Assembly (NCBI RefSeq): GCF_020165855.1 | Contig: NZ_JAIUFY010000014.1 | Location: forward strand, 434,001 to 498,000 | Origin: Celeribacter litoreus | GTDB lineage: Bacteria > Pseudomonadota > Alphaproteobacteria > Rhodobacterales > Rhodobacteraceae | Reading direction: 5' to 3' | DNA length: 64,000 nt | Shown: piece by piece, positions 1 through 64,000 of the stretch | Layout of the letters: the number at the start of each line of letters is the position of its first letter | How positions within the stretch are numbered: position 1 is the first letter of the stretch | The notes under the pieces: generated by a model | The model's database searches: none | The model's input: only the letters and a program-made list of their open reading frames with translations | Told to the model about the DNA's origin: nothing | Translations under genes and position numbers: made by a program

Positions 1-1037
1 TCGAGAATGCGGGCTGCACTGATCCCCATCCGCGCGGTTTCCCAGATGGAGCCGGACGGGCCGCCGGAAATATCGGAGCCAAACCCGACCTCCAGCCCTT
101 TCTCGAGCGCGACGCGGAGCGGAAAGACAGCACCGGCGAAATAGGCGTTCGACAGCGGGCAATGTGCGACGCCCGCGCCGTGGGAGACCATCAGGTCCAT
201 GTCACTCTCGGAGAGATGCGTGCCGTGGGCGAAAACGGCGTTCTCCCGCAGGAGGCCGAAGCGCTTGAACGCCTCCGCGTCTGAGCATCCGCAACGATCC
301 TGAACAAACCCGTGCTGCCAATCGCTCTCCGAGACATGGCTCTGAACATGCGCGCCAGTCGCTTTGGCGAGCGCTCCGAGCCCTTCGAGGCAGGCATCGG
401 TGCAGGACGGAATAAAGCGAGGTGTAATCACCGGATGCACCATCCCGTCATTGTTGGGCAGCCCACGGATGAAGTCGATGACCTCCCGCGTGCCTTCGAT
501 GGCCTCTTCCGGCGAGGCATCGCGATAATAGGGCGGGCATAGCTCCGGATCGTCCATCGCGACCTTGCCCACGAGTGCGCGCTGGCCTTTCGCGAGGCAA
601 ATCTCCGCGAGGCGTTTGGTGGCCGGCACGTGGATCGTCGCGAAATGCAGCGCAGTGGTGGTGCCGATGGCGAGCATGTCCTCGATGAGTGTGCTATAGA
701 CCTCATCTGCGTAGCTGAGGTCTTCGAACCGCGCTTCGAGCGGGAAAGTGTATTTTTGCAGCCAGTCCTCGAGCGGTTCATCCAATGCTGCGCCGAGTTG
801 GGCGTATTGCGGCGCGTGGACGTGGAGATCGACGAGACCGGGGATAAGGAGCCAGTCTTCGGGGAGATGGATCGCCCCCGTCAGGTCTCCGTCCGGCTCA
901 ATCACCGTAATCACGCCCGCGTCGTCAATCGTCATGACGGCATTCGTGAAGGTCTCTACGACGCCGAGTTTTGGCGCATGAAATCCGGAAAAAACGACCT
1001 TACACCCGCGCAGATCGCTCAGGTCAGGCGTGCTCAT
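1..1037 (-). CDS. guaD: Guanine deaminase, 3' end beyond window edge
   Basis: Hydrolyses guanine to xanthine and ammonia in purine catabolism (cytoplasmic amidohydrolase). Read on the minus strand from ATG at 1037, about 345 codons are present. The usual family length is near 430-440, so roughly the last 90 residues lie outside the window. Visible motifs: the HxH metal site in GLVDLHVHAPQ (H72, H74), PRFIPSCTD, the metal histidine in HVSESDWQH, AVFAHGTHLSESD and AHCPLSNAYF, then GFGSDISGG with the metal aspartate. The start codon overlaps the stop of the upstream oxygenase gene by 4 bp (ATGA), so it is the last visible gene of the leftward transporter/deaminase operon. The assignment rests on guanine-deaminase signatures and is more specific than for the other amidohydrolases here. 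Confidence 0.88.
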   Translation of the reverse strand, partial: MSTPDLSDLRGCKVVFSGFHAPKLGVVETFTNAVMTIDDAGVITVIEPDGDLTGAIHLPEDWLLIPGLVDLHVHAPQYAQLGAALDEPLEDWLQKYTFPLEARFEDLSYADEVYSTLIEDMLAIGTTTALHFATIHVPATKRLAEICLAKGQRALVGKVAMDDPELCPPYYRDASPEEAIEGTREVIDFIRGLPNNDGMVHPVITPRFIPSCTDACLEGLGALAKATGAHVQSHVSESDWQHGFVQDRCGCSDAEAFKRFGLLRENAVFAHGTHLSESDMDLMVSHGAGVAHCPLSNAYFAGAVFPLRVALEKGLEVGFGSDISGGPSGSIWETARMGISAARIL

Positions 1038-1906
1038 GCCGCTCTCTCGTCAGTGACAGCCGGCCCGAGGGTCGTGCCATAGACGCAGCCCTTTTCCTTG
1101 AGCCAGCGGCGATAGGCGATAGAGGAGGCATCCGCGCGGGTCGGAGTTTCTGTGCGCGGTTCTAGTGGCAACAGAAGAGGGCGCTGGTTTTCGAGGATGA
1201 TGCGGTCTTGCAGGAAAATCACCTGCTGGAAGGCAATCAGATCGGCGTCCGAACTCTCCTCGTCCAACAGGAACATGAGCGGATGCGCGCGGCACAGGCC
1301 CGGCTCCATCGGCTGCACGAAGAGGCAGATCACATCCCAGCGCTCATCCGAGATAGGGCAGGTCTTGTAGAGCAGCACCGTGAACGGCGTCGTCACGCGA
1401 TAAATGTAATCGGTGCGAATTGCGCCCTGTGCGGATTTGGCCGCCTGCGGTTGGGTAAAGACGCAGTCGGTCGCCCACACCTCATCCACGTCGCGGCGGA
1501 TTTCGCATTTGTATTTCTCGACTTCGGGATGCTCCTCAGAGCCGAGGATATCCGTGTGAACGAACGGAAAATGCGCCATGTCGAGGAAGTTCTCGATCAC
1601 GCGCGGGGCGGAGGAACGCACTTTGACGACGCCACAGGGGACATAACGGCGGTCAGGTTCGTCCGCCTCGGAAATCTCTGGCACATCGGTGTTCGGATTG
1701 CCGAGCGTGGACCAGACATAGCCATAACGCAGTCGGACGGGCAGGGCGCGTGCGCCAGTCGTCTCATGCGCGGTCACAGTAGGGGCCTCGCCGCCCGTCA
1801 GGGAAAGATCAACGCCCAACAGGCGCGTGGTCATGCCCTCGCTCGGAATTTCAGCGATGTTCTGGATGCAATACCATTGATCGAGCGTGGCTTTATCGAG
1901 TGTCAT
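1034..1906 (-). CDS. Rieske-oxygenase catalytic subunit lacking the Rieske cluster domain (copy 1)
   Basis: 290 aa. It resembles the C-terminal catalytic domain of VanA/PaO/dicamba-monooxygenase type oxygenases. The mononuclear non-haem iron ligands are all visible in family spacing: N106, D109, H112 and H117 within ENFLDMAHFPFVH, and D234 in FLQDRIILENQ. The N-terminus starts like a Rieske oxygenase (DQWYCIQ, then TTRLLGVDLSL) and rejoins the fold at YGYVWSTLGNP, but the intervening CxH...CxxH [2Fe-2S] segment is absent. The protein therefore cannot receive electrons through a cluster of its own. ATG at 1906 is chosen because GGAG lies just upstream, overlapping the stop of the deaminase gene. 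The stop overlaps guaD. A paralogue lies at 14936-15775, and a separate Rieske protein at 8625-9263 may supply the cluster. The substrate is unknown. Confidence 0.8.
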   Translation of the reverse strand: MTLDKATLDQWYCIQNIAEIPSEGMTTRLLGVDLSLTGGEAPTVTAHETTGARALPVRLRYGYVWSTLGNPNTDVPEISEADEPDRRYVPCGVVKVRSSAPRVIENFLDMAHFPFVHTDILGSEEHPEVEKYKCEIRRDVDEVWATDCVFTQPQAAKSAQGAIRTDYIYRVTTPFTVLLYKTCPISDERWDVICLFVQPMEPGLCRAHPLMFLLDEESSDADLIAFQQVIFLQDRIILENQRPLLLPLEPRTETPTRADASSIAYRRWLKEKGCVYGTTLGPAVTDERAA

Positions 1907-1916
1907 GAATTGCTCC

Positions 1917-3323
1917 TCAGGCGTAAATCCGGTCCATCGTATCCGCATGATCGCGCAGAGCGGCGTCGATATCCAGACGGGTAAACGCACCTTTTTCGAC
2001 AACGGGCACCCCGTTGATGAAAGAGTAATCAACATCGAACGGACCGCACATCACGAGCGCGGCAAGCGGATCACGCTGCGTGCCTGCCATGCCGAGGCGC
2101 GTTCGCTTCACGGCGATGATGTCTGCGGATTTGCCGATGGCAATCTGGCCGATGTCGTCGCGGCCAAGGAGTTTCGCCCCGCCACGCGTCGCCATCCAGA
2201 GCGACTCCCGCGCAGACAGCGCCGTCGGCGTGCCGCCAAACCCGCCGCGCCCGCCAGGGGTCTCCGACAGATACCGATCCGGCGCAACGCGTTGGAGAAA
2301 CTGGGCAAAGCGGACTTCGGAGAACATGTTCGACGTGTCGTTCGAGGCAGAACCATCGACGCCGAGGCCCACCGTGACGCCCGCGTCCAACATCTCCCGC
2401 GCCCGCATGATCCCGAGGCCACACCGCATATGCGCAGAGGGGCAAAAGGTCGCCCCTGTGCCCGTCTCGGCAAAGGCCTTGATCTCCGCGTCATTGAGGA
2501 AAATCGCATGGGCAAACCAAACATCCGGCCCGAGCCAGTCACAGCTCTCCGCATAGGCAACCGACCGCATGCCGTAGGTTTCGAGGCAATATTCTTCCTC
2601 GGAAAGCACTTCGGCGATGTGGGAATGCAGGCGTACACCCTCATAGGAGCGCGCGAGTGCGGCGGCGTCTTTCATCAGACCTTGGGTCACGGAAAACGCC
2701 GAACAGGGCGCGAGGACAATGCGCGTCATCGCGTGATCGGACATGTCGTGATAGGTGGTGATCAGTCGTTCCGCGTCTTTGAGAATGGCGTCTTCGTCTT
2801 CGACACAGCTATCCGGCGGCAGACCGCCCTTGCTCTCCCCACGGCTCATGGCGCCGCGGGCGGCGTGAAAGCGCATCCCCATTTCTTGGGCCACGCGAAT
2901 GGGCGTGTCGAGTGTGCAATCGTTGGGCATGATGTATTGGTGATCGGAACTGGTGGTGCACCCCGACATGATCAGCTCCGCCATCGCCATCCGCGACGCG
3001 GTCTCCATCGCCCGATCATCGAGCCGAGCCCAGATCGGGTAGAGCGTCTTCAGCCAGACAAACAACTCGTCGTCCTGCACCATCACGCGGGTGAGGTTCT
3101 GATAGAAGTGGTGATGCGTGTTCACCATCCCCGGCATGACGACGTGGTCGGACATGTCGAGCACGCGGTCCGCGCCTTCGGGGCATTCCGACATGGGGCC
3201 ACAGGCGGCGATCACCTTGTCGCGGATGAGGACAAACCCGTCGGAAATTTCAGTGCCCGCGTCCCGCGCCTCTCCATCGAATGTGGCGAGGTGCGAGACG
3301 TGTTTGAGGAGGGTGGTGCTCAT
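1917..3323 (-). CDS. 8-oxoguanine deaminase-like TRZ/ATZ amidohydrolase
   Basis: 468 aa metal-dependent amidohydrolase of the TRZ/ATZ subgroup, which deaminates or dechlorinates aromatic N-heterocycles. MVNTHHHFYQNLTR carries the HxH site (H70, H72). Further metal and catalytic positions are seen in RLHSHIAE, VWFAHAIFL and GLGVDGSASND, and TSSDHQYIMPN is typical of the 8-oxoguanine deaminase / hydroxydechloroatrazine hydrolase branch. ATG at 3323 overlaps the stop of the permease gene by 4 bp (ATGA), and the stop is followed within 11 nt by the Rieske-less oxygenase. Position between a nucleoside-type importer and guanine deaminase supports an oxidised purine such as 8-oxoguanine as substrate. 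Substrate specificity is inferred and a triazine- or pterin-like compound is possible. Confidence 0.75.
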   Translation of the reverse strand: MSTTLLKHVSHLATFDGEARDAGTEISDGFVLIRDKVIAACGPMSECPEGADRVLDMSDHVVMPGMVNTHHHFYQNLTRVMVQDDELFVWLKTLYPIWARLDDRAMETASRMAMAELIMSGCTTSSDHQYIMPNDCTLDTPIRVAQEMGMRFHAARGAMSRGESKGGLPPDSCVEDEDAILKDAERLITTYHDMSDHAMTRIVLAPCSAFSVTQGLMKDAAALARSYEGVRLHSHIAEVLSEEEYCLETYGMRSVAYAESCDWLGPDVWFAHAIFLNDAEIKAFAETGTGATFCPSAHMRCGLGIMRAREMLDAGVTVGLGVDGSASNDTSNMFSEVRFAQFLQRVAPDRYLSETPGGRGGFGGTPTALSARESLWMATRGGAKLLGRDDIGQIAIGKSADIIAVKRTRLGMAGTQRDPLAALVMCGPFDVDYSFINGVPVVEKGAFTRLDIDAALRDHADTMDRIYA

Positions 3324-4255
3324 CGTTGATCCCGATAGTAGGGTTGGGTGATGCCTTCGGGCGCGGCCATCAGGCGACGCATCCTTTGCCATGTGATGAC
3401 GGGCACGATCATCAGGGCCATGGTCCCGAGGTAGGGCAGCATCGACAGGAAGGACGCCGCGACAGGCCAGTTCCGCGCCTGTCCGACAAAGCCGAGCGCG
3501 GTGACAAAGCCGAACAGCAGCCCCGCGAGTACGGCGTTGATCGGACGGAACCCTGCGAAGATCACAAGTGCGACGGCGATCCAGCCACGACCTGCGACAA
3601 CACCTTCGGACCAGCTTGGGACGAACGAGAGGGTGAGATAGGCGCCCGCGCCCGCCGCGAGCGACGCGCCGAGAGACGTATACCAAAACCGCATCTTCAT
3701 CACCGGAATACCCGCCGCATCCGCCGCCGCTGGATTTTCACCGACTGCGCGCATGTTGAGGCCATGACGGGTATAGAACATCATGTAGTGAAGGGCGAGC
3801 GGCAGAGCGAGGAAGATGATATAAACTAAGAGGTTATGGCTAAAGAAGGCCCGCCCGAAGAACGGCAGATCGGAGAGGAGCGGGATATGGATGTCCTCGA
3901 ATGTGGCGGGGACGGGCGAGCCGGAGAAGGGCTTGCCGATGGTGGCCGCCATACCTGTGCCGATGTAGGTGAGCGCGAGGCCGCAGAGGACTTGGTTCGC
4001 GCGGACGACGACGGTCGCTGTGGCAAAGACCATCCCTGCGCCAAGGCCCACGAGCAGCGCTACGATCAGGCCGAGCCACGGAGAGCCGGTGCCAACGACG
4101 GTCGCGACCGCAGACATCGCCCCGAGCGCAATCAGGCCCTCAACGCCGAGGTTCACAACGCCGACACGTTCCGCGAGCACTTCGCCCAAAGCGGCGAGCG
4201 CGAGAACGCCCCCCGCGAGAAAGGCCGTTTGAATGAGACCTGCGAGAATATCCAT
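3320..4255 (-). CDS. ABC transporter permease, nucleoside/BMP-type (second permease)
   Basis: 311 aa integral membrane permease of the BPD_transp_2 family (RbsC/LivH-like; NupQ/BmpC type). It has about eight to nine hydrophobic segments, beginning with ILAGLIQTAFLAGGVLALAALG and including the typical GVVNLGVEGLIALGAMSA and NLLVYIIFLALPLAL. It pairs with the permease at 4257-5312, which is separated by one nucleotide, and with the double-domain ATPase upstream. Its stop overlaps the start of the deaminase gene. Members of this family import purine nucleosides or nucleobases, and the downstream deaminases fit that use. The exact ligand is not determined. Confidence 0.85.
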   Translation of the reverse strand: MDILAGLIQTAFLAGGVLALAALGEVLAERVGVVNLGVEGLIALGAMSAVATVVGTGSPWLGLIVALLVGLGAGMVFATATVVVRANQVLCGLALTYIGTGMAATIGKPFSGSPVPATFEDIHIPLLSDLPFFGRAFFSHNLLVYIIFLALPLALHYMMFYTRHGLNMRAVGENPAAADAAGIPVMKMRFWYTSLGASLAAGAGAYLTLSFVPSWSEGVVAGRGWIAVALVIFAGFRPINAVLAGLLFGFVTALGFVGQARNWPVAASFLSMLPYLGTMALMIVPVITWQRMRRLMAAPEGITQPYYRDQR

Positions 4256-4256
4256 C

Positions 4257-5312
4257 TCAGCTTTCCCCCGTTTTCGTGCGCAGAACTTTGTAATGGGCGG
4301 CTTCGTCGCCGATGGCGGCGTAGAGCAGGATGAGACCTGTGACCGCGAGCACGGTGTGCGTGGTGAGGCCCTGTGATTGAAGGATGATCCCGCCGTTGAG
4401 GATCACGGCCATGAAGAACGCCGTTGCCAGCACACCCAGAGGGGCAGCACGGGCGAGGACGGCGACCATGATGCCGATGTAGCCGTAGTTGTTGGAAATG
4501 CCGCCTTGGAGACGTCCGACGGTGCCTGCGACCTCCATCATGCCGCCGAGACCTGCAATGGCCCCGGAGAGGAGCATGACGCCGATCAACTGGGTTTTGA
4601 CGGGCATGCCAGCGTAGGAAGCCGCCCCTGCGTTCGCCCCCGCGATGCGGACCTCATAGCCCCAACGTGTGTAGGTGAAGAACAGAGCCAGAGCGAAGGC
4701 GAGGATAATGCCAATCGGCAGACCCCAATGGACGATGCCCCAGACAGGCGGCACAGAGACCGGCAGGCGTGCGGTGGTGGCGAGCGCCATGCCCGACGGA
4801 TCGAGCCACGGACCGGTTGCGACCCAGTAAACCAGCAGCATCGCGACGAAGTTCATCAGCAACGTGGTGATGAGTTCCGACACATCCGCGTAGGCGCGGG
4901 CGAGCGTCGGGATCAGAATCCAGAGTGCGCCGCCAATGGCCCCTGCGACCATCATCAGAATAAGGATGAGCCACGTCGGCCCCGGCACAAAGAGCGCAAT
5001 CCCCGCCGCACAGAAGGCGCCGAAGTTGAACTGACCCTCTGCCCCGATGTTCCACGCGCCAATGCGCAGCGCAACGGCGACGGCGAGGCCGCAGTAGATC
5101 AGCGGGGAAAGGAGGAGCGAGAGGTCTTCAAGACCGAAAGTAGACCCGAACGTGGAGGAAATTACTTTGCCGCCGAGAGCAATCGGATCACGGCCCGTCG
5201 CCCAAAGGACGATGGCTGTGGTCAGAAGGGCGAGCAAAACGGAGATGATCCGCAGCACAAAGGAGACCTTTGCAGGCGCAATCGGCATGCGTTGGAGGCG
5301 AATGGTGCTCAT
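4257..5312 (-). CDS. ABC transporter permease, nucleoside/BMP-type (first permease)
   Basis: 351 aa, NupP/YufP-type permease. The hydrophobic segment after SFVLRIISVLLALLTTAIVL is followed by ISSTFGSTFGLEDLSLLLS and the family motif RIGAWNIGAEGQFNFGAF, which is characteristic of permeases working with BMP-family binding proteins. It lies between the ATPase gene (ATGA overlap) and the second permease gene (1-nt gap), so all are likely made from one transcript at matched levels. Role: transmembrane channel for a nucleoside- or nucleobase-like ligand. Confidence 0.86.
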   Translation of the reverse strand: MSTIRLQRMPIAPAKVSFVLRIISVLLALLTTAIVLWATGRDPIALGGKVISSTFGSTFGLEDLSLLLSPLIYCGLAVAVALRIGAWNIGAEGQFNFGAFCAAGIALFVPGPTWLILILMMVAGAIGGALWILIPTLARAYADVSELITTLLMNFVAMLLVYWVATGPWLDPSGMALATTARLPVSVPPVWGIVHWGLPIGIILAFALALFFTYTRWGYEVRIAGANAGAASYAGMPVKTQLIGVMLLSGAIAGLGGMMEVAGTVGRLQGGISNNYGYIGIMVAVLARAAPLGVLATAFFMAVILNGGIILQSQGLTTHTVLAVTGLILLYAAIGDEAAHYKVLRTKTGES

Positions 5313-6883
5313 TCTGCGGCCTCCTGACGTTTGCCGCCCATCATCAGGCCGATCTCTTCAACATCCGCGCCTTTGGTCGGGACAATGCCCATGATCTCGC
5401 CGTGGAACATCACGGCGATCCGGTCGGAAAAGTTCATCAGTTCTTCCAGTTCCTCGGAAATGAGCAGAACGCCGACGCCCTTGTCACGAAGCTCGACAAA
5501 ATAGCGCATCATCGTATTGATCGCGCCCACATCGAGACCACGGGAGGGGTAGGCCGCGACGAGGATTTTATCGGCGATCCGCATTTCGCGGCGGGCGACG
5601 AGACGCTGCTGGTTGCCGCCAGAGAGATTGCGGGCGGGCATGGCAAAATCTGGCACCATGACCTCGGCAACCTTCGCAATCTCGCGGGCGAGGTTGGTCG
5701 CGCCTTTCGGAGAGAACCAGCCTTTGCGCGTGAGGGGCGGCTGGCTGTATTCACGCAGCACGGCGTTGTCGGTGATCGAGAGCGTCGGCGCCATGCCTGA
5801 GTGCAAACGGTCCTCGGGAATATGCCCGATACCCTTCTGCGCCATCGCGCGGGCACCGGCTTGCGTGACGTCAGCACCATCAAGAGTGATTGTGCCGCTC
5901 GTTGGGGTCGCGAGGCCGGTCATCACATAGGTCAACTCGCGCTGGCCGTTGCCCGCGACACCAGCCACGCCGAGGATTTCCCCCGGACGCAGGTCGAGGG
6001 AGATATTTTTGAGTACGGTTCCCTGTGCGGTCGTGAGGCTCACATCCGAGAGGCTCAGACAGGGCGCGACATCGGCCGCAGGCGCGGCACGTTCGCCGGT
6101 CTCTGTCAGGACGATCTCACGTCCGACCATCATTTGGGCGAGGCTCTTTTCGGTGCAGTTTTCCGTCCACTCGGTCGCAACCTTCCGGCCTCCGCGGAGC
6201 ACAGTCACGCGGTTGGAGATTTCCATCACTTCGTCGAGTTTGTGGGAGATAAAGATCACCGCATTGCCGCGCGCGGTGAAGGCCCGGAGCGCTGCGAAGA
6301 GTTCACGCGCCTCTTTCGGCGTCAGAACGGCGGTCGGCTCATCAAGGATCAGCAGTTTTGCATCCCGCGCCAACACGCGCAGGATTTCGACGCGCTGTTG
6401 CTCGCCTGTCGAAATGTCCGCCACGACAGCGGACGGGTTCACCGCCAGCCCAAGCTCTTCCGACAGTTTTGCCGTGCGGGTCTCCAGCGTGCGTCGGGAA
6501 ATGCGTTTCGGGGTGTCCGGCCAGCCGAGATGGACGTTTTCAGCGACGGTAAAGGCGCGCACGAGTTTGAAGTGCTGGTGCACCATCCCGATGCCCGCCT
6601 CGATCGCGTCGGTCGGGGAGGCGAAGTCGCGCGTCTCGCCGCCAACGATCACTTCGCCTGCATCCATTTTGTAGATGCCGGTCACGATATTCATCAGCGT
6701 GGATTTGCCCGCGCCGTTTTCGCCCAGAAGGGCGTGGATTTCGCCGGGGTAGACCTCGAGGTTGACGTCCTCGTTGGCGATCACTCCGGGGAAGTATTTG
6801 CTCACGCCCTTGAGCGCGAGAATAGGAGGCGTCCCGGGCGCGAGCCCGAGACGCTGTTGGATTGGATCGGGAAGTCCCGTCAT
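5309..6883 (-). CDS. ABC transporter ATP-binding protein, two fused nucleotide-binding domains
   Basis: 524 aa, RbsA/MglA/NupO-like ATPase with two ABC domains in one chain. The first domain has Walker A GENGAGKSTLMNI, signature STGEQQRVEILR and Walker B LLILDEPTAVL followed by a switch histidine in VIFISHKLDE. The second domain (from about residue 275) has a degenerate Walker A GVAGNGQRE, signature LSGGNQQRLVARRE and no canonical Walker B acidic pair (ILVAAYPSRGLDVG). This asymmetry is usual for the family. ATG at 6883 lies 15 nt after the stop of the binding-protein gene. It energises the two permeases encoded next in the operon. Confidence 0.9.
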   Translation of the reverse strand: MTGLPDPIQQRLGLAPGTPPILALKGVSKYFPGVIANEDVNLEVYPGEIHALLGENGAGKSTLMNIVTGIYKMDAGEVIVGGETRDFASPTDAIEAGIGMVHQHFKLVRAFTVAENVHLGWPDTPKRISRRTLETRTAKLSEELGLAVNPSAVVADISTGEQQRVEILRVLARDAKLLILDEPTAVLTPKEARELFAALRAFTARGNAVIFISHKLDEVMEISNRVTVLRGGRKVATEWTENCTEKSLAQMMVGREIVLTETGERAAPAADVAPCLSLSDVSLTTAQGTVLKNISLDLRPGEILGVAGVAGNGQRELTYVMTGLATPTSGTITLDGADVTQAGARAMAQKGIGHIPEDRLHSGMAPTLSITDNAVLREYSQPPLTRKGWFSPKGATNLAREIAKVAEVMVPDFAMPARNLSGGNQQRLVARREMRIADKILVAAYPSRGLDVGAINTMMRYFVELRDKGVGVLLISEELEELMNFSDRIAVMFHGEIMGIVPTKGADVEEIGLMMGGKRQEAAE

Positions 6884-6898
6884 TCGTATGCGTCCCGC

Positions 6899-8023
6899 TT
6901 AGGTGTCGAGACCGGACACGCCCTCGATGGACCAGTTCCAGTGGTAGAGTTCTTCTTCGGTCATGGTCTGACCTGCGGCGACTTTGATGTTGCCTTTGGT
7001 GTCTTTGAGTTCGCCCATGAACGGGTTGAAGGAGCCATCCATGATCGACGCTTTGACGGCGTCGGCTTTGGCAGCCACATCGGCCGGAACGGTTTCGCCC
7101 CATGCGTCAACATTCACACCTCCGCCGAACGGCAGCAGATCATAGGACGGGGTCCATTCACCAGCGAGGCGACGGCGGACCTGTTCGACGTAGAACTCTT
7201 TGAAGTCGACGATGATGGAAGAGATGTAAGCGTTCGGACCATAGCGACGCAGGTCGGTGTTCCACATCACGGCTTTCGCACCGCGCTCTTCTGCGACCTG
7301 CAGGTAGCCAGCTTCGTCCATGATGCCGAACAGAACGTCACAGCCGTTGTCGATGAGCGCGGTGCCGGCCTGCGTTGCGGCCTGCGGATCGAACCAGCTG
7401 TTGATGACGATGGTCTGGAGCGTGGCTTCCGGATTGACGGTGCGCGCGCCCATGAGGAAGGCGTTGGTGCCGGAGTAGACGGACGGAACCGGGAAGGAGG
7501 CCACGTAGCCGAGCTTGCCGGAGGGCGACATGGCGCCTGCGGCGATACCGGCGACGTAGGACGGATACCAGTGGGACACATAGTAGGTGCCAAGGTTGTC
7601 GAGTGGGTTGCGCCCGTCGGCCTCATAGAAGGCCACATCCGGTGCCCGTTTTGCAACGTCGTAGAGGAAGTCACCGTAGTTGGAGGTCGCGAACACCATG
7701 CAGGCGTCGTCTGCGACGAACTGGCGGAAGATGCGGGTCGCGTCGGCTGCGTAGGGGATGCTCTCGACGTAGGAGGTGCGCAGTTTCGGGAAGGCGGCTT
7801 CAACCGCTTTCATGCCTTGGTCGTGCGCCCAGGTCCAGCCTTCGTCCGAGGTCGGGCCGGTGTGGCCGAAGGCGATGTGCGCGTCTTCTTCTGCGACCGG
7901 TGCGAGCGGACCTGCGGCGTAGGCCGGTTTGATCAGTCCGGTTTTCGGCAGAATGAGACCCGCACCAGCGGCGGCGCCCATGTTGAGAAAGCCGCGACGG
8001 GACAGGGATTTGGTGGAAATCAT
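6899..8023 (-). CDS. BMP-family ABC transporter substrate-binding protein with Tat-like signal
   Basis: 374 aa periplasmic binding protein of the Med/BMP/PnrA family, typical of nucleoside and nucleobase importers. The chosen ATG at 8023 gives a signal of the form SLSRRGFLNMGAAAGAGL, a twin-arginine motif, with probable cleavage after KPAYAAG. A longer reading up to 8191 would put about 56 charged residues ahead of the signal and is rejected. Family features: AFGHTGPTSDEGWTWAHDQG near the mature N-terminus, then ATSNYGDFLYDVAKRAPDVAF and KLGYVASFPVP. First gene of the leftward operon, so it likely sits just behind the divergent promoter region 8024-8364. The Tat-like signal is unusual for a binding protein and suggests folding before export. 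Confidence 0.85.
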   Translation of the reverse strand: MISTKSLSRRGFLNMGAAAGAGLILPKTGLIKPAYAAGPLAPVAEEDAHIAFGHTGPTSDEGWTWAHDQGMKAVEAAFPKLRTSYVESIPYAADATRIFRQFVADDACMVFATSNYGDFLYDVAKRAPDVAFYEADGRNPLDNLGTYYVSHWYPSYVAGIAAGAMSPSGKLGYVASFPVPSVYSGTNAFLMGARTVNPEATLQTIVINSWFDPQAATQAGTALIDNGCDVLFGIMDEAGYLQVAEERGAKAVMWNTDLRRYGPNAYISSIIVDFKEFYVEQVRRRLAGEWTPSYDLLPFGGGVNVDAWGETVPADVAAKADAVKASIMDGSFNPFMGELKDTKGNIKVAAGQTMTEEELYHWNWSIEGVSGLDT

Positions 8024-8364
8024 CGAGAGGACCCTCTTGTCTGTTGGTGCAGCCCGGTCCGGTTTCCGGATCCGGGGGAAGTCTGCGTCGTGAACGTGCG
8101 TGGCCATCGCGTCTCCGGAGGCCGAAAACGCATACCATTTGTTCGATGTGAGGCGGTTTGTTGTCGCCACGTGTTGTTTTGATATGAACACGATTCCAAA
8201 ACTGAGCGGCGCTGACTAGATCGAATTTCAGCACCTCACCGTTGCGTTAATAACAACACTTGACGCCCCGACTTTTCCATCCTCTTACTAGGCTTGCTGC
8301 ACCGCAACATGCGGTCATGACCCAAGCATATCTTAGGGTTTTTAAGAATAATTCAGCGGGTGAG
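8024..8364. promoter_or_regulatory. Divergent intergenic region of the catabolic island
   Basis: 341 bp between the leftward importer operon and the rightward acylphosphatase-like/Rieske genes, so it must hold at least two divergent promoters. A possible sigma-70 promoter for the rightward genes is TTGACG at 8260-8265 with TTACTA at 8285-8290 (19-nt spacer, so weak). No tRNA, convincing riboswitch or long inverted repeat was recognised. The possible reading frames here have no recognisable domain. Confidence 0.45.
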
Positions 8365-8628
8365 ATGAAAATCGAGCGAGTCACATTTACGTTTCGGGGC
8401 ACTTTGCCAGTGGCGAGTTTTTCCGAATTTGCGCAACACCGTGCGGCGCGGCTGTCAGTTGACCTTACGTCACGTTCGCAAAGTGAAGCGCATGCGGAGA
8501 TGAGCGTCGCGGGGCAGGCCGATCTGGTCGATGCCTTCGAGATGGCGATGAGTCTCGGGCCGCAGGATTGCATCGTGCATGACGTGATCCGCGTGGATGA
8601 TGCAACAGAGGAAGGAAGCAAGGAATGA
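8365..8628 (+). CDS. Small acylphosphatase-fold protein lacking catalytic residues
   Basis: 87 aa. The pattern of RVTFTFRG, then FAQHRAARLSVDL, EMSVAGQADLVDAFEMAMS and LGPQDCIVHDVIRVD follows the acylphosphatase fold (beta-alpha-beta repeats with the GP...V..V ending). However, the catalytic arginine of the usual GVGFR loop is replaced (ASFSEF), and the substrate asparagine of VRN is not evident. It may therefore be a structural or assembly factor rather than an enzyme. ATG at 8365 is preferred; an in-frame ATG at 8317 would add 16 residues. The stop overlaps the Rieske gene start (ATGA), which argues for a role linked to that protein. Fold assignment is by eye and moderately sure; function unknown. 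Confidence 0.6.
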   Translation: MKIERVTFTFRGTLPVASFSEFAQHRAARLSVDLTSRSQSEAHAEMSVAGQADLVDAFEMAMSLGPQDCIVHDVIRVDDATEEGSKE

Positions 8629-9263
8629 CACAGTCAGGATGGGTGCCTGTTGCGCTCTCCGCAATGATCGAGGCGGGTACGTCTGCGGGTGTTGTCGTCG
8701 ACGGCGCGGAAATCGTCGTTTGGCGGGACATATCGGGTAAGGCCCACGCGTGGGAAGATCGCTGCCCGCACCGCGGGATGAAGATGAGTTTCGGTTTTGT
8801 GCGCGGCGATCACATCGCCTGCCTGTATCACGGCTGGGAATATGACGAGAGCGGCAACTGCCAATACATTCCGGCGCACCCCGATCTCGAAGTTCCGAAA
8901 TCCATCTGCATCTCGCGCTACGGCGTGGCGGAAACGGGCGGTATGATCTGGGCGCATGTGCCGCTCGGGTCTGAGGCCGGTGCTGCGCCTGAACTCGCGG
9001 AGGCTGAAGGGCTGCGGTCGCTGTATGTCGATGCGTCTGTCGCTGCGGTAGCGTCGGCGCTCGGTTCCGATGTGTCCGGTTCTATGCTCACGGTCTCTAC
9101 GGCAGACGTCGCGCTCTCCATCGGTGTTCAGCCGATTTCCGATACCCAATGCGCGCTTCACGTCACGGTGCCGATGGGCACTTCTGTGGAGGAGAAAAAC
9201 GCTGTTCTCGATTGGTGCGAAGCCCTGCGTCGTCAGGTTGAAAATTCGGAGGCCATGGCATGA
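8625..9263 (+). CDS. Stand-alone Rieske [2Fe-2S] protein of oxygenase type with no mononuclear-iron site
   Basis: 212 aa. Residues 1-130 form a complete oxygenase-type Rieske domain: C47-x-H49-x16-C66-x2-H69 in DRCPHRGMKMSFGF and HIACLYHGWEYDE, then GVAETGGMIWAHVP. The last 80 residues have no N/D/H/H mononuclear-iron motif. A stretch near ADVALSIGVQPISDTQ and a terminal helix look like a shrunken remnant of an oxygenase catalytic domain (inference). It is tightly coupled to the acylphosphatase-like gene upstream and the GST gene downstream, both by ATGA overlaps. It may provide the electron-transfer cluster for the two Rieske-less subunits at 1034-1906 and 14936-15775. A small ferredoxin role is the alternative. 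No reductase gene is seen nearby. Confidence 0.85.
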   Translation: MTQSGWVPVALSAMIEAGTSAGVVVDGAEIVVWRDISGKAHAWEDRCPHRGMKMSFGFVRGDHIACLYHGWEYDESGNCQYIPAHPDLEVPKSICISRYGVAETGGMIWAHVPLGSEAGAAPELAEAEGLRSLYVDASVAAVASALGSDVSGSMLTVSTADVALSIGVQPISDTQCALHVTVPMGTSVEEKNAVLDWCEALRRQVENSEAMA

Positions 9264-9880
9264 TCCTGCACAACTACGATCTGTACGAAGATTGCTACCG
9301 CGTCCGCTTGCTCGCGTCCTGCACTGAGCAGGAATTGGAGCTCGTCAACGTGGATGCATTTCCGGGCGCTGAGGAGAAATCTGAGACCTATCTCAAGCTC
9401 AATCCCCTCGGCCGTCTACCGATCCTCGAAGACGGCGATGTGATCCTGCGCGATTTGGCGGCGATCCTGATTTATGTCGCGGAAAAAGACGCAAAAGCGC
9501 GGTTCATTCCGACCGAGGCCAAAGCGCGTGCCGCCATGTTTGACTGGCTCGGTTTTGCCTGCGGTGATCTCTCCGTTGCGACGCAGGCCCGTGCCGTCGC
9601 GTTGCTCGACGCACCAGGCGATGGTGTTGCGCTCCGTGCGCAGGCGCGTGCGCTTTTCCGCGTTTTGGATGATCACCTGACCCGTCAGGCGCTGAGCGGG
9701 CAGGGCTATGTGGCCGGTGACACCGCCACACTCGCCGATCTCGCGCTCTTCCCTGCCTTTGCGCTGTCTCGCGATTTCAATCTCGACCATGACGAATTTC
9801 CGGCCCTGCGCCTTTGGGCGCGTCGTATGCGGACCCTTCCAGGGTTCATCACGATGCCGGGCATTCCCGACTACCACTAA
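9260..9880 (+). CDS. Glutathione S-transferase family protein
   Basis: 206 aa, usual GST length. The N-terminal thioredoxin-like domain reads YDLYEDCYRVRLLASCTEQ, then KLNPLGRLPILEDGDVILRDLAAILIYVA, with the cis-proline in LPIL and the acidic residue after it that contacts glutathione. The C-terminal helical domain includes AGDTATLADLALFPAFA, the typical N-capping box region. It may isomerise or conjugate a ring-cleavage intermediate, or protect against reactive products of the oxygenases. The ATG overlaps the Rieske gene stop, so both are co-translated. The specific reaction cannot be inferred. Confidence 0.85.
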   Translation: MILHNYDLYEDCYRVRLLASCTEQELELVNVDAFPGAEEKSETYLKLNPLGRLPILEDGDVILRDLAAILIYVAEKDAKARFIPTEAKARAAMFDWLGFACGDLSVATQARAVALLDAPGDGVALRAQARALFRVLDDHLTRQALSGQGYVAGDTATLADLALFPAFALSRDFNLDHDEFPALRLWARRMRTLPGFITMPGIPDYH

Positions 9881-9889
9881 GGAGCTCCC

Positions 9890-10813
9890 GTGGATCTTCA
9901 TCGTCTCGGCCTCGTTTCTTCCCGCGTCCACCATTTCGCTCTGGTGGCGCGTCTCGGGTCCATCCGTCAGGCCGCGCTGACGCTCAATGTCGCACCGTCG
10001 TCGATCTCCCGTGCGATCAAGCAGCTTGAAGAAGACCTCGGAACCCCTTTGTTCGAAAGAACAAAACAGAGACTCAAGCTGACGTCGGCAGGTGAATTGC
10101 TCGATTATCATATCAAGCAATCCTCTGTTGAGATGAACCGCGCCCTCACGGAAATCGGCGACCTTCAGGGGCTTCGTCGTGGCACGGTGACGGTCGCAGT
10201 CATCGAGAGTGCGGCGCGCGGCATCCTGCCTGATGTGCTCGCCGGTTACTGGATTCGCCATCCGGAAATCAGCGTGGATGTGCGGGTTGTCGGTTCTCAG
10301 GAAGCCGTCGATCTCGTGCATCAGGGGGAGGCCGATCTGGCGCTCGCCTTTGATGTGCGCGTGCCACGCAATGCACGCAAGCTGAACTCCATCGCCATGC
10401 CGCTCGGGGTGCTCGTCCCGCCGGGAAGCGCACTCACCAAACGCGAGGGCAAGCTGCGGAGCTACGACCTCGCAGGCGAACGCGTGATCTTGTCTGATAG
10501 CTCTCTGACGCTGGGGAGTTCGGTGGAACAGATGTTCTCCGGCTCCTTTGTGGAGTTCTCCCGCCGCGCGCGCACCAACTCGATCGGGTTGATGATCGAC
10601 CTCGCGACTCGGGGTCTCGGGACGATTCTGCAGACAAAAATCGGGGTGCAGGCGGAGATCGCCAGAGGGCAACTCGTCTTCATCCCTCTGTCCGATCCGG
10701 GGATCGGATTGCGCCGTTTGACCCTCGTGTCACGCCCGAAAGGCGAGGTTTCCGAGGCCGCACAAGCGCTCGCGGACTCGCTTGCCGCCGTCATTGAGGC
10801 GATGCGGGACTAG
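9890..10813 (+). CDS. LysR-family transcriptional regulator (first)
   Basis: 307 aa. The N-terminal winged helix-turn-helix is visible as FALVARLGSIRQAALTLNVAPSSISRAIKQLEEDLGTPLFERT, followed by a type-2 periplasmic-binding-like effector domain. GTG start at 9890 with GGAG at 9881-9884. It follows the GST gene by 9 nt in the same direction, so it may be partly cotranscribed with the Rieske genes, and it sits directly before the TPP/GMC/Mo-hydroxylase operon. It probably senses an intermediate of the pathway and controls one or both flanking promoters. The 17-bp palindrome at 10826-10842 just downstream is a candidate operator. Confidence 0.88.
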   Translation: MDLHRLGLVSSRVHHFALVARLGSIRQAALTLNVAPSSISRAIKQLEEDLGTPLFERTKQRLKLTSAGELLDYHIKQSSVEMNRALTEIGDLQGLRRGTVTVAVIESAARGILPDVLAGYWIRHPEISVDVRVVGSQEAVDLVHQGEADLALAFDVRVPRNARKLNSIAMPLGVLVPPGSALTKREGKLRSYDLAGERVILSDSSLTLGSSVEQMFSGSFVEFSRRARTNSIGLMIDLATRGLGTILQTKIGVQAEIARGQLVFIPLSDPGIGLRRLTLVSRPKGEVSEAAQALADSLAAVIEAMRD

Positions 10814-10825
10814 TGTTGCGTTCAG

Positions 10826-10842
10826 TCGAACATTTCGTTCGA
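10826..10842. promoter_or_regulatory. Palindromic candidate operator upstream of the TPP-decarboxylase operon
   Basis: TCGAAC-ATTTC-GTTCGA, perfect 6-bp arms with a 5-bp spacer. It lies 75 bp upstream of the ATG at 10918, between the LysR gene and the operon it probably regulates. Binding by that LysR protein is inferred. Confidence 0.5.
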
Positions 10843-10917
10843 AAATAATCGTCTTTTGGGAACAGTTTTTTCCTGACAGTCTGCATTTAACACGACACAC
10901 ACGCCGGAGAATTTAAT

Positions 10918-11418
10918 ATGAAGCAAAGCTCTGTCGACGCCGTGATCCGGGGGCTCAAACGGGCCGGGGTCTCGATTGTTTGCTATTTGCCAGACAGTCT
11001 GTTCAAGGAACTCTACCCCGCACTCGACGCCGATCCCGATATTCGCACCATTCAAGTGACGAACGAGGGGGAGGGCGCGGCCATCTGTGGCGGTGTTTTC
11101 CTGTCCGGCAAACGTGCGGCGCTCGTGATGGAGAACTCCGGACTGCGGGCCTCGGTCGAACCGCTCGCACGGATGGGCCTAGGGGCCGGTATTCCGGTTT
11201 TCATGCTCCTGAGCTATCGCGGCGATATGGGCGAAAACAACTGGTGGGCGGTGCCGCACGGCATCACCATGGAGCCGGTGTTGCAGGCGCTGCGCATTCC
11301 CTATGCCGTCGAACGCGAAGAAGACCGCATCGAGCAGGCCATCGTGGATGCCTATGAGCTGGCCTATTCCTCCTACTACCACACGGCTGTGGCCCTGTCC
11401 GGGAGCATTGTGCGATGA
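10918..11418 (+). CDS. Thiamine-diphosphate-dependent decarboxylase, alpha (PYR-domain) subunit
   Basis: 166 aa, the N-terminal pyrimidine-binding half of a TPP enzyme, resembling ComD of sulfopyruvate decarboxylase and the N-domain of phosphonopyruvate decarboxylase. VTNEGEGAAICGGVFLSG carries the glutamate (E50 or E52) that activates the cofactor, and VMENSGLRASVEPL is a family motif. The partner PP domain is encoded next with a 4-bp ATGA overlap, so the two form one active site. Family members decarboxylate 2-oxoacids to aldehydes. An aldehyde dehydrogenase closes the same operon (19268-20776), which fits. Neither sulfonate nor phosphonate genes are nearby, so the 2-oxoacid is unknown. Confidence 0.82.
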   Translation: MKQSSVDAVIRGLKRAGVSIVCYLPDSLFKELYPALDADPDIRTIQVTNEGEGAAICGGVFLSGKRAALVMENSGLRASVEPLARMGLGAGIPVFMLLSYRGDMGENNWWAVPHGITMEPVLQALRIPYAVEREEDRIEQAIVDAYELAYSSYYHTAVALSGSIVR

Positions 11419-12023
11419 AACGTTTCGACTGTATGACCAAACTGGCCGCACGCCTGTCCGACGAACTGGTGATCCTGTCGCTCGGGGCCTCTGTGGACGA
11501 ATGGTATAACGCCGCGCCGCATATGCGGCAGGCATCCCTGTTTCAGCAACAACTCGGCTGTGTGACCCCGCAGGCCTTTGGCCTCGCTGCCGGTCTGCCG
11601 GATCGACAGATCGTATCTCTCGACACCGATGGCGGGTTGCTCTTCAACCTCGGTATCCTCGCAACGTTGGGCAACGAGCAGCCGAAGAATCTCTTTGTTG
11701 TGGTCTGGGATAACGAGCAATATCAATCCATTGGCGGCCCGAAAACGCATACGGCGTCCGGTCGGGTTGACCTCGCGGGGATTGCGCGCGCCTCTGGCGT
11801 GGATCACGCATACACCGCGACCACGCTCGAAGAATTCGACGCGCATTGTGAGGCGGGGCTGAAGTCCGATACGCCCTATGTCGTCGTCGCAAAAGTGTCC
11901 GGCACGGTTCAGCCGGAGATCAAGCGCAAGCATTCGGACGGGCGTGAAGACAAATATATCTTTGTGCGCCACGTTGAGAAAACTGAAGGGATCACCATCA
12001 TGGGCCCTTCCGAGCACAACTGA
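11415..12023 (+). CDS. Thiamine-diphosphate-dependent decarboxylase, beta (PP-domain) subunit
   Basis: 202 aa, the pyrophosphate-binding half, ComE-like. The TPP/Mg motif is D70-T-D72-G-G followed by about 27 residues and N100 in VVVWDNEQYQSIG. The N-terminal SLGASVDEWYNAAP and LGCVTPQAFGLAAGLPD agree with the sulfopyruvate/phosphonopyruvate decarboxylase group. It overlaps the alpha subunit gene by 4 bp and is followed after 8 nt by the GMC oxidoreductase. Its C-terminus, from about residue 165, is longer than needed for the PP core and rich in lysine and arginine (EIKRKHSDGREDK); the meaning is unclear. Confidence 0.82.
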   Translation: MKRFDCMTKLAARLSDELVILSLGASVDEWYNAAPHMRQASLFQQQLGCVTPQAFGLAAGLPDRQIVSLDTDGGLLFNLGILATLGNEQPKNLFVVVWDNEQYQSIGGPKTHTASGRVDLAGIARASGVDHAYTATTLEEFDAHCEAGLKSDTPYVVVAKVSGTVQPEIKRKHSDGREDKYIFVRHVEKTEGITIMGPSEHN

Positions 12024-12031
12024 GGCAGACC

Positions 12032-13555
12032 ATGAAGACCAGCTTCGATTATATCGTGATTGGCTCCGGCACTGGCGGGGCAGCGGTTGCGCGACGCCTG
12101 CATGATGCGGGGGCCGAGGTCGCCGTGATTGAGGCTGGTAAGTCTACATTCGGCGTGCCGGAGATTGAGGACCCGTCCCAGTGGTTCGGTCTCCAGACCG
12201 GCGCTTGGGATTGGGGGCATCATTACACCACGACCGACCGCATTCTGGGTCGCGATATTCCGATCCCGCGGGGCAAGGGCCTCGGTGGATCGTCTGCGAC
12301 CAATGCGATGATGTGGTATCGCGGTGTGCCAGAGGATTATGCCCGCTGGGATGCCGTGGCCCCCGGTTGGTCGTGGGAGGACTGCCTTCCGGCCTACAAG
12401 GCCTGCGAAACGTGGGAATACGGAGAAACCGCGCTCCGTGGTGGTTCCGGACCTCTCGAAATCACACGTCCCGACCCGCATCACCCGCTCACGCAATCCA
12501 TGCTGAAGGGTGGCGCAGCCATGGGGCTTCCGGTCGTTGATGACCCCAACGGACCGGAGCCTTTTGGCGTGGGGCTCGCGAATTTCAACATTGATCGGCA
12601 GGGGCGGCGGAACACCTCTGCGAACGCCTATCTGGAGCCGATCATCGCGTCGGATCGCCTTAACATCTTCACGAAAACCCTTGCTCTGTCGCTGATTTTT
12701 CAGGGTGATAAGGCGACGGGCGTGCGTGTGAGCGGGCCTGACGGCGAATTGGACCTGACCGCGCATTCCGGCGTGGTTCTGGCGGCCGGTGCGCTCGAAA
12801 CACCGCGCTTGCTCATGCTGTCAGGCATTGGTGCAGAGGCGGAACTGGCGCGTCTCGGTGTGCCGCTCAAGGTCAAGGCTGAGGCCATCGGCCAGAACTT
12901 CCAAGACCACCCGCTATTGCGAGCGCTGAACTTCCGCGCCACATCGCCGCTCGGCGCCATGAAGGGCAACGGGGGCGGGACGCTCACCATCTGGAAATCG
13001 GATGAGGCGCTGCCGCAGGCTGATTTGCTCGCCTTCCCGATTCAGGGCCGTTCTGCCGTGCCCGCACTTTGGGACCATTACACGCTCGACGGTGACGATG
13101 TGTTTGCGGTCGGCCTCGGGGTGATGCGGTCGTTCTCCAAAGGCGAACTGCGGCTCACGAGTGCTGACCCGACCGCGCCGCTCGATATCCAGCCGAACCT
13201 CCTCTCTGACCCTCGCGATCTCGCAGCCCTCGTGAGCGGTGTGGAGTTCCTGATGGATATGGTCGCCTCCGAGGGGTTCGACGGCTATTTCAAGGACTAC
13301 GTGGCCCCGCTGCGCGAAGACGACATCGAGACCTTCGTGCGTCGCTCCTGTTCCACCTTCTTCCACTGTTGTGGCACCGCCCGAATGGGCGCTGCCGATG
13401 ACGCCCCTGTTTCCCCTCAGTTGGGTGTCAAAGGTGTTCGCGGCCTCTGGGTCGCGGATGCCTCTGTTATTCCTGAAATTCCCGCCTGTCACACCCATGC
13501 GCCGGTCACGATGATCGGCGAGCGGGCGGCCACATTCATACTGGAGGACGCATGA
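12032..13555 (+). CDS. GMC-family FAD oxidoreductase (choline dehydrogenase-like)
   Basis: 507 aa. The FAD-binding dinucleotide motif is at the N-terminus (YIVIGSGTGGAAVARRLHD, then VAVIEAG), followed by the GMC signature GKGLGGSSATNAMMWYRG and AAGALETPRLLMLSGIG. The catalytic pair appears as H in FFHCCGTARMG and H in CHTHAPVTMIGERAA. His/His resembles glucose-oxidase-type members, whereas choline dehydrogenase has His/Asn. It oxidises an alcohol to an aldehyde or ketone using FAD. It lies between the TPP enzyme and an amidohydrolase with an ATGA overlap at its end. Its substrate within the heterocycle pathway is unknown. Confidence 0.87.
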   Translation: MKTSFDYIVIGSGTGGAAVARRLHDAGAEVAVIEAGKSTFGVPEIEDPSQWFGLQTGAWDWGHHYTTTDRILGRDIPIPRGKGLGGSSATNAMMWYRGVPEDYARWDAVAPGWSWEDCLPAYKACETWEYGETALRGGSGPLEITRPDPHHPLTQSMLKGGAAMGLPVVDDPNGPEPFGVGLANFNIDRQGRRNTSANAYLEPIIASDRLNIFTKTLALSLIFQGDKATGVRVSGPDGELDLTAHSGVVLAAGALETPRLLMLSGIGAEAELARLGVPLKVKAEAIGQNFQDHPLLRALNFRATSPLGAMKGNGGGTLTIWKSDEALPQADLLAFPIQGRSAVPALWDHYTLDGDDVFAVGLGVMRSFSKGELRLTSADPTAPLDIQPNLLSDPRDLAALVSGVEFLMDMVASEGFDGYFKDYVAPLREDDIETFVRRSCSTFFHCCGTARMGAADDAPVSPQLGVKGVRGLWVADASVIPEIPACHTHAPVTMIGERAATFILEDA

Positions 13556-14922
13556 GCGACCTGATCCTGACCGCCGAGGCAATCGTCACCATGAACGCGG
13601 GGCGCGAGACGCTCACCGATGGGGCGATCCTCGTCAAAGGCGACGCGATTGCAGCCATCGGGCCGAAGGCCGAGATCGTCGCCGCGAACCCAGATGTGAA
13701 GGTCAAGGATTTCGGTCGTGCCGTCCTCATGCCGGGTCTGATCAACGCCCACGCCCACTCCGGTTTCCTGCGCGGCACGGCGGAACACCTGCCGGTCTGG
13801 GACTGGCTCACGCAGCACATCAATCCGATGCACCGCGTGCTCCTGCCCGAAGAGGCCGAGGCGGCAAGCTATCTCGCCTATGCCGAGAGCCTTTTGGGCG
13901 GGACAACCACCATCGTCGACATGTGGCGGCACATGGACGGTTCTGCGCGCGCGGCTGAGGTGCTCGGCAACCGCCTGATCGCCGTGCCCTATGTGGGTGA
14001 GCATCCGGATTACGACTATTTCGACACGCTCGACATGAACGAAGGCATGATCGACCGCTGGAACGGCAAGGCGCAGGGCCGCGTCAATGTCTGGGTCGGG
14101 CTCGAGCATCTGTTCTACGCGGACGAAAAGGGCCAACAACGCGCCATTGATATGTCCAAACAATACGGCGTGCCGTTCCACACCCATTGCTCCGAGGCTG
14201 AAATCGAACTCGCCGAGTTCCAGACGCGCTATGGCAAGAAACCGATGGAAGTGTTCCGCGATCTCGGGTTCTTCGAGACACCGCTCGCCATGTTCGCGCA
14301 CGCGGTCTGGTTCTCGCCGGAAGAGGTGGAGATGGTCGCGGAGTATAACGTCTCTGTCGCCCACAACCCCGTGTCGAACATGAAGCTCGCTTCGGGAATT
14401 GCCCCGATCAAGGAAATGCTCGCCGCCGGTGTGCCGGTCGGCATCGGCACGGACGGTGAGAAGGAAAACAACAACTTCGACATGTTCGAAGAGATGAAAA
14501 CCGCTTCCCTCAAAGGCAAACTGCGTGAACTCGATGCGGCGGCGATGGACAGCTGGAGCGTGTTGGAAATGGCGACCTGCCTCGGCGCGAAGGCGGTTGG
14601 TCTCGATGAGGTCACAGGCTCGCTCGAAGTGGGCAAGAAGGCCGATATCATCGCCGTTGATGGCAAAAGCCCGCGGATGACGCCGTTCTTCCCCGATGGC
14701 CGCTGGTTCAACCTGCAACACAACCTCGTCCACGCCGTGCGCGGCAGTGACGTGCGCATGACCATGGTGAACGGTGAGATTTGCGTGGATGAAGGCAAGC
14801 TGGTTTCCGGCGACATGGCCGAGATCATCGACCGTATCACCCGCCTCGCGCCGGGGCATTTCGCGCGTCGTCAGACGTGGCTCGACGCCAATGGCGGCGG
14901 CACGGCACAGTGGACAGACTGA
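13552..14922 (+). CDS. TRZ/ATZ-family amidohydrolase (deaminase)
   Basis: 456 aa metal-dependent hydrolase related to S-adenosylhomocysteine/methylthioadenosine deaminases and s-triazine hydrolases. GLINAHAHSGFLRG gives the HxH site (H67, H69), with further metal-site positions in PFHTHCSEAE, AMFAHAVWF and GIGTDGEKENN. This is the third such enzyme in the island, after those at 1-1037 and 1917-3323. It probably removes an amino group from a ring intermediate rather than repeating the same step. It starts inside the GMC gene (ATGA) and is followed after 13 nt by the second Rieske-less oxygenase subunit, the same deaminase-oxygenase adjacency seen at 1034-3323. Confidence 0.83.
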   Translation: MSDLILTAEAIVTMNAGRETLTDGAILVKGDAIAAIGPKAEIVAANPDVKVKDFGRAVLMPGLINAHAHSGFLRGTAEHLPVWDWLTQHINPMHRVLLPEEAEAASYLAYAESLLGGTTTIVDMWRHMDGSARAAEVLGNRLIAVPYVGEHPDYDYFDTLDMNEGMIDRWNGKAQGRVNVWVGLEHLFYADEKGQQRAIDMSKQYGVPFHTHCSEAEIELAEFQTRYGKKPMEVFRDLGFFETPLAMFAHAVWFSPEEVEMVAEYNVSVAHNPVSNMKLASGIAPIKEMLAAGVPVGIGTDGEKENNNFDMFEEMKTASLKGKLRELDAAAMDSWSVLEMATCLGAKAVGLDEVTGSLEVGKKADIIAVDGKSPRMTPFFPDGRWFNLQHNLVHAVRGSDVRMTMVNGEICVDEGKLVSGDMAEIIDRITRLAPGHFARRQTWLDANGGGTAQWTD

Positions 14923-14935
14923 GGAGACACTGACA

Positions 14936-15775
14936 ATGGCTGGCACCCTCGATCCTGTGGCTCTCAATGACTGGTATGCGGTCGCGACGTTGACCGATCT
15001 GGACAGGGCCGAAGAGACCAAACTCCTCGGTCATCCGATCACCGTGGGACCGGGAAAACAGGTGACACAGGACGGAAAAAGCCTCCCTGTACGCGAAAAG
15101 TTCGGGGTGCTCTGGACGACGCTCGGCACGCCTAACAAAGAGATCTTCAACATAGAAGAGAGCGAGGAAGAGGGCCGTCGCTTTGTCCCCTGTGGATGGG
15201 TGAAAATGCGCGCCTCTGGCCTGCGCGTCGTCGAGAACTTTCTCGATATGGCTCATTTCCCGTTCGTTCACACGGATATCCTCGGGTCCGAGCCGCACAC
15301 AGAGGTTCTGGGTTACAAGTCCGAAATCCGTCACGATGTGGATGAGGTCTGGGCGACCAACTGCAAGTTCTTTCAGCCACAAATGACGAGCACTCGTCCG
15401 GACGGCGAATTCGCGCAGCTCACCTACCGTGTGCCGTCGCCTTATGTCGTGATGCTCTACCGCGTCGTGCCAGACACGGACGGGGTGCAGGACGCGATTG
15501 CACTGTTCATTCACCCGATCGAGGAAGATTTGGTGCGCGCCATTCCGGTGATGTATCTCACGGACCAGACCGCGACGCACACGCAACTCCTGCGGTTCGA
15601 GCAGGTGATCTTCCTACAGGACCGGATCATTGTGGAAAACCAGCGTCCGCTTTTGTTGCCGCTTGAGGCCCGCGCCGAAATTCCGACCCGTGCAGATAGC
15701 TCTTCCGTCGCCTATCGCCGCTGGCTCAAACAAAAGGGTCTGACCTACGGGACGACAACACCGGAGGCCGCATGA
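14936..15775 (+). CDS. Rieske-oxygenase catalytic subunit lacking the Rieske cluster domain (copy 2)
   Basis: 279 aa, paralogue of the 1034-1906 protein, alignable over nearly its whole length with long identical blocks (ENFLDMAHFPFVHTDILGSE; ENQRPLLLPLE). The mononuclear-iron ligands N101, D104, H107, H112 and D229 are present. The N-terminus keeps the strands that flank a Rieske domain (LNDWYAVATLTDL, ETKLLGHPITV, then REKFGVLWTTLGTP), but the cluster-binding segment with CxH and CxxH is cleanly missing. ATG at 14936 has GAGGAGA at 14921-14927. A longer reading would overlap the amidohydrolase gene. The stop overlaps the start of the Mo-hydroxylase gene (ATGA). It needs a cluster supplied in trans, plausibly from 8625-9263. 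Confidence 0.82.
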   Translation: MAGTLDPVALNDWYAVATLTDLDRAEETKLLGHPITVGPGKQVTQDGKSLPVREKFGVLWTTLGTPNKEIFNIEESEEEGRRFVPCGWVKMRASGLRVVENFLDMAHFPFVHTDILGSEPHTEVLGYKSEIRHDVDEVWATNCKFFQPQMTSTRPDGEFAQLTYRVPSPYVVMLYRVVPDTDGVQDAIALFIHPIEEDLVRAIPVMYLTDQTATHTQLLRFEQVIFLQDRIIVENQRPLLLPLEARAEIPTRADSSSVAYRRWLKQKGLTYGTTTPEAA

Positions 15776-18700
15776 AAATCTCCCGCCCCGAGAGTTTGGA
15801 TGACGCTCTTTCGCTCATTGCGGACGGGGGTGTCGCTGTCGCTGGCGGGTCCGGCTTTCAACTGGACTTCTCTCAGGGCGTCCCCGCGCCGGAGCACTAC
15901 GTCCGTATCGGGCATTTGATCCCGACCGGGATTGAGGGCTGTACCATCGGGGCGGGAACGCCACTCGAAGACATCCGGCACGCGGGTATTCCGCTTCTCT
16001 CTGAGGCGTGCGCTACAGTTGGGGCGCCCAATGTCCGGCGACTCGCGACGCTTGGCGGAAACCTCGCGTGGGGGAAGGGGTGTCTCATCCCCGCTCTGAT
16101 CGCGCTTGATGCGCAGGTGGAGACGACGGCGGGGCGCGTGCCCGTCCTCGACTATCTCGCCGCGCCCTCAGGGATTGTTCTGTCCGTCTGCATCCGCCCG
16201 CTTGCCCATGCGTTCTGGCGGAAGGTTGGCCTGCGTCAGGCCTTCACCGCTTCTATCATCTCCTCTGCGGGCACGCTTCTCGTGCTGGAGGATCAAATCG
16301 CCAACGTCCGCCTTGCGGTGGGGGGCGGTGCTACACCCCCGCAGCGTCTCTCGGGTGTTGAAAACTGGCTGATGGGGCAAAGCATTTGGGATGTTGATCC
16401 CGATGACCTCAAAGCCCGCATCGAATCTGAGATCACCGCGCCCGATTGCGCGTTTCGGACATCCAATTATCGCAAACGCGTCGCTGCTGCGGCGCTCACG
16501 GCGGGGATGTTGGGACATGTGGAGAAGGCTCCCACGTCTGCAATCACGCGCCCCGCCGCAACACCTGCGCCCGATCTGACCGAACTCTCCCGCGCCGATG
16601 GCGGCAACCGCTGGCACACCCGACCCGACATGCCCGCGAAAATTCGTGGCGCGTTGGAATATCTCACGGACAAACGCGGTGATGACATGCTCGTCGGTCG
16701 CATCCTCCGTGCAGGTCGTGCTCATGCTAAAATCCTCTCGATTGACACGTCCAAGGCGGAGGCGCTCGAGGGTGTCAAAGCCGTCGTCACCCATCGCGAC
16801 ATCGACGGGCTGAACGGTTTCGGCATCGTGTTTCAGGACCAGCCCGCGCTGTGCTCTGACAAAGTGCGCTACACAGGCGATCCGGTCGCCGCTGTCGCCG
16901 CCGTGGATGGGGAAACCGCCGAGAAAGCGCTCTCTCTGATCAAGGTGGACTATGAAGACCTCCCCGTCGTCGATAGCGTCGAAGGCGCGCTCGCGGAGGG
17001 CGCTGTGCAGGTGCATGAGAGCGGCAACCTCGTCACCGAAGTTATTCACGACAAAGGCGATTTGGCTGACGGATGGGCGAAGGCCGTTCATATCGTCGAA
17101 GACACCTACGTCACCCCGCGACAGATGCACGGGTTCATGGAGACTGAGGGCGGGTGGGCCGCGCCTGAGGGTGATGGCCTGCTCATGTGTGCAGGCGGTC
17201 AGCATGGCGCGCGTGACAGGCTCCAACTCTCCCGCATTCTCGACTTGCCTGAAGACCAATTGCGCATTGTCACTTCCCCTACGGGCGGGGCCTTTGGCGG
17301 CAAAGACGAGTTGACCGTCCAACCCGCACTCGCGCTCTTGGCCCGCAAATCCGGATCCCCCGTGCGTTTGCATCTGTCGCGCGCGGAGAGTGTTCAGGCG
17401 GGCACCAAGCGCAATCCCATGTGGCTCAAGATGAAAACCGGCTGCGACGCCGAGGGTCGGATTGTGGCCCAAGAGGTGGACGTCCTCGCTGACTCTGGCG
17501 CCTATGCGTCGCTTTCGCCCGGTGTCTTGGAAACCGCTATGGAGCATGTGGTCGGCCCGTATCAGGTCGCCAACTTTCACGCGCGGGGACGTCTGGCCTA
17601 CACCAACAACGGGGCCGGTGGCGCTTTCCGTGGCTTTGGTGCGAACCAGATGACCTTTGCGATTGAGTGCCAGATCGACCGCCTCGCGGAACTGACCGGC
17701 CTCGACCCGATCGAAATCCGCCGCCGCAATCTCCGCACACCCGGTAGCCCCGGTGTGCTCGGTCAGAGGGTCGCGCCCTCTGAGCGCCTTGTTGAAATGC
17801 TCGATGCCTCCGGTGCGTCGCCGCTCTGGACCCCGTTCGAGGTTGGCCCCGATGAGATCGCGGGCGTTGGCATGGCGCTCAATTACCAAGGCAACGGCTT
17901 GGGCACGATCCCCGAGGATCAAGCCGATTTCGCGCTCGCGCTCAAGGATGGCAAGATCGTCGCGCTGTGCGGTCTCGACGAGATCGGGCAGGGGATGATT
18001 GCCTCCCTGCACGCGGCTGTGTCGGCCAAGCTCGGATGTGGCCGCGATGACGTCGTCGCTGTGTTCGGCGATACCAAAGCCGCTCCCGACAGCGGATCCA
18101 CAACGGCGTCGCGTGGCGGCTATGTGGTCTGGCGTGGGGTCGAAGAGACGGCACCCGCACTTGAGGCCGCGATCTTGGAGCGCGCCTCTGCGCGCCTTGG
18201 ACGTCCTGTCGAGGAGCTAAAGATCGTCCCCGGCGGGATCGGCGATGCGCTTGCAAACACCGGCGCACCCATCCTCTCCTTCGCGGAGTTGGGCGACATA
18301 GACCCGATCCAAGAGCATTACGCATTCCCGAAGACCGAATACACAAAAGGCAACGCTCGCTTCATTTTCGCTTTCGGGGCAACCCTCGCGCGGGTCGCCG
18401 TGAACCGCGTGACGGGCTTTGTGCGGATCGTGGACCTTGAAATGCATACGGCGGCGGGGCCAGTGATCGATATGGCCTCCTACCTCGGGCAGATGGAAGG
18501 CGGTCTGGTGCAGGGCGTCGGCTTTACGCTTACCGAAGACATGCCGATGCGGGACGGGAATCCATTGGCCAAGAACTTTGATACCTACATGATGCCGACT
18601 GTGCGCGATGTGCCGAAAGCCATGCGTGTGACAGCGCATGAGGGTCTAGATGACGGCGATCCGTTCGGACCGCGCGGGGCAGGGGAATTGGGCATTGGTG

Positions 18701-18810
18701 CTGCAACGCCCGCGATTGCGAATGCCGTTGCGGATGCGCTCGGGAAATGGCCCGTTGTGACCCCATTCCCGCAGGAGACGATCCTCGATCTGATGGAGGG
18801 TGCGCAATGA
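15772..18810 (+). CDS. Molybdenum hydroxylase, fused FAD and molybdopterin subunit
   Basis: 1012 aa. Residues 1-255 are a CoxM/XdhB-like FAD domain (VAVAGGSGFQLD, TIGAGTPLEDI, NVRRLATLGGNLAWG). Residues about 270-1012 are a CoxL/XDH molybdenum-cofactor domain with GGAFGGKDE near 505-512, GGAFRGFGANQ near 616, GLDEIGQGM and the catalytic-base glutamate E972 in PRGAGELGIGAA. Usual bacterial systems have separate FAD and Mo chains, or xanthine dehydrogenase order FeS-FAD-Mo in one chain. FAD-Mo fusion with a separate FeS chain is less common. It hydroxylates a ring carbon next to nitrogen using water. Candidate substrates are purines or pyrimidines (xanthine- or uracil-dehydrogenase-like). The FeS partner follows with an ATGA overlap. 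Confidence 0.87.
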   Translation: MKISRPESLDDALSLIADGGVAVAGGSGFQLDFSQGVPAPEHYVRIGHLIPTGIEGCTIGAGTPLEDIRHAGIPLLSEACATVGAPNVRRLATLGGNLAWGKGCLIPALIALDAQVETTAGRVPVLDYLAAPSGIVLSVCIRPLAHAFWRKVGLRQAFTASIISSAGTLLVLEDQIANVRLAVGGGATPPQRLSGVENWLMGQSIWDVDPDDLKARIESEITAPDCAFRTSNYRKRVAAAALTAGMLGHVEKAPTSAITRPAATPAPDLTELSRADGGNRWHTRPDMPAKIRGALEYLTDKRGDDMLVGRILRAGRAHAKILSIDTSKAEALEGVKAVVTHRDIDGLNGFGIVFQDQPALCSDKVRYTGDPVAAVAAVDGETAEKALSLIKVDYEDLPVVDSVEGALAEGAVQVHESGNLVTEVIHDKGDLADGWAKAVHIVEDTYVTPRQMHGFMETEGGWAAPEGDGLLMCAGGQHGARDRLQLSRILDLPEDQLRIVTSPTGGAFGGKDELTVQPALALLARKSGSPVRLHLSRAESVQAGTKRNPMWLKMKTGCDAEGRIVAQEVDVLADSGAYASLSPGVLETAMEHVVGPYQVANFHARGRLAYTNNGAGGAFRGFGANQMTFAIECQIDRLAELTGLDPIEIRRRNLRTPGSPGVLGQRVAPSERLVEMLDASGASPLWTPFEVGPDEIAGVGMALNYQGNGLGTIPEDQADFALALKDGKIVALCGLDEIGQGMIASLHAAVSAKLGCGRDDVVAVFGDTKAAPDSGSTTASRGGYVVWRGVEETAPALEAAILERASARLGRPVEELKIVPGGIGDALANTGAPILSFAELGDIDPIQEHYAFPKTEYTKGNARFIFAFGATLARVAVNRVTGFVRIVDLEMHTAAGPVIDMASYLGQMEGGLVQGVGFTLTEDMPMRDGNPLAKNFDTYMMPTVRDVPKAMRVTAHEGLDDGDPFGPRGAGELGIGAATPAIANAVADALGKWPVVTPFPQETILDLMEGAQ

Positions 18811-19271
18811 TCCGCTTTTCTCTCAATGGCACACCGGCGGAGATTGCGCCGGATGCAATGCTCCTCACCCATTTGCGCGAAGCACTCGGCGCGACGGACA
18901 CAAAAGTCGGCTGCGAGATCGGCCGCTGCGGTGCCTGCACCATCCTCCACAATGGCGCGCCGATGAATGCTTGTCTCCTCATGGGATGGCAGGTGGAAGG
19001 CGCTGAAATCACGACGATCGCGGGGATTGCTTCCGTGCCCGCCGGTGAGGTCCTCGTCCGTGCGATGGAGATCGAGAACGGCTTTCAATGCGGCTACTGC
19101 GCGCCCGGTGTGATGATGAGCCTCGTGGGCCTTCTCTCCCGCGACGCCGCACCCTCGGACGACATGATCGAGGAAGCCCTCGAAGGCAACATTTGCCGCT
19201 GCACCGGCTATCATTCTATCCTGCGGGGGGCCAAGCTCGCGCGGGACATGCTCAAGGAAACGACCGAATGA
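18807..19271 (+). CDS. Molybdenum hydroxylase [2Fe-2S] subunit
   Basis: 154 aa, CoxS/XdhA small-subunit type. The plant-ferredoxin-like cluster cysteines are C36, C41, C44 and C56 (VGCEIGRCGACTILHNG), and the second cluster in the helical domain uses C95, C98, C130 and C132 (GFQCGYCAPG, NICRCTGYHS). It carries electrons from the Mo centre to FAD of the fused 1012-aa subunit. ATG at 18807 overlaps that gene's stop, and its own stop overlaps the aldehyde dehydrogenase start. A start 20 codons upstream would lie inside the preceding gene without a ribosome site and is rejected. Confidence 0.92.
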   Translation: MIRFSLNGTPAEIAPDAMLLTHLREALGATDTKVGCEIGRCGACTILHNGAPMNACLLMGWQVEGAEITTIAGIASVPAGEVLVRAMEIENGFQCGYCAPGVMMSLVGLLSRDAAPSDDMIEEALEGNICRCTGYHSILRGAKLARDMLKETTE

Positions 19272-20776
19272 CCATCCAACTCAAAGCGCACGCCCCGAAA
19301 ACAGAAGGCGCAAAAGCATTCCTGAAACGTGAGGTTCAGCCTGTCTGGATCGGCGGCGAATGGCAGGTCCTGCCAGAGAGTTTCGAGAGCCACGATCCGG
19401 CGACGGGGGAACTCCTCACGCGTCTGTCGCGCGCGGGGCAGGCGGAGGCCGACTATGCCGTCGATGCCGCCGCCCGTGCGCTCGCCTCGCCCGAGTGGGC
19501 GCAGATGTTGCCCGCGACGCGTCAGGCGCTCTTGTGGAAGATCGCGGATTTGATTGAGACGCACGCCGATGAGCTCGCAGAACTTGAAAGCCTCGATCAG
19601 GGCAAGACCTATGCGACTGCGCGCTTCGGTGAGTTGAACGGCGCGATTTCGCAATTCCGCTATTACGCGGGCTATGCCACGAAACTCGGTGGTCAGACGA
19701 TCACGCCGTCCATCGGCTACGCGCCGGAGGGCAAACAAGTCATGGCCTACACGCGCCGCGAGCCTGTGGGCGTGGTTGCTGCGATTGTGCCGTGGAACTC
19801 TCCGCTTTTGATGGCCGCGATGAAGCTCGCCCCCGCGCTCTGTGCGGGCTGCACGGTGATTTTGAAACCGGCGGAGGAAACATCCCTCACCGCCGTGCGT
19901 CTGTGCGAGTTGATCGAAGAGGCCGGCGTGCCTGCGGGCGTCGTGAACCTCTTGACCGGCTTCGGCCATGAGGTCGGTGAGGCGCTCGGCACGCATTCCG
20001 GCGTCGCGAAAGTGGCCTTTACCGGCTCGACCGAGATCGGGCGTCATCTGCTCGGGTCAGCTCAGGGCAATCTCAAGAAACTCACGCTCGAACTCGGCGG
20101 GAAATCTCCGGCGATTGTGATGGATGATGCGGACCTGTCGCTCGCCGTGCCGGGTGTCGCGCGGGGTATCTTTGCGAACTCCGGTCAGGTCTGTGTGGCG
20201 TCCTCCCGTGTCTATGTGCACCGCAATATCTACGACGCCTTTGCGGAAAAGTTCGCAGCCGCAGCCGGAAATTTCCGTCTCGGACATGGCCTCGACCCAG
20301 AGAGCGACCTTGGCCCGCTCGTGAACCCGAAACACGCGGCCCGCGTGGCCGGGATCGTTGAGGGTGGTCGCGCCGACGGGGCGGAGTTGCTGGCCGGTGG
20401 CGTGCTCGATGAGGAGCATCCGGCCTTCTACAGCCCGACGGTGCTCTCCCATGTGCGCCCCGATATGACGCTCATGCGCGAAGAGATTTTCGGCCCGGTG
20501 ACCACGCTCACCCCGTTCGATCACGCCGATGAAGTGATCGCGATGGCTAACGACACGGAATACGGCCTCGCGGCGTCCGTTTGGACAGAGAGCCTGTCTT
20601 CTGCGCACCGCCTGTCGGCCGCCGTGCATGCGGGGACGGTTTGGGTCAACTGCCACAGCTACTTCTCCCCCGAACTGCCCAAAGGCGGCATGAAGGCGTC
20701 CGGCTGGGGCGTGGAGAATGGCGCGCTTGGCCTCGACAATTATCTCGAAAACAAGACCGTCTGCATGGTGATCTGA
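19268..20776 (+). CDS. NAD(P)-dependent aldehyde dehydrogenase
   Basis: 502 aa, standard ALDH superfamily length. Catalytic C309 lies in FANSGQVCVASSR, the general base E275 in LELGGKSP, the active-site asparagine N177 in IVPWNSP, and the cofactor loop is FTGSTEIGR. It oxidises an aldehyde to the acid. In this operon it could act on the product of the TPP decarboxylase or of the GMC alcohol oxidoreductase. The ATG overlaps the FeS subunit stop. It is the last gene before a 131-bp gap and the second LysR gene. Confidence 0.9.
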   Translation: MTIQLKAHAPKTEGAKAFLKREVQPVWIGGEWQVLPESFESHDPATGELLTRLSRAGQAEADYAVDAAARALASPEWAQMLPATRQALLWKIADLIETHADELAELESLDQGKTYATARFGELNGAISQFRYYAGYATKLGGQTITPSIGYAPEGKQVMAYTRREPVGVVAAIVPWNSPLLMAAMKLAPALCAGCTVILKPAEETSLTAVRLCELIEEAGVPAGVVNLLTGFGHEVGEALGTHSGVAKVAFTGSTEIGRHLLGSAQGNLKKLTLELGGKSPAIVMDDADLSLAVPGVARGIFANSGQVCVASSRVYVHRNIYDAFAEKFAAAAGNFRLGHGLDPESDLGPLVNPKHAARVAGIVEGGRADGAELLAGGVLDEEHPAFYSPTVLSHVRPDMTLMREEIFGPVTTLTPFDHADEVIAMANDTEYGLAASVWTESLSSAHRLSAAVHAGTVWVNCHSYFSPELPKGGMKASGWGVENGALGLDNYLENKTVCMVI

Positions 20777-20854
20777 TCTCTTCGTGATGCATCTTTATGC
20801 GTTGGCGGGCAATGTGGCGGTCTGCGCCGCTGTCGCACTGGAAGCGGGTGCAGA

Positions 20855-20864
20855 TATGCGCATA
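20855..20864. promoter_or_regulatory. Short palindrome upstream of second LysR gene
   Basis: TATGC-GCATA, 44 bp upstream of the LysR ATG at 20908. A partial copy (TTTATGCG) is 60 bp further upstream. This is a possible autoregulatory site only; the arms are short. Confidence 0.25.
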
Positions 20865-20907
20865 AATGGGTCGTAAGTGTTGACCATTAAGACCGAGAGC
20901 CAGCCGC

Positions 20908-21807
20908 ATGTTTCGCCCGCCACGGGATTATGTTTACCTTGATGCCGTCGCGACAGCGGGTTCCATCCGCAAAGCGGCGGCACGGCTCCATGTCGCCTCC
21001 ACCTCCTTGAATCGCAAAATCCTCGAAATCGAGGAAGAACTCGGGATGCCGATGTTCGAACGTCTCCCGCGCGGCGTGCGATTGACCTCGGCGGGGGAGG
21101 TGATCCTCACGGCGATCCGGCGCAATATTTCGGATGTCGAGACCGCCAACGCGCAAATCCAGCAGTTGCGTGGTCTTGTGCGCGGCAATGTGTCGATTGC
21201 GGTCGCGCACTCGGTTGCCAATGACTTTATTCAGGACGCGGTGACGAGTTTTCAGGAACATCATCCGGGCGTGCATTTCAAACTCCTTGTCGGCGCTACG
21301 AGCGACCTGGTGCGGGCGCTGATGAGTGACGAGACCGACCTCCTGCTCGCGCATGATCCGGCGCCCAACAAGGAACTTGAAGAGATCGCCGTCGTGCCGC
21401 AGCCGCTCTTTGCGATGATGCGGCCCGACCATCCGCTCGCGCAGCGGAGCAAGCTGCGCCTGAGCGATTGCGAACCGTTTCCCCTTGCCATGGGGCCGAA
21501 ATCTTTCGGTGGGCGCGGGCTTTTGGAGGCGGTGATTACACGTCACAGGCTGTCGCTGAACGTCGTTTTGGAGGCCAACACGATCAACGCACTGAAAGCC
21601 TACGTAAAGCGAACCGATGCAATTTGCTTCCAGTTCGAGGTGGGGACACGGGAGGAAGTGGCCTCCGGTGCGCTCAAGGCAATCCCGCTCGCTGACCCTG
21701 AATTGCGGGGCGGTCGATTGGTGTTTGCCGCAAGAAAAGACCGGAATTTGCCGCTTCCGACCATGAGTTTTATCGAAACGGTAAAGCAAGCGATGGCTCA
21801 GATATGA
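20908..21807 (+). CDS. LysR-family transcriptional regulator (second)
   Basis: 299 aa. The DNA-binding helix-turn-helix spans YLDAVATAGSIRKAAARLHVASTSLNRKILEIEEELGMPMFERL, followed by an effector-binding domain. It stands between the Mo-hydroxylase operon and the ring-opening operon, all co-directional, with 118 bp to the next coding start. It likely regulates the downstream ring-opening/importer genes in response to a pathway compound. It is clearly diverged from the regulator at 9890-10813, so the two may answer to different signals. Confidence 0.88.
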   Translation: MFRPPRDYVYLDAVATAGSIRKAAARLHVASTSLNRKILEIEEELGMPMFERLPRGVRLTSAGEVILTAIRRNISDVETANAQIQQLRGLVRGNVSIAVAHSVANDFIQDAVTSFQEHHPGVHFKLLVGATSDLVRALMSDETDLLLAHDPAPNKELEEIAVVPQPLFAMMRPDHPLAQRSKLRLSDCEPFPLAMGPKSFGGRGLLEAVITRHRLSLNVVLEANTINALKAYVKRTDAICFQFEVGTREEVASGALKAIPLADPELRGGRLVFAARKDRNLPLPTMSFIETVKQAMAQI

Positions 21808-21893
21808 CATACGTTAACATCTGAGTGCACACATTTTGCTCTCACCTATGGAGAAATTTGGTTCTATCCGCACCGCAGCATTTCGCTCAAGAC

Positions 21894-21909
21894 TGTTCTC
21901 GAAAGAACA
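21894..21909. promoter_or_regulatory. Inverted repeat just upstream of ring-opening hydrolase
   Basis: TGTTCT-CGAA-AGAACA, perfect 6-bp arms, 16 bp before the proposed GTG start at 21926. It is either an operator or an RNA hairpin near the ribosome site. If the gene starts at an upstream codon it would be coding. Confidence 0.35.
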
Positions 21910-21925
21910 AGAAAAGAGTGCTCAC

Positions 21926-23062
21926 GTGCAAGCTAAGGTCTACAGACTCTCCATGGCGCATCCCGGTGATCTCACCGCGCTGGCGACACTGCTCGCCACC
22001 GGCGAAATCGAAGCGCAAGAGATTGTCGCTGTGATCGGAAAGACAGAAGGCAACGGTGGTGTGAACGATTTCACACGCGGATTCTTTACGGATCGGTTGA
22101 TGACGTTGCTGTCGAACTATCTCGATGACTCCCCCGAAAAGATTGCACGCACTGTGCCCTGCATTTTGTCCGGCGGAACCGAGGGCGTGCTGTCGCCGCA
22201 TTATGCGGTCCTTTGCCGCTCCAAGGTCGGTGGAGAGAAACGCGAGAACGAGTCCGCGCTGGCTATTGGCGCGACCTGTTCCGAGGATATGCCGTTTGAA
22301 TTCGTTGGCACCGTGGAACATGCACGGATCGTCGCCGAAACGGTCAAAGCCGCGATGGCCGACGCAGGGATCACCGATCCGGCGGACCTTCATTTCGTAC
22401 AGGTGAAAGCACCATGTTTGACGTCCGACAGGATCGCAGAGTTGCGTGAGGCGGGCAAACCTGTTCCTGCGCCGACGGCCTCGGCCTCCATGGCGCGGGC
22501 GCGAGCCGCAGGGGCTCTCGGCGTGGCTCTGGCAACCGGTGAAATTGACGAGGCGAGCCTTTGTGATGAGGCGTTTCTCAAGGATTTCAACCTGTTCAGC
22601 ACCTGCGCGAGCATTTCTTCCGGTGTCGAAGTGCTCTGTAACGAAGTCGTCGTTTTGGGCATGAGCTCGTCCTGGGGTGGCCCGCTGCGTATTGCGCATC
22701 GCGCAATGGAAGACGCGCTCGACGTGACCGCAGTGCGAGACGTGTTCTCCGATCTCGGGTTCACCAACGGCATTCAGATTTCCGAGGCCGACCGTGAGCG
22801 CCTCAAAGCCATTTTCGTGAAATGTGAGCCGGATCAGTCGGGTTTCATCCACGGTGCGCGTCACACGATGCTCAACGACACGGACATCGATCCCCAACGC
22901 CACATTCGCGGCGCTGTCGGCGGTCTCGTGGCAGGCGTCTCCGGCGATACGCGGATTTTCGTGTCAGGCGGGGCCGAACATCAGGGGCCGTTTGGCGGAG
23001 GATTGATCGCTGTGATCGCGGAGGCTCCGGCAGTCGAGCAAACAGAAGGACAAGAGGCATGA
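21926..23062 (+). CDS. Cyanuric acid hydrolase/barbiturase-family ring-opening amidohydrolase (copy 1)
   Basis: 378 aa in the AtzD/barbiturase family, which opens cyclic ureide or imide rings. The three-fold repeat and its three Lys-Ser dyads are all visible: K39 with S82 (VIGKTEGNGG, SGGTEGVLSPH), K161 with S231 (FVQVKAPCL, CASISSGVE), and K299 with S347 (IFVKCEP, VSGGAEHQGP). The C-terminal metal loop EHQGPFGGG is canonical. GTG at 21926 is chosen by matching the N-terminus to the paralogue (MKVGVYKLPM); an upstream codon at 21836 would add 30 residues of non-family sequence. The stop overlaps the monooxygenase start. Barbiturate, cyanurate or a related ring are candidate substrates. Confidence 0.85.
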   Translation: MQAKVYRLSMAHPGDLTALATLLATGEIEAQEIVAVIGKTEGNGGVNDFTRGFFTDRLMTLLSNYLDDSPEKIARTVPCILSGGTEGVLSPHYAVLCRSKVGGEKRENESALAIGATCSEDMPFEFVGTVEHARIVAETVKAAMADAGITDPADLHFVQVKAPCLTSDRIAELREAGKPVPAPTASASMARARAAGALGVALATGEIDEASLCDEAFLKDFNLFSTCASISSGVEVLCNEVVVLGMSSSWGGPLRIAHRAMEDALDVTAVRDVFSDLGFTNGIQISEADRERLKAIFVKCEPDQSGFIHGARHTMLNDTDIDPQRHIRGAVGGLVAGVSGDTRIFVSGGAEHQGPFGGGLIAVIAEAPAVEQTEGQEA

Positions 23063-24270
23063 AGATCGCAATCATCGGAGCCGGCGTCGCAGGCAGCATT
23101 TTCGCCAAGGGTCTCGCGAATACTCCCGGGATCGAAGTGCACTGTTTCGAACGGATCGCCCCCGGTGAACACGCGGAATCCGGCACGGGTCTGAATATTG
23201 GTCCGAACGCCGTTCAGGCGCTGCAGGCGACCGATCCGGAGCTCGCGCAGAAGATCACCGATGTGTCCTTTGCGTGGAGCGGCTGGCGCGTGTCCACGAT
23301 GGGCGGGCAGGAGCTTTTTAATCTCAAGCTCAAAGATATTGCGCCCGTTGAGGGATGGCGTCTTCGCTGGGCCGAATTGTATCGTGTTTTGCGCGAGGCG
23401 GCAGGTGAGGCGATCCGCTACAACTGCACCATTGATGCGATCACGCCGAAAGAGGACGGCACTGGGCGGCTCGATGTCGCGTTCACGGAAAACGGTGAGG
23501 CAAAGACGCTCGCGGATGTCGATCTTCTCGTGGCTGCCGATGGTCGCTTCTCCCAAGTGCGCACGCAATTCCGCGGGCCCGTCAATGCGCGTCAGGTGGG
23601 CGTCGGCATTTTCCGCCTGCTGGTCCCGAACACGAGCAACGGTCTCATCGAAGACTACGAACAGTGGTTCAACGGGCCGAACCGTCTCCTCGGCTACCGC
23701 GTGCCGGATGACAGCATCTACATGTCCGGTACCTTCCCGATCCCCGTCGGCGGTGACATTCCGGACGAGATGAAAACGCGTGAAGCGCTGCGTCTGGCCT
23801 ACACCCCCACAGATGGCAAGCTGAGTGCGCAGGGTGAATGGCTCGTTGATCTTGTGACCGATGAAAACGTCGATCTGCACTGGGCGCGTCTACAGGAAAG
23901 CCCGCTATGTCTGCGTGAGGAGAACGTCAACATTCTCTATCTCGGCGACAGCTCCAACGGCATGGTGCCGACGCTGGGCCAAGGCGCGACACAAGCCGTC
24001 GAGAGCACCTGCGCCGCCCTCGATATCGTCAAAAAATTTGCCGCCGTCGGTCAATACGATCCGGCGCTCTGGCTCGACACCATCACCAAGGCCCGTCAGG
24101 ACCGCCTGCGCTTCGTGATGGATTTTTCGCTTGAGGCAAGTGACACGCTGTTGGCGGGGTCCGATCCGGTATCGGGCACGCTCAAGAAGACAGAGGCCCC
24201 GTTCCAAGCCAAACTGTCCCAACTTTACAATGACTTCGCCGTCCCGACCGGCCTTTTAGAAGAGGTCTGA
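23059..24270 (+). CDS. FAD-dependent monooxygenase (aromatic-ring hydroxylase family)
   Basis: 403 aa, group A flavin monooxygenase. It has the N-terminal GxGxxG FAD motif (G7, G9, G12 in IAIIGAGVAGSIFAKGL), the DG motif DLLVAADGRFSQVR and the third FAD motif YLGDSSNGMVPTLGQGATQAVES, where the usual GDAAH is GDSSN. Members hydroxylate ring carbons using NAD(P)H and O2. The urate hydroxylase HpxO is a precedent in purine catabolism. It lies between the ring-opening hydrolase (ATGA overlap) and an ABC importer. Whether it acts before ring opening is inference. Confidence 0.85.
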   Translation: MKIAIIGAGVAGSIFAKGLANTPGIEVHCFERIAPGEHAESGTGLNIGPNAVQALQATDPELAQKITDVSFAWSGWRVSTMGGQELFNLKLKDIAPVEGWRLRWAELYRVLREAAGEAIRYNCTIDAITPKEDGTGRLDVAFTENGEAKTLADVDLLVAADGRFSQVRTQFRGPVNARQVGVGIFRLLVPNTSNGLIEDYEQWFNGPNRLLGYRVPDDSIYMSGTFPIPVGGDIPDEMKTREALRLAYTPTDGKLSAQGEWLVDLVTDENVDLHWARLQESPLCLREENVNILYLGDSSNGMVPTLGQGATQAVESTCAALDIVKKFAAVGQYDPALWLDTITKARQDRLRFVMDFSLEASDTLLAGSDPVSGTLKKTEAPFQAKLSQLYNDFAVPTGLLEEV

Positions 24271-24330
24271 CGGCAATGAATAAGACCACGCACAATAAAG
24301 AATAAGACCATCCAACAGGAGTCCTCCCCT

Positions 24331-25314
24331 ATGACTGACACCCGCCGTAAATTCCTCTCGACCCTGAGCCATCTCGGCCTCGGTCTCGCACTCTCCACCA
24401 CCGTCGCTTTTTCCGCTGCTGCCGCAGACAAAGTGAAAGTCGGCGTCTTCGTCGCAAGCTCCGCTCTGCCGTACTACGTCGGCGTCGAGCGCGGCTATTT
24501 CGCTGACGCCGACATTGAAGTCGAACCGGTCTTCATCGGCACGCACCCGCTCATCGTGCAGGCGATGGTCAGCGGCGATATTGATGCGGCGTCGAACCTC
24601 GTGACCCTCGAAGGTGCGAACATCAATGCGCTGCGTCCGGGCACGATGGAATTCATCGCGCTCTACGGTCAGAACAGCGAATACGTCATGGAGCAGTTCG
24701 TCGTGAAGCCGGACAGCACCGCCGAAACCATCGCGGATCTCAAGGGCGCGAACCTTTTCTCCGCGCCTGGCCCGGCCAACCTCGGTGCCGCCAAAGCGTC
24801 GCTCATCGCCTCCGGCCTCGGCGAAGATGAGTTCGCCATCCAAGAACAGGGCATGGGCAACCACATCGGCGCCATGCAAAGCGGCAACTTTGACGGTGGG
24901 TTCACCCTCGAAGCGCTCGCGTCCATCATGGTGGACAAAGGCATCGCGAAACGTCTGGAAACCGGCGTGATCGCGAAATACCTGATGAAAGACGAGACCG
25001 CCGAAGCATACGCTGCAGGTGCTGCGATCTCCGGTGAAATGATCGAAGAGCGTCCCGAGGTTGCCGCCCGCTTTGCCGAAGCTTGGGCCAAGGCCGTTAA
25101 AGACGCGAACGAAGATCCGAGTGCCCGTGATCTCCTCAGCGGCATGAAAGTGCCGGAAAACCTGACCGCGACTGTGCCGCTCGCACACTTCACCATGGTC
25201 TCTGACATGACCGAAGAAGAAATCGCGGAATTCCAAACCTTTATCGACATCGGTGTTGATCTCGGTGTGGTCGCCAAACCGATCGCAGCAGCAGACGTCA
25301 CGGAGTCGATGTGA
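24331..25314 (+). CDS. ABC transporter substrate-binding protein, NMT1/SsuA type
   Basis: 327 aa periplasmic protein with a cleavable signal (RRKFLSTLSHLGLGLALSTT, with a twin-arginine-like start; probable cleavage in FSAAAADK). The mature part begins KVKVGVFVASSALPYYVGVERGYFADADIEVEP, the usual opening of NMT1/THI5-like binding proteins used for pyrimidines, taurine, nitrate and riboflavin-like ligands. It is separated from the monooxygenase by 60 bp, which contain a direct repeat (24278-24288 and 24300-24310). Its stop overlaps the GTG start of the ATPase gene. It probably binds the same or a related heterocycle as the pathway. Confidence 0.87.
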   Translation: MTDTRRKFLSTLSHLGLGLALSTTVAFSAAAADKVKVGVFVASSALPYYVGVERGYFADADIEVEPVFIGTHPLIVQAMVSGDIDAASNLVTLEGANINALRPGTMEFIALYGQNSEYVMEQFVVKPDSTAETIADLKGANLFSAPGPANLGAAKASLIASGLGEDEFAIQEQGMGNHIGAMQSGNFDGGFTLEALASIMVDKGIAKRLETGVIAKYLMKDETAEAYAAGAAISGEMIEERPEVAARFAEAWAKAVKDANEDPSARDLLSGMKVPENLTATVPLAHFTMVSDMTEEEIAEFQTFIDIGVDLGVVAKPIAAADVTESM

Positions 25315-26204
25315 ACTTGCCCCATCGTGTTCCCCCCCTGGATGAGGGCAACCCAGTGACGGCCTCTGCGACCCTTTCGGCAGATACCGTCACGCCAACT
25401 GAACCCGCAGGTGATCTCAGTGATCGCCTGCGGTGGTTCGCACCCGGGACGCATATTACCATCCGTGGTCTGACGAAAACCTTCGCGGACGGCACGGTTC
25501 TCTACAAAGATTTCGATCTGGATTTGCCGCGCGGCAAGGTGGTCTCGATCTTCGGCCCGAACGGCTGTGGCAAGAGCACGCTGATCAACATGATTTCCGG
25601 CATTATGGACTATGACGCGGGCCAGATCCTGTTCGATGGAAAAACCGCGCGTGAGACGAAGATCGGCTACGTGTTCCAGAACTACCGCGAGGCTGGGTTC
25701 CCGTGGCTGCGCGCCATCGACAATATCCGCTATCCGCTCAAGTTCTTGAAGCTGTCCAAAGCCGAGCAAGACGCGCGGATTGAGAAACTGTTGGCGAGCT
25801 TCAATGTCTCCATCGATCTCAACCGCTTTCCCTACGAACTGTCGGGCGGTCAACAACAGCTTGTCTCCATCATGCGGGCGCTCGTGATCGAACCCGAGGT
25901 GCTGTTCCTCGACGAGCCGTTCTCTGCGCTCGATTACGAGATGACCCTGTTTTTGCGCGACAAATTGCAGTCGGTTCTGACAGATATGGAAATCACGACG
26001 CTTCTCGTGTCGCATGACCTTGATGAGGCCGTGGAACTCGCCGACGAGGTTCTGCTTCTCACGCGTAAACCCACCTCTGTCGCCGCGCGCATTCCGTTCG
26101 ACGCCCCGCGTCCGCGCAATGCCGAGACGACCGTGACGCCGGAATTCATCGACGTGAAAACCCGCTCTCTCGAAATCTTCCAAAGGGAGGTGCGCAAGCC
26201 ATGA
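25311..26204 (+). CDS. ABC transporter ATP-binding protein, SsuB/TauB type
   Basis: 297 aa with one ABC domain: Walker A FGPNGCGKSTLINMIS, Q-loop YVFQNYREAGFPW, signature LSGGQQQLVSIMRAL and Walker B VLFLDEPFSALD, then the switch histidine in LLVSHDLDEAVELA. The first 45 residues ahead of the domain are a longer leader than usual. GTG at 25311 gives a 4-bp overlap (GTGA) with the binding-protein gene; an in-frame GTG about 15 codons later is an alternative start. It energises the permease encoded next. Confidence 0.88.
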   Translation: MNLPHRVPPLDEGNPVTASATLSADTVTPTEPAGDLSDRLRWFAPGTHITIRGLTKTFADGTVLYKDFDLDLPRGKVVSIFGPNGCGKSTLINMISGIMDYDAGQILFDGKTARETKIGYVFQNYREAGFPWLRAIDNIRYPLKFLKLSKAEQDARIEKLLASFNVSIDLNRFPYELSGGQQQLVSIMRALVIEPEVLFLDEPFSALDYEMTLFLRDKLQSVLTDMEITTLLVSHDLDEAVELADEVLLLTRKPTSVAARIPFDAPRPRNAETTVTPEFIDVKTRSLEIFQREVRKP

Positions 26205-26977
26205 GCAATCTGACAAAAGTGCTGTCCAAAATGCGCTGGCTTCAGCCCGTCGTCGGTGCAGTCGCCCTGATCCTGATCTGGGCCTTCGCCAATTTCGCCG
26301 AACTCGTCGATCCCGTGCTGCTTCCATCGCCGCTCCAGTCGTGGAACGCGTTTGTGGAGGGGATGACCGAGGGCACTTTGGGCCATGACTTCTACCGAAC
26401 GATCTTCCGCACGATGCTGTCGTTCATTATTGCGACCATCATCGCCGTGCCCTGTGGGGTAGCGCTCGGGTCGTCGGACAAGCTCTACCGCTCCGTCGAA
26501 TTCCTGATCGACTTCTTCCGCTCAACACCGGCCTCCGCGATGTTCCCGCTGTTCCTCGTGTTCTTCGGGATTGGTGAAGAGGCGAAGATCGCAGTCGCGG
26601 CCTTTGGCGCCGCACTAATCATTCTGTTCAACACCGCCTATGGCGTCATGAACGCCCGCCAACTCCGCCAACTTGCTGCGCGAGTGATGGGGGCGTCGAA
26701 AATGCGCATTCTTTGGGACGTGACGATCTGGGAGTCGCTGCCGCAGACCTTCATCGGCTTGCGCTCCGGCGTGTCCATGGCGCTCGTGATTGTCATTGTG
26801 GCCGAGATGTTCATCGGCTCGTCTGATGGCCTCGGTAAACGGATCATCGATGCGCAGATGATTTTCAACATGCCGGAAATGTATGCCTCGATCTTCGCGG
26901 CTGGGGCCTTGGGCTATGTGATGAACCTCTTGTTCACTCTGATCGAAGGCCGATTTGTCCATTGGGGCGGGAAGTGA
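26201..26977 (+). CDS. ABC transporter permease, SsuC/TauC type
   Basis: 258 aa with about six membrane segments (for example VVGAVALILIWAFANFAELV and MLSFIIATIIAVPCGVALG) and the cytoplasmic EAA-like loop VMGASKMRILWDVTIWESLPQTFIGLR that docks to the ATPase. It completes the second importer of the island together with the two preceding genes (ATGA overlap). The next gene, a ring-opening hydrolase, starts 5 nt after its stop, tying uptake to degradation. Confidence 0.87.
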   Translation: MSNLTKVLSKMRWLQPVVGAVALILIWAFANFAELVDPVLLPSPLQSWNAFVEGMTEGTLGHDFYRTIFRTMLSFIIATIIAVPCGVALGSSDKLYRSVEFLIDFFRSTPASAMFPLFLVFFGIGEEAKIAVAAFGAALIILFNTAYGVMNARQLRQLAARVMGASKMRILWDVTIWESLPQTFIGLRSGVSMALVIVIVAEMFIGSSDGLGKRIIDAQMIFNMPEMYASIFAAGALGYVMNLLFTLIEGRFVHWGGK

Positions 26978-26982
26978 TCGCG

Positions 26983-28035
26983 ATGAAGGTTGGTGTTTAT
27001 AAACTCCCGATGGCGTCGCCTGCGGATGCAAGTGCTCTTGAGGCCCTGATCGCGGACGGCACGATTGATCCCGCGACCGTCGTGGCCCTGATCGGCAAGA
27101 CCGAGGGCAACGGCGGGGCGAATGACTTCACCCGCGCGCTTGCCACGATGTGTTTTGCGCAGGTTTTGGCGGCGGCCCGTGGCACGACGCCCGAGGCCGT
27201 TCAGGAGGAGGTCGCCTTTGTGTGGTCCGGCGGGACGGAGGGCGTTCTGTCGCCCCACGCCGCGCTCTTTACACGCGAAGAAGGCGACGGGCAGGGGGAT
27301 GACGGTCGCCTCGCGCTCGGTCTGTCGATGTCGCCTGACCTCGCACCCGAAGAGATCGGCCGCATGGCGCATGTGGAGGCTGTGAAAGCGGCAACAGAAT
27401 GCGCCTTGGCTGATGCGGGGATCACGGACCCTTCTGATGTGCACTACGTGCAGGTCAAAGGCCCGCTCCTCACGCCTGCACGGATTTCGGATGCGGCGTC
27501 GCGGGGGGTGTCCGTCGTGACCGAAGACCCGAACGGGTCCAAAGCCTACGCCCGTGGCGCGATGGCGCTCGGCGTGGCTCTGGCTCTCGGGGAAGTGACG
27601 GAGGAGATTGACGACGCAGCGATTGCGAAACGTCTCGACCTCTATTCCGCCGTTGCTTCGACCTCTGCGGGAGGTGAGTTGACCAAGTGCGAAGTCCTGC
27701 TCTTTGGCAATTCCAAAGATGCATCAGGATCGTTCCGCATCGGGCATTCTATTCTGTCCGACGCCATCGACGCGGGTGCCGTGGGGGACGCGATTGCGGA
27801 CGCGGGCGGCGAACCTGTCGCGGTGTTTGCAAAAGCTGAGGCCTCCGCGACCCTGCGCGGGCGTCGCACGACGATGCTCTCCGACGCCGATATCAATTAC
27901 GAACGCCACGCGCGCGCCGCTGTGGGTGGGGTGATTGCTTCTGTCACGGGGGATCCGGCGATCTTTCTCTCGGGCGGGACTGAGCACCAATGTGCCCCCG
28001 GTGCAGCGCCGATTGCCGTCATCGCAAAGGTTTGA
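26983..28035 (+). CDS. Cyanuric acid hydrolase/barbiturase-family ring-opening amidohydrolase (copy 2)
   Basis: 350 aa paralogue of 21926-23062. All three Lys-Ser dyads are kept: K39-S82 (LIGKTEGNGG, SGGTEGVLSPH), K159-S228 (YVQVKGPLL, VASTSAGGE) and K284-S330 (AVFAKAEA, LSGGTEHQ). The C-terminal metal-binding loop differs: EHQCAPGAAP instead of the usual EHQGPxGGG. The substitution could alter metal binding or specificity. It is shorter than copy 1 and lacks its C-terminal tail. ATG at 26983 follows the permease stop by 5 nt, with GGGGCGGGAAG ahead. Two enzymes of this family in one operon suggests two different rings or an unusual mixed assembly. Confidence 0.84.
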   Translation: MKVGVYKLPMASPADASALEALIADGTIDPATVVALIGKTEGNGGANDFTRALATMCFAQVLAAARGTTPEAVQEEVAFVWSGGTEGVLSPHAALFTREEGDGQGDDGRLALGLSMSPDLAPEEIGRMAHVEAVKAATECALADAGITDPSDVHYVQVKGPLLTPARISDAASRGVSVVTEDPNGSKAYARGAMALGVALALGEVTEEIDDAAIAKRLDLYSAVASTSAGGELTKCEVLLFGNSKDASGSFRIGHSILSDAIDAGAVGDAIADAGGEPVAVFAKAEASATLRGRRTTMLSDADINYERHARAAVGGVIASVTGDPAIFLSGGTEHQCAPGAAPIAVIAKV

Positions 28036-28038
28036 CGG

Positions 28039-29367
28039 ATGGCGGAGCTTTGGAGCCTCTCTGCGCACTCTCTTGTTGAGGGCTATTCCAACGGGACATT
28101 CACCCCCGTAGATGCCCTCAAAAGCGTGCTCGCGCGCTGTGATGCGATCAATCCTACGATCAACGCCGTGATCGCCCGCGATGATGCGGCGTCGATTGCG
28201 ATGGCTGAGGCGAGCGCTGCGCGGTGGGCCGAGGGCAAGCCCCTCTCGCCGCTAGACGGTGTTCCGATCAGCATCAAGGACAATCTCCTGATGGCGGGTC
28301 TGCCCGCCACTTGGGGCTCGCGCGGTCTCAAAGACTATATGCCCGAGACGGATGAAGTGCCGGTCGCACGACTGCGCGCGGGCGGGGCGGTTCTCTTTGC
28401 GAAGACCAACGTCCCCGAACTCACCGTGCAGGGTTACACCGACAACCTCGTCTTCGGCGCGACGGGCCTGCCGTTCGCGCCAGATCTGACCCCCGGTGGC
28501 TCCAGCGGCGGCGCGGCCTCTGCTGTGGCTGCTGGGATCGGGCCACTGGCGCTTTGCACAGATGGGGGCGGGTCTATCCGTCGTCCGTCGGCACATGCGG
28601 GGCTGTTCGGATTTAAACCCGGATCGGGTTCCGTCCCGCGCGGGGCCGGATTTCCGGCCATTCTCGGTGCGTTTGAGGTCGTCGGTCCCATAGGGCGTGA
28701 CGCGCGAGATGTCGAGACGATGTATCACTGGCTCGCGGGGAGTGAGCCAGACACAGCGGACGTTCCAAAAGCGCGCGTGCTCTATGCCCGCCATTTCTCG
28801 AACCAACCGGTCGATCCGGATATTCTCCGCGCGTCTGATCAGGCGGTGAAGCTGTTGGAAGCGCTCGGTCATGAGGTCGTCACCGTAGAGAGTTTCGACG
28901 CAACCGCGCAGACTGACAGCATCTGGCCCGTGATCAGCACTGCCGGCGTCGCGTGGATGGCGGAGCATGATCCACGCATCGGTGGCGCGATGGGAGAGGC
29001 GGTCTCCGGCATGGCCGAGGCCGGTCGCAAGCTCTCGGCCCGCGATTATTCGGGTGCCTTGGTCGGGATCGAAGAGATGCGGCTGCGCTACACAGCGGCC
29101 CTGGACGGGTTCGATGTCCTGATGACACCGGCGATTGCCGCGTTTTCATGGCCGAAGTCGGAGAGCCATCCAGAGACCATCGACGGCAAACCGGTCGGAC
29201 CGCGCGGGCATGCGGTGTTTACGGCTTTTGCGAATGCTCTTGGCCTGCCTGCGATCACCTTACCCATTGCGGCGGCCAAGGGAGTTTTGCCGTGCGGTGT
29301 GCAACTCGTCGGAGCGACAGGATCAGAAAGTGCGCTCCTGAAAATCGGGCGAGAATGGACCGTCTGA
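28039..29367 (+). CDS. Amidase-signature family hydrolase
   Basis: 442 aa. The Ser-cisSer-Lys triad is K80 (PISIKDNLLM), S155 (PGGSSGGAAS) and S179 (TDGGGSIRRPSA). Amidases of this family perform the step after ring opening in related pathways: ureidomalonase after barbiturase, or AtzE (1-carboxybiuret hydrolase) after cyanuric acid hydrolase. No AtzG-like small subunit is seen. The gene starts 3 nt after the ring-opening hydrolase stop. The most likely role is hydrolysis of the open-chain ureido or amide product. The substrate is inferred from context. Confidence 0.85.
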   Translation: MAELWSLSAHSLVEGYSNGTFTPVDALKSVLARCDAINPTINAVIARDDAASIAMAEASAARWAEGKPLSPLDGVPISIKDNLLMAGLPATWGSRGLKDYMPETDEVPVARLRAGGAVLFAKTNVPELTVQGYTDNLVFGATGLPFAPDLTPGGSSGGAASAVAAGIGPLALCTDGGGSIRRPSAHAGLFGFKPGSGSVPRGAGFPAILGAFEVVGPIGRDARDVETMYHWLAGSEPDTADVPKARVLYARHFSNQPVDPDILRASDQAVKLLEALGHEVVTVESFDATAQTDSIWPVISTAGVAWMAEHDPRIGGAMGEAVSGMAEAGRKLSARDYSGALVGIEEMRLRYTAALDGFDVLMTPAIAAFSWPKSESHPETIDGKPVGPRGHAVFTAFANALGLPAITLPIAAAKGVLPCGVQLVGATGSESALLKIGREWTV

Positions 29368-29398
29368 GCGGAACAGGCAGGAGCATAACGGAGGCAAA

Positions 29399-30379
29399 AT
29401 GCGGTTTCTGAGGCGGATCGGGGTTGATACCTATATGCTCTTGCTGATCTCGATGGTCGGTCTCGGCATTGTGTTCCCTGCTTCAGGTGTGGCTGCCACG
29501 GGTTTGAAATTTTTGACATTTTGGGCCGTGGCGCTGCTATTCTTCCTCTATGGCGCAAAGCTCGATCCGCAGTCGATGCGTGCGGGATTACTGAACTGGC
29601 GGCTTCAGGGGCTGACACTTCTCGCGACCTATCTGATGTTGCCGCTGATCGGTGTGACTTTGGCGGCGGTTTTCGGGCCACTCTTGGGTGTGACCGTCAC
29701 GCTCGGGCTTTTGTTCCTGTCCGTGCTCCCATCCACCGTTCAGTCCTCCATCGCGTTCACGTCGATCTCTGGCGGCAACGTGCCCGCTGCGATCTGTGCT
29801 GCCTCGACGTCCAACATCCTCGGGGTGTTCCTGACGCCGCTCTTGATGGCGGTCCTGATGCATCAGGGCGGTGGTGGCCTGCGTCTTGACGCCGTGATCA
29901 AGATCGGAACCCAAATCCTCGCGCCCTTTGTCGTCGGACAACTCGTCCGGCCTTTCATCGGCGCGTTTGTCCTGCGTCATCGCACCGCGACAATGGTCGT
30001 GGATCGCGGATCAATCCTCATGATCGTCTATTCCGCGTTCAGTGCGGGCACGGTCGGGGGGCTCTGGTCCGCCATTCCCGTGAGTAGCCTCCTGAGCCTC
30101 TTTGGTGTTGTCTGGCTTTTCCTCGCGATCAACCTTCTGCTCATGCCGTTCGCGGGGCGAGTCTTGGGGCTTGTCTACGAGGACCGCACAGTGGTGCTCT
30201 ATGTCGGCGCCACGAAAAGCCTCGCCTCCGGTCTTCCAATCGCCGCCGCGCTTTTCGATCCTGAGATGGTCGGGGCCATCGTATTGCCTGTGATGATCTA
30301 TCACATGAGCCAGTTGCTCGTGTGTGCCTTCATTGCACAGCGATTGGCGCAGTCGAACAGCCACCGTGTGATCATCTGA
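29399..30379 (+). CDS. Bile acid:sodium symporter (BASS/SBF-like) family transporter
   Basis: 326 aa with about ten hydrophobic segments (e.g. YMLLLISMVGLGIVFPASG, LTLLATYLMLPLIGVTLA). The motif region TVQSSIAFTSISGGNVPAAICAASTSNILG matches the YfeH/DUF4137 branch of the BASS superfamily. It could export an acidic end product or import an organic acid; direction and ligand are not readable. It is 31 nt downstream of the amidase with GGAGG-like sequence before ATG 29399, so it is the last gene of the island, and it converges on the hydrolase gene at 30393. Confidence 0.82.
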   Translation: MRFLRRIGVDTYMLLLISMVGLGIVFPASGVAATGLKFLTFWAVALLFFLYGAKLDPQSMRAGLLNWRLQGLTLLATYLMLPLIGVTLAAVFGPLLGVTVTLGLLFLSVLPSTVQSSIAFTSISGGNVPAAICAASTSNILGVFLTPLLMAVLMHQGGGGLRLDAVIKIGTQILAPFVVGQLVRPFIGAFVLRHRTATMVVDRGSILMIVYSAFSAGTVGGLWSAIPVSSLLSLFGVVWLFLAINLLLMPFAGRVLGLVYEDRTVVLYVGATKSLASGLPIAAALFDPEMVGAIVLPVMIYHMSQLLVCAFIAQRLAQSNSHRVII

Positions 30380-30397
30380 GGCGATGCGCCCCTCAGA
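30375..30397. terminator. Hairpin spanning two convergent stop codons
   Basis: TCTGAGG (30375-30381) pairs with CCTCAGA (30391-30397) across a 9-nt loop. The stop codons of the convergent genes are inside the arms. It may act as a bidirectional terminator, although no T-run follows on either side. Confidence 0.4.
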
Positions 30398-31325
30398 CGT
30401 CATTCAGAATGTCATCGAGCGTGTTTTCAACGACTTGCGGCGTTAGGATGTGGAGGAAGTGCCCTGCATTTTCCACCATAATCACGCGCCGTTTCTTGGT
30501 CCCTGTGAGCCGCTTCATGAGATAGGTCGCGTTCTCCGGCGGCACGAGCGTGTCGTGAAGGCCTTGCAGGATCGAGACGGGCGCCTCGATATGCTCCATC
30601 CGCTCTCCGAGGAGATCGAGTTCCTCGCGCAGCGTCAAAAGCTCTGTATTCGAGTGGATCAGATGTTGCGGGAGAAGGCGTTTGACCCACGGCGTGTGAG
30701 CAATGCGCTGCAGGATATGGACCTTCTCCAACGCCGGATCGGCCGCTGCCCCCACGAGGACGACGCCATTCACGAGATCAGGATGATCGGCCGCCAGTCG
30801 GAGCGCGACGGGACCACCAAAGGACGACCCGACCAATACCGTTGGCCGGTTCCGCTCCGCAATCAGCCGTGCAATCGCCGCGGCCTGGTCCGAGAGTTGA
30901 CGGTAGGGGCGATGCGGATCACTGCCGCCAAACCCGGGGCGGTCGACGGCAATGCGCGTCTGGCTCTCGGGCGTGACTGACAGAAAATGCGACCAGTCGG
31001 AGGCCTGTCCGGGGGAGCCGTGGATAAAGAGCACCGATTGCGTCGTTCCATCACCCGCGAACGTGTAGCGCAGGTCCGGTTGGTCTGCATGCGCAGGAAG
31101 GAGGCCGTTTTCGGGCCGGATGAGACCCTTCGTGACGGGAGAAAGACCGACATCGGTCACCGCCTGAAACCGTTCCCGCAGGGAATGAAATGTCTGACCG
31201 AGGCTCGGGTCGATCGTTTTCCCGACCGGATGAACCCACTCAATCACATGGTCCTGATAGCCCTCGACGAACCGTTTGAACGCTTTGGAGGGCAGGGCGG
31301 TGGGAATTCGGGTGTCTTTGGTCAT
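30393..31325 (-). CDS. Alpha/beta-hydrolase fold protein
   Basis: 310 aa. LFIHGSPGQASDWSHFL is the oxyanion region. The nucleophile serine is in VGSSFGGPVALRLA, the acid probably D in LQGLHDTLVPPEN, and the histidine in ENAGHFLHI. The family includes esterases, haloalkane dehalogenases and C-C hydrolases; nothing here picks one. ATG at 31325 is chosen, with AGGAG upstream, because longer readings run into non-conserved sequence. Cotranscribed with the ATP-grasp gene 29 nt upstream. Confidence 0.78.
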   Translation of the reverse strand: MTKDTRIPTALPSKAFKRFVEGYQDHVIEWVHPVGKTIDPSLGQTFHSLRERFQAVTDVGLSPVTKGLIRPENGLLPAHADQPDLRYTFAGDGTTQSVLFIHGSPGQASDWSHFLSVTPESQTRIAVDRPGFGGSDPHRPYRQLSDQAAAIARLIAERNRPTVLVGSSFGGPVALRLAADHPDLVNGVVLVGAAADPALEKVHILQRIAHTPWVKRLLPQHLIHSNTELLTLREELDLLGERMEHIEAPVSILQGLHDTLVPPENATYLMKRLTGTKKRRVIMVENAGHFLHILTPQVVENTLDDILNDV

Positions 31326-31354
31326 AGTGTATGGCTCCTGTCTCTGGGAACCTT

Positions 31355-32524
31355 TCAGGAAGAGGGCGGATAGCGGTTGATCAGCCGCGTTTGCATGCGC
31401 GCGGCTTTGATAACATCTCGCAGACGCGTCGGTTTCCAGCCGCGTGCCTTGTTCATCGCGCCGATGGTGAACATTAGGGTCTGATGTTCGAGGAGGCGCT
31501 TGTAGACCTTGCCGACCGGCACTTCGGGGTCCCATGCGCTGATCGCTTCGCTCCCCGCGCCGTTGATTTCGATGATTTTGAACCCTTCGCCTGCCTTGAG
31601 CTTTTCGACCGTGTCGAACCGCACGTCGTAGCGCCCGTAGTGAAAGTCCGGCATCGACCGAGAGATCGCGTCAAACCGGTCGCTCAGGACCTCCGTGATA
31701 TGATGATCGGCGTCGCGGTATAGACCACCGACACGGATGGATCCGATGAAAGCGAGGCGGACGATTTCTCCCGCAACGGGAACGGATTGTAGGAGCGCGT
31801 CGGGCACGCCGCCGTGACGCGCTTGGCGTCCGAGATGGAGCTTTGATTTCCATGCGGCGCGCTCATCCGCGAAAATCAGATCGTGGACAGAATGGAGGCC
31901 GTCGCCGATCACATGAGGAAAGTAGCGGAAGGTGATCGAAACGACCTTACCCCGCTCTTCATCCGGCATCCGCACATAGAAAACTCCGGCTTCGCCTTCC
32001 CAAGGAACGGCCTCTTGCAACATCATCTTCGCGCCATTGGGAAATGCCGTGACATAGTGCTCCAACTCTTGCTCGGAATGGAGCAACTGAACCCCGTGCC
32101 CCTGCCAACCGATGTCAGGTTTCGCGACGACTGGGTAGCTCAGGCCGGTCTCGCGCATGAGGTCCTTTGCCCCCGTGACATTGTCCTCGTCCTCAGTGAC
32201 ATCCATCGTTGCATAGCGCGCGAGCCACTGACGTTGCTCGCCTGACACCATGTCGAGATAAACCTCTTTGGACTCCCCCCACAGTCCGCCGAACTCGATG
32301 CGCGGGTTCGCAAGTGTCGGCAGCATCAGGCTCCGGTTCCTGAGCCCGAGGCGCACCCAATTAAGTGCGAGCGGGAAGTAGAACAGCTTGCTCGGGATGC
32401 GTTCGGCACGGCCCACATGGGTCCGCAGCGCGTGAATGGAGGGCATGCCGGAGAGCAATCGGCGCGCGCGCGACGTCCGTTTCTTATGCCCCTTGAGCGT
32501 TTTTTTGTGCGTGCGCAGATACAT
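31355..32524 (-). CDS. ATP-grasp domain protein (D-alanine-D-alanine ligase-like)
   Basis: 389 aa. The N-terminal third is basic (HKKTLKGHKKRTSRARRL) and then hydrophobic-aromatic. The ATP-grasp fold follows, with PVVAKPDIGWQGHGVQLL carrying the nucleotide-binding lysine and glycine loop, and metal/ATP ligands in YDVRFDTVEKL and FKIIEINGAGSEA. Such enzymes form an acyl-phosphate and ligate it to an amine or thiol. The substrate is unknown. ATG at 32524 has GAGGA directly upstream and is preferred over an upstream start at 32584. It leads a two-gene leftward operon with the alpha/beta hydrolase. The lysine-rich N-terminus might bind a polyanion (inference). Confidence 0.72.
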   Translation of the reverse strand: MYLRTHKKTLKGHKKRTSRARRLLSGMPSIHALRTHVGRAERIPSKLFYFPLALNWVRLGLRNRSLMLPTLANPRIEFGGLWGESKEVYLDMVSGEQRQWLARYATMDVTEDEDNVTGAKDLMRETGLSYPVVAKPDIGWQGHGVQLLHSEQELEHYVTAFPNGAKMMLQEAVPWEGEAGVFYVRMPDEERGKVVSITFRYFPHVIGDGLHSVHDLIFADERAAWKSKLHLGRQARHGGVPDALLQSVPVAGEIVRLAFIGSIRVGGLYRDADHHITEVLSDRFDAISRSMPDFHYGRYDVRFDTVEKLKAGEGFKIIEINGAGSEAISAWDPEVPVGKVYKRLLEHQTLMFTIGAMNKARGWKPTRLRDVIKAARMQTRLINRYPPSS

Positions 32525-32818
32525 GTGATCCTCGCAATCGGCAGTGTGCCATATGGGGCAGTATAGGCGAAATTTCCCATCCAAACCATGATCCGGCGCA
32601 AGAGCGAATTCATCGGTCGTTTACCACGATGACGGGAAAAGCGTGTTAAGGCGCGCAGTCGGCGCTCGGTTTAAATGAATCTTCATCCCTTCGCGCCATT
32701 CCTCACAGCATCGCGGAATTTCCCGCATGTGATGTTTCGGGGGCAAACCCCGATGGCCCTATCCGCCAGTTGCACACCCGTCCGAAAGTGCGGGCCAGAC
32801 CTGGCTTGGAGGAGTGAT
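32525..32818. promoter_or_regulatory. Divergent promoter region, ATP-grasp operon / chemoreceptor
   Basis: 294 bp between divergent genes. The only clear element is the chemoreceptor ribosome site GGAGGAG at 32808-32814. No convincing promoter box, terminator or repeat was recognised. Confidence 0.4.
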
Positions 32819-35800
32819 ATGAAGTTTTTCAGTAAGATCCGTCTGGCAAAGAAGCTCCCTGCAATCATGATCACCCTGACGGTCATGACCATCCTGATTG
32901 CGAGCTTCGTCTCCTATCGAAACGCCGCAGACTCTCTGTTGGGAGAGGCTGAGGAAGCGCTGCTCACAGTCGCAGAGGCCCGCACACTCGAATTGTCGAG
33001 CTGGCTCGAAGGGGTCGATATCGATCTGAGAAGTCAGGCAGAGAACCCGACGGTTCTCTCTGCCATTCGCGGATTTGGGGAGGCGTGGGATGCGATCGAG
33101 AGCGATCAAACCACCTATCTCAAACAGTGGTATATCGAGGACAACCCGAACAAAATCGGCGAAAAACACTACCTCGATTTCGCCTCCGATGGCTCCTCCT
33201 ACAGTCAGGTTCACAAGCTCTATCACAGCTATTTCCGCAAACTTGTGGACGAGAAGGGCTACTACGATGCCTTCGTGTTCTCGGTCGACGGCGATCTGAT
33301 CTACTCTGTGTTCAAAGAACAGGATTTCGCCACGAACTTTCTCGACGGCGAATACCGTGATAGCGGGTTAGGACAGGTCGTCCAGCAGGCGCTGAAAAGC
33401 ACCGAGAAAGAGGTCTATTTCTCTGATTTTGCGCGTTACGCGCCGTCATATGATGCTCCAGCCGCCTTTATTGCGTCACCGGTACTCGATCGGCGCGGCG
33501 TTGTGCGCGGCGCGATTGCGTTCCAGATGCCCTCGGACCGGATCGACATGATCACCACCCGCCCGACCGGGCTTGGCCGCACAGGGGATTCCTATCTCGT
33601 TGGTGGGGATATGCTGCTGCGATCTGATCGCATCCACGGGTCGGGCGATGAAATTCTCAAAGCGTCCGTCGATCTCGAGTCCGCTCGCAACGCACTTTCC
33701 GGAGAGGTCGGTTTGTTGCGCGAAGCCGAGGTGCAGCCGGACGGCTCTGTGCATGAACACCTCGCCGCCTTCTATCCGATTGATTATCACGGCGTGACCT
33801 GGGGGCTGGTGGCCGAACAGAGCATCGAAGAAATCCTTGAACCTGCCGTCGCGCTCGCAGAGACCATGGCCTGGCAGGGCGGTGTCATGATCGCCATTGT
33901 CGCCATGATTGCCCTCGTCATCGCGCGCGCCATTTCTCGCCCGCTCACAAAAGTCGAAGGAGCGATGCGTAAGGTCTCTGAAGGGGACTACGCGGTCGAA
34001 GTCCCGGGTGTCGAGCGTGGCGATGAAATCGGACAGATCGCTGTGGCCCTCGATGACTTCCGCCATGCGCTCGGGCGCGCTGAAAAGGCCACGCAGGACG
34101 GCCTGTTCAAAGGCGCTGCCTTTGAGGGGTCCTCTGCGGCTCTGATGATGATCGACCGCGAATTCAACATCACTTACACGAACGAAGCGGTGGAGACGCT
34201 CCTGACCGAGCATGAAGGCAGCTTCCGCGAAATGCTCGGTAGCTTCGATGCCTCCACCATTGTGGGCCAGAACATCGACACTTTCCACCGTGATCCGGGT
34301 CGCATCCGCGCGATCCTGCTGGATCCGTCCAAAATGCCATTCTCCACGGATATGAAGGTCGGCGACGTGCATTTCGCGCTCGATGTGAACGCAGTGACAG
34401 ACCTCGATGGCGAGCAAATTGGCTGCGTCATGGAGTGGAAGGATGTGACCGACATTCGCACCAACGAGGCTGTGATCTCTGCCCTCGATGAAATTCAGGC
34501 GAAGGCTGAATTCAGCGTCGATGGCCTCGTGATGAAGTCGAACGCCAATTTCTCTGAAATGCTGGGTCTCTCACCGGAAGGGATGATCGGAAAGAGCATC
34601 GATAGCATCTTTGATTTTGACGCGAAACTCGCCTCTGAACGCGGGGCCGTTTGGGAGCGTCTTAATAACGGCGAAAGCATCTACGGCCGGTTCAAGCTGT
34701 TTGATCAGCACGGAAATATTTCTATCCTCGATGGCACGTTCAGCCCCGTGAAAGACGCCGCGGGACGCCCGTTCCGGATCATTCTTCTGGGCACGAACGT
34801 GACCGAAGGTCAGGCCGCACTCGAAGCTGCAGAGGCCGAACGAGAGCGCATGAAGGCAGAGCAAGACAAGGTCGTTGATAGCCTGCGCGTTGGTCTTAAA
34901 AAGCTCGCCGAAGGCAACCTGACCTCACGCCTCGACGAGACATTTGCCGAGGAATACGAAACTCTTCGTGCCGACTTTAACGACGCGATTGAAAACCTGC
35001 TCATCGCGATGCGCAATGTCGTTGAGAACTCTGACATGATCCGCGGAGAAGCCTCCGAGATTTCCAACGCGGCGGACGATCTGTCACGCCGGACAGAGAA
35101 ACAGGCAGCCACACTGGAAGAAACCGCAACCGCCCTCGATGAGTTGACCTCCTCTGTGCGGTCTGCCGCAGATGGCGCGAAGCAGGCCTCGGAGATGGTC
35201 AACACGGCCAAAGCGAATGCAGAAGCCTCCGGGAAAGTTGTCCAAGAGGCGGTCGAGGCCATGGGCCAGATCGAAAGCTCCTCGAACCAGATTTCGAAAA
35301 TCACCTCTGTGATCGATGACATCGCCTTCCAAACCAACCTTTTAGCTCTAAACGCAGGTGTTGAGGCCGCTCGCGCTGGCGAGGCCGGTCGCGGGTTCGC
35401 GGTGGTCGCCTCCGAAGTGCGAGCTCTTGCACAACGCTCTTCCGAAGCTGCGCGGGAAATCAATGACTTGATCTCGAAATCGGGCACTTTGGTTAAGCGC
35501 GGCGTGGGCCTCGTGGGGGAAACCGGCGAAGCGCTCCGCGGGATCGTCTCTTCGGTCTCCGACATCTCCCATAATGTCTCCGAGATCGCCATTTCCGCGC
35601 GCGAACAGTCCTCTGGCCTCGCGGAAATCAATGCGGCCGTCAATCAGCTTGACCAAGTGACCCAGCAAAACGCTGCGATGTTCGAAGAAACCACGGCCGC
35701 GAGCCACGCGCTCACACGTGAGGCCGAGAACTTGAATGTCACCACATCGCGTTTCGCGATCGGCGCGCCGGAGCCCCGTGCAAAGGCCGACCTGATCCCG

Positions 35801-35917
35801 CTTAATGCGCAGCGTGAGGCACAGAGAGCGCCCGTGTCGACGCCTCAAAAACGCGCCGTGAATGACGTGCCTGCTCCAGTCGCCTCGGTCGAGGAGGATT
35901 CATGGGAGGACTTCTGA
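32819..35917 (+). CDS. Methyl-accepting chemotaxis protein with two PAS domains
   Basis: 1032 aa inner-membrane receptor. TM1 is near residues 12-34 ([19 protein letters not shown]), then a periplasmic sensor of about 310 residues, TM2 near 350-370 ([18 protein letters not shown]), a HAMP region ([19 protein letters not shown]), two PAS-like modules (about 440-540, starting [15 protein letters not shown], and about 565-670), and a second HAMP-like segment near 690 ([17 protein letters not shown]). The conserved signalling hairpin is near 830-870 ([20 protein letters not shown]). The C-terminus ends DSWEDF, similar to the NWETF pentapeptide that recruits CheR/CheB. ATG at 32819 has GGAGGAG ahead; longer readings lack a ribosome site. 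CheB and CheD genes follow. Confidence 0.9.
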
Positions 35918-35923
35918 GCGATG

Positions 35924-35940
35924 GGGGCCCGCGGTGCCCC
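35924..35940 (+). other. Intercistronic hairpin between chemoreceptor and cheB
   Basis: GGGGC (35924-35928) pairs with GCCCC (35936-35940) around CCGCGGT. It lies 33 bp before cheB and may adjust the ratio of receptor to CheB/CheD. No T-run follows. Confidence 0.35.
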
Positions 35941-35972
35941 TCGGCAACTGAGAGAACAGAGAAAGTGGTGAG

Positions 35973-37004
35973 ATGCAAAAGCGTGTTCTGATTGTTGATG
36001 ACTCGCCGACGATGCGCCGGCTCATCAGATCGATCCTGTCAAAAGACCCCCGTCTCGAAATCGTGGCGGAAGCGGGTTCCGCACATGAGGCACGTGATGC
36101 CGTAAACCGCTTCCGTCCGGACGTCATGACGCTCGATGTCGAAATGCCCGAGATGAGCGGGATTGATTTCCTCCGGCGGCTCATGGCGCACCGACCGATG
36201 CCGGTCGTCATGGTGTCGACTCTCACCCGCAAAGGCGGAGAGAAAGCTGTCGAAGCGTTCTCGCTCGGGGCCGTCGATTGCGTTGAGAAGCCAAGGCTCG
36301 GACAGGCGACGGATGCGGGGTTTACGCACCTTGCCGACACCGTGGTTATGGCAGCCAATGCACGGGTTGCGGCGACAAGCCGGCGAAAGCCGGCGAATGC
36401 CCCGCTCGCACATCGCAGCTTTAACCGGATTTGCCTCATCGGGGGCTCGACCGGCGCGGTGGATGCTATCGAGCGCGTTCTGGAGTCCTTCCCTGCGGAT
36501 TGCCCGCCGACGTTGATCACCCAGCACATGCCGGAGACTTTTCTGGTCAGCTTCGCGGCACGGCTCGATCCGCTTGTGAAGCCAAGGGTGCGCTTGGCCA
36601 ATGACGGCGATCCTCTTCGGGTGGGGGAAGTGCTTATTGCGCCTGGTGGCGCGTATCATCTGAATGTTGAGGGTCAGACGGACCTCCGCGTGAAACTGCA
36701 TGAGGCACCGCCGATGTCCGGACATCGCCCCTCGGTTGACTCCATGTTTCTTTCTGCTCGCGCGGTCGCGCATCGCACTGTTGCGTGTCTCTTGACGGGC
36801 ATGGGGCGTGATGGCGCGCAGGGCATGCGTGTGCTGCGCGAAAATGGTGCAAAAACCGTCGGCCAGAGTGAGCAAACCTGTGTCGTGTTCGGCATGCCGC
36901 GCGTTGCCGGAGAGTTGGGCGGTGTCGAGCGTTGGAGTGATCTTAATGACATCGGAGAGGAGCTTTTGCGCCTCTGTGAAAGACCGGCGAAGGTGGGTGT
37001 ATGA
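35973..37004 (+). CDS. cheB: Chemotaxis protein-glutamate methylesterase/glutamine deamidase
   Basis: 343 aa. The N-terminal receiver has phospho-acceptor D55 (VMTLDVEMPEMSG) and acidic D9/D10 with SPTMRRL. The C-terminal methylesterase triad is S in GGSTGAVDAI, H in ITQHMPETF and D in TGMGRDGAQG. It removes methyl groups from chemoreceptors when phosphorylated by CheA. It follows the receptor gene by 55 bp and its stop overlaps cheD (ATGA). Confidence 0.95.
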   Translation: MQKRVLIVDDSPTMRRLIRSILSKDPRLEIVAEAGSAHEARDAVNRFRPDVMTLDVEMPEMSGIDFLRRLMAHRPMPVVMVSTLTRKGGEKAVEAFSLGAVDCVEKPRLGQATDAGFTHLADTVVMAANARVAATSRRKPANAPLAHRSFNRICLIGGSTGAVDAIERVLESFPADCPPTLITQHMPETFLVSFAARLDPLVKPRVRLANDGDPLRVGEVLIAPGGAYHLNVEGQTDLRVKLHEAPPMSGHRPSVDSMFLSARAVAHRTVACLLTGMGRDGAQGMRVLRENGAKTVGQSEQTCVVFGMPRVAGELGGVERWSDLNDIGEELLRLCERPAKVGV

Positions 37005-37537
37005 AAACGACCATTGAGAGAAAGCGTCCGGCAGGAAAGCGCACCTATATTGCCCAAGGAGAGTTTGCCATCACCTCACAGACTGAGGCAGTCATCTCTA
37101 CAATCCTCGGTTCATGCGTCGCGACCTGTCTCTGGGATCCGGAGGCGCGCCTTGGGGGAATGAACCACTTTTTGCTCCCTGACGGGCCGGCGAAAAATTC
37201 TGAAGTCAGTTCTTTCGGCGCGAATGCTATGGAGCTATTAATCAACGGGCTGATCCGCGCCGGCGGCGATCGCGCGCGCTTTCGCGCTAAAGTGTTCGGT
37301 GGGGCGTCACTGTATCGTGGGCTCACGAATGCCGGAGATCAGAACGGTGCCTTTGTTCTGGAGTATCTGGCGCGTGAGAGAATTCCCTGCGACGGGCAGA
37401 GCCTCGGCGGGACGCGTGCGCGCCGGATCGAGTTTCAGCCGACGCTTGGCGCGGCGCGACAAAAGTTCGTGGATGATGCGATGATCGTGGAGAAAGCGCC
37501 CGCTGCCGCCAAATCCAACGAACTGGAACTCTTCTGA
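37001..37537 (+). CDS. cheD: Chemoreceptor glutamine deamidase
   Basis: 178 aa. The catalytic cysteine is in TILGSCVATCLWD, the histidine in LGGMNHFLLP, and the threonine in LGGTRARRIEF. It converts receptor glutamines to glutamates before methylation. It overlaps cheB by 4 bp. Its stop is 4 nt from the stop of the convergent small gene at 37542, leaving no room for a terminator between the two transcription units. Confidence 0.93.
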   Translation: MKTTIERKRPAGKRTYIAQGEFAITSQTEAVISTILGSCVATCLWDPEARLGGMNHFLLPDGPAKNSEVSSFGANAMELLINGLIRAGGDRARFRAKVFGGASLYRGLTNAGDQNGAFVLEYLARERIPCDGQSLGGTRARRIEFQPTLGAARQKFVDDAMIVEKAPAAAKSNELELF

Positions 37538-37541
37538 TTTT

Positions 37542-37946
37542 TTAGAACCAGGCGATGTTTCCGGAGTCAGTCTCCGACAGGGCGAAGGGAGCGTCGATGT
37601 CATCAAAAAGTTTGTGGCACAAATGACGAAGTCTGATGACATCGCTCAGGGGGGCAATTTCGACAGTCTCGTCTCCCGATTGGTCCGCGAGATGCCCCAT
37701 CACGCGTTGCAAATCGTCAAAAGTCTGCTGGAGACGGTCAATCGCCTGCAAGCTTCTTTGCACAGACGGAGGAATGGATGTTGCTGCGGCGAGTGTCGGC
37801 CCGAGGGCAATCTGGACCTCGGACGCAAGCATCACCAGAGAGAGCATCTCGTCCTGGATGCGTTTGTGGAGCGTGGCGAGCGGAATGCGGGCGGTTGTGT
37901 CAGATCCGCGCGGTTGAGGCCCGAGAGAGTCTGAATACGGCATCAC
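37542..37946 (-). CDS. Unknown chemotaxis-operon protein, mostly helical
   Basis: 134 aa with no domain I can name. The middle (about 40-90) is predicted helical and heptad-like, with SVQRSLQAIDRLQQTFDDLQRVMGHL. The C-terminus is acidic and ends NIAWF. It is the last gene of the leftward che operon, overlapping the cheY stop/start by 4 bp. Its place and helical nature make it a candidate response-regulator phosphatase (CheZ-like) or CheY-binding adaptor, but no catalytic motif proves this. Codon use matches its neighbours. Confidence 0.6.
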   Translation of the reverse strand: MMPYSDSLGPQPRGSDTTARIPLATLHKRIQDEMLSLVMLASEVQIALGPTLAAATSIPPSVQRSLQAIDRLQQTFDDLQRVMGHLADQSGDETVEIAPLSDVIRLRHLCHKLFDDIDAPFALSETDSGNIAWF

Positions 37947-38329
37947 AGCTTTCCCACGATTGCTTCAATCGCGCCGCGCAGGCCCGCGGGTTCAAAGGGT
38001 TTCTTCAGGAAATTGTTCATGCCGAGGCGTTTTCCCATGTCGATGATCTCGCGATCTGCGCGACCCGTGATCAGGAGAAAGCCCACGCCGCGCGTCGCGC
38101 CATTGGACCGGAGTGAATGCAAGAGCTGCAGTCCGTCCATGCCTGGCATGTTGTAATCGGAGATAACCAGGTGAACGGGGGATGTGGCCATTTTCTGAAG
38201 TGCGGAAGGACCGTCCGCGGCGCTCGCCACATTGCGAATGCCGAAGGAGTCCAGCGCGTTGGTGATGAGGCCGCGGCTCGTGGACATGTCATCGACAACC
38301 ATGACGCGGAGTTGATCGCGAAGAGCCAT
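37943..38329 (-). CDS. cheY: CheY-like response regulator (downstream copy)
   Basis: 128 aa single-domain receiver. Acidic residues sit in VVDDMSTSRG, phospho-acceptor D58 in VISDYNMPGMDG, the switch threonine in FLLITGRAD and the lysine in NNFLKKPF. It probably binds the flagellar motor or acts as a phosphate sink. It lies between cheR (1-nt overlap at 38329) and the small unknown gene. The second CheY copy is at the head of the same operon. Confidence 0.93.
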   Translation of the reverse strand: MALRDQLRVMVVDDMSTSRGLITNALDSFGIRNVASAADGPSALQKMATSPVHLVISDYNMPGMDGLQLLHSLRSNGATRGVGFLLITGRADREIIDMGKRLGMNNFLKKPFEPAGLRGAIEAIVGKL

Positions 38330-39249
38330 TATTGGTATCCTTTTTGTGCGGCGGACGACGTGTCATGCGACATGGCGGGCGAGAGCGGCGCGCGCTGATA
38401 GGTCGTAACACCGGAGCTTTTGAAGAGATGCGTGCACTCTTCGGAAATGCGCTCGGAATGCCCGAGGACCAGCCAGCCGCCAGGCTCCAGAACCGATGCA
38501 AACCTCTGGTACAGGCGGCTCTGCATGGTTTCGTTGAAGTAGATTACGACATTCCGGCAAAAGATGATGTCGAATTTTCCCGTCATCGGCCATGAGGCAT
38601 GAAGGTTAAGCTGGCGGAACGTGACCAGTTTGCGAAGTGTGTCGTTGATCGTCAGAACTTCTTCGCCGTTGTGGATCTCTTGGCGGAAGTGACGCTCAAT
38701 GGTCGGGACCGTCAGTCCGGATGTGAGCGAGCCGACATAAGCGCCAGCACGGGCTGTGCTCACGACTTCGGGGTCAATATCTGTCGCCAGAATTTTGATA
38801 TCTTTAGACAATAGGTCGGGTGCTGCCTCCTGGAGCGCCATCGCGATCGAGTAGGCCTCTTGCCCGTTTGAGCACCCAGCCGACCAAATCCGGACCCGCC
38901 CGCCCGAGGCAAGTTTTTCTCTAAGTGCGGGCACGATCGTCTCGACGAGATAGTCGAAATGATGGGATTCTCGGAAGAAATGGGAGACGTTCGTGGTTAG
39001 CGCGGAGATGAACTGTTGCAGTTCGGGGCCTGCGGCACTCCCCTCGATCAGATCGAGATAAGCGGCATAACTGTCGAGCCCGAGGGCGCGCAGGCGACGC
39101 GTCAGTCGCGATTTCACCATGGACATCTTGTTGGCCGAAAGCACAATGCCGGCCTCGCGTTCCGCAATCTTTGCGATCCGTGTGAAATCGGCCTGTGAGA
39201 GCGCGGTTTCGATCCGTGCATCAGCCGGAATGGGAGACAACTGGTTCAA
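38329..39249 (-). CDS. cheR: Chemoreceptor methyltransferase
   Basis: 306 aa. The N-terminal helical domain contains VLSANKMSMVKSRLTRRLRALG. The SAM-binding domain has RIWSAGCSNGQEAYSIAMAL, then ILATDIDPEVVSTARAG and IIFCRNVVIYFN. It methylates receptor glutamates and, with CheB, gives adaptation. It overlaps cheW by 4 bp (ATGA). The chemoreceptor's DSWEDF tail may tether it. Confidence 0.95.
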   Translation of the reverse strand: MNQLSPIPADARIETALSQADFTRIAKIAEREAGIVLSANKMSMVKSRLTRRLRALGLDSYAAYLDLIEGSAAGPELQQFISALTTNVSHFFRESHHFDYLVETIVPALREKLASGGRVRIWSAGCSNGQEAYSIAMALQEAAPDLLSKDIKILATDIDPEVVSTARAGAYVGSLTSGLTVPTIERHFRQEIHNGEEVLTINDTLRKLVTFRQLNLHASWPMTGKFDIIFCRNVVIYFNETMQSRLYQRFASVLEPGGWLVLGHSERISEECTHLFKSSGVTTYQRAPLSPAMSHDTSSAAQKGYQ

Positions 39250-39713
39250 GCGGCTTCCTCACCTTGGGGGGGCATGACCGTATCGAGATCGAGAATTCTG
39301 ATCATACGTCCGTCGACGATTGTGAGTGCCGAAACAAAGGTGCGCGTTTCGTCGGCGGCAAGATCCGGAGGCAGCTGCATGTCCTCGGACGGGATGGCGA
39401 GGATGTCGGAGACGGCGTCAACCATGAGGCCGGCCGTGCGGCCAGCGATATCGACGACGATGATGACATTGCGGTCCTTGTCTGTGTCCGCCTGTAGTCC
39501 CAACCGCGCGGCGAGGTCGATGATCGGCAGAACGGTGCCGCGTAAATTGATGACCCCTTTCACGAAAAACGGTGCGTGGGGCAGGGACGTCGCCTTTGCG
39601 GATCCGCGAATTTCGCGGACGGACATGATGTCTACTGAGTAGTCCTGGCCGCCGACGCGGAAGGACAAAAGCTCGATTGAGGCCGGATCAGTCTGTTTGT
39701 CGATGTCGGTCAT
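39246..39713 (-). CDS. cheW: Chemotaxis coupling protein
   Basis: 155 aa CheW scaffold (SIELLSFRVGGQDYSVDIMSVREI, then FVKGVINLRGTVLPIIDLAARLG and AGLMVDAVSDIL). It links CheA to chemoreceptors. ATG at 39713 is chosen with AGGA 8 nt upstream, overlapping the end of cheA; the further-upstream in-frame codon is TTG with no ribosome site. The 4-bp overlap with cheR indicates coupled translation. Confidence 0.94.
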   Translation of the reverse strand: MTDIDKQTDPASIELLSFRVGGQDYSVDIMSVREIRGSAKATSLPHAPFFVKGVINLRGTVLPIIDLAARLGLQADTDKDRNVIIVVDIAGRTAGLMVDAVSDILAIPSEDMQLPPDLAADETRTFVSALTIVDGRMIRILDLDTVMPPQGEEAA

Positions 39714-39717
39714 GTGG

Positions 39718-41883
39718 TTATCCTGCAAGTGCTTTGGGGAAGGCGCGGACGCGGGTGCGACCGGATGCCTGTGTCACGAGATCGGTTGGGTCGAGGATCA
39801 GGGCGATTTGTCCGTCGCCGAGAATGGTGGCTGCGGCGATGCCGGGAACGCGACCATAGCTGCCCTCGAGGCCCTTGATGACAACCTGTCTCTGATCCTC
39901 GATGGCATCGACAGCGAGAGCTGCGCGATTGCCGTCTTCCTGCCCGATGAGGAGGACTGTGGCGCCGACGTAGCTGGTTTCCGGCTCTCGGTAGCCGAGT
40001 TCCGCGCCCAGATCGAGCAGGGGGACAAAGCCGCCACGGATTTGGACCACATGCGTCTCGGGGCCGAGTTGCCTCAGGTCCTGATCGGTGAGTGTCAGTG
40101 TCTCCAGAATGGCATTGAGCGGGACCACGAGCGTCTCACCGGCGACCTGAACGACCATGCCATCGAGCACCGCAAGGGTAAGGGGCAGAGAGATCGAAAA
40201 GGTGGTGCCTTTGCCTTGCTGCGACGAAATGCTTATCCGGCCGCCGAGGGCTTGAATGGCGCTCTTGACCACATCCATGCCGACGCCACGACCCGAGAGG
40301 TTAGAAATCTCGGAGGCAGTCGAAAAGCCGGGCAGGAACAGTAGGTTGTCGATATCGCCATCCGACAATTGTGCATCTTCGGGGATCAGGCCCTTTTCAA
40401 GGGCCTTGGCTTTCACGCGTTCCCGATCAATGCCTGCGCCGTCGTCAGAAATCTCGATCACGATACGGCCGGAGCGATGCTGGGCGCTCAACGTGACAAT
40501 GCCCGCACTTGGCTTGCCTGATGCGATGCGATCTTCAGTGGTCTCGAACCCGTGGTCGACAGCGTTTCGGATCATATGCGTCAGTGGGTCGGCGAGACGT
40601 TCGATCACGGTCTTGTCGACTTCGGTGGTTTCCCCGTCGGTATGGAATTTCACCTCTTTGTTCACCGAGGCCGAGGCCTCTCGGACGATCCGGCCCATGC
40701 GTTGGAACAGGGATTTGATCGGCTGAGCGCGGATCATCATCACGGATTCCTGAATGTCGCGCGTGAGTTGGAGGAACTCTTCGAGACCCGTTGAAACAGG
40801 CGAATTCGGGGGCAGGCCTGTTTCGACGACGGACTGGCTCAACATTGCCTGATTGATTACGAGTTCGCCCACAAGGTTCACAAGTCGGTCGATGCGTTCA
40901 AGGTCTACGCGCACGGTCGCTCGTGGTTGGGTCGGTGCGCCTGTCGATTTCGCTGACTGAGCAGGTGCGGTTTGCGCGGGCTCTGGCTGTGTAACTGGTG
41001 CTTCCGCTGCCTTTGTCTCAATCTCGGGGATCACGTCCGGCTCGGGGTAGGTGACTTCCGGTTCGGGTGCGGGCAGGGCGGAGTTGTCGTCGGTCAGAGG
41101 CGAGATGCTTAGGGCACAGAGACCGTCTACGAATTCGAAAACCTCGCGCACCGCTTGCTCGGGTTCCTCGGTCACGAGGGTCAGCGCCCACGAGAGATAG
41201 CCGCAATTCGGGTCGATGCTAGCGAGAGCAGGAAGGCCAGAAATATCACAGCGGACACTCAAGTCCCCGAGATCGCGCAGCGCGCGGAAGAGGTAGAGCG
41301 GTTCGTTTCCGGAGCTGTAGAGCGCGTTCTCCGGTTTGAAGGAGATGATAAAGCCTTTCCCCACCGGCGTATCAAATGTGAGGGGTGGGAGGTCCGCGAG
41401 CGCGCCGGCGTCATCGAGGCCGAGCGGCGGCGTGTCGCCCAGATCGAGCGAGAGTGTCATGGGCGTAAAGTCGAGGTCTTCATCCTCTTCTTCCTCAACG
41501 CCAACGAGCAGATCGAGTTTCTCAAGCACGGGAGCGATTTGATCGTTTGGCGGCGGTGTGTCGTCGCGAGCGGCGCGGACCAGATCGCCGAGGATGTCGG
41601 CACAGGTGAAAAACAGGCGGATTGCCTCGCTGTCCGGATGGAAATTGCCGGACCGGACCTCATCCATCGCGGTCTCAAACCGGTGCGCGAATTGCACGAG
41701 GTCATCGAGCCCGAACGCCCCCGCGCCACCTTTGATGGAGTGCACGGCGCGGAAGACGATGTTGATCGTTTCCGAGTCTGTGCTGCCGTCATCCATCATC
41801 TGGAGGCCGTCCTGGAGGCTTTCCAGCAGCTCCTCACATTCGATAAAGAACGAGGCGCGAATTTCTGCCATCGGGTCTGACAT
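39718..41883 (-). CDS. cheA: Chemotaxis histidine kinase
   Basis: 721 aa. The P1 phosphotransfer domain has H48 in FRAVHSIKGGAGAFG. A P2-like middle region with proline/alanine linkers (from about 265 to 325) leads to the dimerisation domain (ERIDRLVNLVGELVINQAML), the ATPase domain with N box HMIRNAVDHGFE and G boxes (ISDDGAGID, NLSGRGVGMDVVK), and the CheW-like P5 domain at the C-terminus. It autophosphorylates on receptor signals and passes phosphate to CheY and CheB. ATG at 41883 has GGAGG directly ahead. Confidence 0.96.
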   Translation of the reverse strand: MSDPMAEIRASFFIECEELLESLQDGLQMMDDGSTDSETINIVFRAVHSIKGGAGAFGLDDLVQFAHRFETAMDEVRSGNFHPDSEAIRLFFTCADILGDLVRAARDDTPPPNDQIAPVLEKLDLLVGVEEEEDEDLDFTPMTLSLDLGDTPPLGLDDAGALADLPPLTFDTPVGKGFIISFKPENALYSSGNEPLYLFRALRDLGDLSVRCDISGLPALASIDPNCGYLSWALTLVTEEPEQAVREVFEFVDGLCALSISPLTDDNSALPAPEPEVTYPEPDVIPEIETKAAEAPVTQPEPAQTAPAQSAKSTGAPTQPRATVRVDLERIDRLVNLVGELVINQAMLSQSVVETGLPPNSPVSTGLEEFLQLTRDIQESVMMIRAQPIKSLFQRMGRIVREASASVNKEVKFHTDGETTEVDKTVIERLADPLTHMIRNAVDHGFETTEDRIASGKPSAGIVTLSAQHRSGRIVIEISDDGAGIDRERVKAKALEKGLIPEDAQLSDGDIDNLLFLPGFSTASEISNLSGRGVGMDVVKSAIQALGGRISISSQQGKGTTFSISLPLTLAVLDGMVVQVAGETLVVPLNAILETLTLTDQDLRQLGPETHVVQIRGGFVPLLDLGAELGYREPETSYVGATVLLIGQEDGNRAALAVDAIEDQRQVVIKGLEGSYGRVPGIAAATILGDGQIALILDPTDLVTQASGRTRVRAFPKALAG

Positions 41884-41896
41884 GAGGACCTCCTGC

Positions 41897-42262
41897 TTAA
41901 CCTGCGACCATCTGGAGGGCTTTGACGAGCTTGGCCGGATCGAACGGTTTCACGATCCAACCTGTCGCGCCCGCAGAGCGTGCCTTTGCCTTCAGTTCAT
42001 CTGCGCTCTCGGTGGTCAGGACGAGGATGGGGATGCGGCTCCAACGGTCATCCGAGCGAAGCGCCTCGATAAAACCGAAGCCGTCCATGCGGGGCATATT
42101 GATGTCGGTGATAATCACGTCCGGCTCGATCTCGGAGAGAACTTCGAGGCCGTGAAGGCCGTCTTCGGCCAGATGGGCGGTGAAGCCCGCCGAGGAGAGG
42201 GCGAGGTTCAGCATATCTCGCATCGTGCGGCTGTCATCGACAGCGAGGACGTTCAGGCTCAT
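41897..42262 (-). CDS. cheY: CheY-like response regulator (upstream copy)
   Basis: 121 aa receiver with acidic AVDDSRTMRD, phospho-acceptor D53 (VIITDINMPRMDG), T in VLTTESADE and K in GWIVKPFDP. It is located between the STAS gene (4-bp overlap) and cheA (13-nt gap), a conserved alphaproteobacterial arrangement. It is expected to take phosphate from CheA. Whether this or the downstream copy is the motor-binding one cannot be told. Confidence 0.93.
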   Translation of the reverse strand: MSLNVLAVDDSRTMRDMLNLALSSAGFTAHLAEDGLHGLEVLSEIEPDVIITDINMPRMDGFGFIEALRSDDRWSRIPILVLTTESADELKAKARSAGATGWIVKPFDPAKLVKALQMVAG

Positions 42263-42540
42263 GTCCAGGCCTCCGGTTGGGTCAGCGTTTGAGGGGAAAA
42301 GCCAAAGAGGCCGAGCGCGTCGACGCAGCTGTCGGAAGGCTCTGACAAAGTCGTCCGTTTGGCAGCGGCGGCGCGCGTTTTGATTGTGGAAAGCAATATC
42401 TGTAGGGGCAGGGCGCCAAGATGACGCACAGCACTCGCGTCGAGGATCAGATCATCGTCAGTGACGCCCTTCAACTCAGATAGGAGAGGGCCGACGGCGA
42501 GATAATCCAATCTGTCGGAAAGCTGCACACAGGTGGTCAT
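42259..42540 (-). CDS. STAS-domain protein at the head of the che operon
   Basis: 93 aa, anti-anti-sigma-like STAS fold: VQLSDRLDYLAVGPLLSELK, then DLILDASAVRHLGALPLQILLSTI. The position that normally holds the phosphorylated serine (DSSGL-like) reads HLGAL, so regulation by serine phosphorylation is unlikely. Such proteins often precede cheY-cheA in alphaproteobacteria. Its function in chemotaxis is uncertain, probably scaffolding. Confidence 0.8.
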   Translation of the reverse strand: MTTCVQLSDRLDYLAVGPLLSELKGVTDDDLILDASAVRHLGALPLQILLSTIKTRAAAAKRTTLSEPSDSCVDALGLFGFSPQTLTQPEAWT

Positions 42541-42627
42541 CTCTGTGCTCCGGTCATCTGAGTCTGACGCGACATCGGTATATCCCTTACGTTTGCGATC
42601 TTTCAGACCTGTGTAAGGGGGATGCCG

Positions 42628-42642
42628 TTAAGACAGAGTTAC
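42628..42642. promoter_or_regulatory. CtrA-like box upstream of the che operon
   Basis: TTAA-GACAGAG-TTAC, one mismatch from TTAA-N7-TTAA, 88 bp before the first che gene. CtrA control of chemotaxis genes is known in Rhodobacterales. Binding here is inferred. Confidence 0.45.
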
Positions 42643-42664
42643 CTCCGCCCAATTTTTTCCCGGA

Positions 42665-42697
42665 CAAAACAAAAGTGGCGCCCCGAAGGACGCCACT
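42665..42697 (-). terminator. Rho-independent terminator of the glk operon
   Basis: Read on the minus strand, a 7-bp GC-rich stem (AGTGGCG/CGCCACT at 42674-42680 and 42691-42697) is followed by TTTTGTTTT. It is 25 bp beyond the glucokinase stop. Confidence 0.85.
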
Positions 42698-42722
42698 GAA
42701 AATTTGAGGGATCGCGCTTGGA

Positions 42723-43697
42723 TCAGGTGTAGAGGTTATGCAGGTGCGATGCACAGCCGGTGAGGGCCGCATAGTCGTCCTCGATCACGGAGACGGAGAA
42801 GTTCTTCATAAAGCCTGCAAACCGCCCCTTGTCCCGGAAGGCGTCCACAAAGTTGAACCGTTCGAGATAGGGCGCCATGTGGCGGGCCACGCCACCTGCG
42901 AGGTAGACACCGCCAAATGGCAGTTGCACAAGCGACAGGTTTCCGACCACCGTGCCGAGAATTTTGACAAAGAGACGCGCGGCTTCGGTGGCCTGCGGGT
43001 CCGAGCCGTTCTCTACTGAGGCCATGATCTCGGCGGCGGACTTTTCGTGCGGATCACCGGCTTGGGTGCCGAGGAACAGATAGACACGTTCGAGGCCGCG
43101 GCCCGAGAGCACGTCCTCAACCGCCGGAAAGCCGTGCGCGGTTTCGACGAATTTGCAGAGCGCAAGTTCCTGTTCATTGCGGATCGGCAGGTTGGCATGC
43201 CCGCTCTCGGACGGCGCAACAAAACGTCCTTTCTCGGTCTGGAACACGGGTGCAGCGTTGAAGCCCGTCCCGACACCAATCACGAGGCGCACCGCATGAG
43301 GTGAGGCTTCTGGCGCGGAGATCACAGTCGTGATGTCTGCCTCATCAATAAATCCGAGCGCGTGCCCCTGTGCCTGAAGGTCATTGAGAATGGACAGGTG
43401 CTCCGCCTGCGTTGCACGGCGGAGCGTGTCGCGGTCGATGGTCCAGTCGAGGTTGGTCATCGTGCCGACGCCATCGCGGACAGGGCCCGCCACAGCCACA
43501 CAGGCGCCCTTGCAGTCCACCCCGCCCTCGTCCTCGATATACTGGCGCAGCACCGTTTCCAGGCCCGGAAACTTGGCGTTGGAATACTTGCGGATCGTCT
43601 CCGGCAGGAGCGTGACACCATCAGCAAGCGCGACGCGGGTATTTGTCCCGCCGATGTCGGCAACGAGCGTGAGGGTGTTGGCAGGGTGGTTCGACAT
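42723..43697 (-). CDS. glk: Glucokinase
   Basis: 324 aa bacterial Glk family. The phosphate-1 loop is VADIGGTNTRVALADG. NDLQAQGHALGF holds the catalytic aspartate, and GVGTGFNAAPVF and GGVYLAGGVARHM are further family motifs. It phosphorylates glucose released by the adjacent glycosidases. It starts 3 nt after the GH1 gene stop and ends before a strong terminator, so it is the last gene of the LacI-GH1-glk arm. Confidence 0.93.
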   Translation of the reverse strand: MSNHPANTLTLVADIGGTNTRVALADGVTLLPETIRKYSNAKFPGLETVLRQYIEDEGGVDCKGACVAVAGPVRDGVGTMTNLDWTIDRDTLRRATQAEHLSILNDLQAQGHALGFIDEADITTVISAPEASPHAVRLVIGVGTGFNAAPVFQTEKGRFVAPSESGHANLPIRNEQELALCKFVETAHGFPAVEDVLSGRGLERVYLFLGTQAGDPHEKSAAEIMASVENGSDPQATEAARLFVKILGTVVGNLSLVQLPFGGVYLAGGVARHMAPYLERFNFVDAFRDKGRFAGFMKNFSVSVIEDDYAALTGCASHLHNLYT

Positions 43698-43700
43698 GGA

Positions 43701-45041
43701 TCAGCTCCGCGCTAGAAGGTCTTTCAGCATGTGATACGAGGCTTTTGGCGTTCGTTTCAACGTCTCAAAGTCGACATGGATCATGCCGAAGCGACGTTCA
43801 TAGCCGAAAGCCCACTCATAGTTGTCCAGAAGAGACCAATAAAAAAAGCCGGTCAAGTTAGCGCCATCATTAATTGCGCGCTGCATGGCGCCCATGTGGT
43901 CGCGAATGTAGGCGCAGCGCTCCGAATCTTCGACGATTCCGTTCCTGACATGATCGTCCCACGCCATGCCGTTTTCGGTCACCATGATCGGGAGATCGCC
44001 GACGTAGTCGTTCTTGAGACGCATCAGGAGCGCATAGAGACCGTCGGGCAGAATTTCCCAACCCATTTGCGTGGTGGCAAGGTGGCCTTGGACCGGTTTG
44101 GTCGAGGGCCATGTCTCGGTGGCGTCATGTGCGACGAGTTGGCGGAAGTAATAATTGACGCCGAGCCAGTCGATGGGCTGCGAGATCGCGGCCATATCGT
44201 CTTGCCAACCGTTCGGCAGGTGCGCTTCGAGCCCTTCGAGCGCCTCTGTAGGATACTGGCCTTTGGCCACGGCTTCGATGAACCAGCGGTTGTTGATGGC
44301 GTCCTGACGGGTCGCGGCGGCGATGTCTTCGGGGGCGTCGCTCGCGGGTTGAGTGTGCTCGAAATTGATGACGATGCCGAGATTATCGCGGCCACGGGCG
44401 CGCAGGCGGGTGATTGCCTCACCGTGGGCCTTGAGGACGTGGTGCATGGAGCGCGCAGCGGCGCGGATGTTGCGCAGGCCCGGCGCGTGGTGGCCGAGCA
44501 TGTGAGAGAGGTAGGACACGCACCACGGTTCGTTGATCGTCGCGACGGAGGCGAGGCGGTCGCCGATTTTGTCGTCGATGATTTCCGCAAAGTCGCCGAA
44601 CCACTGTGCGATGTCGGGGTGGGTCCAGCCGCCGAGGTCGGAGAGGGCAGAGGGCAATTCCCAGTGGTAGATCGTCGCGTGTGGCTCCAGCCCGCGCTCC
44701 AGAATGGCATCCACGAGGCGGTCGTAATAGTCGAGGCCCTCTTGGTTCACTGGGCCGCGGCCCTCCGGCATCACGCGCGACCAGCTCGTGGAAAAGCGGT
44801 AGGCGTCGAAGTTGCCGGCTTTGAGAAGATCCATGTCTTCTTCGTAGCGGTGATACTGGTCACAGGCGATGGCCCCGTCTTCTGCGCGCAGCACATTTCC
44901 GGGCGTGGCCGCGAAAGTGTCCCAGTGACAGGTGCCTGCGCCGCCGAAACTATGCCCTTCGACCTGATAGGCCGCTGTGGCGGCGCCAAAACGGAAGTCT
45001 TTTGGGAAGGCTGCGCGGGTCAAATTCGGAGAGGTCGCCAT
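43701..45041 (-). CDS. GH1 family beta-glucosidase
   Basis: 446 aa, usual GH1 length. Opens with FPKDFRFGAATAAYQVEG. Acid/base glutamate E171 is in TINEPWC and nucleophile E356 in VTENGMAWDD. It hydrolyses beta-glucosides in the cytoplasm (no signal peptide). Located between the LacI regulator and glk, with a LacI-type operator at 45126-45139 in its own upstream region. Its presence alongside an alpha-glucoside operon broadens the sugars used. Confidence 0.93.
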   Translation of the reverse strand: MATSPNLTRAAFPKDFRFGAATAAYQVEGHSFGGAGTCHWDTFAATPGNVLRAEDGAIACDQYHRYEEDMDLLKAGNFDAYRFSTSWSRVMPEGRGPVNQEGLDYYDRLVDAILERGLEPHATIYHWELPSALSDLGGWTHPDIAQWFGDFAEIIDDKIGDRLASVATINEPWCVSYLSHMLGHHAPGLRNIRAAARSMHHVLKAHGEAITRLRARGRDNLGIVINFEHTQPASDAPEDIAAATRQDAINNRWFIEAVAKGQYPTEALEGLEAHLPNGWQDDMAAISQPIDWLGVNYYFRQLVAHDATETWPSTKPVQGHLATTQMGWEILPDGLYALLMRLKNDYVGDLPIMVTENGMAWDDHVRNGIVEDSERCAYIRDHMGAMQRAINDGANLTGFFYWSLLDNYEWAFGYERRFGMIHVDFETLKRTPKASYHMLKDLLARS

Positions 45042-45125
45042 GGTGTCTCCCTTTCTTTTCTGGAGGCCCCGAAATCGGGGCGGATCTTTCCCCCTTATAT
45101 GAAGCGCAAGGGTCGTCCGGCAAGG

Positions 45126-45139
45126 CCAAAGCGCTTTGG
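45126..45139. promoter_or_regulatory. LacI-type operator upstream of beta-glucosidase
   Basis: CCAAAGCGCTTTGG, a perfect 14-bp palindrome 85 bp before the GH1 start codon. The 12-bp core CAAAGCGCTTTG recurs at 46510-46521. Confidence 0.8.
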
Positions 45140-45215
45140 AAAACGTGCTGCAATGCGGCGCGTCGGATGTGTGCAGTGCAGCATTTGGGTCTAGAGATGT
45201 GAGCGCAAACGTAAA

Positions 45216-46247
45216 TTAGCGTTTCGGCGCGGGGCCGGTCGTATGTCCAATGATCAGATCTGTATCGAGCAAAACGTGACGCGACGGACGGTCTGGGTTC
45301 GCGATCTGCTCCATGAGAATTTCCGCACAGGTGCGACCGGCGAGTCGGACCGAAGAGCGGGTCGCGGTGTAGATCGGCTCGGAGGTGCCGTTGCGGATAT
45401 AGGAGAGATCGTCGTCATGGACGATGAGAGAAATGTCTTGGCCGAGTTTCAGGCCCGCTTCGTGAACGGCGCGGCGCACCCCGAGCCCGATGATGATTGA
45501 GGAAACGAGCAGGGCGGTTGGCGGGTTTTCCCGCTCCAGCAAGGCAGATGTCGCGGAATATCCATACATTTCCGTCATTTCCGTGCTGAAGCAGAGGCTC
45601 TCATCTTCGGCCAGCCCGGCGGTCTCCAGAGCGCTGCGATAGCCCTCGCGACGCTTGATCGCGAAGTCCATGTGTTCGAGTCCATTGAGGAGCGCGATGC
45701 GGGTATGGCCGAGATCGGTGAGGAAGCGGGTGGCGCGCTCAAACGCGCGGCGGCTGTCCATATCGACCCAGGAATAGTCCTGATCCGTCACAGCGCCAGA
45801 GCGCCCGTGGACGACAAATGGCATCCCAATCTCGGTCAAAAGTTTGATCCGAGGGTCGTTTTCGCTCGGCCCGTGCACAATCACGCCGTCGACAGAGCGC
45901 TTTGAAGCGATCTTGCGATAGGCTTCCTCTTCGTTCGGGTCAGGGACGACGGTCAGGAGCATGTCGTAATTTTCGCGCGAATAGATCTCCGACGCACCTG
46001 CGATGAAGTCAGCAAAGACCGGATTCACCATCTCATGTTCGGTCGAGAGGGGAATCACATGTCCGACCATGTGGTTGCGACCAAGAGCGAGGCTCCGCGC
46101 CCGCGTGTTCGGGGCGTAGTTGTGTTTTTGTGCCGCTTTGAGAACCTTTTCCCGCGTTTTTTCAGAGACTTCCGGATAGCCGTTTAGAGCCCGGGACACG
46201 GTGGTCTGGGATAGTCCCAAGAGGTCGGAAAGCTCTTTCAGGTTCAT
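45216..46247 (-). CDS. aglR: LacI-family regulator of glucoside use
   Basis: 343 aa. The N-terminal helix-turn-helix and hinge are MNLKELSDLLGLSQTTVSRALNGYPEVSEKTREKVLKAA, followed by a sugar-binding domain (HDDDLSYI near the C-terminal third). It probably represses aglEFGAK and the bgl-glk genes until an alpha-glucoside binds. Two operators with a CAAAGCGCTTTG core flank the gene, one upstream of the GH1 gene and one in the divergent region before aglE. Autoregulation through the latter is likely. Confidence 0.9.
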   Translation of the reverse strand: MNLKELSDLLGLSQTTVSRALNGYPEVSEKTREKVLKAAQKHNYAPNTRARSLALGRNHMVGHVIPLSTEHEMVNPVFADFIAGASEIYSRENYDMLLTVVPDPNEEEAYRKIASKRSVDGVIVHGPSENDPRIKLLTEIGMPFVVHGRSGAVTDQDYSWVDMDSRRAFERATRFLTDLGHTRIALLNGLEHMDFAIKRREGYRSALETAGLAEDESLCFSTEMTEMYGYSATSALLERENPPTALLVSSIIIGLGVRRAVHEAGLKLGQDISLIVHDDDLSYIRNGTSEPIYTATRSSVRLAGRTCAEILMEQIANPDRPSRHVLLDTDLIIGHTTGPAPKR

Positions 46248-46608
46248 TGTGGCTCCGTGCGTTCTGCGGTGTTTGGTCTAGTGTTATGCCCGTCTCGCGC
46301 GTTTCGGGGAAGAGTGGTGGCAAAATCCTTAACCTGTGCATATTTGCAAGCGCAGCATCTGATGCGGAGATGCGCGTTTGGGTCTTGCAAGTGGACAGCG
46401 GCTCCCGAAGCGCCGGGGGAGGCGATGCGGGATGTCGCTGCGTCAGTCGGGAGCGGTCTGTCCGAAACGATTGACATGCGATTTCCTTTGTGCGCACCTT
46501 GACGTGTATCAAAGCGCTTTGGAAAAGTCTCGGAATATTTGATTTTCCATTCTAGAGGGCTAGGATCGAAGCATAACCCGAGTCTGGGTATGAAACTGGG
46601 AGGTTTAC
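46248..46608. promoter_or_regulatory. Divergent promoter region aglR / aglE
   Basis: 361 bp without a gene. It holds the LacI operator at 46510-46521, TTGACA at 46471-46476 and TTGACG at 46499-46504 as possible -35 boxes for aglE (no good -10 partner seen), and GGGAGG before the aglE ATG. The left half shows only the short inverted repeat GCATC-T-GATGC. Confidence 0.6.
46510..46521. promoter_or_regulatory. LacI-type operator upstream of aglE
   Basis: CAAAGCGCTTTG, perfect palindrome, 87 bp before the aglE start. It matches the core of the 45126-45139 site. Confidence 0.8.
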
Positions 46609-47877
46609 ATGACAAAGACTTTAATGACGGGCGCAGCTGTGCTTGCACTTACTGCAGGTGGCGCCGTCGCTCAGGATCTCACAATTGCCGGCCCATGGAT
46701 CGGCGCCGACCAAGTGATGGTCGAGAAAGTGCTCGATGTATTTGAAGAGCAGTCCGGCCTTGATGTGGCTTACGTGGGCTCCGATAGCTTTGAGCAGCAA
46801 ATTATGATTGATGCCGAAGCTGGCTCTGCCCCGAACATCGCCGTGTTCCCGCAGCCGGGCCTCGCTGCCGATATGGCGAAGCGCGGGTTCCTGACCCCGC
46901 TGGCTGACGGCACCGCCGCGTGGCTCGAAGAAAACTATGCGGCTGGTGAGAGCTGGTCGGCACTCGGCACCTACACGGGCGACGATGGTGCAGACCATCT
47001 TTACGGTTTCCCATACAAAATCGATGTGAAATCGCTCGTTTGGTATGTTCCGGAGAACTTTGAAGACGCCGGATACGATGTGCCCGAGACGATGGAAGAG
47101 TTGAAAGCGCTCACCGATCAGATCGTGGCAGACGGTGAAACGCCGTGGTGTATCGGTCTGGGCTCCGGTGGTGCAACGGGTTGGCCGGCCACCGACTGGG
47201 TTGAGGACATGATGCTCCGCACCCAACCTGCCGAAGTCTACGACGAGTGGGTGACCAACGAAATGCCGTTCGACGATCCGCGCGTTGTGGCCGCGATCGA
47301 GGAATTCGGCTGGTTCGCACGCAATGACGCCTATGTCTCCGGTGGGGCAGGCGCTGTGGCGTCCACAGACTTCCGCGACAGCCCGAAAGGTCTCTTCTCT
47401 GTGCCGCCGCAGTGCTACATGCACCGCATGGCTTCCTTCATTCCGGCTTTCTTCCCGGAAGGCACTATGCTTGGTGAAGATGCAGATTTCTTCTACTTCC
47501 CGGCATATGAAGGCAAAGACCTCGGTAAACCGGTTCTCGGCGCTGGCACCATCTGGGCCATCACCAACGACAGCCCGGCTGCGCACCAGTTCGTGGAATT
47601 CCTGAAAACCACCGACGCGCACGAAGCATGGATGGCCCAAAAAGGCTTCCTGACCCCGTACAAAGCTGTGAACACCGATGTGTTCTCCGACCCGACGCTG
47701 AAGAAAATGAACGACATTCTTCTGAATGCGACGACTTTCCGCTTTGACGGCTCCGACCTGATGCCGGGCGCCGTGGGTGCTGGGTCCTTCTGGACGGGTA
47801 TGGTTGACTATGCGGGTGGTAAACCTGCCGCTGAAGTCGCCGCAGAAATCCAGTCTAGCTGGGACGCCATTAAGTAA
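46609..47877 (+). CDS. aglE: Alpha-glucoside ABC transporter substrate-binding protein
   Basis: 422 aa. Signal peptide with probable cleavage at GGAVA-QDL near residue 22. Mature family-1 binding protein (LTIAGPWIGADQVMVEKVLDVFEEQ, then NIAVFPQPGLAADMAKRG). It captures sucrose, trehalose or maltose-type alpha-glucosides in the periplasm, by analogy with Sinorhizobium agl. First gene of the five-gene aglEFGAK operon. A stable hairpin follows it, typical of operons that make excess binding protein. Confidence 0.92.
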   Translation: MTKTLMTGAAVLALTAGGAVAQDLTIAGPWIGADQVMVEKVLDVFEEQSGLDVAYVGSDSFEQQIMIDAEAGSAPNIAVFPQPGLAADMAKRGFLTPLADGTAAWLEENYAAGESWSALGTYTGDDGADHLYGFPYKIDVKSLVWYVPENFEDAGYDVPETMEELKALTDQIVADGETPWCIGLGSGGATGWPATDWVEDMMLRTQPAEVYDEWVTNEMPFDDPRVVAAIEEFGWFARNDAYVSGGAGAVASTDFRDSPKGLFSVPPQCYMHRMASFIPAFFPEGTMLGEDADFFYFPAYEGKDLGKPVLGAGTIWAITNDSPAAHQFVEFLKTTDAHEAWMAQKGFLTPYKAVNTDVFSDPTLKKMNDILLNATTFRFDGSDLMPGAVGAGSFWTGMVDYAGGKPAAEVAAEIQSSWDAIK

Positions 47878-47901
47878 CGCGTTGAATTTACGCTAATAAC
47901 G

Positions 47902-47929
47902 CACCTCGCCCGCTTCTCGGGGCGGGGTG
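47902..47929 (+). other. Intercistronic hairpin after aglE
   Basis: A 10-bp stem with one G-T pair (CACCTCGCCC with GGGCGGGGTG) around an 8-nt loop, 25 bp beyond aglE. It probably stabilises the aglE message or partly terminates transcription before aglF. No immediate T-run follows. Confidence 0.65.
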
Positions 47930-48008
47930 TTCCTGCCTCGATTTTTAAGACCGCAGGGCCAGAATGACGGAGTGCGAAACTCCGCGACAGTATTCAGGGG
48001 AGACGTTC

Positions 48009-49010
48009 ATGCATCCGGCACTTCAAGGGCTTTTGACGATTGTCATCGGTGTTGGCGCCTGTATCGGCTATTTCTACTCGTCCAACATCGTCCTCGACAA
48101 AGTGATCTTTCCGGCGCGCGGTCCGCACGCAGGGCGGAACATCAACCGGGCGAACATGGTGCGGCCTTGGCTCTTCCTGTTTCCGGCGCTTTTCGCGCTC
48201 GGCCTGTATCTCGCCTATCCCGTCGTTGAAACGATGCGTCTGTCTTTGACGGACCGCGATATGGGTGGAGCCTTTGTGGGGCTTGAGAACTATCAAAAAA
48301 TGACAGCCGATCCCAAATTCTGGGAGGCAATCCGCAACAATGCGCTCTGGCTCTTGGTGGTGCCTGCCGCGTCGACAGCCTTCGGCCTTCTGGTTGCGCA
48401 GTTGACCGACCGCATCCGTTGGGGCGCGATTGCGAAATCCCTGATCTTTATGCCGATGGCAATCTCTTTTGTCGGGGCCGCTGTGATCTGGAAGCTCGTT
48501 TATGACGCGCGCCCGCTCGGCACGGAACAGATCGGTATCCTCAACGCGCTTTACCTGTCTTTGGGTGGAGACCAACCGATGCAGTGGCTGACCCTGCCAT
48601 TCTGGAACAACTTCTTCCTGATGGTGGTTCTGGTCTGGATCCAGACGGGCTTTGCGATGGTGATCCTGTCTGCGGCGCTCCGTGGTGTGCCCGAAGAAAC
48701 CATCGAGGCCGCTATCGTGGACGGGGCCAACCCGTTCCAAATCTTCTTTAAAATCAAAGTCCCGCAGATCATGGGCACGATTGTTGTGGTCTGGACGACC
48801 ATCACCATCGTCGTGCTCAAGGTCTTCGACATCGTGTTTGCGATGACGAACGGGCAGTGGGAGACGCAGGTGCTCGCCAACTACATGTACGACAAGATGT
48901 TCCGCGCCAATGACTGGGGCGTCGGGTCCGCCGCGGCGATGGTGATCATGCTGCTTGTGACGCCGATCCTCGTCTGGAACGTCTATAACGCCCGCAAAGA
49001 GATGAAGTGA
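48009..49010 (+). CDS. aglF: Alpha-glucoside ABC transporter permease AglF
   Basis: 333 aa MalF-type permease. Membrane segments include LLTIVIGVGACIGYFYSSN at the N-terminus and PWLFLFPALFALGLYLAYPV. The EAA loop is RGVPEETIEAAIVDGANPFQIFFKIKVPQ. ATG at 48009 has GGGGAGA 6 nt upstream; a longer reading lacks a ribosome site. Pairs with AglG. Confidence 0.91.
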   Translation: MHPALQGLLTIVIGVGACIGYFYSSNIVLDKVIFPARGPHAGRNINRANMVRPWLFLFPALFALGLYLAYPVVETMRLSLTDRDMGGAFVGLENYQKMTADPKFWEAIRNNALWLLVVPAASTAFGLLVAQLTDRIRWGAIAKSLIFMPMAISFVGAAVIWKLVYDARPLGTEQIGILNALYLSLGGDQPMQWLTLPFWNNFFLMVVLVWIQTGFAMVILSAALRGVPEETIEAAIVDGANPFQIFFKIKVPQIMGTIVVVWTTITIVVLKVFDIVFAMTNGQWETQVLANYMYDKMFRANDWGVGSAAAMVIMLLVTPILVWNVYNARKEMK

Positions 49011-49022
49011 GGGGAGCCGATA

Positions 49023-50177
49023 ATGAAGAATGTCGCCGGTAAAAAACCGACCCTCGTCTGGCTCACCCATATCTCGGTGGCCGCTCTCGTTATCCTGTGG
49101 TTGTTGCCGACCTTCGGGCTCTTCATTTCATCCTTCCGCACGGCGGACCAGATTTCGACGTCTGGTTGGTGGAAGGCGCTGTTCCCGCAAGAGATCAACA
49201 CTCTGATCCGCACGGCTGCGCCGGAAACGCAGCAGCAGATTGACGGCGGCTATGTGATTGAGGGCAACCTCTTTGAAGAAAGCGGCCAGAAGGCAGGTGA
49301 GATTTCCGTCTGGGGCACTTCCTCGCGGGCGATTGACGCCTATCAGGCGGGGGACACCGCCGACATGGGCGAAGACGGTCGTCTGACCGTTCAGGCCAAT
49401 GGCGACTATACGCTCCTCAATGATGTGGAATTCACCGGATCGCGCGGCGAACGTGTGTTCCTGACCACGAAAACCCCTCCGAGCTTTACGCTCGACAATT
49501 ATCGCACGGTTCTCTTCTCCGGCCAGACGACGGACAACATGGCCAAGGCGTTCTTCAATACGTTGACAGTGACCATTCCGGCCACTGTCATTCCGATCCT
49601 GATCGCAGCCTTCGCGGCCTATGCGCTCGCATGGATGGACTTTCCGGGCCGTGCGCTCCTCATTGCGGTCATTGTCGGCCTCTTGGTCGTGCCGCTCCAA
49701 CTGGCGCTGATCCCGCTCTTGAAACTCCACCTCGCTGTGGGGATCGGGAAGGGGTATCTTGGGGTGTGGCTCGCGCATACGGGCTTTGGTCTGCCGCTGG
49801 CGATCTACCTCCTGCGCAACTATATGGTCGGCCTACCCAAAGACATTATCGAGAACGCCCGTGTGGACGGGGCGACGGATTTCCAGATTTTCACCAAGAT
49901 CATTCTGCCGCTCTCGTTCCCCGCGCTGGCCTCGTTCGCGATCTTCCAGTTCCTGTGGACATGGAACGATCTGCTCGTGGCCCTCGTTTTCCTCATTGAT
50001 AGCTCCGGCGAAACGACCGTGATGACGCGTCAGATTGTCGAGCTGTTGGGGACGCGTGGCGGCAACTGGGAAATTCTGGCAACGGCAGCCTTCGTGTCGA
50101 TTTCCGTGCCGCTGATCGTCTTCTTCTTTATGCAGAAATACCTCGTGCGCGGCCTTCTGGCCGGGTCCGTGAAATAA
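49023..50177 (+). CDS. aglG: Alpha-glucoside ABC transporter permease AglG
   Basis: 384 aa MalG-type permease. After the first segment (HISVAALVILWLLPTFGLFISS) there is a periplasmic insert of about 120 residues (roughly 45-165, including ETQQQIDGGYVIEGN), longer than in MalG and known in AglG proteins. The EAA loop reads LPKDIIENARVDGATDFQIF, and the C-terminus is MQKYLVRGLLAGSVK. Follows aglF by 12 nt. Confidence 0.91.
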   Translation: MKNVAGKKPTLVWLTHISVAALVILWLLPTFGLFISSFRTADQISTSGWWKALFPQEINTLIRTAAPETQQQIDGGYVIEGNLFEESGQKAGEISVWGTSSRAIDAYQAGDTADMGEDGRLTVQANGDYTLLNDVEFTGSRGERVFLTTKTPPSFTLDNYRTVLFSGQTTDNMAKAFFNTLTVTIPATVIPILIAAFAAYALAWMDFPGRALLIAVIVGLLVVPLQLALIPLLKLHLAVGIGKGYLGVWLAHTGFGLPLAIYLLRNYMVGLPKDIIENARVDGATDFQIFTKIILPLSFPALASFAIFQFLWTWNDLLVALVFLIDSSGETTVMTRQIVELLGTRGGNWEILATAAFVSISVPLIVFFFMQKYLVRGLLAGSVK

Positions 50178-50192
50178 CAAAAGAGACTACTT

Positions 50193-51845
50193 ATGAACGC
50201 AGCAGCTTCCTCCCCCGACGGATTCACCCGAGAGAAAGACTGGTGGCGCGGTGCCGTCATCTACCAGATCTATCCGCGCTCGTTTCAGGACAGCAACAAC
50301 GACGGGATCGGTGACCTTCTCGGCATCGTCCACCGTCTGCCCTACATTGCGTCCCTCGGAGTAGACGCGATCTGGATTTCGCCTTTCTTCACCTCGCCGA
50401 TGAAAGACTTCGGCTACGACGTTTCCGACTATTGCGACGTTGACCCGATGTTCGGCTCACTCGCCGATTTCGACGCGGTGATCGACACGGCGCACAGCCT
50501 CGGGATCAAGGTGATGATCGACCTCGTGCTGAGCCACACCTCCGATCAACATCCGTGGTTTGTGGAGAGCCGTGAGGACAAAACCAACCCGAAATCGAAC
50601 TGGTATGTCTGGGCCGATGCGAAGCCCGATGGCACTCCGCCAAACAATTGGCTCTCAATCTTCGGTGGCTCCGCATGGCAGTGGGACGCCGGTCGTCTGC
50701 AATATTATCTGCACAACTTCCTCGTGGAGCAGCCGGACCTGAACTTCCACGAACCGGAAGTGCAGCAAGCCTTGCTCGACGTTGCGCAGTTCTGGTTGCA
50801 GCGCGGGGTGGACGGGTTCCGTCTCGACACGATCAACTTCTACACTCATGACGCCGAGCTTCGCGATAACCCGCCGCTCGCGCCGGAGGACCGTCAGGCA
50901 AAGACCGCGCCTGCGGTGAACCCCTACACATGGCAGGACCACGTCTATGACAAGTCCCGCCCGGAAAACCTTGAATTCCTGCGCAAATTGCGCGCTGTGA
51001 TGGAGCCGTATAACGCCGCCGCCGTTGGTGAAGTGGGCGATGATCAGCGCGATCTGGAAATCGTCGGGGAATACACGGCGGGCGATGATCTCATGCACAT
51101 GTGCTACGCCTTCGATCTGCTGTCAGGCGAAACGCCGAAACCCGAGCAGATCAAAAAGATCATGACCAAAGTAGATGAGGTCGCGCATGACGGCTGGGTC
51201 TGCTGGGCCTATTCGAACCACGACGTTGTGCGTCACGTCTCCCGCTGGAACCTCGGCGGAGCAGGGGCGCGGGCCTTTACGACGCTGATGATGTGTCTGC
51301 GCGGTTCGACCTGTATTTATGAGGGTGAGGAACTTGGTCTGCCGGAGGCCGATGTGGCCTTTGAAGATCTCCAAGACCCTTATGGCATCAAGTTCTGGCC
51401 TGACTTCAAAGGGCGCGACGGATGCCGCACCCCGATGGTCTGGGATGCGACGCTGCATCACGGCGGCTTTTCCGATAGTGCGCGGACGTGGTTGCCGGTC
51501 AGCCCTGATCATGTCTCGCACGCTGTTGCGCAGTCCGAGGAAGACCCCGGTGCGCTCATCCACCACTACCGCCGTGCGATCGCTTTCCGTCACGCCCACA
51601 GCGCACTGAAGACGGGCGATATGATCGACATGCAGGTGAACGGGCCATGTCTCAGTTTCCTGCGCAAGGACGCGAAGGAAGAGCTGTTCTGCGCCTTCAA
51701 CCTGTCGGATCAACCCGCGACGATCGAAGCGCCGAAGGGTGCATGGTATGCCGTTGGCAGCGAACTGAATTCCGCCTCTCCGATGGAGGACGGCAAACTG
51801 CATCTGGGCCCGTGGCAGCCCGCGATTATGCTGCGTGAAGGCTGA
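50193..51845 (+). CDS. aglA: GH13 alpha-glucosidase
   Basis: 550 aa cytoplasmic glycoside hydrolase family 13. It opens WWRGAVIYQIYPRSFQDSNNDGIGDL, with GVDGFRLDTINFY (nucleophile D212), AAAVGEVGDD (acid/base E280) and AYSNHDVVRH (transition-state D344). It hydrolyses the imported alpha-glucoside to glucose, which the adjacent glucokinase phosphorylates. Located between aglG and aglK as in the Sinorhizobium operon. Confidence 0.94.
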   Translation: MNAAASSPDGFTREKDWWRGAVIYQIYPRSFQDSNNDGIGDLLGIVHRLPYIASLGVDAIWISPFFTSPMKDFGYDVSDYCDVDPMFGSLADFDAVIDTAHSLGIKVMIDLVLSHTSDQHPWFVESREDKTNPKSNWYVWADAKPDGTPPNNWLSIFGGSAWQWDAGRLQYYLHNFLVEQPDLNFHEPEVQQALLDVAQFWLQRGVDGFRLDTINFYTHDAELRDNPPLAPEDRQAKTAPAVNPYTWQDHVYDKSRPENLEFLRKLRAVMEPYNAAAVGEVGDDQRDLEIVGEYTAGDDLMHMCYAFDLLSGETPKPEQIKKIMTKVDEVAHDGWVCWAYSNHDVVRHVSRWNLGGAGARAFTTLMMCLRGSTCIYEGEELGLPEADVAFEDLQDPYGIKFWPDFKGRDGCRTPMVWDATLHHGGFSDSARTWLPVSPDHVSHAVAQSEEDPGALIHHYRRAIAFRHAHSALKTGDMIDMQVNGPCLSFLRKDAKEELFCAFNLSDQPATIEAPKGAWYAVGSELNSASPMEDGKLHLGPWQPAIMLREG

Positions 51846-51865
51846 GGAGGTCGAGGGAGAGAGAC

Positions 51866-52957
51866 ATGGCAGATCTGAAACTGGAAAATGTCGCCAAGGT
51901 CTATGGCGGTAAGGTCGAAGTCCTCAAAGACATCAATCTGGACATCGCGACCGGTGAGTTGATTGTCTTCGTTGGCCCTTCGGGCTGCGGGAAATCCACG
52001 CTGCTCCGCATGATTGCAGGGTTGGAGCGGATTTCCGGCGGCACCTTGGAAATCGACGGCGAGCGCATGAACGATGTCCCGCCCGCACAGCGCGGCATCG
52101 CGATGGTGTTCCAGAGCTACGCGCTCTATCCGCATATGACGGTCTACGACAACATGGCCTTCTCTCTGAAGCTCGCCAAAAAGAGCAAAGAGGAAATCCA
52201 TGAGGCCGTGATGAAGGCTGCGGGCATTCTCCAGCTCGAAGACTATCTCGACCGTCTGCCCAAAGCCCTCTCCGGCGGTCAGCGTCAGCGTGTCGCCATC
52301 GGTCGCTGTATCGTGCGCGATCCAAAGGTCTATCTTTTTGATGAACCGCTCTCCAACCTCGACGCAGCGCTGCGCGTGGCGACCCGTCTCGAAATCGCGC
52401 AACTCAAGGAGTCGATGCCGGATAGCACCATGATCTACGTGACCCATGACCAAGTGGAGGCCATGACCTTGGCCGACCGGATCGTCGTGCTCGCGAACAA
52501 AGGTATCGCGCAGGTCGGCTCTCCGCTCGAACTCTATGAACGTCCGGACAACGAATTCGTGGCCCAATTCATCGGCTCCCCGTCCATGAACCTGCTCCCC
52601 GGCGAAATCGTAGAGACCGGCCCGATGACCAAAGTGAATTTGGACGGGGAGGGCGTCGCCGTTTCCAATGTGCCCACTGCGCCCGAAGACCTCGGTCGCC
52701 GCGTGAATATCGGTGTGCGCCCGGAGGATATGCTTCTCGCCGACGGCGACTGTATCCTCGATGGGGTTGTGGATGTGGTCGAGGCGCTTGGCGAAGTAAC
52801 CTTGCTCTACTTCGTCGCCGAACGCGGCAACGCGCCGGTCATCGCGAAACTGCCAGGCATCCACGCCAATCTGAAGGGCGAAACGGTGCGTCTGACTGCA
52901 GAGCCCGATAAAGTCCATCTCTTCGCGGACGGGCTATCGATGCGACCGAAGGATTGA
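51866..52957 (+). CDS. aglK: Alpha-glucoside ABC transporter ATP-binding protein
   Basis: 363 aa MalK/UgpC-type ATPase: Walker A VGPSGCGKSTLLRMIAG, signature LSGGQRQRVAIGR, Walker B VYLFDEPLSNLD, switch histidine in YVTHDQVEAM, then the C-terminal TOBE-like regulatory domain (VRPEDMLLADGD). Energises AglFG. Last gene of the operon, 20 nt after aglA, followed by a terminator. Confidence 0.94.
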   Translation: MADLKLENVAKVYGGKVEVLKDINLDIATGELIVFVGPSGCGKSTLLRMIAGLERISGGTLEIDGERMNDVPPAQRGIAMVFQSYALYPHMTVYDNMAFSLKLAKKSKEEIHEAVMKAAGILQLEDYLDRLPKALSGGQRQRVAIGRCIVRDPKVYLFDEPLSNLDAALRVATRLEIAQLKESMPDSTMIYVTHDQVEAMTLADRIVVLANKGIAQVGSPLELYERPDNEFVAQFIGSPSMNLLPGEIVETGPMTKVNLDGEGVAVSNVPTAPEDLGRRVNIGVRPEDMLLADGDCILDGVVDVVEALGEVTLLYFVAERGNAPVIAKLPGIHANLKGETVRLTAEPDKVHLFADGLSMRPKD

Positions 52958-52967
52958 GAAACGACAG

Positions 52968-52993
52968 AAAGGCGGCCTCCGGTCGCCTTTTTT
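52968..52993 (+). terminator. Rho-independent terminator of the agl operon
   Basis: AAAGGCGGCC and GGTCGCCTTT form a 10-bp stem (one G-T pair) with loop TCC, ending in a T-run, 10 bp after the aglK stop. Confidence 0.88.
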
Positions 52994-53097
52994 GATGGCC
53001 TGACACCCGCGACAACGCGGCGCGTCGGGCAGGGCTTTCGCAGGCGCTATCAGGGTGATATTCAGTAACCAAAATATATCCTTGAAGGCCTGCGCCC

Positions 53098-54096
53098 ATG
53101 TCCCAGACCCCGCCTCGCATCATGCCCAAACCCTTTAACGCGCCACCGCAAGGTCTCTGGCGCGCGACTCCGCCCGCGATCTTCCCGCCGATCCTCGGCC
53201 TGTTCGGGCTGGGACTTGGCTGGCGAAACGCTGCCAAAATCCTGCAGGCGCCTGACTGGATCGGGGAAATGCTCCTCGGCGCCATCTCTTTGCTCTACAT
53301 TTTTGCACTCGTCACTTATCTCGCAAAAATGTCGCGCCGGTTCAGTGTGATCTTTGAAGACGCGAAAATCCTGCCGGGCCGCGCAGGCCTGTCTGCTATG
53401 TCCGCCTCTGGCTTTCTCTTCGCGGCAACCATGGTGCCCTATAGCCCGACCTTCGCGAAAGCCGTCCTCACCATCGCCTTGTTCGCCCACGCCTTCGTTG
53501 CCTTCGCCATCATCCTCGGCATGGCCCGTGGCCCCGCAGAACAACGCCGCGTGACGCCTGTCTGGCACCTGTCTTTTGTCGGCTTCATCATCGCTCCATT
53601 GGCGGCAGTCCCTCTTGGCTGGACCGGCCTGTCCGAGATCATCTTCTCAACAACCTTACCGATCGCAGGCGCAATTTGGGTGATCTCTGCCATTCAATTC
53701 GCCAAATCCGACGTGCCGCCGCCCCTGCGCCCGCTTCTGGCGATCCATCTGGCTCCCGTGGCGCTCTTTGGCATCGTTGCCACGCTTCTTGGCTATAGCA
53801 CACTGGCCCTTGCCTTCGGTTGGATCGGTCTGACCGCCTTCGCCGTCTATCTGGCCTCATTCCGCTATTTGACTAAAGCCGACTTCACTGCGCTCTGGGG
53901 CGCGTTCACCTTCCCACTGGCTGCCTTCGCAAACCTGATGTTCTCCGCTGCCACCTTCCAACCGACACCGTTCCGCATCATCGGCGGCCTCGAACTCGTC
54001 GTGGCAACACTCGCAATTTTCTACATCGCCTCGAAAATCATGCAGCTCTGGACCAAAGGGAAACTCGCAAAGGCCACAAACGCAGCCACGGTCTGA
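53098..54096 (+). CDS. TehA/SLAC1-family membrane protein
   Basis: 332 aa, about ten hydrophobic segments. The opening GLWRATPPAIFPPILGLFGLGLGWRNA and the regular spacing of small-residue membrane helices match the tellurite-resistance/dicarboxylate transporter family, several of which are anion channels. Probably an anion or dicarboxylate channel; a tellurite role should not be assumed. It stands alone between the agl terminator and a hairpin at 54127-54152. Confidence 0.75.
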   Translation: MSQTPPRIMPKPFNAPPQGLWRATPPAIFPPILGLFGLGLGWRNAAKILQAPDWIGEMLLGAISLLYIFALVTYLAKMSRRFSVIFEDAKILPGRAGLSAMSASGFLFAATMVPYSPTFAKAVLTIALFAHAFVAFAIILGMARGPAEQRRVTPVWHLSFVGFIIAPLAAVPLGWTGLSEIIFSTTLPIAGAIWVISAIQFAKSDVPPPLRPLLAIHLAPVALFGIVATLLGYSTLALAFGWIGLTAFAVYLASFRYLTKADFTALWGAFTFPLAAFANLMFSAATFQPTPFRIIGGLELVVATLAIFYIASKIMQLWTKGKLAKATNAATV

Positions 54097-54126
54097 GCCT
54101 TCTTCTTGGCAAAAATACTCGAAAAT

Positions 54127-54152
54127 GGGCCGCCTCCCACGGGAGCGCGGCC
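54127..54152 (+). terminator. Hairpin downstream of TehA-like gene
   Basis: GGGCCGC and GCGGCCC form the stem, with CTCCC and GGGAG able to pair inside. No strong T-run follows, so termination may be partial. Confidence 0.5.
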
Positions 54153-54222
54153 CTAAATCTTGTGTGACATAAACGTGTATCGGGCAAAACGGCCTTTCCA
54201 TTGCAGGGCATCCATGCAATAG

Positions 54223-55710
<1,488 letters not shown>

Positions 55711-55738
55711 TCTCTCATTCGTGAGAATTGAAATGTGC

Positions 55739-55766
55739 ACGGCGGCTTCGGCCGCCGTTGCTTTTT
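55739..55766 (+). terminator. Rho-independent terminator of guaB
   Basis: ACGGCGGC and GCCGCCGT, 8-bp stem with a UUCG tetraloop, followed by TGCTTTTTG, 28 bp beyond the guaB stop. Confidence 0.93.
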
Positions 55767-55792
55767 GTGCGATAGCCTGATTTGGGTGAGAT

Positions 55793-56974
55793 ATGACACC
55801 AGCAGCCCGTATTTCCGCCGCCATAGAGATTCTCGACGATGTGCTCGCCGGAGAAAATGCCGAACGCGTTCTCACCACCTGGGCGCGCGGTCACCGCTTT
55901 GCCGGCTCCAAGGACCGTGCCGCGATCCGCGATCACGTGTTCGAGGCCATCCGCTGCAAACGTTCCTACGCATGGCTCGGCGGGGCAGGTGAAGGGCGTC
56001 CGTCAGGTCGTCAGTTGATGATTGGCGCGCTTCGTGCGTCCGGCACTGATCCGGCCACGCTCTTCACGGGAGAACGCTTCGCCCCGCATCCTCTCAACGA
56101 TGACGAGCGGGCTGTCGAGGCTGATCTGACTGATGCGCCGCTAGGCGTCCAACTCGATTGCCCCGACTGGCTCTTGCCGCTCTATGCCGAGACGCTTGGA
56201 GAGGACCGCGATGCGGCTCTCTTGCGGACACGCGGGCGGTCTGACGTCTATTTGCGCGTAAATATCGGCAAGTCCACGCTTGGGAATGCCCTAGAGCATT
56301 TGAGCGAGGACGGAATCGAAGCAGAGCCACACCCGCTCTCTGAAACGGCACTTAAGGTTACCAAAGGCGCGCGCGCTGTCGCACGGTCACAGGCCTATCT
56401 GACGGGCCTTGTCGAGCTACAGGACGCGGGATCGCAAGCCATTATCGACGCACTCCCGCTTCAGGACGGCATGTCGGTTCTCGACTATTGTGCAGGCGGT
56501 GGGGGCAAGTCGCTCGCCATGGGCGCACGTGCGCATCTGGACATCACGGCCCATGATGCCGACTTTGCGCGGATGCAAGACATCGCCCCGCGCGCCTCTC
56601 GGGCAGGGATCAAGATCCAAACCGCCCGCACGTCCGAGCTTGGCTCCGATTACGATCTCGTTCTGTGTGATGTGCCCTGTTCCGGCTCCGGCGCCTTTGC
56701 CCGCAGTCCACAAGGCAAGTGGGTGCTGACGCAGGACAGGCTTAATCATTTGACGCGTATTCAGGCGGACATTCTCGAAAAAGTTGCGCCGATGGTCGCT
56801 GAGGGCGGGGTGCTCGCCTATGCGACCTGTTCTCTGTTCAAAGCAGAGAACGATGCGCAGGCGGAGAAATTCCTTGAGGCGCACCCGGAATTTACCATGC
56901 TCAAAAGCCGGACGATTTCGCCGCTTGAGGGTGGTGATGGCTTTTTCTATGCGGTCTTTTCCAAGGCAAATTAG
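55793..56974 (+). CDS. rsmB: RsmB-like 16S rRNA cytosine-C5 methyltransferase
   Basis: 393 aa. Residues 1-130 resemble a NusB/RsmB N-terminal helical domain (RFAGSKDRAAIRDHVFEAIRCKRS). The methyltransferase domain has the SAM motif VLDYCAGGGGKSLAMGA, the PC motif DLVLCDVPCSGSGAFARSP and the catalytic cysteine motif LAYATCSLFKAEN. Acts on 16S rRNA C967 by family analogy; other RNA m5C methyltransferases are possible. Starts soon after the guaB terminator. Confidence 0.82.
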   Translation: MTPAARISAAIEILDDVLAGENAERVLTTWARGHRFAGSKDRAAIRDHVFEAIRCKRSYAWLGGAGEGRPSGRQLMIGALRASGTDPATLFTGERFAPHPLNDDERAVEADLTDAPLGVQLDCPDWLLPLYAETLGEDRDAALLRTRGRSDVYLRVNIGKSTLGNALEHLSEDGIEAEPHPLSETALKVTKGARAVARSQAYLTGLVELQDAGSQAIIDALPLQDGMSVLDYCAGGGGKSLAMGARAHLDITAHDADFARMQDIAPRASRAGIKIQTARTSELGSDYDLVLCDVPCSGSGAFARSPQGKWVLTQDRLNHLTRIQADILEKVAPMVAEGGVLAYATCSLFKAENDAQAEKFLEAHPEFTMLKSRTISPLEGGDGFFYAVFSKAN

Positions 56975-57058
56975 AGCGAATGCACTCCTAAATTGTATAT
57001 TTCAAAAAATACAACTTTACGGAGAGTTGCTTCCATCCTAACGTTTTCCGGATGCGGA

Positions 57059-57073
57059 TTAATCCGCTGTTAA
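57059..57073. promoter_or_regulatory. CtrA box upstream of cckA
   Basis: TTAA-TCCGCTG-TTAA, a perfect TTAA-N7-TTAA match, overlapping the 14-bp palindrome GCGGATTAATCCGC at 57054-57067. It is 85 bp before the proposed cckA start. Since CckA activates CtrA, a feedback loop is plausible. Confidence 0.7.
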
Positions 57074-57157
57074 GTGCTGAGTGGCCATAACGCTGTGAAC
57101 GTGAGCGTTTTGGCCGGTTTCGGTAAACGGTGACGACCTTTGCATGAGGGATGTAGG

Positions 57158-59455
57158 GTGCTTGAAGCGACGGCAGAACCATTTGTGACGGGAGTGAACA
57201 AACTCGCGCCCTATAGAACAGCTTTCGGGATTTTCGGCATCCTCTTATGTGTGTCAGCCCTCTCGATAGACGGACCCTATGTCCGGACCATCGCGTCTGT
57301 GGCGGGTGCCGTGTTGCTCTGGACAGTGCTTCTCTGTGTCTGGGCGTCGCGTCGCGCGGCGACTGTCTCAGAATTCGCGGGGTCTTTGCCGAAATTCGTC
57401 GAAAACGACGGGGCGCCGGTGTTTGTCACCAATGCTGACGGCCTCGTGGAATTTGAAAACAGCGCCGCGGTTGCGCGCTTTGGCGGCGCGGGTGGAGAGC
57501 CGCTGTTGGGTGCGTTGGAAGATATGTTCGCCGCGCCGTCCTCGACGATGGCTCGCTTGCAATCTGCGGCCAGAGCGAACGGGTTTGCCCGAGAAGATGT
57601 CGTGACTCGGCAGGGGCACCTGCGTTTGTCTGTCCACGATGCGGGACATGACACCTATCTTTGGCGCCTCGAAGAAATGAGGTCGGATCCCAGTGCCCAA
57701 GACCTCAATTCGGCGCCACTCCCCTGTGTTACGCTCGGGGCGCACGGGGCGGTTCTGGAGATGAACGACGCCATGATCGCGCTCGTCGGGCAACGCTTTC
57801 GGTCGCTTGATCGCTTTGTCTTGGATCTGCCGCTCCGCCATGGTGATGTGCACAGTCTCACGACTGCCGAGGGCCGGGTCTACGCCCGCATTTCCGAGGT
57901 TCAGCGCGCGAACTCTGAGAAGAAGGACGTCTATTTTCTCCCTGCGACCGCACCTTCGGTTGGGTCGTGGGAGCCTTTGGACGGTCTGCCCGTCGCGCTT
58001 TTGAAAGTGGCCGAAGATGGACGGATTCTGGAGTCGAACCTACATGCGCGAGAGTTGTTGGCGATCCCGTCTCATGACAGCTTGCGGCTCGGGGATTTGG
58101 TTGAGGGCCTTGGCCGGCCGGTGCAGGACTGGGTGAACGACGTCGCATCCGGGCGGGGGCGGAAGCCAGAGTTCGTCCGTGCGTCTCGTCCCCAAACCGA
58201 TATGTTTATCCAAATCTCTCTGAAGCGCGTCGAGTGCAAAGAGGGCGGTCGCGAACTGATCGCCGTGCTCTCTGACGCGACCGAGCTCAAGTCGCTTGAG
58301 GCCCAGTTCGTGCAATCTCAAAAGATGCAGGCAATCGGCCAACTCGCCGGTGGTGTCGCGCACGATTTCAACAACCTTTTGACTGCGATTTCAGGGCATT
58401 GCGACTTGTTGCTGTTGCGGCATGATCAGTCTGATCCGGATTACGGCGACCTCGTTCAAATCCACCAGAATGCGAACCGTGCGGCGTCGCTCGTTGGACA
58501 ACTCCTCGCGTTTTCTCGCAAGCAGACGCTCAAACCCGAGGTTGTCGATATGCGCGATACGCTCGCGGATTTGACCCATCTCTTGAATCGCCTCGTGGGC
58601 GAGAAAATCACCCTGACGCTTGACCACGACACGGGGTTGCTGCCCATCCGGGCTGATAAGAGGCAGCTCGAACAGGTGATTATGAACCTTGTCGTGAATG
58701 CGCGCGACGCGATGCCGTCGGGTGGGAAGATTCGGATCGAAACACGCAATGAGATCGTGGCAGCGCCCTTCACGCGTGACCGTGCGACCCTTGCCCCGGG
58801 TGATTACGTGGTCGTCACGGTAGCCGATCAGGGTGTCGGGATCGCGCCTGACAAACTGCAAAAGGTGTTCGAGCCATTCTTTACGACCAAGCGCACGGGT
58901 GAGGGGACGGGACTTGGCCTTTCGACCGCCTATGGCATCATCAAACAAACCGGCGGCTTTATCTTTGTCGATAGCGTTGTTGGAACAGGCACGTCCTTTA
59001 CGATCTTCCTTCCGGCCTACGCCGTTCCGGAGCAGCCTATCGCGCCCGCGCCCGTCGCCGAAGGTGCGGAAACGGTGTCTCAGGAACGCGGCTCCGGCAT
59101 TGTCCTGCTCGTCGAAGATGAAGCACCTGTTCGGGCCTTTGCCTCACGCGCATTGCGTTTGCGCGGTTACACGGTGATCGAAGCCGAAAGCGCAGAAGAG
59201 GCGCTCGAAATTCTAGACGACGGCAGCCTGCACATCGATGTCTTTGTGTCGGACGTCATTATGCCTGGAATGGATGGGCCGAGTTGGGTGTCGGAAGCGC
59301 TTGAGGCACGGCCAGGTGTGAAAGTTGTTTTCGTCTCAGGCTATGCCGAGGACCATTTTTCGGAACAGCAGGCCCGCATTCCAAACTCCGTCTTCTTGCC
59401 GAAACCTTTCTCATTGTCTGAGTTGACTGCGACCGTTCAGGCGCAATTGCGGTGA
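57158..59455 (+). CDS. cckA: CckA-type hybrid histidine kinase
   Basis: 765 aa. Two membrane segments near the N-terminus (AFGIFGILLCVSALSI; IASVAGAVLLWTVLLCVWAS), then PAS-like regions, kinase H402 in LAGGVAHDFNNLLTAISGH, ATPase boxes (NLVVNARDAMPSGG, VADQGVGIAP, GTGLGLSTAYGI) and a C-terminal receiver with D699 (VSDVIMPGMDG). This layout and VFVSGYAEDHF are diagnostic for CckA, which drives CtrA phosphorylation through ChpT and controls cell cycle, motility and gene transfer in alphaproteobacteria. GTG at 57158 with AGGG upstream is chosen; a TTG at 57140 is an alternative. Confidence 0.9.
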   Translation: MLEATAEPFVTGVNKLAPYRTAFGIFGILLCVSALSIDGPYVRTIASVAGAVLLWTVLLCVWASRRAATVSEFAGSLPKFVENDGAPVFVTNADGLVEFENSAAVARFGGAGGEPLLGALEDMFAAPSSTMARLQSAARANGFAREDVVTRQGHLRLSVHDAGHDTYLWRLEEMRSDPSAQDLNSAPLPCVTLGAHGAVLEMNDAMIALVGQRFRSLDRFVLDLPLRHGDVHSLTTAEGRVYARISEVQRANSEKKDVYFLPATAPSVGSWEPLDGLPVALLKVAEDGRILESNLHARELLAIPSHDSLRLGDLVEGLGRPVQDWVNDVASGRGRKPEFVRASRPQTDMFIQISLKRVECKEGGRELIAVLSDATELKSLEAQFVQSQKMQAIGQLAGGVAHDFNNLLTAISGHCDLLLLRHDQSDPDYGDLVQIHQNANRAASLVGQLLAFSRKQTLKPEVVDMRDTLADLTHLLNRLVGEKITLTLDHDTGLLPIRADKRQLEQVIMNLVVNARDAMPSGGKIRIETRNEIVAAPFTRDRATLAPGDYVVVTVADQGVGIAPDKLQKVFEPFFTTKRTGEGTGLGLSTAYGIIKQTGGFIFVDSVVGTGTSFTIFLPAYAVPEQPIAPAPVAEGAETVSQERGSGIVLLVEDEAPVRAFASRALRLRGYTVIEAESAEEALEILDDGSLHIDVFVSDVIMPGMDGPSWVSEALEARPGVKVVFVSGYAEDHFSEQQARIPNSVFLPKPFSLSELTATVQAQLR

Positions 59456-59610
59456 GAATACAAACCTCTACGCCGCATACTTCACACGGTTCATCGGGCG
59501 AGATGCGGGTTTTTTGAGGACGGTAACGCCACATTAACCAAGTTGGCCGCATGCTGATTTCAGAAATTTAAGTTGAAATGTTCTTATTTTGTGCTCATAA
59601 CGGATTGTGA

Positions 59611-59625
59611 GAACAAGAGGCGAAC
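59611..59625. promoter_or_regulatory. LexA (SOS) box upstream of recA
   Basis: GAAC-AAGAGGC-GAAC, exact match to the alphaproteobacterial LexA motif (GTTC-N7-GTTC on the other strand), 75 bp before the recA ATG. Confidence 0.85.
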
Positions 59626-59700
59626 AAACGTCCCGTTCAGAGCAGTTCCGATTTGCGTGATTGCCGGTGTCTGACGGGTGTGAAATAAGGAAGCAAATTG

Positions 59701-60786
59701 ATGGCAACGGCGACCAAGGCAATGGCAAAGAACGACGGCAAACAGACAGGCGACAAGCAGAAGGCGCTCGAAAGCGCGCTGGCACAGATCGAACGGCAGT
59801 TTGGCAAAGGCTCGATCATGAAGCTTGGCGCCGACAATCCGGTCCAAGAGATTGAGGCGACCTCGACCGGCTCTCTCGGTCTCGATATCGCACTCGGGAT
59901 CGGTGGCATTCCGAAGGGCCGCATCATCGAGATTTACGGGCCTGAATCCTCGGGCAAAACGACGCTCACGCTCCATTGCGTTGCGGAAGAGCAGAAAAAA
60001 GGCGGCGTTTGTGCCTTTGTCGATGCGGAACACGCGCTTGATCCGATCTATGCAAAGAAGCTCGGCGTTGATCTGGATGAGCTCCTGATTTCCCAGCCGG
60101 ACACCGGTGAGCAGGCGCTTGAAATCGTTGACACGCTCGTCCGGTCCGGCGCTGTGAGCCTCGTGGTCGTCGACTCCGTGGCCGCGCTCACACCGAAATC
60201 CGAGCTTGAAGGCGATATGGGCGATAGCTCCGTGGGTGTGCAGGCGCGTTTGATGTCTCAGGCAATGCGCAAACTCACCGGCTCCATCAGCCGTTCCAAA
60301 TGCACCGTGATCTTCATCAACCAGATCCGGATGAAAATTGGTGTCATGTTCGGGTCTCCGGAAACGACCACCGGCGGTAACGCGCTGAAATTCTACTCTT
60401 CCGTGCGTATGGACATCCGTCGCATCGGCTCCATCAAGGACCGAGATGAGGTCGTTGGCAACGAGACCCGCGTAAAGGTCGTGAAAAACAAAGTTGCTCC
60501 GCCGTTCAAGCAGGTTGAATTCGACATCATGTACGGCGAAGGCATTTCCAAAACCGGTGAGCTTCTCGATCTCGGTGTGAAAGCGGGCGTTGTCGACAAA
60601 TCCGGCGCGTGGTTCTCCTACGGGGACGAGCGGATCGGGCAGGGCCGTGAGAATGCCAAACGCTTCCTCAAGGAAAATAACCACATGGCGCTCGAGATCG
60701 AAGACAAGATCCGCGCCGCGCATGGTCTCGATTTCGATCTTGGCGATGAATTCGACCACGACGACGTTCTGGACGGCGACGAATAA
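59701..60786 (+). CDS. recA: Recombinase A
   Basis: 361 aa. DNA strand exchange and LexA co-protease. Walker [18 protein letters not shown], Walker [13 protein letters not shown], and the DNA-binding loops [17 protein letters not shown] and [13 protein letters not shown] are visible, with an acidic C-terminus ([12 protein letters not shown]). ATG at 59701 with AAGGAAG at 59687-59693 is chosen over a TTG one codon earlier. SOS-regulated by the box at 59611-59625. Confidence 0.98.
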
Positions 60787-60810
60787 GACCGTCCATTCGT
60801 GAATTCAAAC

Positions 60811-60842
60811 AGGCGCGCAGCACCCGCTTGCGCGCCTTTTTC
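60811..60842 (+). terminator. Rho-independent terminator of recA
   Basis: AGGCGCGCA (60811-60819) pairs with TGCGCGCCT (60829-60837), a 9-bp stem followed by a T-run, 24 bp after the recA stop. Confidence 0.93.
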
Positions 60843-60944
60843 TATGAAAAACGGGCCGCTTGGCCTTTTGGGCTTATGGACAGCCCTGCGTTGGAGCGGT
60901 AAACCATCCCGAACGCCGATAATTCCCTAAGGAAGTGCCCATAG

Positions 60945-63596
60945 ATGCCAAGTGTGAACGATATCCGCTCCACCTTCCTCAACTACTTCGAACGCAATGG
61001 TCACACCGTTGTGCCGAGCTCGCCGCTCGTGCCGCGCAACGACCCGACCCTGATGTTCACCAACTCCGGCATGGTGCAGTTCAAGAACTGCTTCACCGGT
61101 CTGGAAAAGCGTGATTACGTCCGCGCGACCACCGCGCAGAAATGCGTGCGCGCAGGGGGCAAGCACAACGACCTCGATAACGTGGGCTATACCGCTCGCC
61201 ACCATACGTTCTTCGAGATGCTCGGCAACTTCTCCTTTGGCGATTACTTCAAAAACGAAGCCATTCCGTTCGCATGGGAGCTGATCACCAAGGATTTCGA
61301 TATCCCGAAGGACAAGCTCTACACGACCGTCTACCACACGGATGACGAGGCGTTCGAGATCTGGAAAAAGGTCGGTGTGCCGGAAGAGCGCATCATCCGC
61401 ATCGCGACCTCTGACAATTTCTGGCAGATGGGCGACACAGGTCCGTGCGGCCCGTGCACCGAGATTTTCTACGACCACGGCGATCACATCTGGGGCGGCC
61501 CTCCGGGTTCTCCGGAAGAGGACGGCGACCGGTTCATCGAAATCTGGAACGTTGTGTTCATGCAGAACGAGCGGTTCGCTGACGGTTCGATGACCGAGTT
61601 GGACATGCAGTCCATCGACACCGGTATGGGCCTCGAACGCATTGCAGCGCTTTTGCAGGGCAGCCACGACAACTATGACACCGATCTGATGAAGTCTCTG
61701 ATTGAGGCCTCCGCACATGCGACCTCTGTCGATCCGTTTGGTGAGAAGAACGTGCATCACCGCGTGATCGCGGACCACCTGCGGTCCACGTCCTTCCTCA
61801 TTGCCGACGGTGTGATGCCGTCGAACGAGGGCCGCGGTTATGTGCTGCGCCGGATCATGCGCCGCGCCATGCGTCACGCGCACCTTCTCGGTGCGAAAGA
61901 CCCGATCATGCACAAACTCGTGCCGGAACTCGTGCGTCAGATGGGCGATGCCTATCCGGAACTGCGTACCGGTCAGTCGATGATCGAAGAGACGCTCAAG
62001 CTCGAAGAAACCCGCTTTATCCAAACGCTGGATCGCGGTCTCAAGCTGCTAGAAGACGAACTCACCGATCTGCCGGAGGGGGACAAACTCCCAGGTGAGG
62101 CTGCGTTCAAGCTCTACGACACCTACGGCTTCCCGCTCGATCTCACGCAGGATGCTCTGCGCGAGAAGGGGGTCGAGGTCGACACCGACGGGTTCGATGC
62201 CGCCATGGCAGAGCAAAAGGCAAAAGCGCGCGCCGCGTGGGCCGGCTCCGGAGAAACGGCTGACGCGACCGTTTGGTACGACATCGCAGAGGACAAAGGC
62301 ACGACCGAATTCCTTGGCTATGACACCGAGAAAGCCGAGGGCGAGATTGTCGCGCTCGTCAAAGACGGTGCGCGTGTCGATGAGGTCAAAGAGGGCGACA
62401 CGGTTCAGATCGTCGTCAACCAGACTCCGTTCTATGCGGAGTCCGGCGGTCAGGTCGGCGATACCGGCGTGATCCGTGTGGAGAAATCCATCGCGAAAGT
62501 CACCGACACGAAAAAGGTCGCGGGTGTGTTCATTCACTTCGCAACTGTCGAGACCGGCACGATCAAAGTGGGCGAACCCGCTGCGCTCGAAGTGGAACAC
62601 ACACGCCGTGGTGCTATCCGCGCAAACCACTCCGCGACGCACCTGCTGCACGAAGCGCTCCGTGAGACGCTCGGCGATCACGTGGCGCAGCGCGGCTCGC
62701 TCAACGCGCCGGATCGTCTGCGTTTCGACTTCTCGCACGCCAAAGGCCTCTCTGCGGAAGAAATTTCCAAGGTCGAGAGCGACGTGAACGCGTTCATTCG
62801 CCAGAACACGCCGGTTGAAACCCGTATCATGACCCCGGATGACGCCCGCGCCCTCGGCGCTCAGGCGCTGTTTGGGGAGAAGTATGGCGAAGAGGTCCGT
62901 GTGGTCTCGATGGGTCGCGCTGACACCGGCAAAGGTGCTGATGGTCAGACCTACTCCCTCGAACTTTGCGGCGGCACCCATGTGAAGCGTACGGGCGATA
63001 TTGGCCTCTGCGTGATCTTGGGCGACAGTGCCTCCTCCGCCGGTGTGCGCCGGATCGAGGCCCTGACGGGTCAGGCCGCTTTGGATCATCTCGCGCTTGA
63101 GGCCAACCGCGCCCAGGAGGTTGCGAGCCTGCTCAAAACCCCGATTTCCGAAGTGGTTGAGCGGGTGAAATCCCTCGCGGATGAGCGCAAGAAGCTCGAA
63201 CAAGAGGTCGCCAACCTCAAACAACAGATCGCTATGGGCGGTGGGTCCGGTGGCGGTGTGTCTGCAAAAGATGTGAACGGCATTCCGTTCCTCGCTCAGG
63301 CGCTTCAGGGTGTGTCCGGCAAGGACCTTCGCGGTCTGATCGACGCGCACAAGAGCAACCTCGGAACCGGTGTGATCCTGCTGATCGCCGAAGAAGACGG
63401 CAAAGTCGCTGTCGCCTGTGGTGTGACCGACGATCTGACCGACAAAGTCTCCGCTGTGGATGTGCTCAAAGCCGCTGTGCCCGCCGTGGGTGGCAAGGGC
63501 GGCGGTGGCCGTCCGGACATGGCGCAGGGCGGGGGCAAGGATTTCTCCGGCGCTGACGCTGCGATTGCGGCAGCCGAAACTCTTTTGAAAGGATAA
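60945..63596 (+). CDS. alaS: Alanyl-tRNA synthetase
   Basis: 883 aa, full length. The class II catalytic core starts [23 protein letters not shown], with motif 2 [20 protein letters not shown] and [10 protein letters not shown]. The editing domain zinc ligands are [11 protein letters not shown] and [12 protein letters not shown], and the C-terminal oligomerisation/C-Ala region follows after about residue 735 with a coiled-coil ([19 protein letters not shown]). Charges tRNA-Ala. Follows recA, as in many Rhodobacterales. Confidence 0.97.
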
Positions 63597-63599
63597 CCG

Positions 63600-63887
63600 A
63601 TGCCAGCTCTTTGGATTGCGAACATTAAAGTTACCGACGAGGACGCCTACGGCCGCTACGCCAAATTGGCGGGTCCGGCGATCGCGAAACACGGCGGTAA
63701 ATTCCTCGCCCGTGGTGGCCGCTACGTCCAGCTTGAGGGCAATGACCGCCCGCGCAACGTCGTGACGCGCTTCGATAGCGTCGAGGCGGCTGTCGCTTGT
63801 TACGAGAGCCCGGAATACCAAGAGGCCCTAAGCCACGCGAATGGTGCATCCGAGCGTGACATCGTCGTGATCGAGATCGAAGAATAA
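63600..63887 (+). CDS. DUF1330 family protein
   Basis: 95 aa, single dimeric alpha/beta-barrel-like DUF1330 domain (LWIANIKVTDEDAYGRYAKLAGP, then FLARGGRYVQLEG and VEAAVACYESPEYQEAL). Function unknown; some relatives bind small ligands. It starts 3 nt after alaS and is probably cotranscribed with it, ending at a strong terminator. Confidence 0.88.
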   Translation: MPALWIANIKVTDEDAYGRYAKLAGPAIAKHGGKFLARGGRYVQLEGNDRPRNVVTRFDSVEAAVACYESPEYQEALSHANGASERDIVVIEIEE

Positions 63888-63910
63888 GTCTCTGAGATCA
63901 CTTGAATCGA

Positions 63911-63940
63911 AAAAGGCGCGGAAAGATCCGCGCCTTTTTT
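63911..63940 (+). terminator. Rho-independent terminator of alaS operon
   Basis: AAAAGGCGCGGA (63911-63922) pairs with TCCGCGCCTTTT (63927-63938) around AAGA. T-rich on the right and A-rich on the left, so it could stop transcription in both directions. Confidence 0.93.
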
Positions 63941-63950
63941 CATTCCTTCT

Positions 63951-63969
63951 CGTTCATATCATTTGAACG
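63951..63969. repeat. Inverted repeat at window edge
   Basis: CGTTCA-TATCATT-TGAACG, perfect 6-bp arms. Possibly an operator or part of the next gene's control region, which lies outside the window. Confidence 0.35.
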
Positions 63970-64000
63970 GATTTTTCGGGCTCCGGTCCGACGATAGGGT

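Follow-up and report, generated by a model that had tools for sequence, protein, structure and literature searches.

Whether a Rieske oxygenase can work with its [2Fe-2S] cluster and its mononuclear iron on different polypeptides is the question raised by three genes in the window, the whole 64,000-nucleotide stretch of Celeribacter litoreus DNA analysed here:

14936-15775, plus strand: CAT1, Rieske-less oxygenase catalytic subunit (NdmC-like), 279 aa
1034-1906, minus strand: CAT2, Rieske-less oxygenase catalytic subunit (NdmC-like), 290 aa
8625-9263, plus strand: RSK, Rieske protein with a vestigial catalytic domain, homologue of the NdmD N-terminus, 212 aa

The minus-strand orientation of CAT2 is a detail absent from the sequence-only reading that first drew attention to these genes. 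We put at about 0.8 the probability that CAT, RSK and a GST-like protein encoded beside RSK make up a hetero-oligomeric Rieske monooxygenase split between chains in the manner of NdmC/NdmD/NdmE, on the basis of observed domain content, metal ligands, gene overlaps, co-occurrence and homology to each of the three Ndm components.

Cluster and mononuclear iron are encoded on separate chains

CAT1 has a full set of mononuclear-iron ligands (N101, D104, H107, H112 and D229), as does CAT2, where the motif begins at N106 and the distal Asp is D234, and the CxH...CxxH motif is absent from both protein sequences. Pfam searches assigned VanA_C to CAT1 (4.7e-17, with a weaker KshA_C match over the same region) and to CAT2 (1.7e-21), with no Rieske domain match in either; the two proteins are 53% identical. 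Alignment with three intact relatives revealed a missing segment of 41-42 residues; in a Leptolyngbya oxygenase, for example, the segment spans residues 39-80 and includes the cluster ligands at 51-73. This bears out the earlier claims that both proteins keep the N, D+3, H+6, H+11 and distal D pattern without a cluster motif and that strands flank the missing segment. The predicted structure of CAT1 (pLDDT 88.4) had SxtT/GxtA as its top fold matches. All 91 CAT matches above 300 bits carry the full iron ligands and no Rieske motif, a count that is partly so by construction, since the patterns used to retrieve the 80 loci of the scan contained parts of the motif; the same holds for 6/6 additional CAT proteins from tblastn matches.

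RSK is the complement. Its sequence contains an exact C47-x-H49-x16-C66-x2-H69 motif within a Pfam Rieske domain (PF00355, 1.2e-23; the only other match, Rieske_2, was below threshold), and the mononuclear-iron motif is absent, both as had been claimed. Among RSK matches above 150 bits, 82/82 (70 distinct) keep CxH-x16-CxxH and none has the mononuclear motif. The predicted structure (pLDDT 95.0) places strands at 127-135, 154-159, 162-170 and 176-183 and a helix at 188-211 in the tail, and Foldseek aligned RSK with intact oxygenase chains over 240-312 columns, consistent with the earlier view of the tail as a collapsed catalytic domain. RSK is thus a separate Rieske chain with a vestigial catalytic tail, and none of CAT1, CAT2 and RSK is a canonical alpha subunit with both metal sites on one chain. 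Deletion of the cluster segment in CAT and reduction of the catalytic domain in RSK agree with the proposal of complementary domain loss. Pfam E-values and conservation in many genomes place the split beyond chance, and a frameshift artefact was rejected because none of the three frames is interrupted and many other genomes have the arrangement too.

Rieske ferredoxins are about 100 aa long and lack a catalytic remnant. An alternative interpretation is that RSK is a diffusible ferredoxin that transiently reduces CAT or other enzymes rather than forming one structural half of an oxygenase; like the Rieske ferredoxins of, for example, naphthalene dioxygenase, it is a free polypeptide, and the structures predicted here are of single chains. 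We consider this improbable, because the best PDB sequence matches of RSK are oxygenase chains (SxtDIOX, 1.4e-20) whereas the best ferredoxin reached 5.6e-7, and because both the model and the fold search contain a catalytic-domain remnant, which also occurs inside NdmD, a protein complexed with NdmC and NdmE according to reviews. On the sequence matches, the model and the fold search, RSK as an ordinary ferredoxin was rejected, and a ferredoxin serving an unrelated enzyme, which the sequence-only reading had named as a possible refuter, is disfavoured.

A relative of caffeine N7-demethylase with a free Rieske half

The sequence-only reading knew of no characterised example of such a split; this did not hold. 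The literature describes NdmCDE, the caffeine N7-demethylase, as a split Rieske enzyme: in Pseudomonas putida CBB5, NdmC-NdmD-NdmE is a 7-methylxanthine N7-demethylase forming a 3:3:3 complex, and according to reviews NdmD, NdmC and NdmE assemble with one another. Homologues of ndmCDE have been noted in a further 18 organisms, for the most part Sinorhizobium and Mesorhizobium, in a passage that does not state their architecture (PMC4408171). A second precedent is the chlorophyllide a oxygenase (CAO) of the alga Micromonas pusilla, which is found as two polypeptide chains (PMC9615114); it resembles the window set in its two-chain build, and differs in being algal and in acting on another substrate. 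Two further genes bear on the comparison with NdmCDE:

9260-9880, plus strand: GST-like protein, NdmE homologue (P0004; PF00043/PF02798), whose start overlaps the RSK stop (ATGA)
8365-8628, plus strand: ACY, small acylphosphatase-like protein next to RSK (profile match), whose stop overlaps the RSK start (ATGA)

Proteins of the P. putida plasmid pTmex-577K match all three parts: CAT1 is 43% identical to the NdmC-like protein (1e-76), RSK 30% identical to the NdmD-like protein over 173 columns (1e-26) and the GST-like protein 38% identical to the NdmE-like protein (1e-44). Two intact oxygenases are also encoded in that plasmid cluster, along with two genes for formaldehyde detoxification. CAT1, CAT2 and NdmC share the same deletion of 41-43 residues. 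The RSK profile matched stretches from 5 to 211 in the P. putida plasmid NdmD and reached 184-193 in three others, which means that NdmD too has the vestigial tail; the match in P. caffeinilytica NdmD ended at 149. In trees, CAT with NdmC (100/99) and RSK with NdmD (100/98) each formed one group in 200/200 bootstrap trees, apart from 8 intact oxygenases, although both trees carried long-branch or unsettled-bootstrap warnings. The intact oxygenases SxtT/GxtA and NdmA/NdmB are the nearest solved folds for both CAT and RSK but, unlike these, hold both metal sites on a single chain.

Judged by homology, the window system is therefore a relative of NdmCDE, with a Rieske-less catalytic subunit carrying the same deletion, the cluster on another chain with a vestigial catalytic tail, and a GST-like partner. 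It differs in its free Rieske half: NdmD is fused to an FNR/ferredoxin reductase, whereas RSK is 212 aa with the Rieske part alone. It differs further in that no linked reductase was found, in that two CAT genes flank one RSK, and in the overlap of RSK with ACY, which has no counterpart in the accounts of the published complex that we consulted. The titles, abstract openings and passages of open-access literature that were searched held no description of the free-Rieske form. That the proteins form a hetero-oligomer, as had been proposed, gains support by homology to the purified complex.

Co-occurrence across genomes

Among 385 evenly drawn genomes, scored on the best 6-7 candidates per genome, CAT was found in 8 (including that of the window), and a tailed RSK was present in 8/8 of these and in 0/377 CAT-less genomes; the cut-off separating tailed RSK from intact oxygenases (145 versus 142 profile positions) was chosen once the data had been seen. 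Profile searches of the best 80 loci found RSK in 76, GST in 76 and ACY in 72, and in the 4/80 loci without a linked RSK one is encoded elsewhere in the same genome. The conserved co-occurrence that had been suggested as a check is thus seen, and Rieske-less relatives without a partner, which would have counted against the split, were found neither in the best 80 loci nor in the 385-genome draw. Pfam detected acylphosphatase in two ACY relatives, above the cut-off in one (L002, 6.1e-5) and below it in the other (L005, 0.0011), with no match for the window copy.

The CAT family was reached in at least 555 stretches; at 8/385 genomes in the even draw, it is scattered rather than common. The annotated copies encountered are named only 'aromatic ring-hydroxylating dioxygenase subunit alpha' or '(2Fe-2S)-binding protein'.

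One Rieske subunit and two catalytic genes

The presence of two CAT genes with one RSK gene fits the earlier suggestion of two alternative catalytic subunits. It is possible that RSK serves one CAT only, the other being a relic or paired with another donor, since neither CAT gene adjoins RSK (separations of 5.7 and 6.7 kb) and many loci have a single CAT within the DNA covered; we regard this as unlikely, because CAT1 and CAT2 both keep the full iron ligand set, the four Rieske frames found by genome search are RSK and frames of 446, 452 and 193 aa, and paired genes recur: 12 contigs among the 80 loci carry a CAT1-like plus a CAT2-like locus, two loci (L044 and L051) have two CAT genes each, and on Sinorhizobium pSymA a single NdmD-like gene is accompanied by two CAT genes.

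Electron supply

No match to the reductase profile at 80 bits or more was found in the window or within the DNA covered at the 80 loci. Among relatives, the reductase sits on the Rieske half (NdmD), on the catalytic half (a single Variovorax plasmid), in a separate adjoining gene (Paracoccus) or unlinked (the Celeribacter window), and with attachment differing in this way the parts may behave as interchangeable modules. The catalytic-reductase fusion was considered as a recurrent form, but the second candidate (G468) proved to be of NdmD type with two catalytic frames, which leaves Variovorax as the sole standing case.

Gene neighbourhood and candidate substrate

The remaining genes around CAT and RSK are as follows:

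1917-3323, minus strand: 8-oxoguanine deaminase family amidohydrolase adjoining CAT2 (NCBIfam NF006055, 580.7 bits, cut-off 532)
3320-8191, minus strand: PnrA/Bmp-type ABC transporter (two permeases, ATPase, binding protein)
9890-10813, plus strand: LysR-family regulator (PF03466, PF00126)
10918-12023, plus strand: two TPP-enzyme halves, sulfopyruvate-decarboxylase-like, with an ATGA overlap (PF02776, PF02775)
12032-13555, plus strand: GMC oxidoreductase (PF00732, PF05199)
13552-14922, plus strand: TRZ/ATZ-group amidohydrolase directly before CAT1 (PF01979, 4e-59)
15772-18810, plus strand: xanthine-dehydrogenase-like molybdenum enzyme, with an ATGA overlap with CAT1

Of the transporter genes, 3320-4255 (PF02653) and 6899-8191 (PF02608) were assigned by Pfam, and 4257-5312 and 5309-6883 were named by comparison with Rhizobium tumorigenes, where the gene order is the same. 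The TPP-enzyme halves (TIGR03845, 103.6 bits) and the xanthine-dehydrogenase-like enzyme (pucD, 663 bits against a cut-off of 784) scored below their cut-offs, and the TRZ/ATZ-group amidohydrolase met no NCBIfam cut-off. The window had no Rfam match at gathering score, and a promoter/terminator scan of 8100-9950 returned no more than in shuffles. A downstream AtzD-type island was judged not to belong to the system, since the AtzD and FAD genes it contains occur in 0/80 loci (flanks of at most 10 kb).

These neighbours suggest an N-alkylated purine as substrate. The reaction could instead be purine ring hydroxylation, the activity that HpxD is annotated with, or some other oxidation: HpxD, an annotated xanthine hydroxylase, is an intact Rieske oxygenase, SxtT, the nearest fold, is a hydroxylase by paper titles, and no formaldehyde-detoxification gene of the kind found in ndm clusters was seen among the subset of window ORFs scanned by family. 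We nevertheless think N-dealkylation the likelier reaction and these others rather doubtful, since CAT groups with NdmC in the tree and not with HpxD. Cytokinin dealkylation, which began as a guess, was dropped, the literature titles and abstract openings searched holding nothing on the topic.

Proposed mechanism and meaning

In the split oxygenase favoured here, RSK would carry the [2Fe-2S] cluster, its catalytic domain shrunk to a structural remnant, and CAT1 and CAT2 the mononuclear iron, their cluster-binding segment deleted. We infer that RSK docks on CAT through the kind of interface that joins neighbouring subunits in ordinary trimers, so that electrons from the cluster would reach the iron by way of a conserved bridging acid, which alignment places at D104 of CAT1; the role of this acid has been demonstrated in CntA (PMC7948474). 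The GST-like protein would hold RSK and CAT together, ACY may be an extra small subunit or assembly factor, and an NAD(P)H reductase encoded at another site would reduce RSK. The PnrA-type transporter would import the substrate, most likely an N-alkylated purine, and CAT would dealkylate it, yielding a product for the deaminases and the xanthine-dehydrogenase-like enzyme; the two CAT proteins may act on different substrates or positions. We give even odds to the full modular arrangement, in which a free RSK, its shape maintained by what is left of its former catalytic domain, is common to two CATs of different specificity and is combined with a reductase in trans, a GST scaffold and an acylphosphatase-fold subunit.

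Inter-subunit electron transfer is the rule in Rieske oxygenases, and the step is hard to dissect because both metals lie on one chain. With the metals on separate proteins, the transfer step, the bridging acid and assembly would become testable by subunit mixing, and, if true, one Rieske subunit common to two catalytic ones would be a route to new substrate ranges.

Separate catalytic and Rieske subunits

The sequence-only reading proposed an oxygenase with its cluster and its mononuclear iron on different polypeptides, and the residues behind that proposal were confirmed in three proteins:

14936-15775, + strand: CAT1, Rieske-less catalytic subunit (N101, D104, H107, H112, D229)
1034-1906, - strand: CAT2, Rieske-less catalytic subunit (mononuclear-iron motif from N106; D234)
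8625-9263, + strand: RSK, Rieske protein (C47-x-H49-x16-C66-x2-H69; Pfam Rieske)

Both catalytic subunits keep the mononuclear-iron ligand set without a Rieske motif, and the RSK sequence holds no mononuclear-iron motif. Pfam places VanA_C in CAT1 and CAT2, with a weaker KshA_C match to the same region. Compared with three intact relatives, CAT1 and CAT2 have a deletion of 41-42 residues, with the flanking strands retained on both sides as had been claimed, and NdmC has a deletion of 42-43 residues in the same place. The missing segment corresponds, for example, to residues 39-80 of a Leptolyngbya oxygenase, where the cluster ligands lie at 51-73.

The predicted CAT1 structure (pLDDT 88.4, pTM 0.88, 42 input sequences) scored 0.80-0.88 against SxtT/GxtA chains in structure comparison. 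In the RSK model (pLDDT 95.0, pTM 0.90, 53 input sequences) the Rieske domain ends near residue 112; then come a strand, a helix, three more strands and one long helix. The model aligns with intact oxygenase chains at query-length TM-scores of 0.60-0.79 (Foldseek, 50 matches listed); since the Rieske domain makes up no more than roughly half of RSK, the modelled tail would appear to match the catalytic domain as well. SxtDIOX and SxtT were the two best PDB relatives of both RSK and CAT1 in sequence searches.

A free-Rieske relative of NdmCDE

The suggestion that no characterised example exists does not hold, because NdmCDE, the split 7-methylxanthine N7-demethylase of Pseudomonas putida CBB5, is a characterised homologue. 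An ndm-like cluster on a P. putida plasmid (L093) comprises genes for two intact oxygenases, a GST-like NdmE, an NdmC-like protein that has no Rieske domain, and an NdmD-like protein in which Rieske, NAD-binding and plant ferredoxin domains are combined, besides two formaldehyde genes. From this layout and the published description (PMC4408171), we infer that these are counterparts of the characterised Ndm proteins of CBB5. CAT1 shares 43% identity with the NdmC-like protein (1e-76), the 9260-9880 product (GST) 38% with NdmE (1e-44) and RSK 30% with the N-terminus of NdmD (1e-26). An RSK profile matched stretches of this NdmD between positions 5 and 211 and reached 184-193 in three other NdmD-type proteins, so the vestigial tail is present in NdmD too; in the Paraburkholderia caffeinilytica protein the match stops at 149. 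In NdmCDE the reductase is fused to the Rieske chain, whereas a search for this fusion found RSK in the window to be free, and the system is therefore not named NdmCDE. The observation is real: this is the free-Rieske branch of NdmCDE-type split oxygenases, and it most likely works like NdmCDE.

Gene architectures

ATGA overlaps at 8625-8628 and 9260-9263 link the genes for ACY (acylphosphatase-like), RSK and GST; CAT1 follows 5.7 kb downstream, and CAT2 lies 6.7 kb upstream. Consecutive RSK-CAT-GST-amidohydrolase-Bmp transporter genes are found in Rhizobium leguminosarum, Qingshengfaniella and Agrobacterium, and Paracoccus alcaliphilus has RSK, CAT and GST with a separate VanB-type reductase, and acylphosphatase and 8-oxoguanine deaminase genes farther along. 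NdmD-type fusions occur in Pseudomonas, Klebsiella, Sinorhizobium and P. caffeinilytica; a Variovorax plasmid (L096, 8001-9815) provides the single case found of a Rieske-less CAT-reductase fusion (604 aa), together with a free RSK gene. Two CAT genes accompany one Rieske gene in both types. In the window type, among the best 80 of at least 555 loci, 12 contigs have a CAT1-like plus a CAT2-like locus, and two loci (L044, L051) each contain two CAT genes; in the NdmD type, the arrangement occurs in Sinorhizobium (L094/L098) and in genome G468.

ACY (8365-8628) overlaps RSK and has nine invariant columns in five sequences; the window copy has no Pfam match. On a Lichenihabitans plasmid (L007 9992-11192; L006 3180-4070), a shortened RSK (136 aa) and a GST in several frames lie near an IS3 transposase and are apparently decayed or mis-sequenced, while the plasmid's CAT gene has an open frame. 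A plasmid of the kombucha isolate Komagataeibacter nataicola (L136, 3015-5948) holds a second set of CAT, Rieske-like and GST genes, diverged and next to one reductase; by eye, the Rieske-like protein of this set has Val for the third ligand Cys. The cluster-less catalytic subunits at L003 11974-12840 and L097 10001-10876 are publicly annotated '(2Fe-2S)-binding protein' though they have no Rieske motif.

Co-occurrence and phylogeny

Conserved co-occurrence of the families, the check proposed from sequence, was borne out. Within flanks of up to 10 kb on each side of the best 80 of at least 555 relatives, RSK was found in 76/80 loci, GST in 76/80 and ACY in 72/80. For the four loci without a linked RSK, an RSK-like frame was found at another place in the same genome (L022, 3e-57; L032, 4e-54; L045, 1e-55; L054, 6e-31); one plasmid record (L003), searched apart from its chromosome, carries CAT and lacks RSK. 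An even draw covered 385 genomes of the class, with the best 6-7 candidates scored per genome: CAT was present at 1e-50 or better in eight, the window's own included, and all eight had an RSK match at 8e-43 or better that extended to at least profile position 145. The RSK model also gave matches better than 1e-25 in sixteen more genomes; we read these as intact oxygenases because the matches are weaker (best 6e-37), end by 142 and fall within open frames of 350-504 aa, the 145/142 dividing line having been set after the data were seen. An in-frame stop was flagged in a CAT match of two of the eight genomes; even so, the profile is covered there by open frames of 303 and 291 aa. Since the search patterns held parts of the iron motif, its conservation among scan loci is partly by construction; it was also kept in 6/6 CAT proteins from tblastn matches.

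Thirty-nine CAT rows, including two NdmC-like, two Sinorhizobium and one Variovorax fusion, group apart from eight intact oxygenases (100/99; 200/200 bootstrap trees; long-branch warning), and 27 RSK and NdmD rows group apart from eight intact Rieske domains (100/98; 200/200; bootstrap unsettled). Read as unrooted trees with only eight intact relatives each, these groupings would fit one ancient split.

Electron supply

No reductase matching the NdmD/VanB profile was found in the flanks (up to 10 kb on each side) of the best 80 of at least 555 loci. The window's own genome has five NAD_binding_1 matches. L091 (contig C15; 311 bits, positions 7-320 of the 320-position reductase profile) and L090 (contig C8; 144 bits) are both distant from the window, and may belong to other oxygenases because a 452- or 446-aa Rieske frame is found 2-3 kb from each.

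Neighbouring genes and substrate

The stretch 21836-29367 encodes two AtzD/TrzD ring-opening amidohydrolases that each exceed the NCBIfam cut-off for cyanuric acid amidohydrolase, together with an amidase, an NMT1-type ABC transporter and an FAD mono-oxygenase-like protein. These genes make up a cyanurate- or barbiturate-type island next to the oxygenase cluster, and it is conserved with that cluster in 0/80 loci (best 80 of at least 555, flanks up to 10 kb).

An 8-oxoguanine deaminase above the NCBIfam cut-off adjoins CAT2, and in Rhizobium tumorigenes a guanine deaminase, also above cut-off, occupies the same place. Homologues at 1e-20 in the flanks of the 80 best loci comprised the 8-oxoguanine deaminase (61/80) and the other amidohydrolase (63/80), each of which as query can pick up the other's homologues, the binding protein (64/80) and a xanthine-dehydrogenase-like protein (43/80). 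Judged from its gene neighbourhood, the substrate of CAT would be an N-alkylated purine, with hydroxylation a possible reaction.
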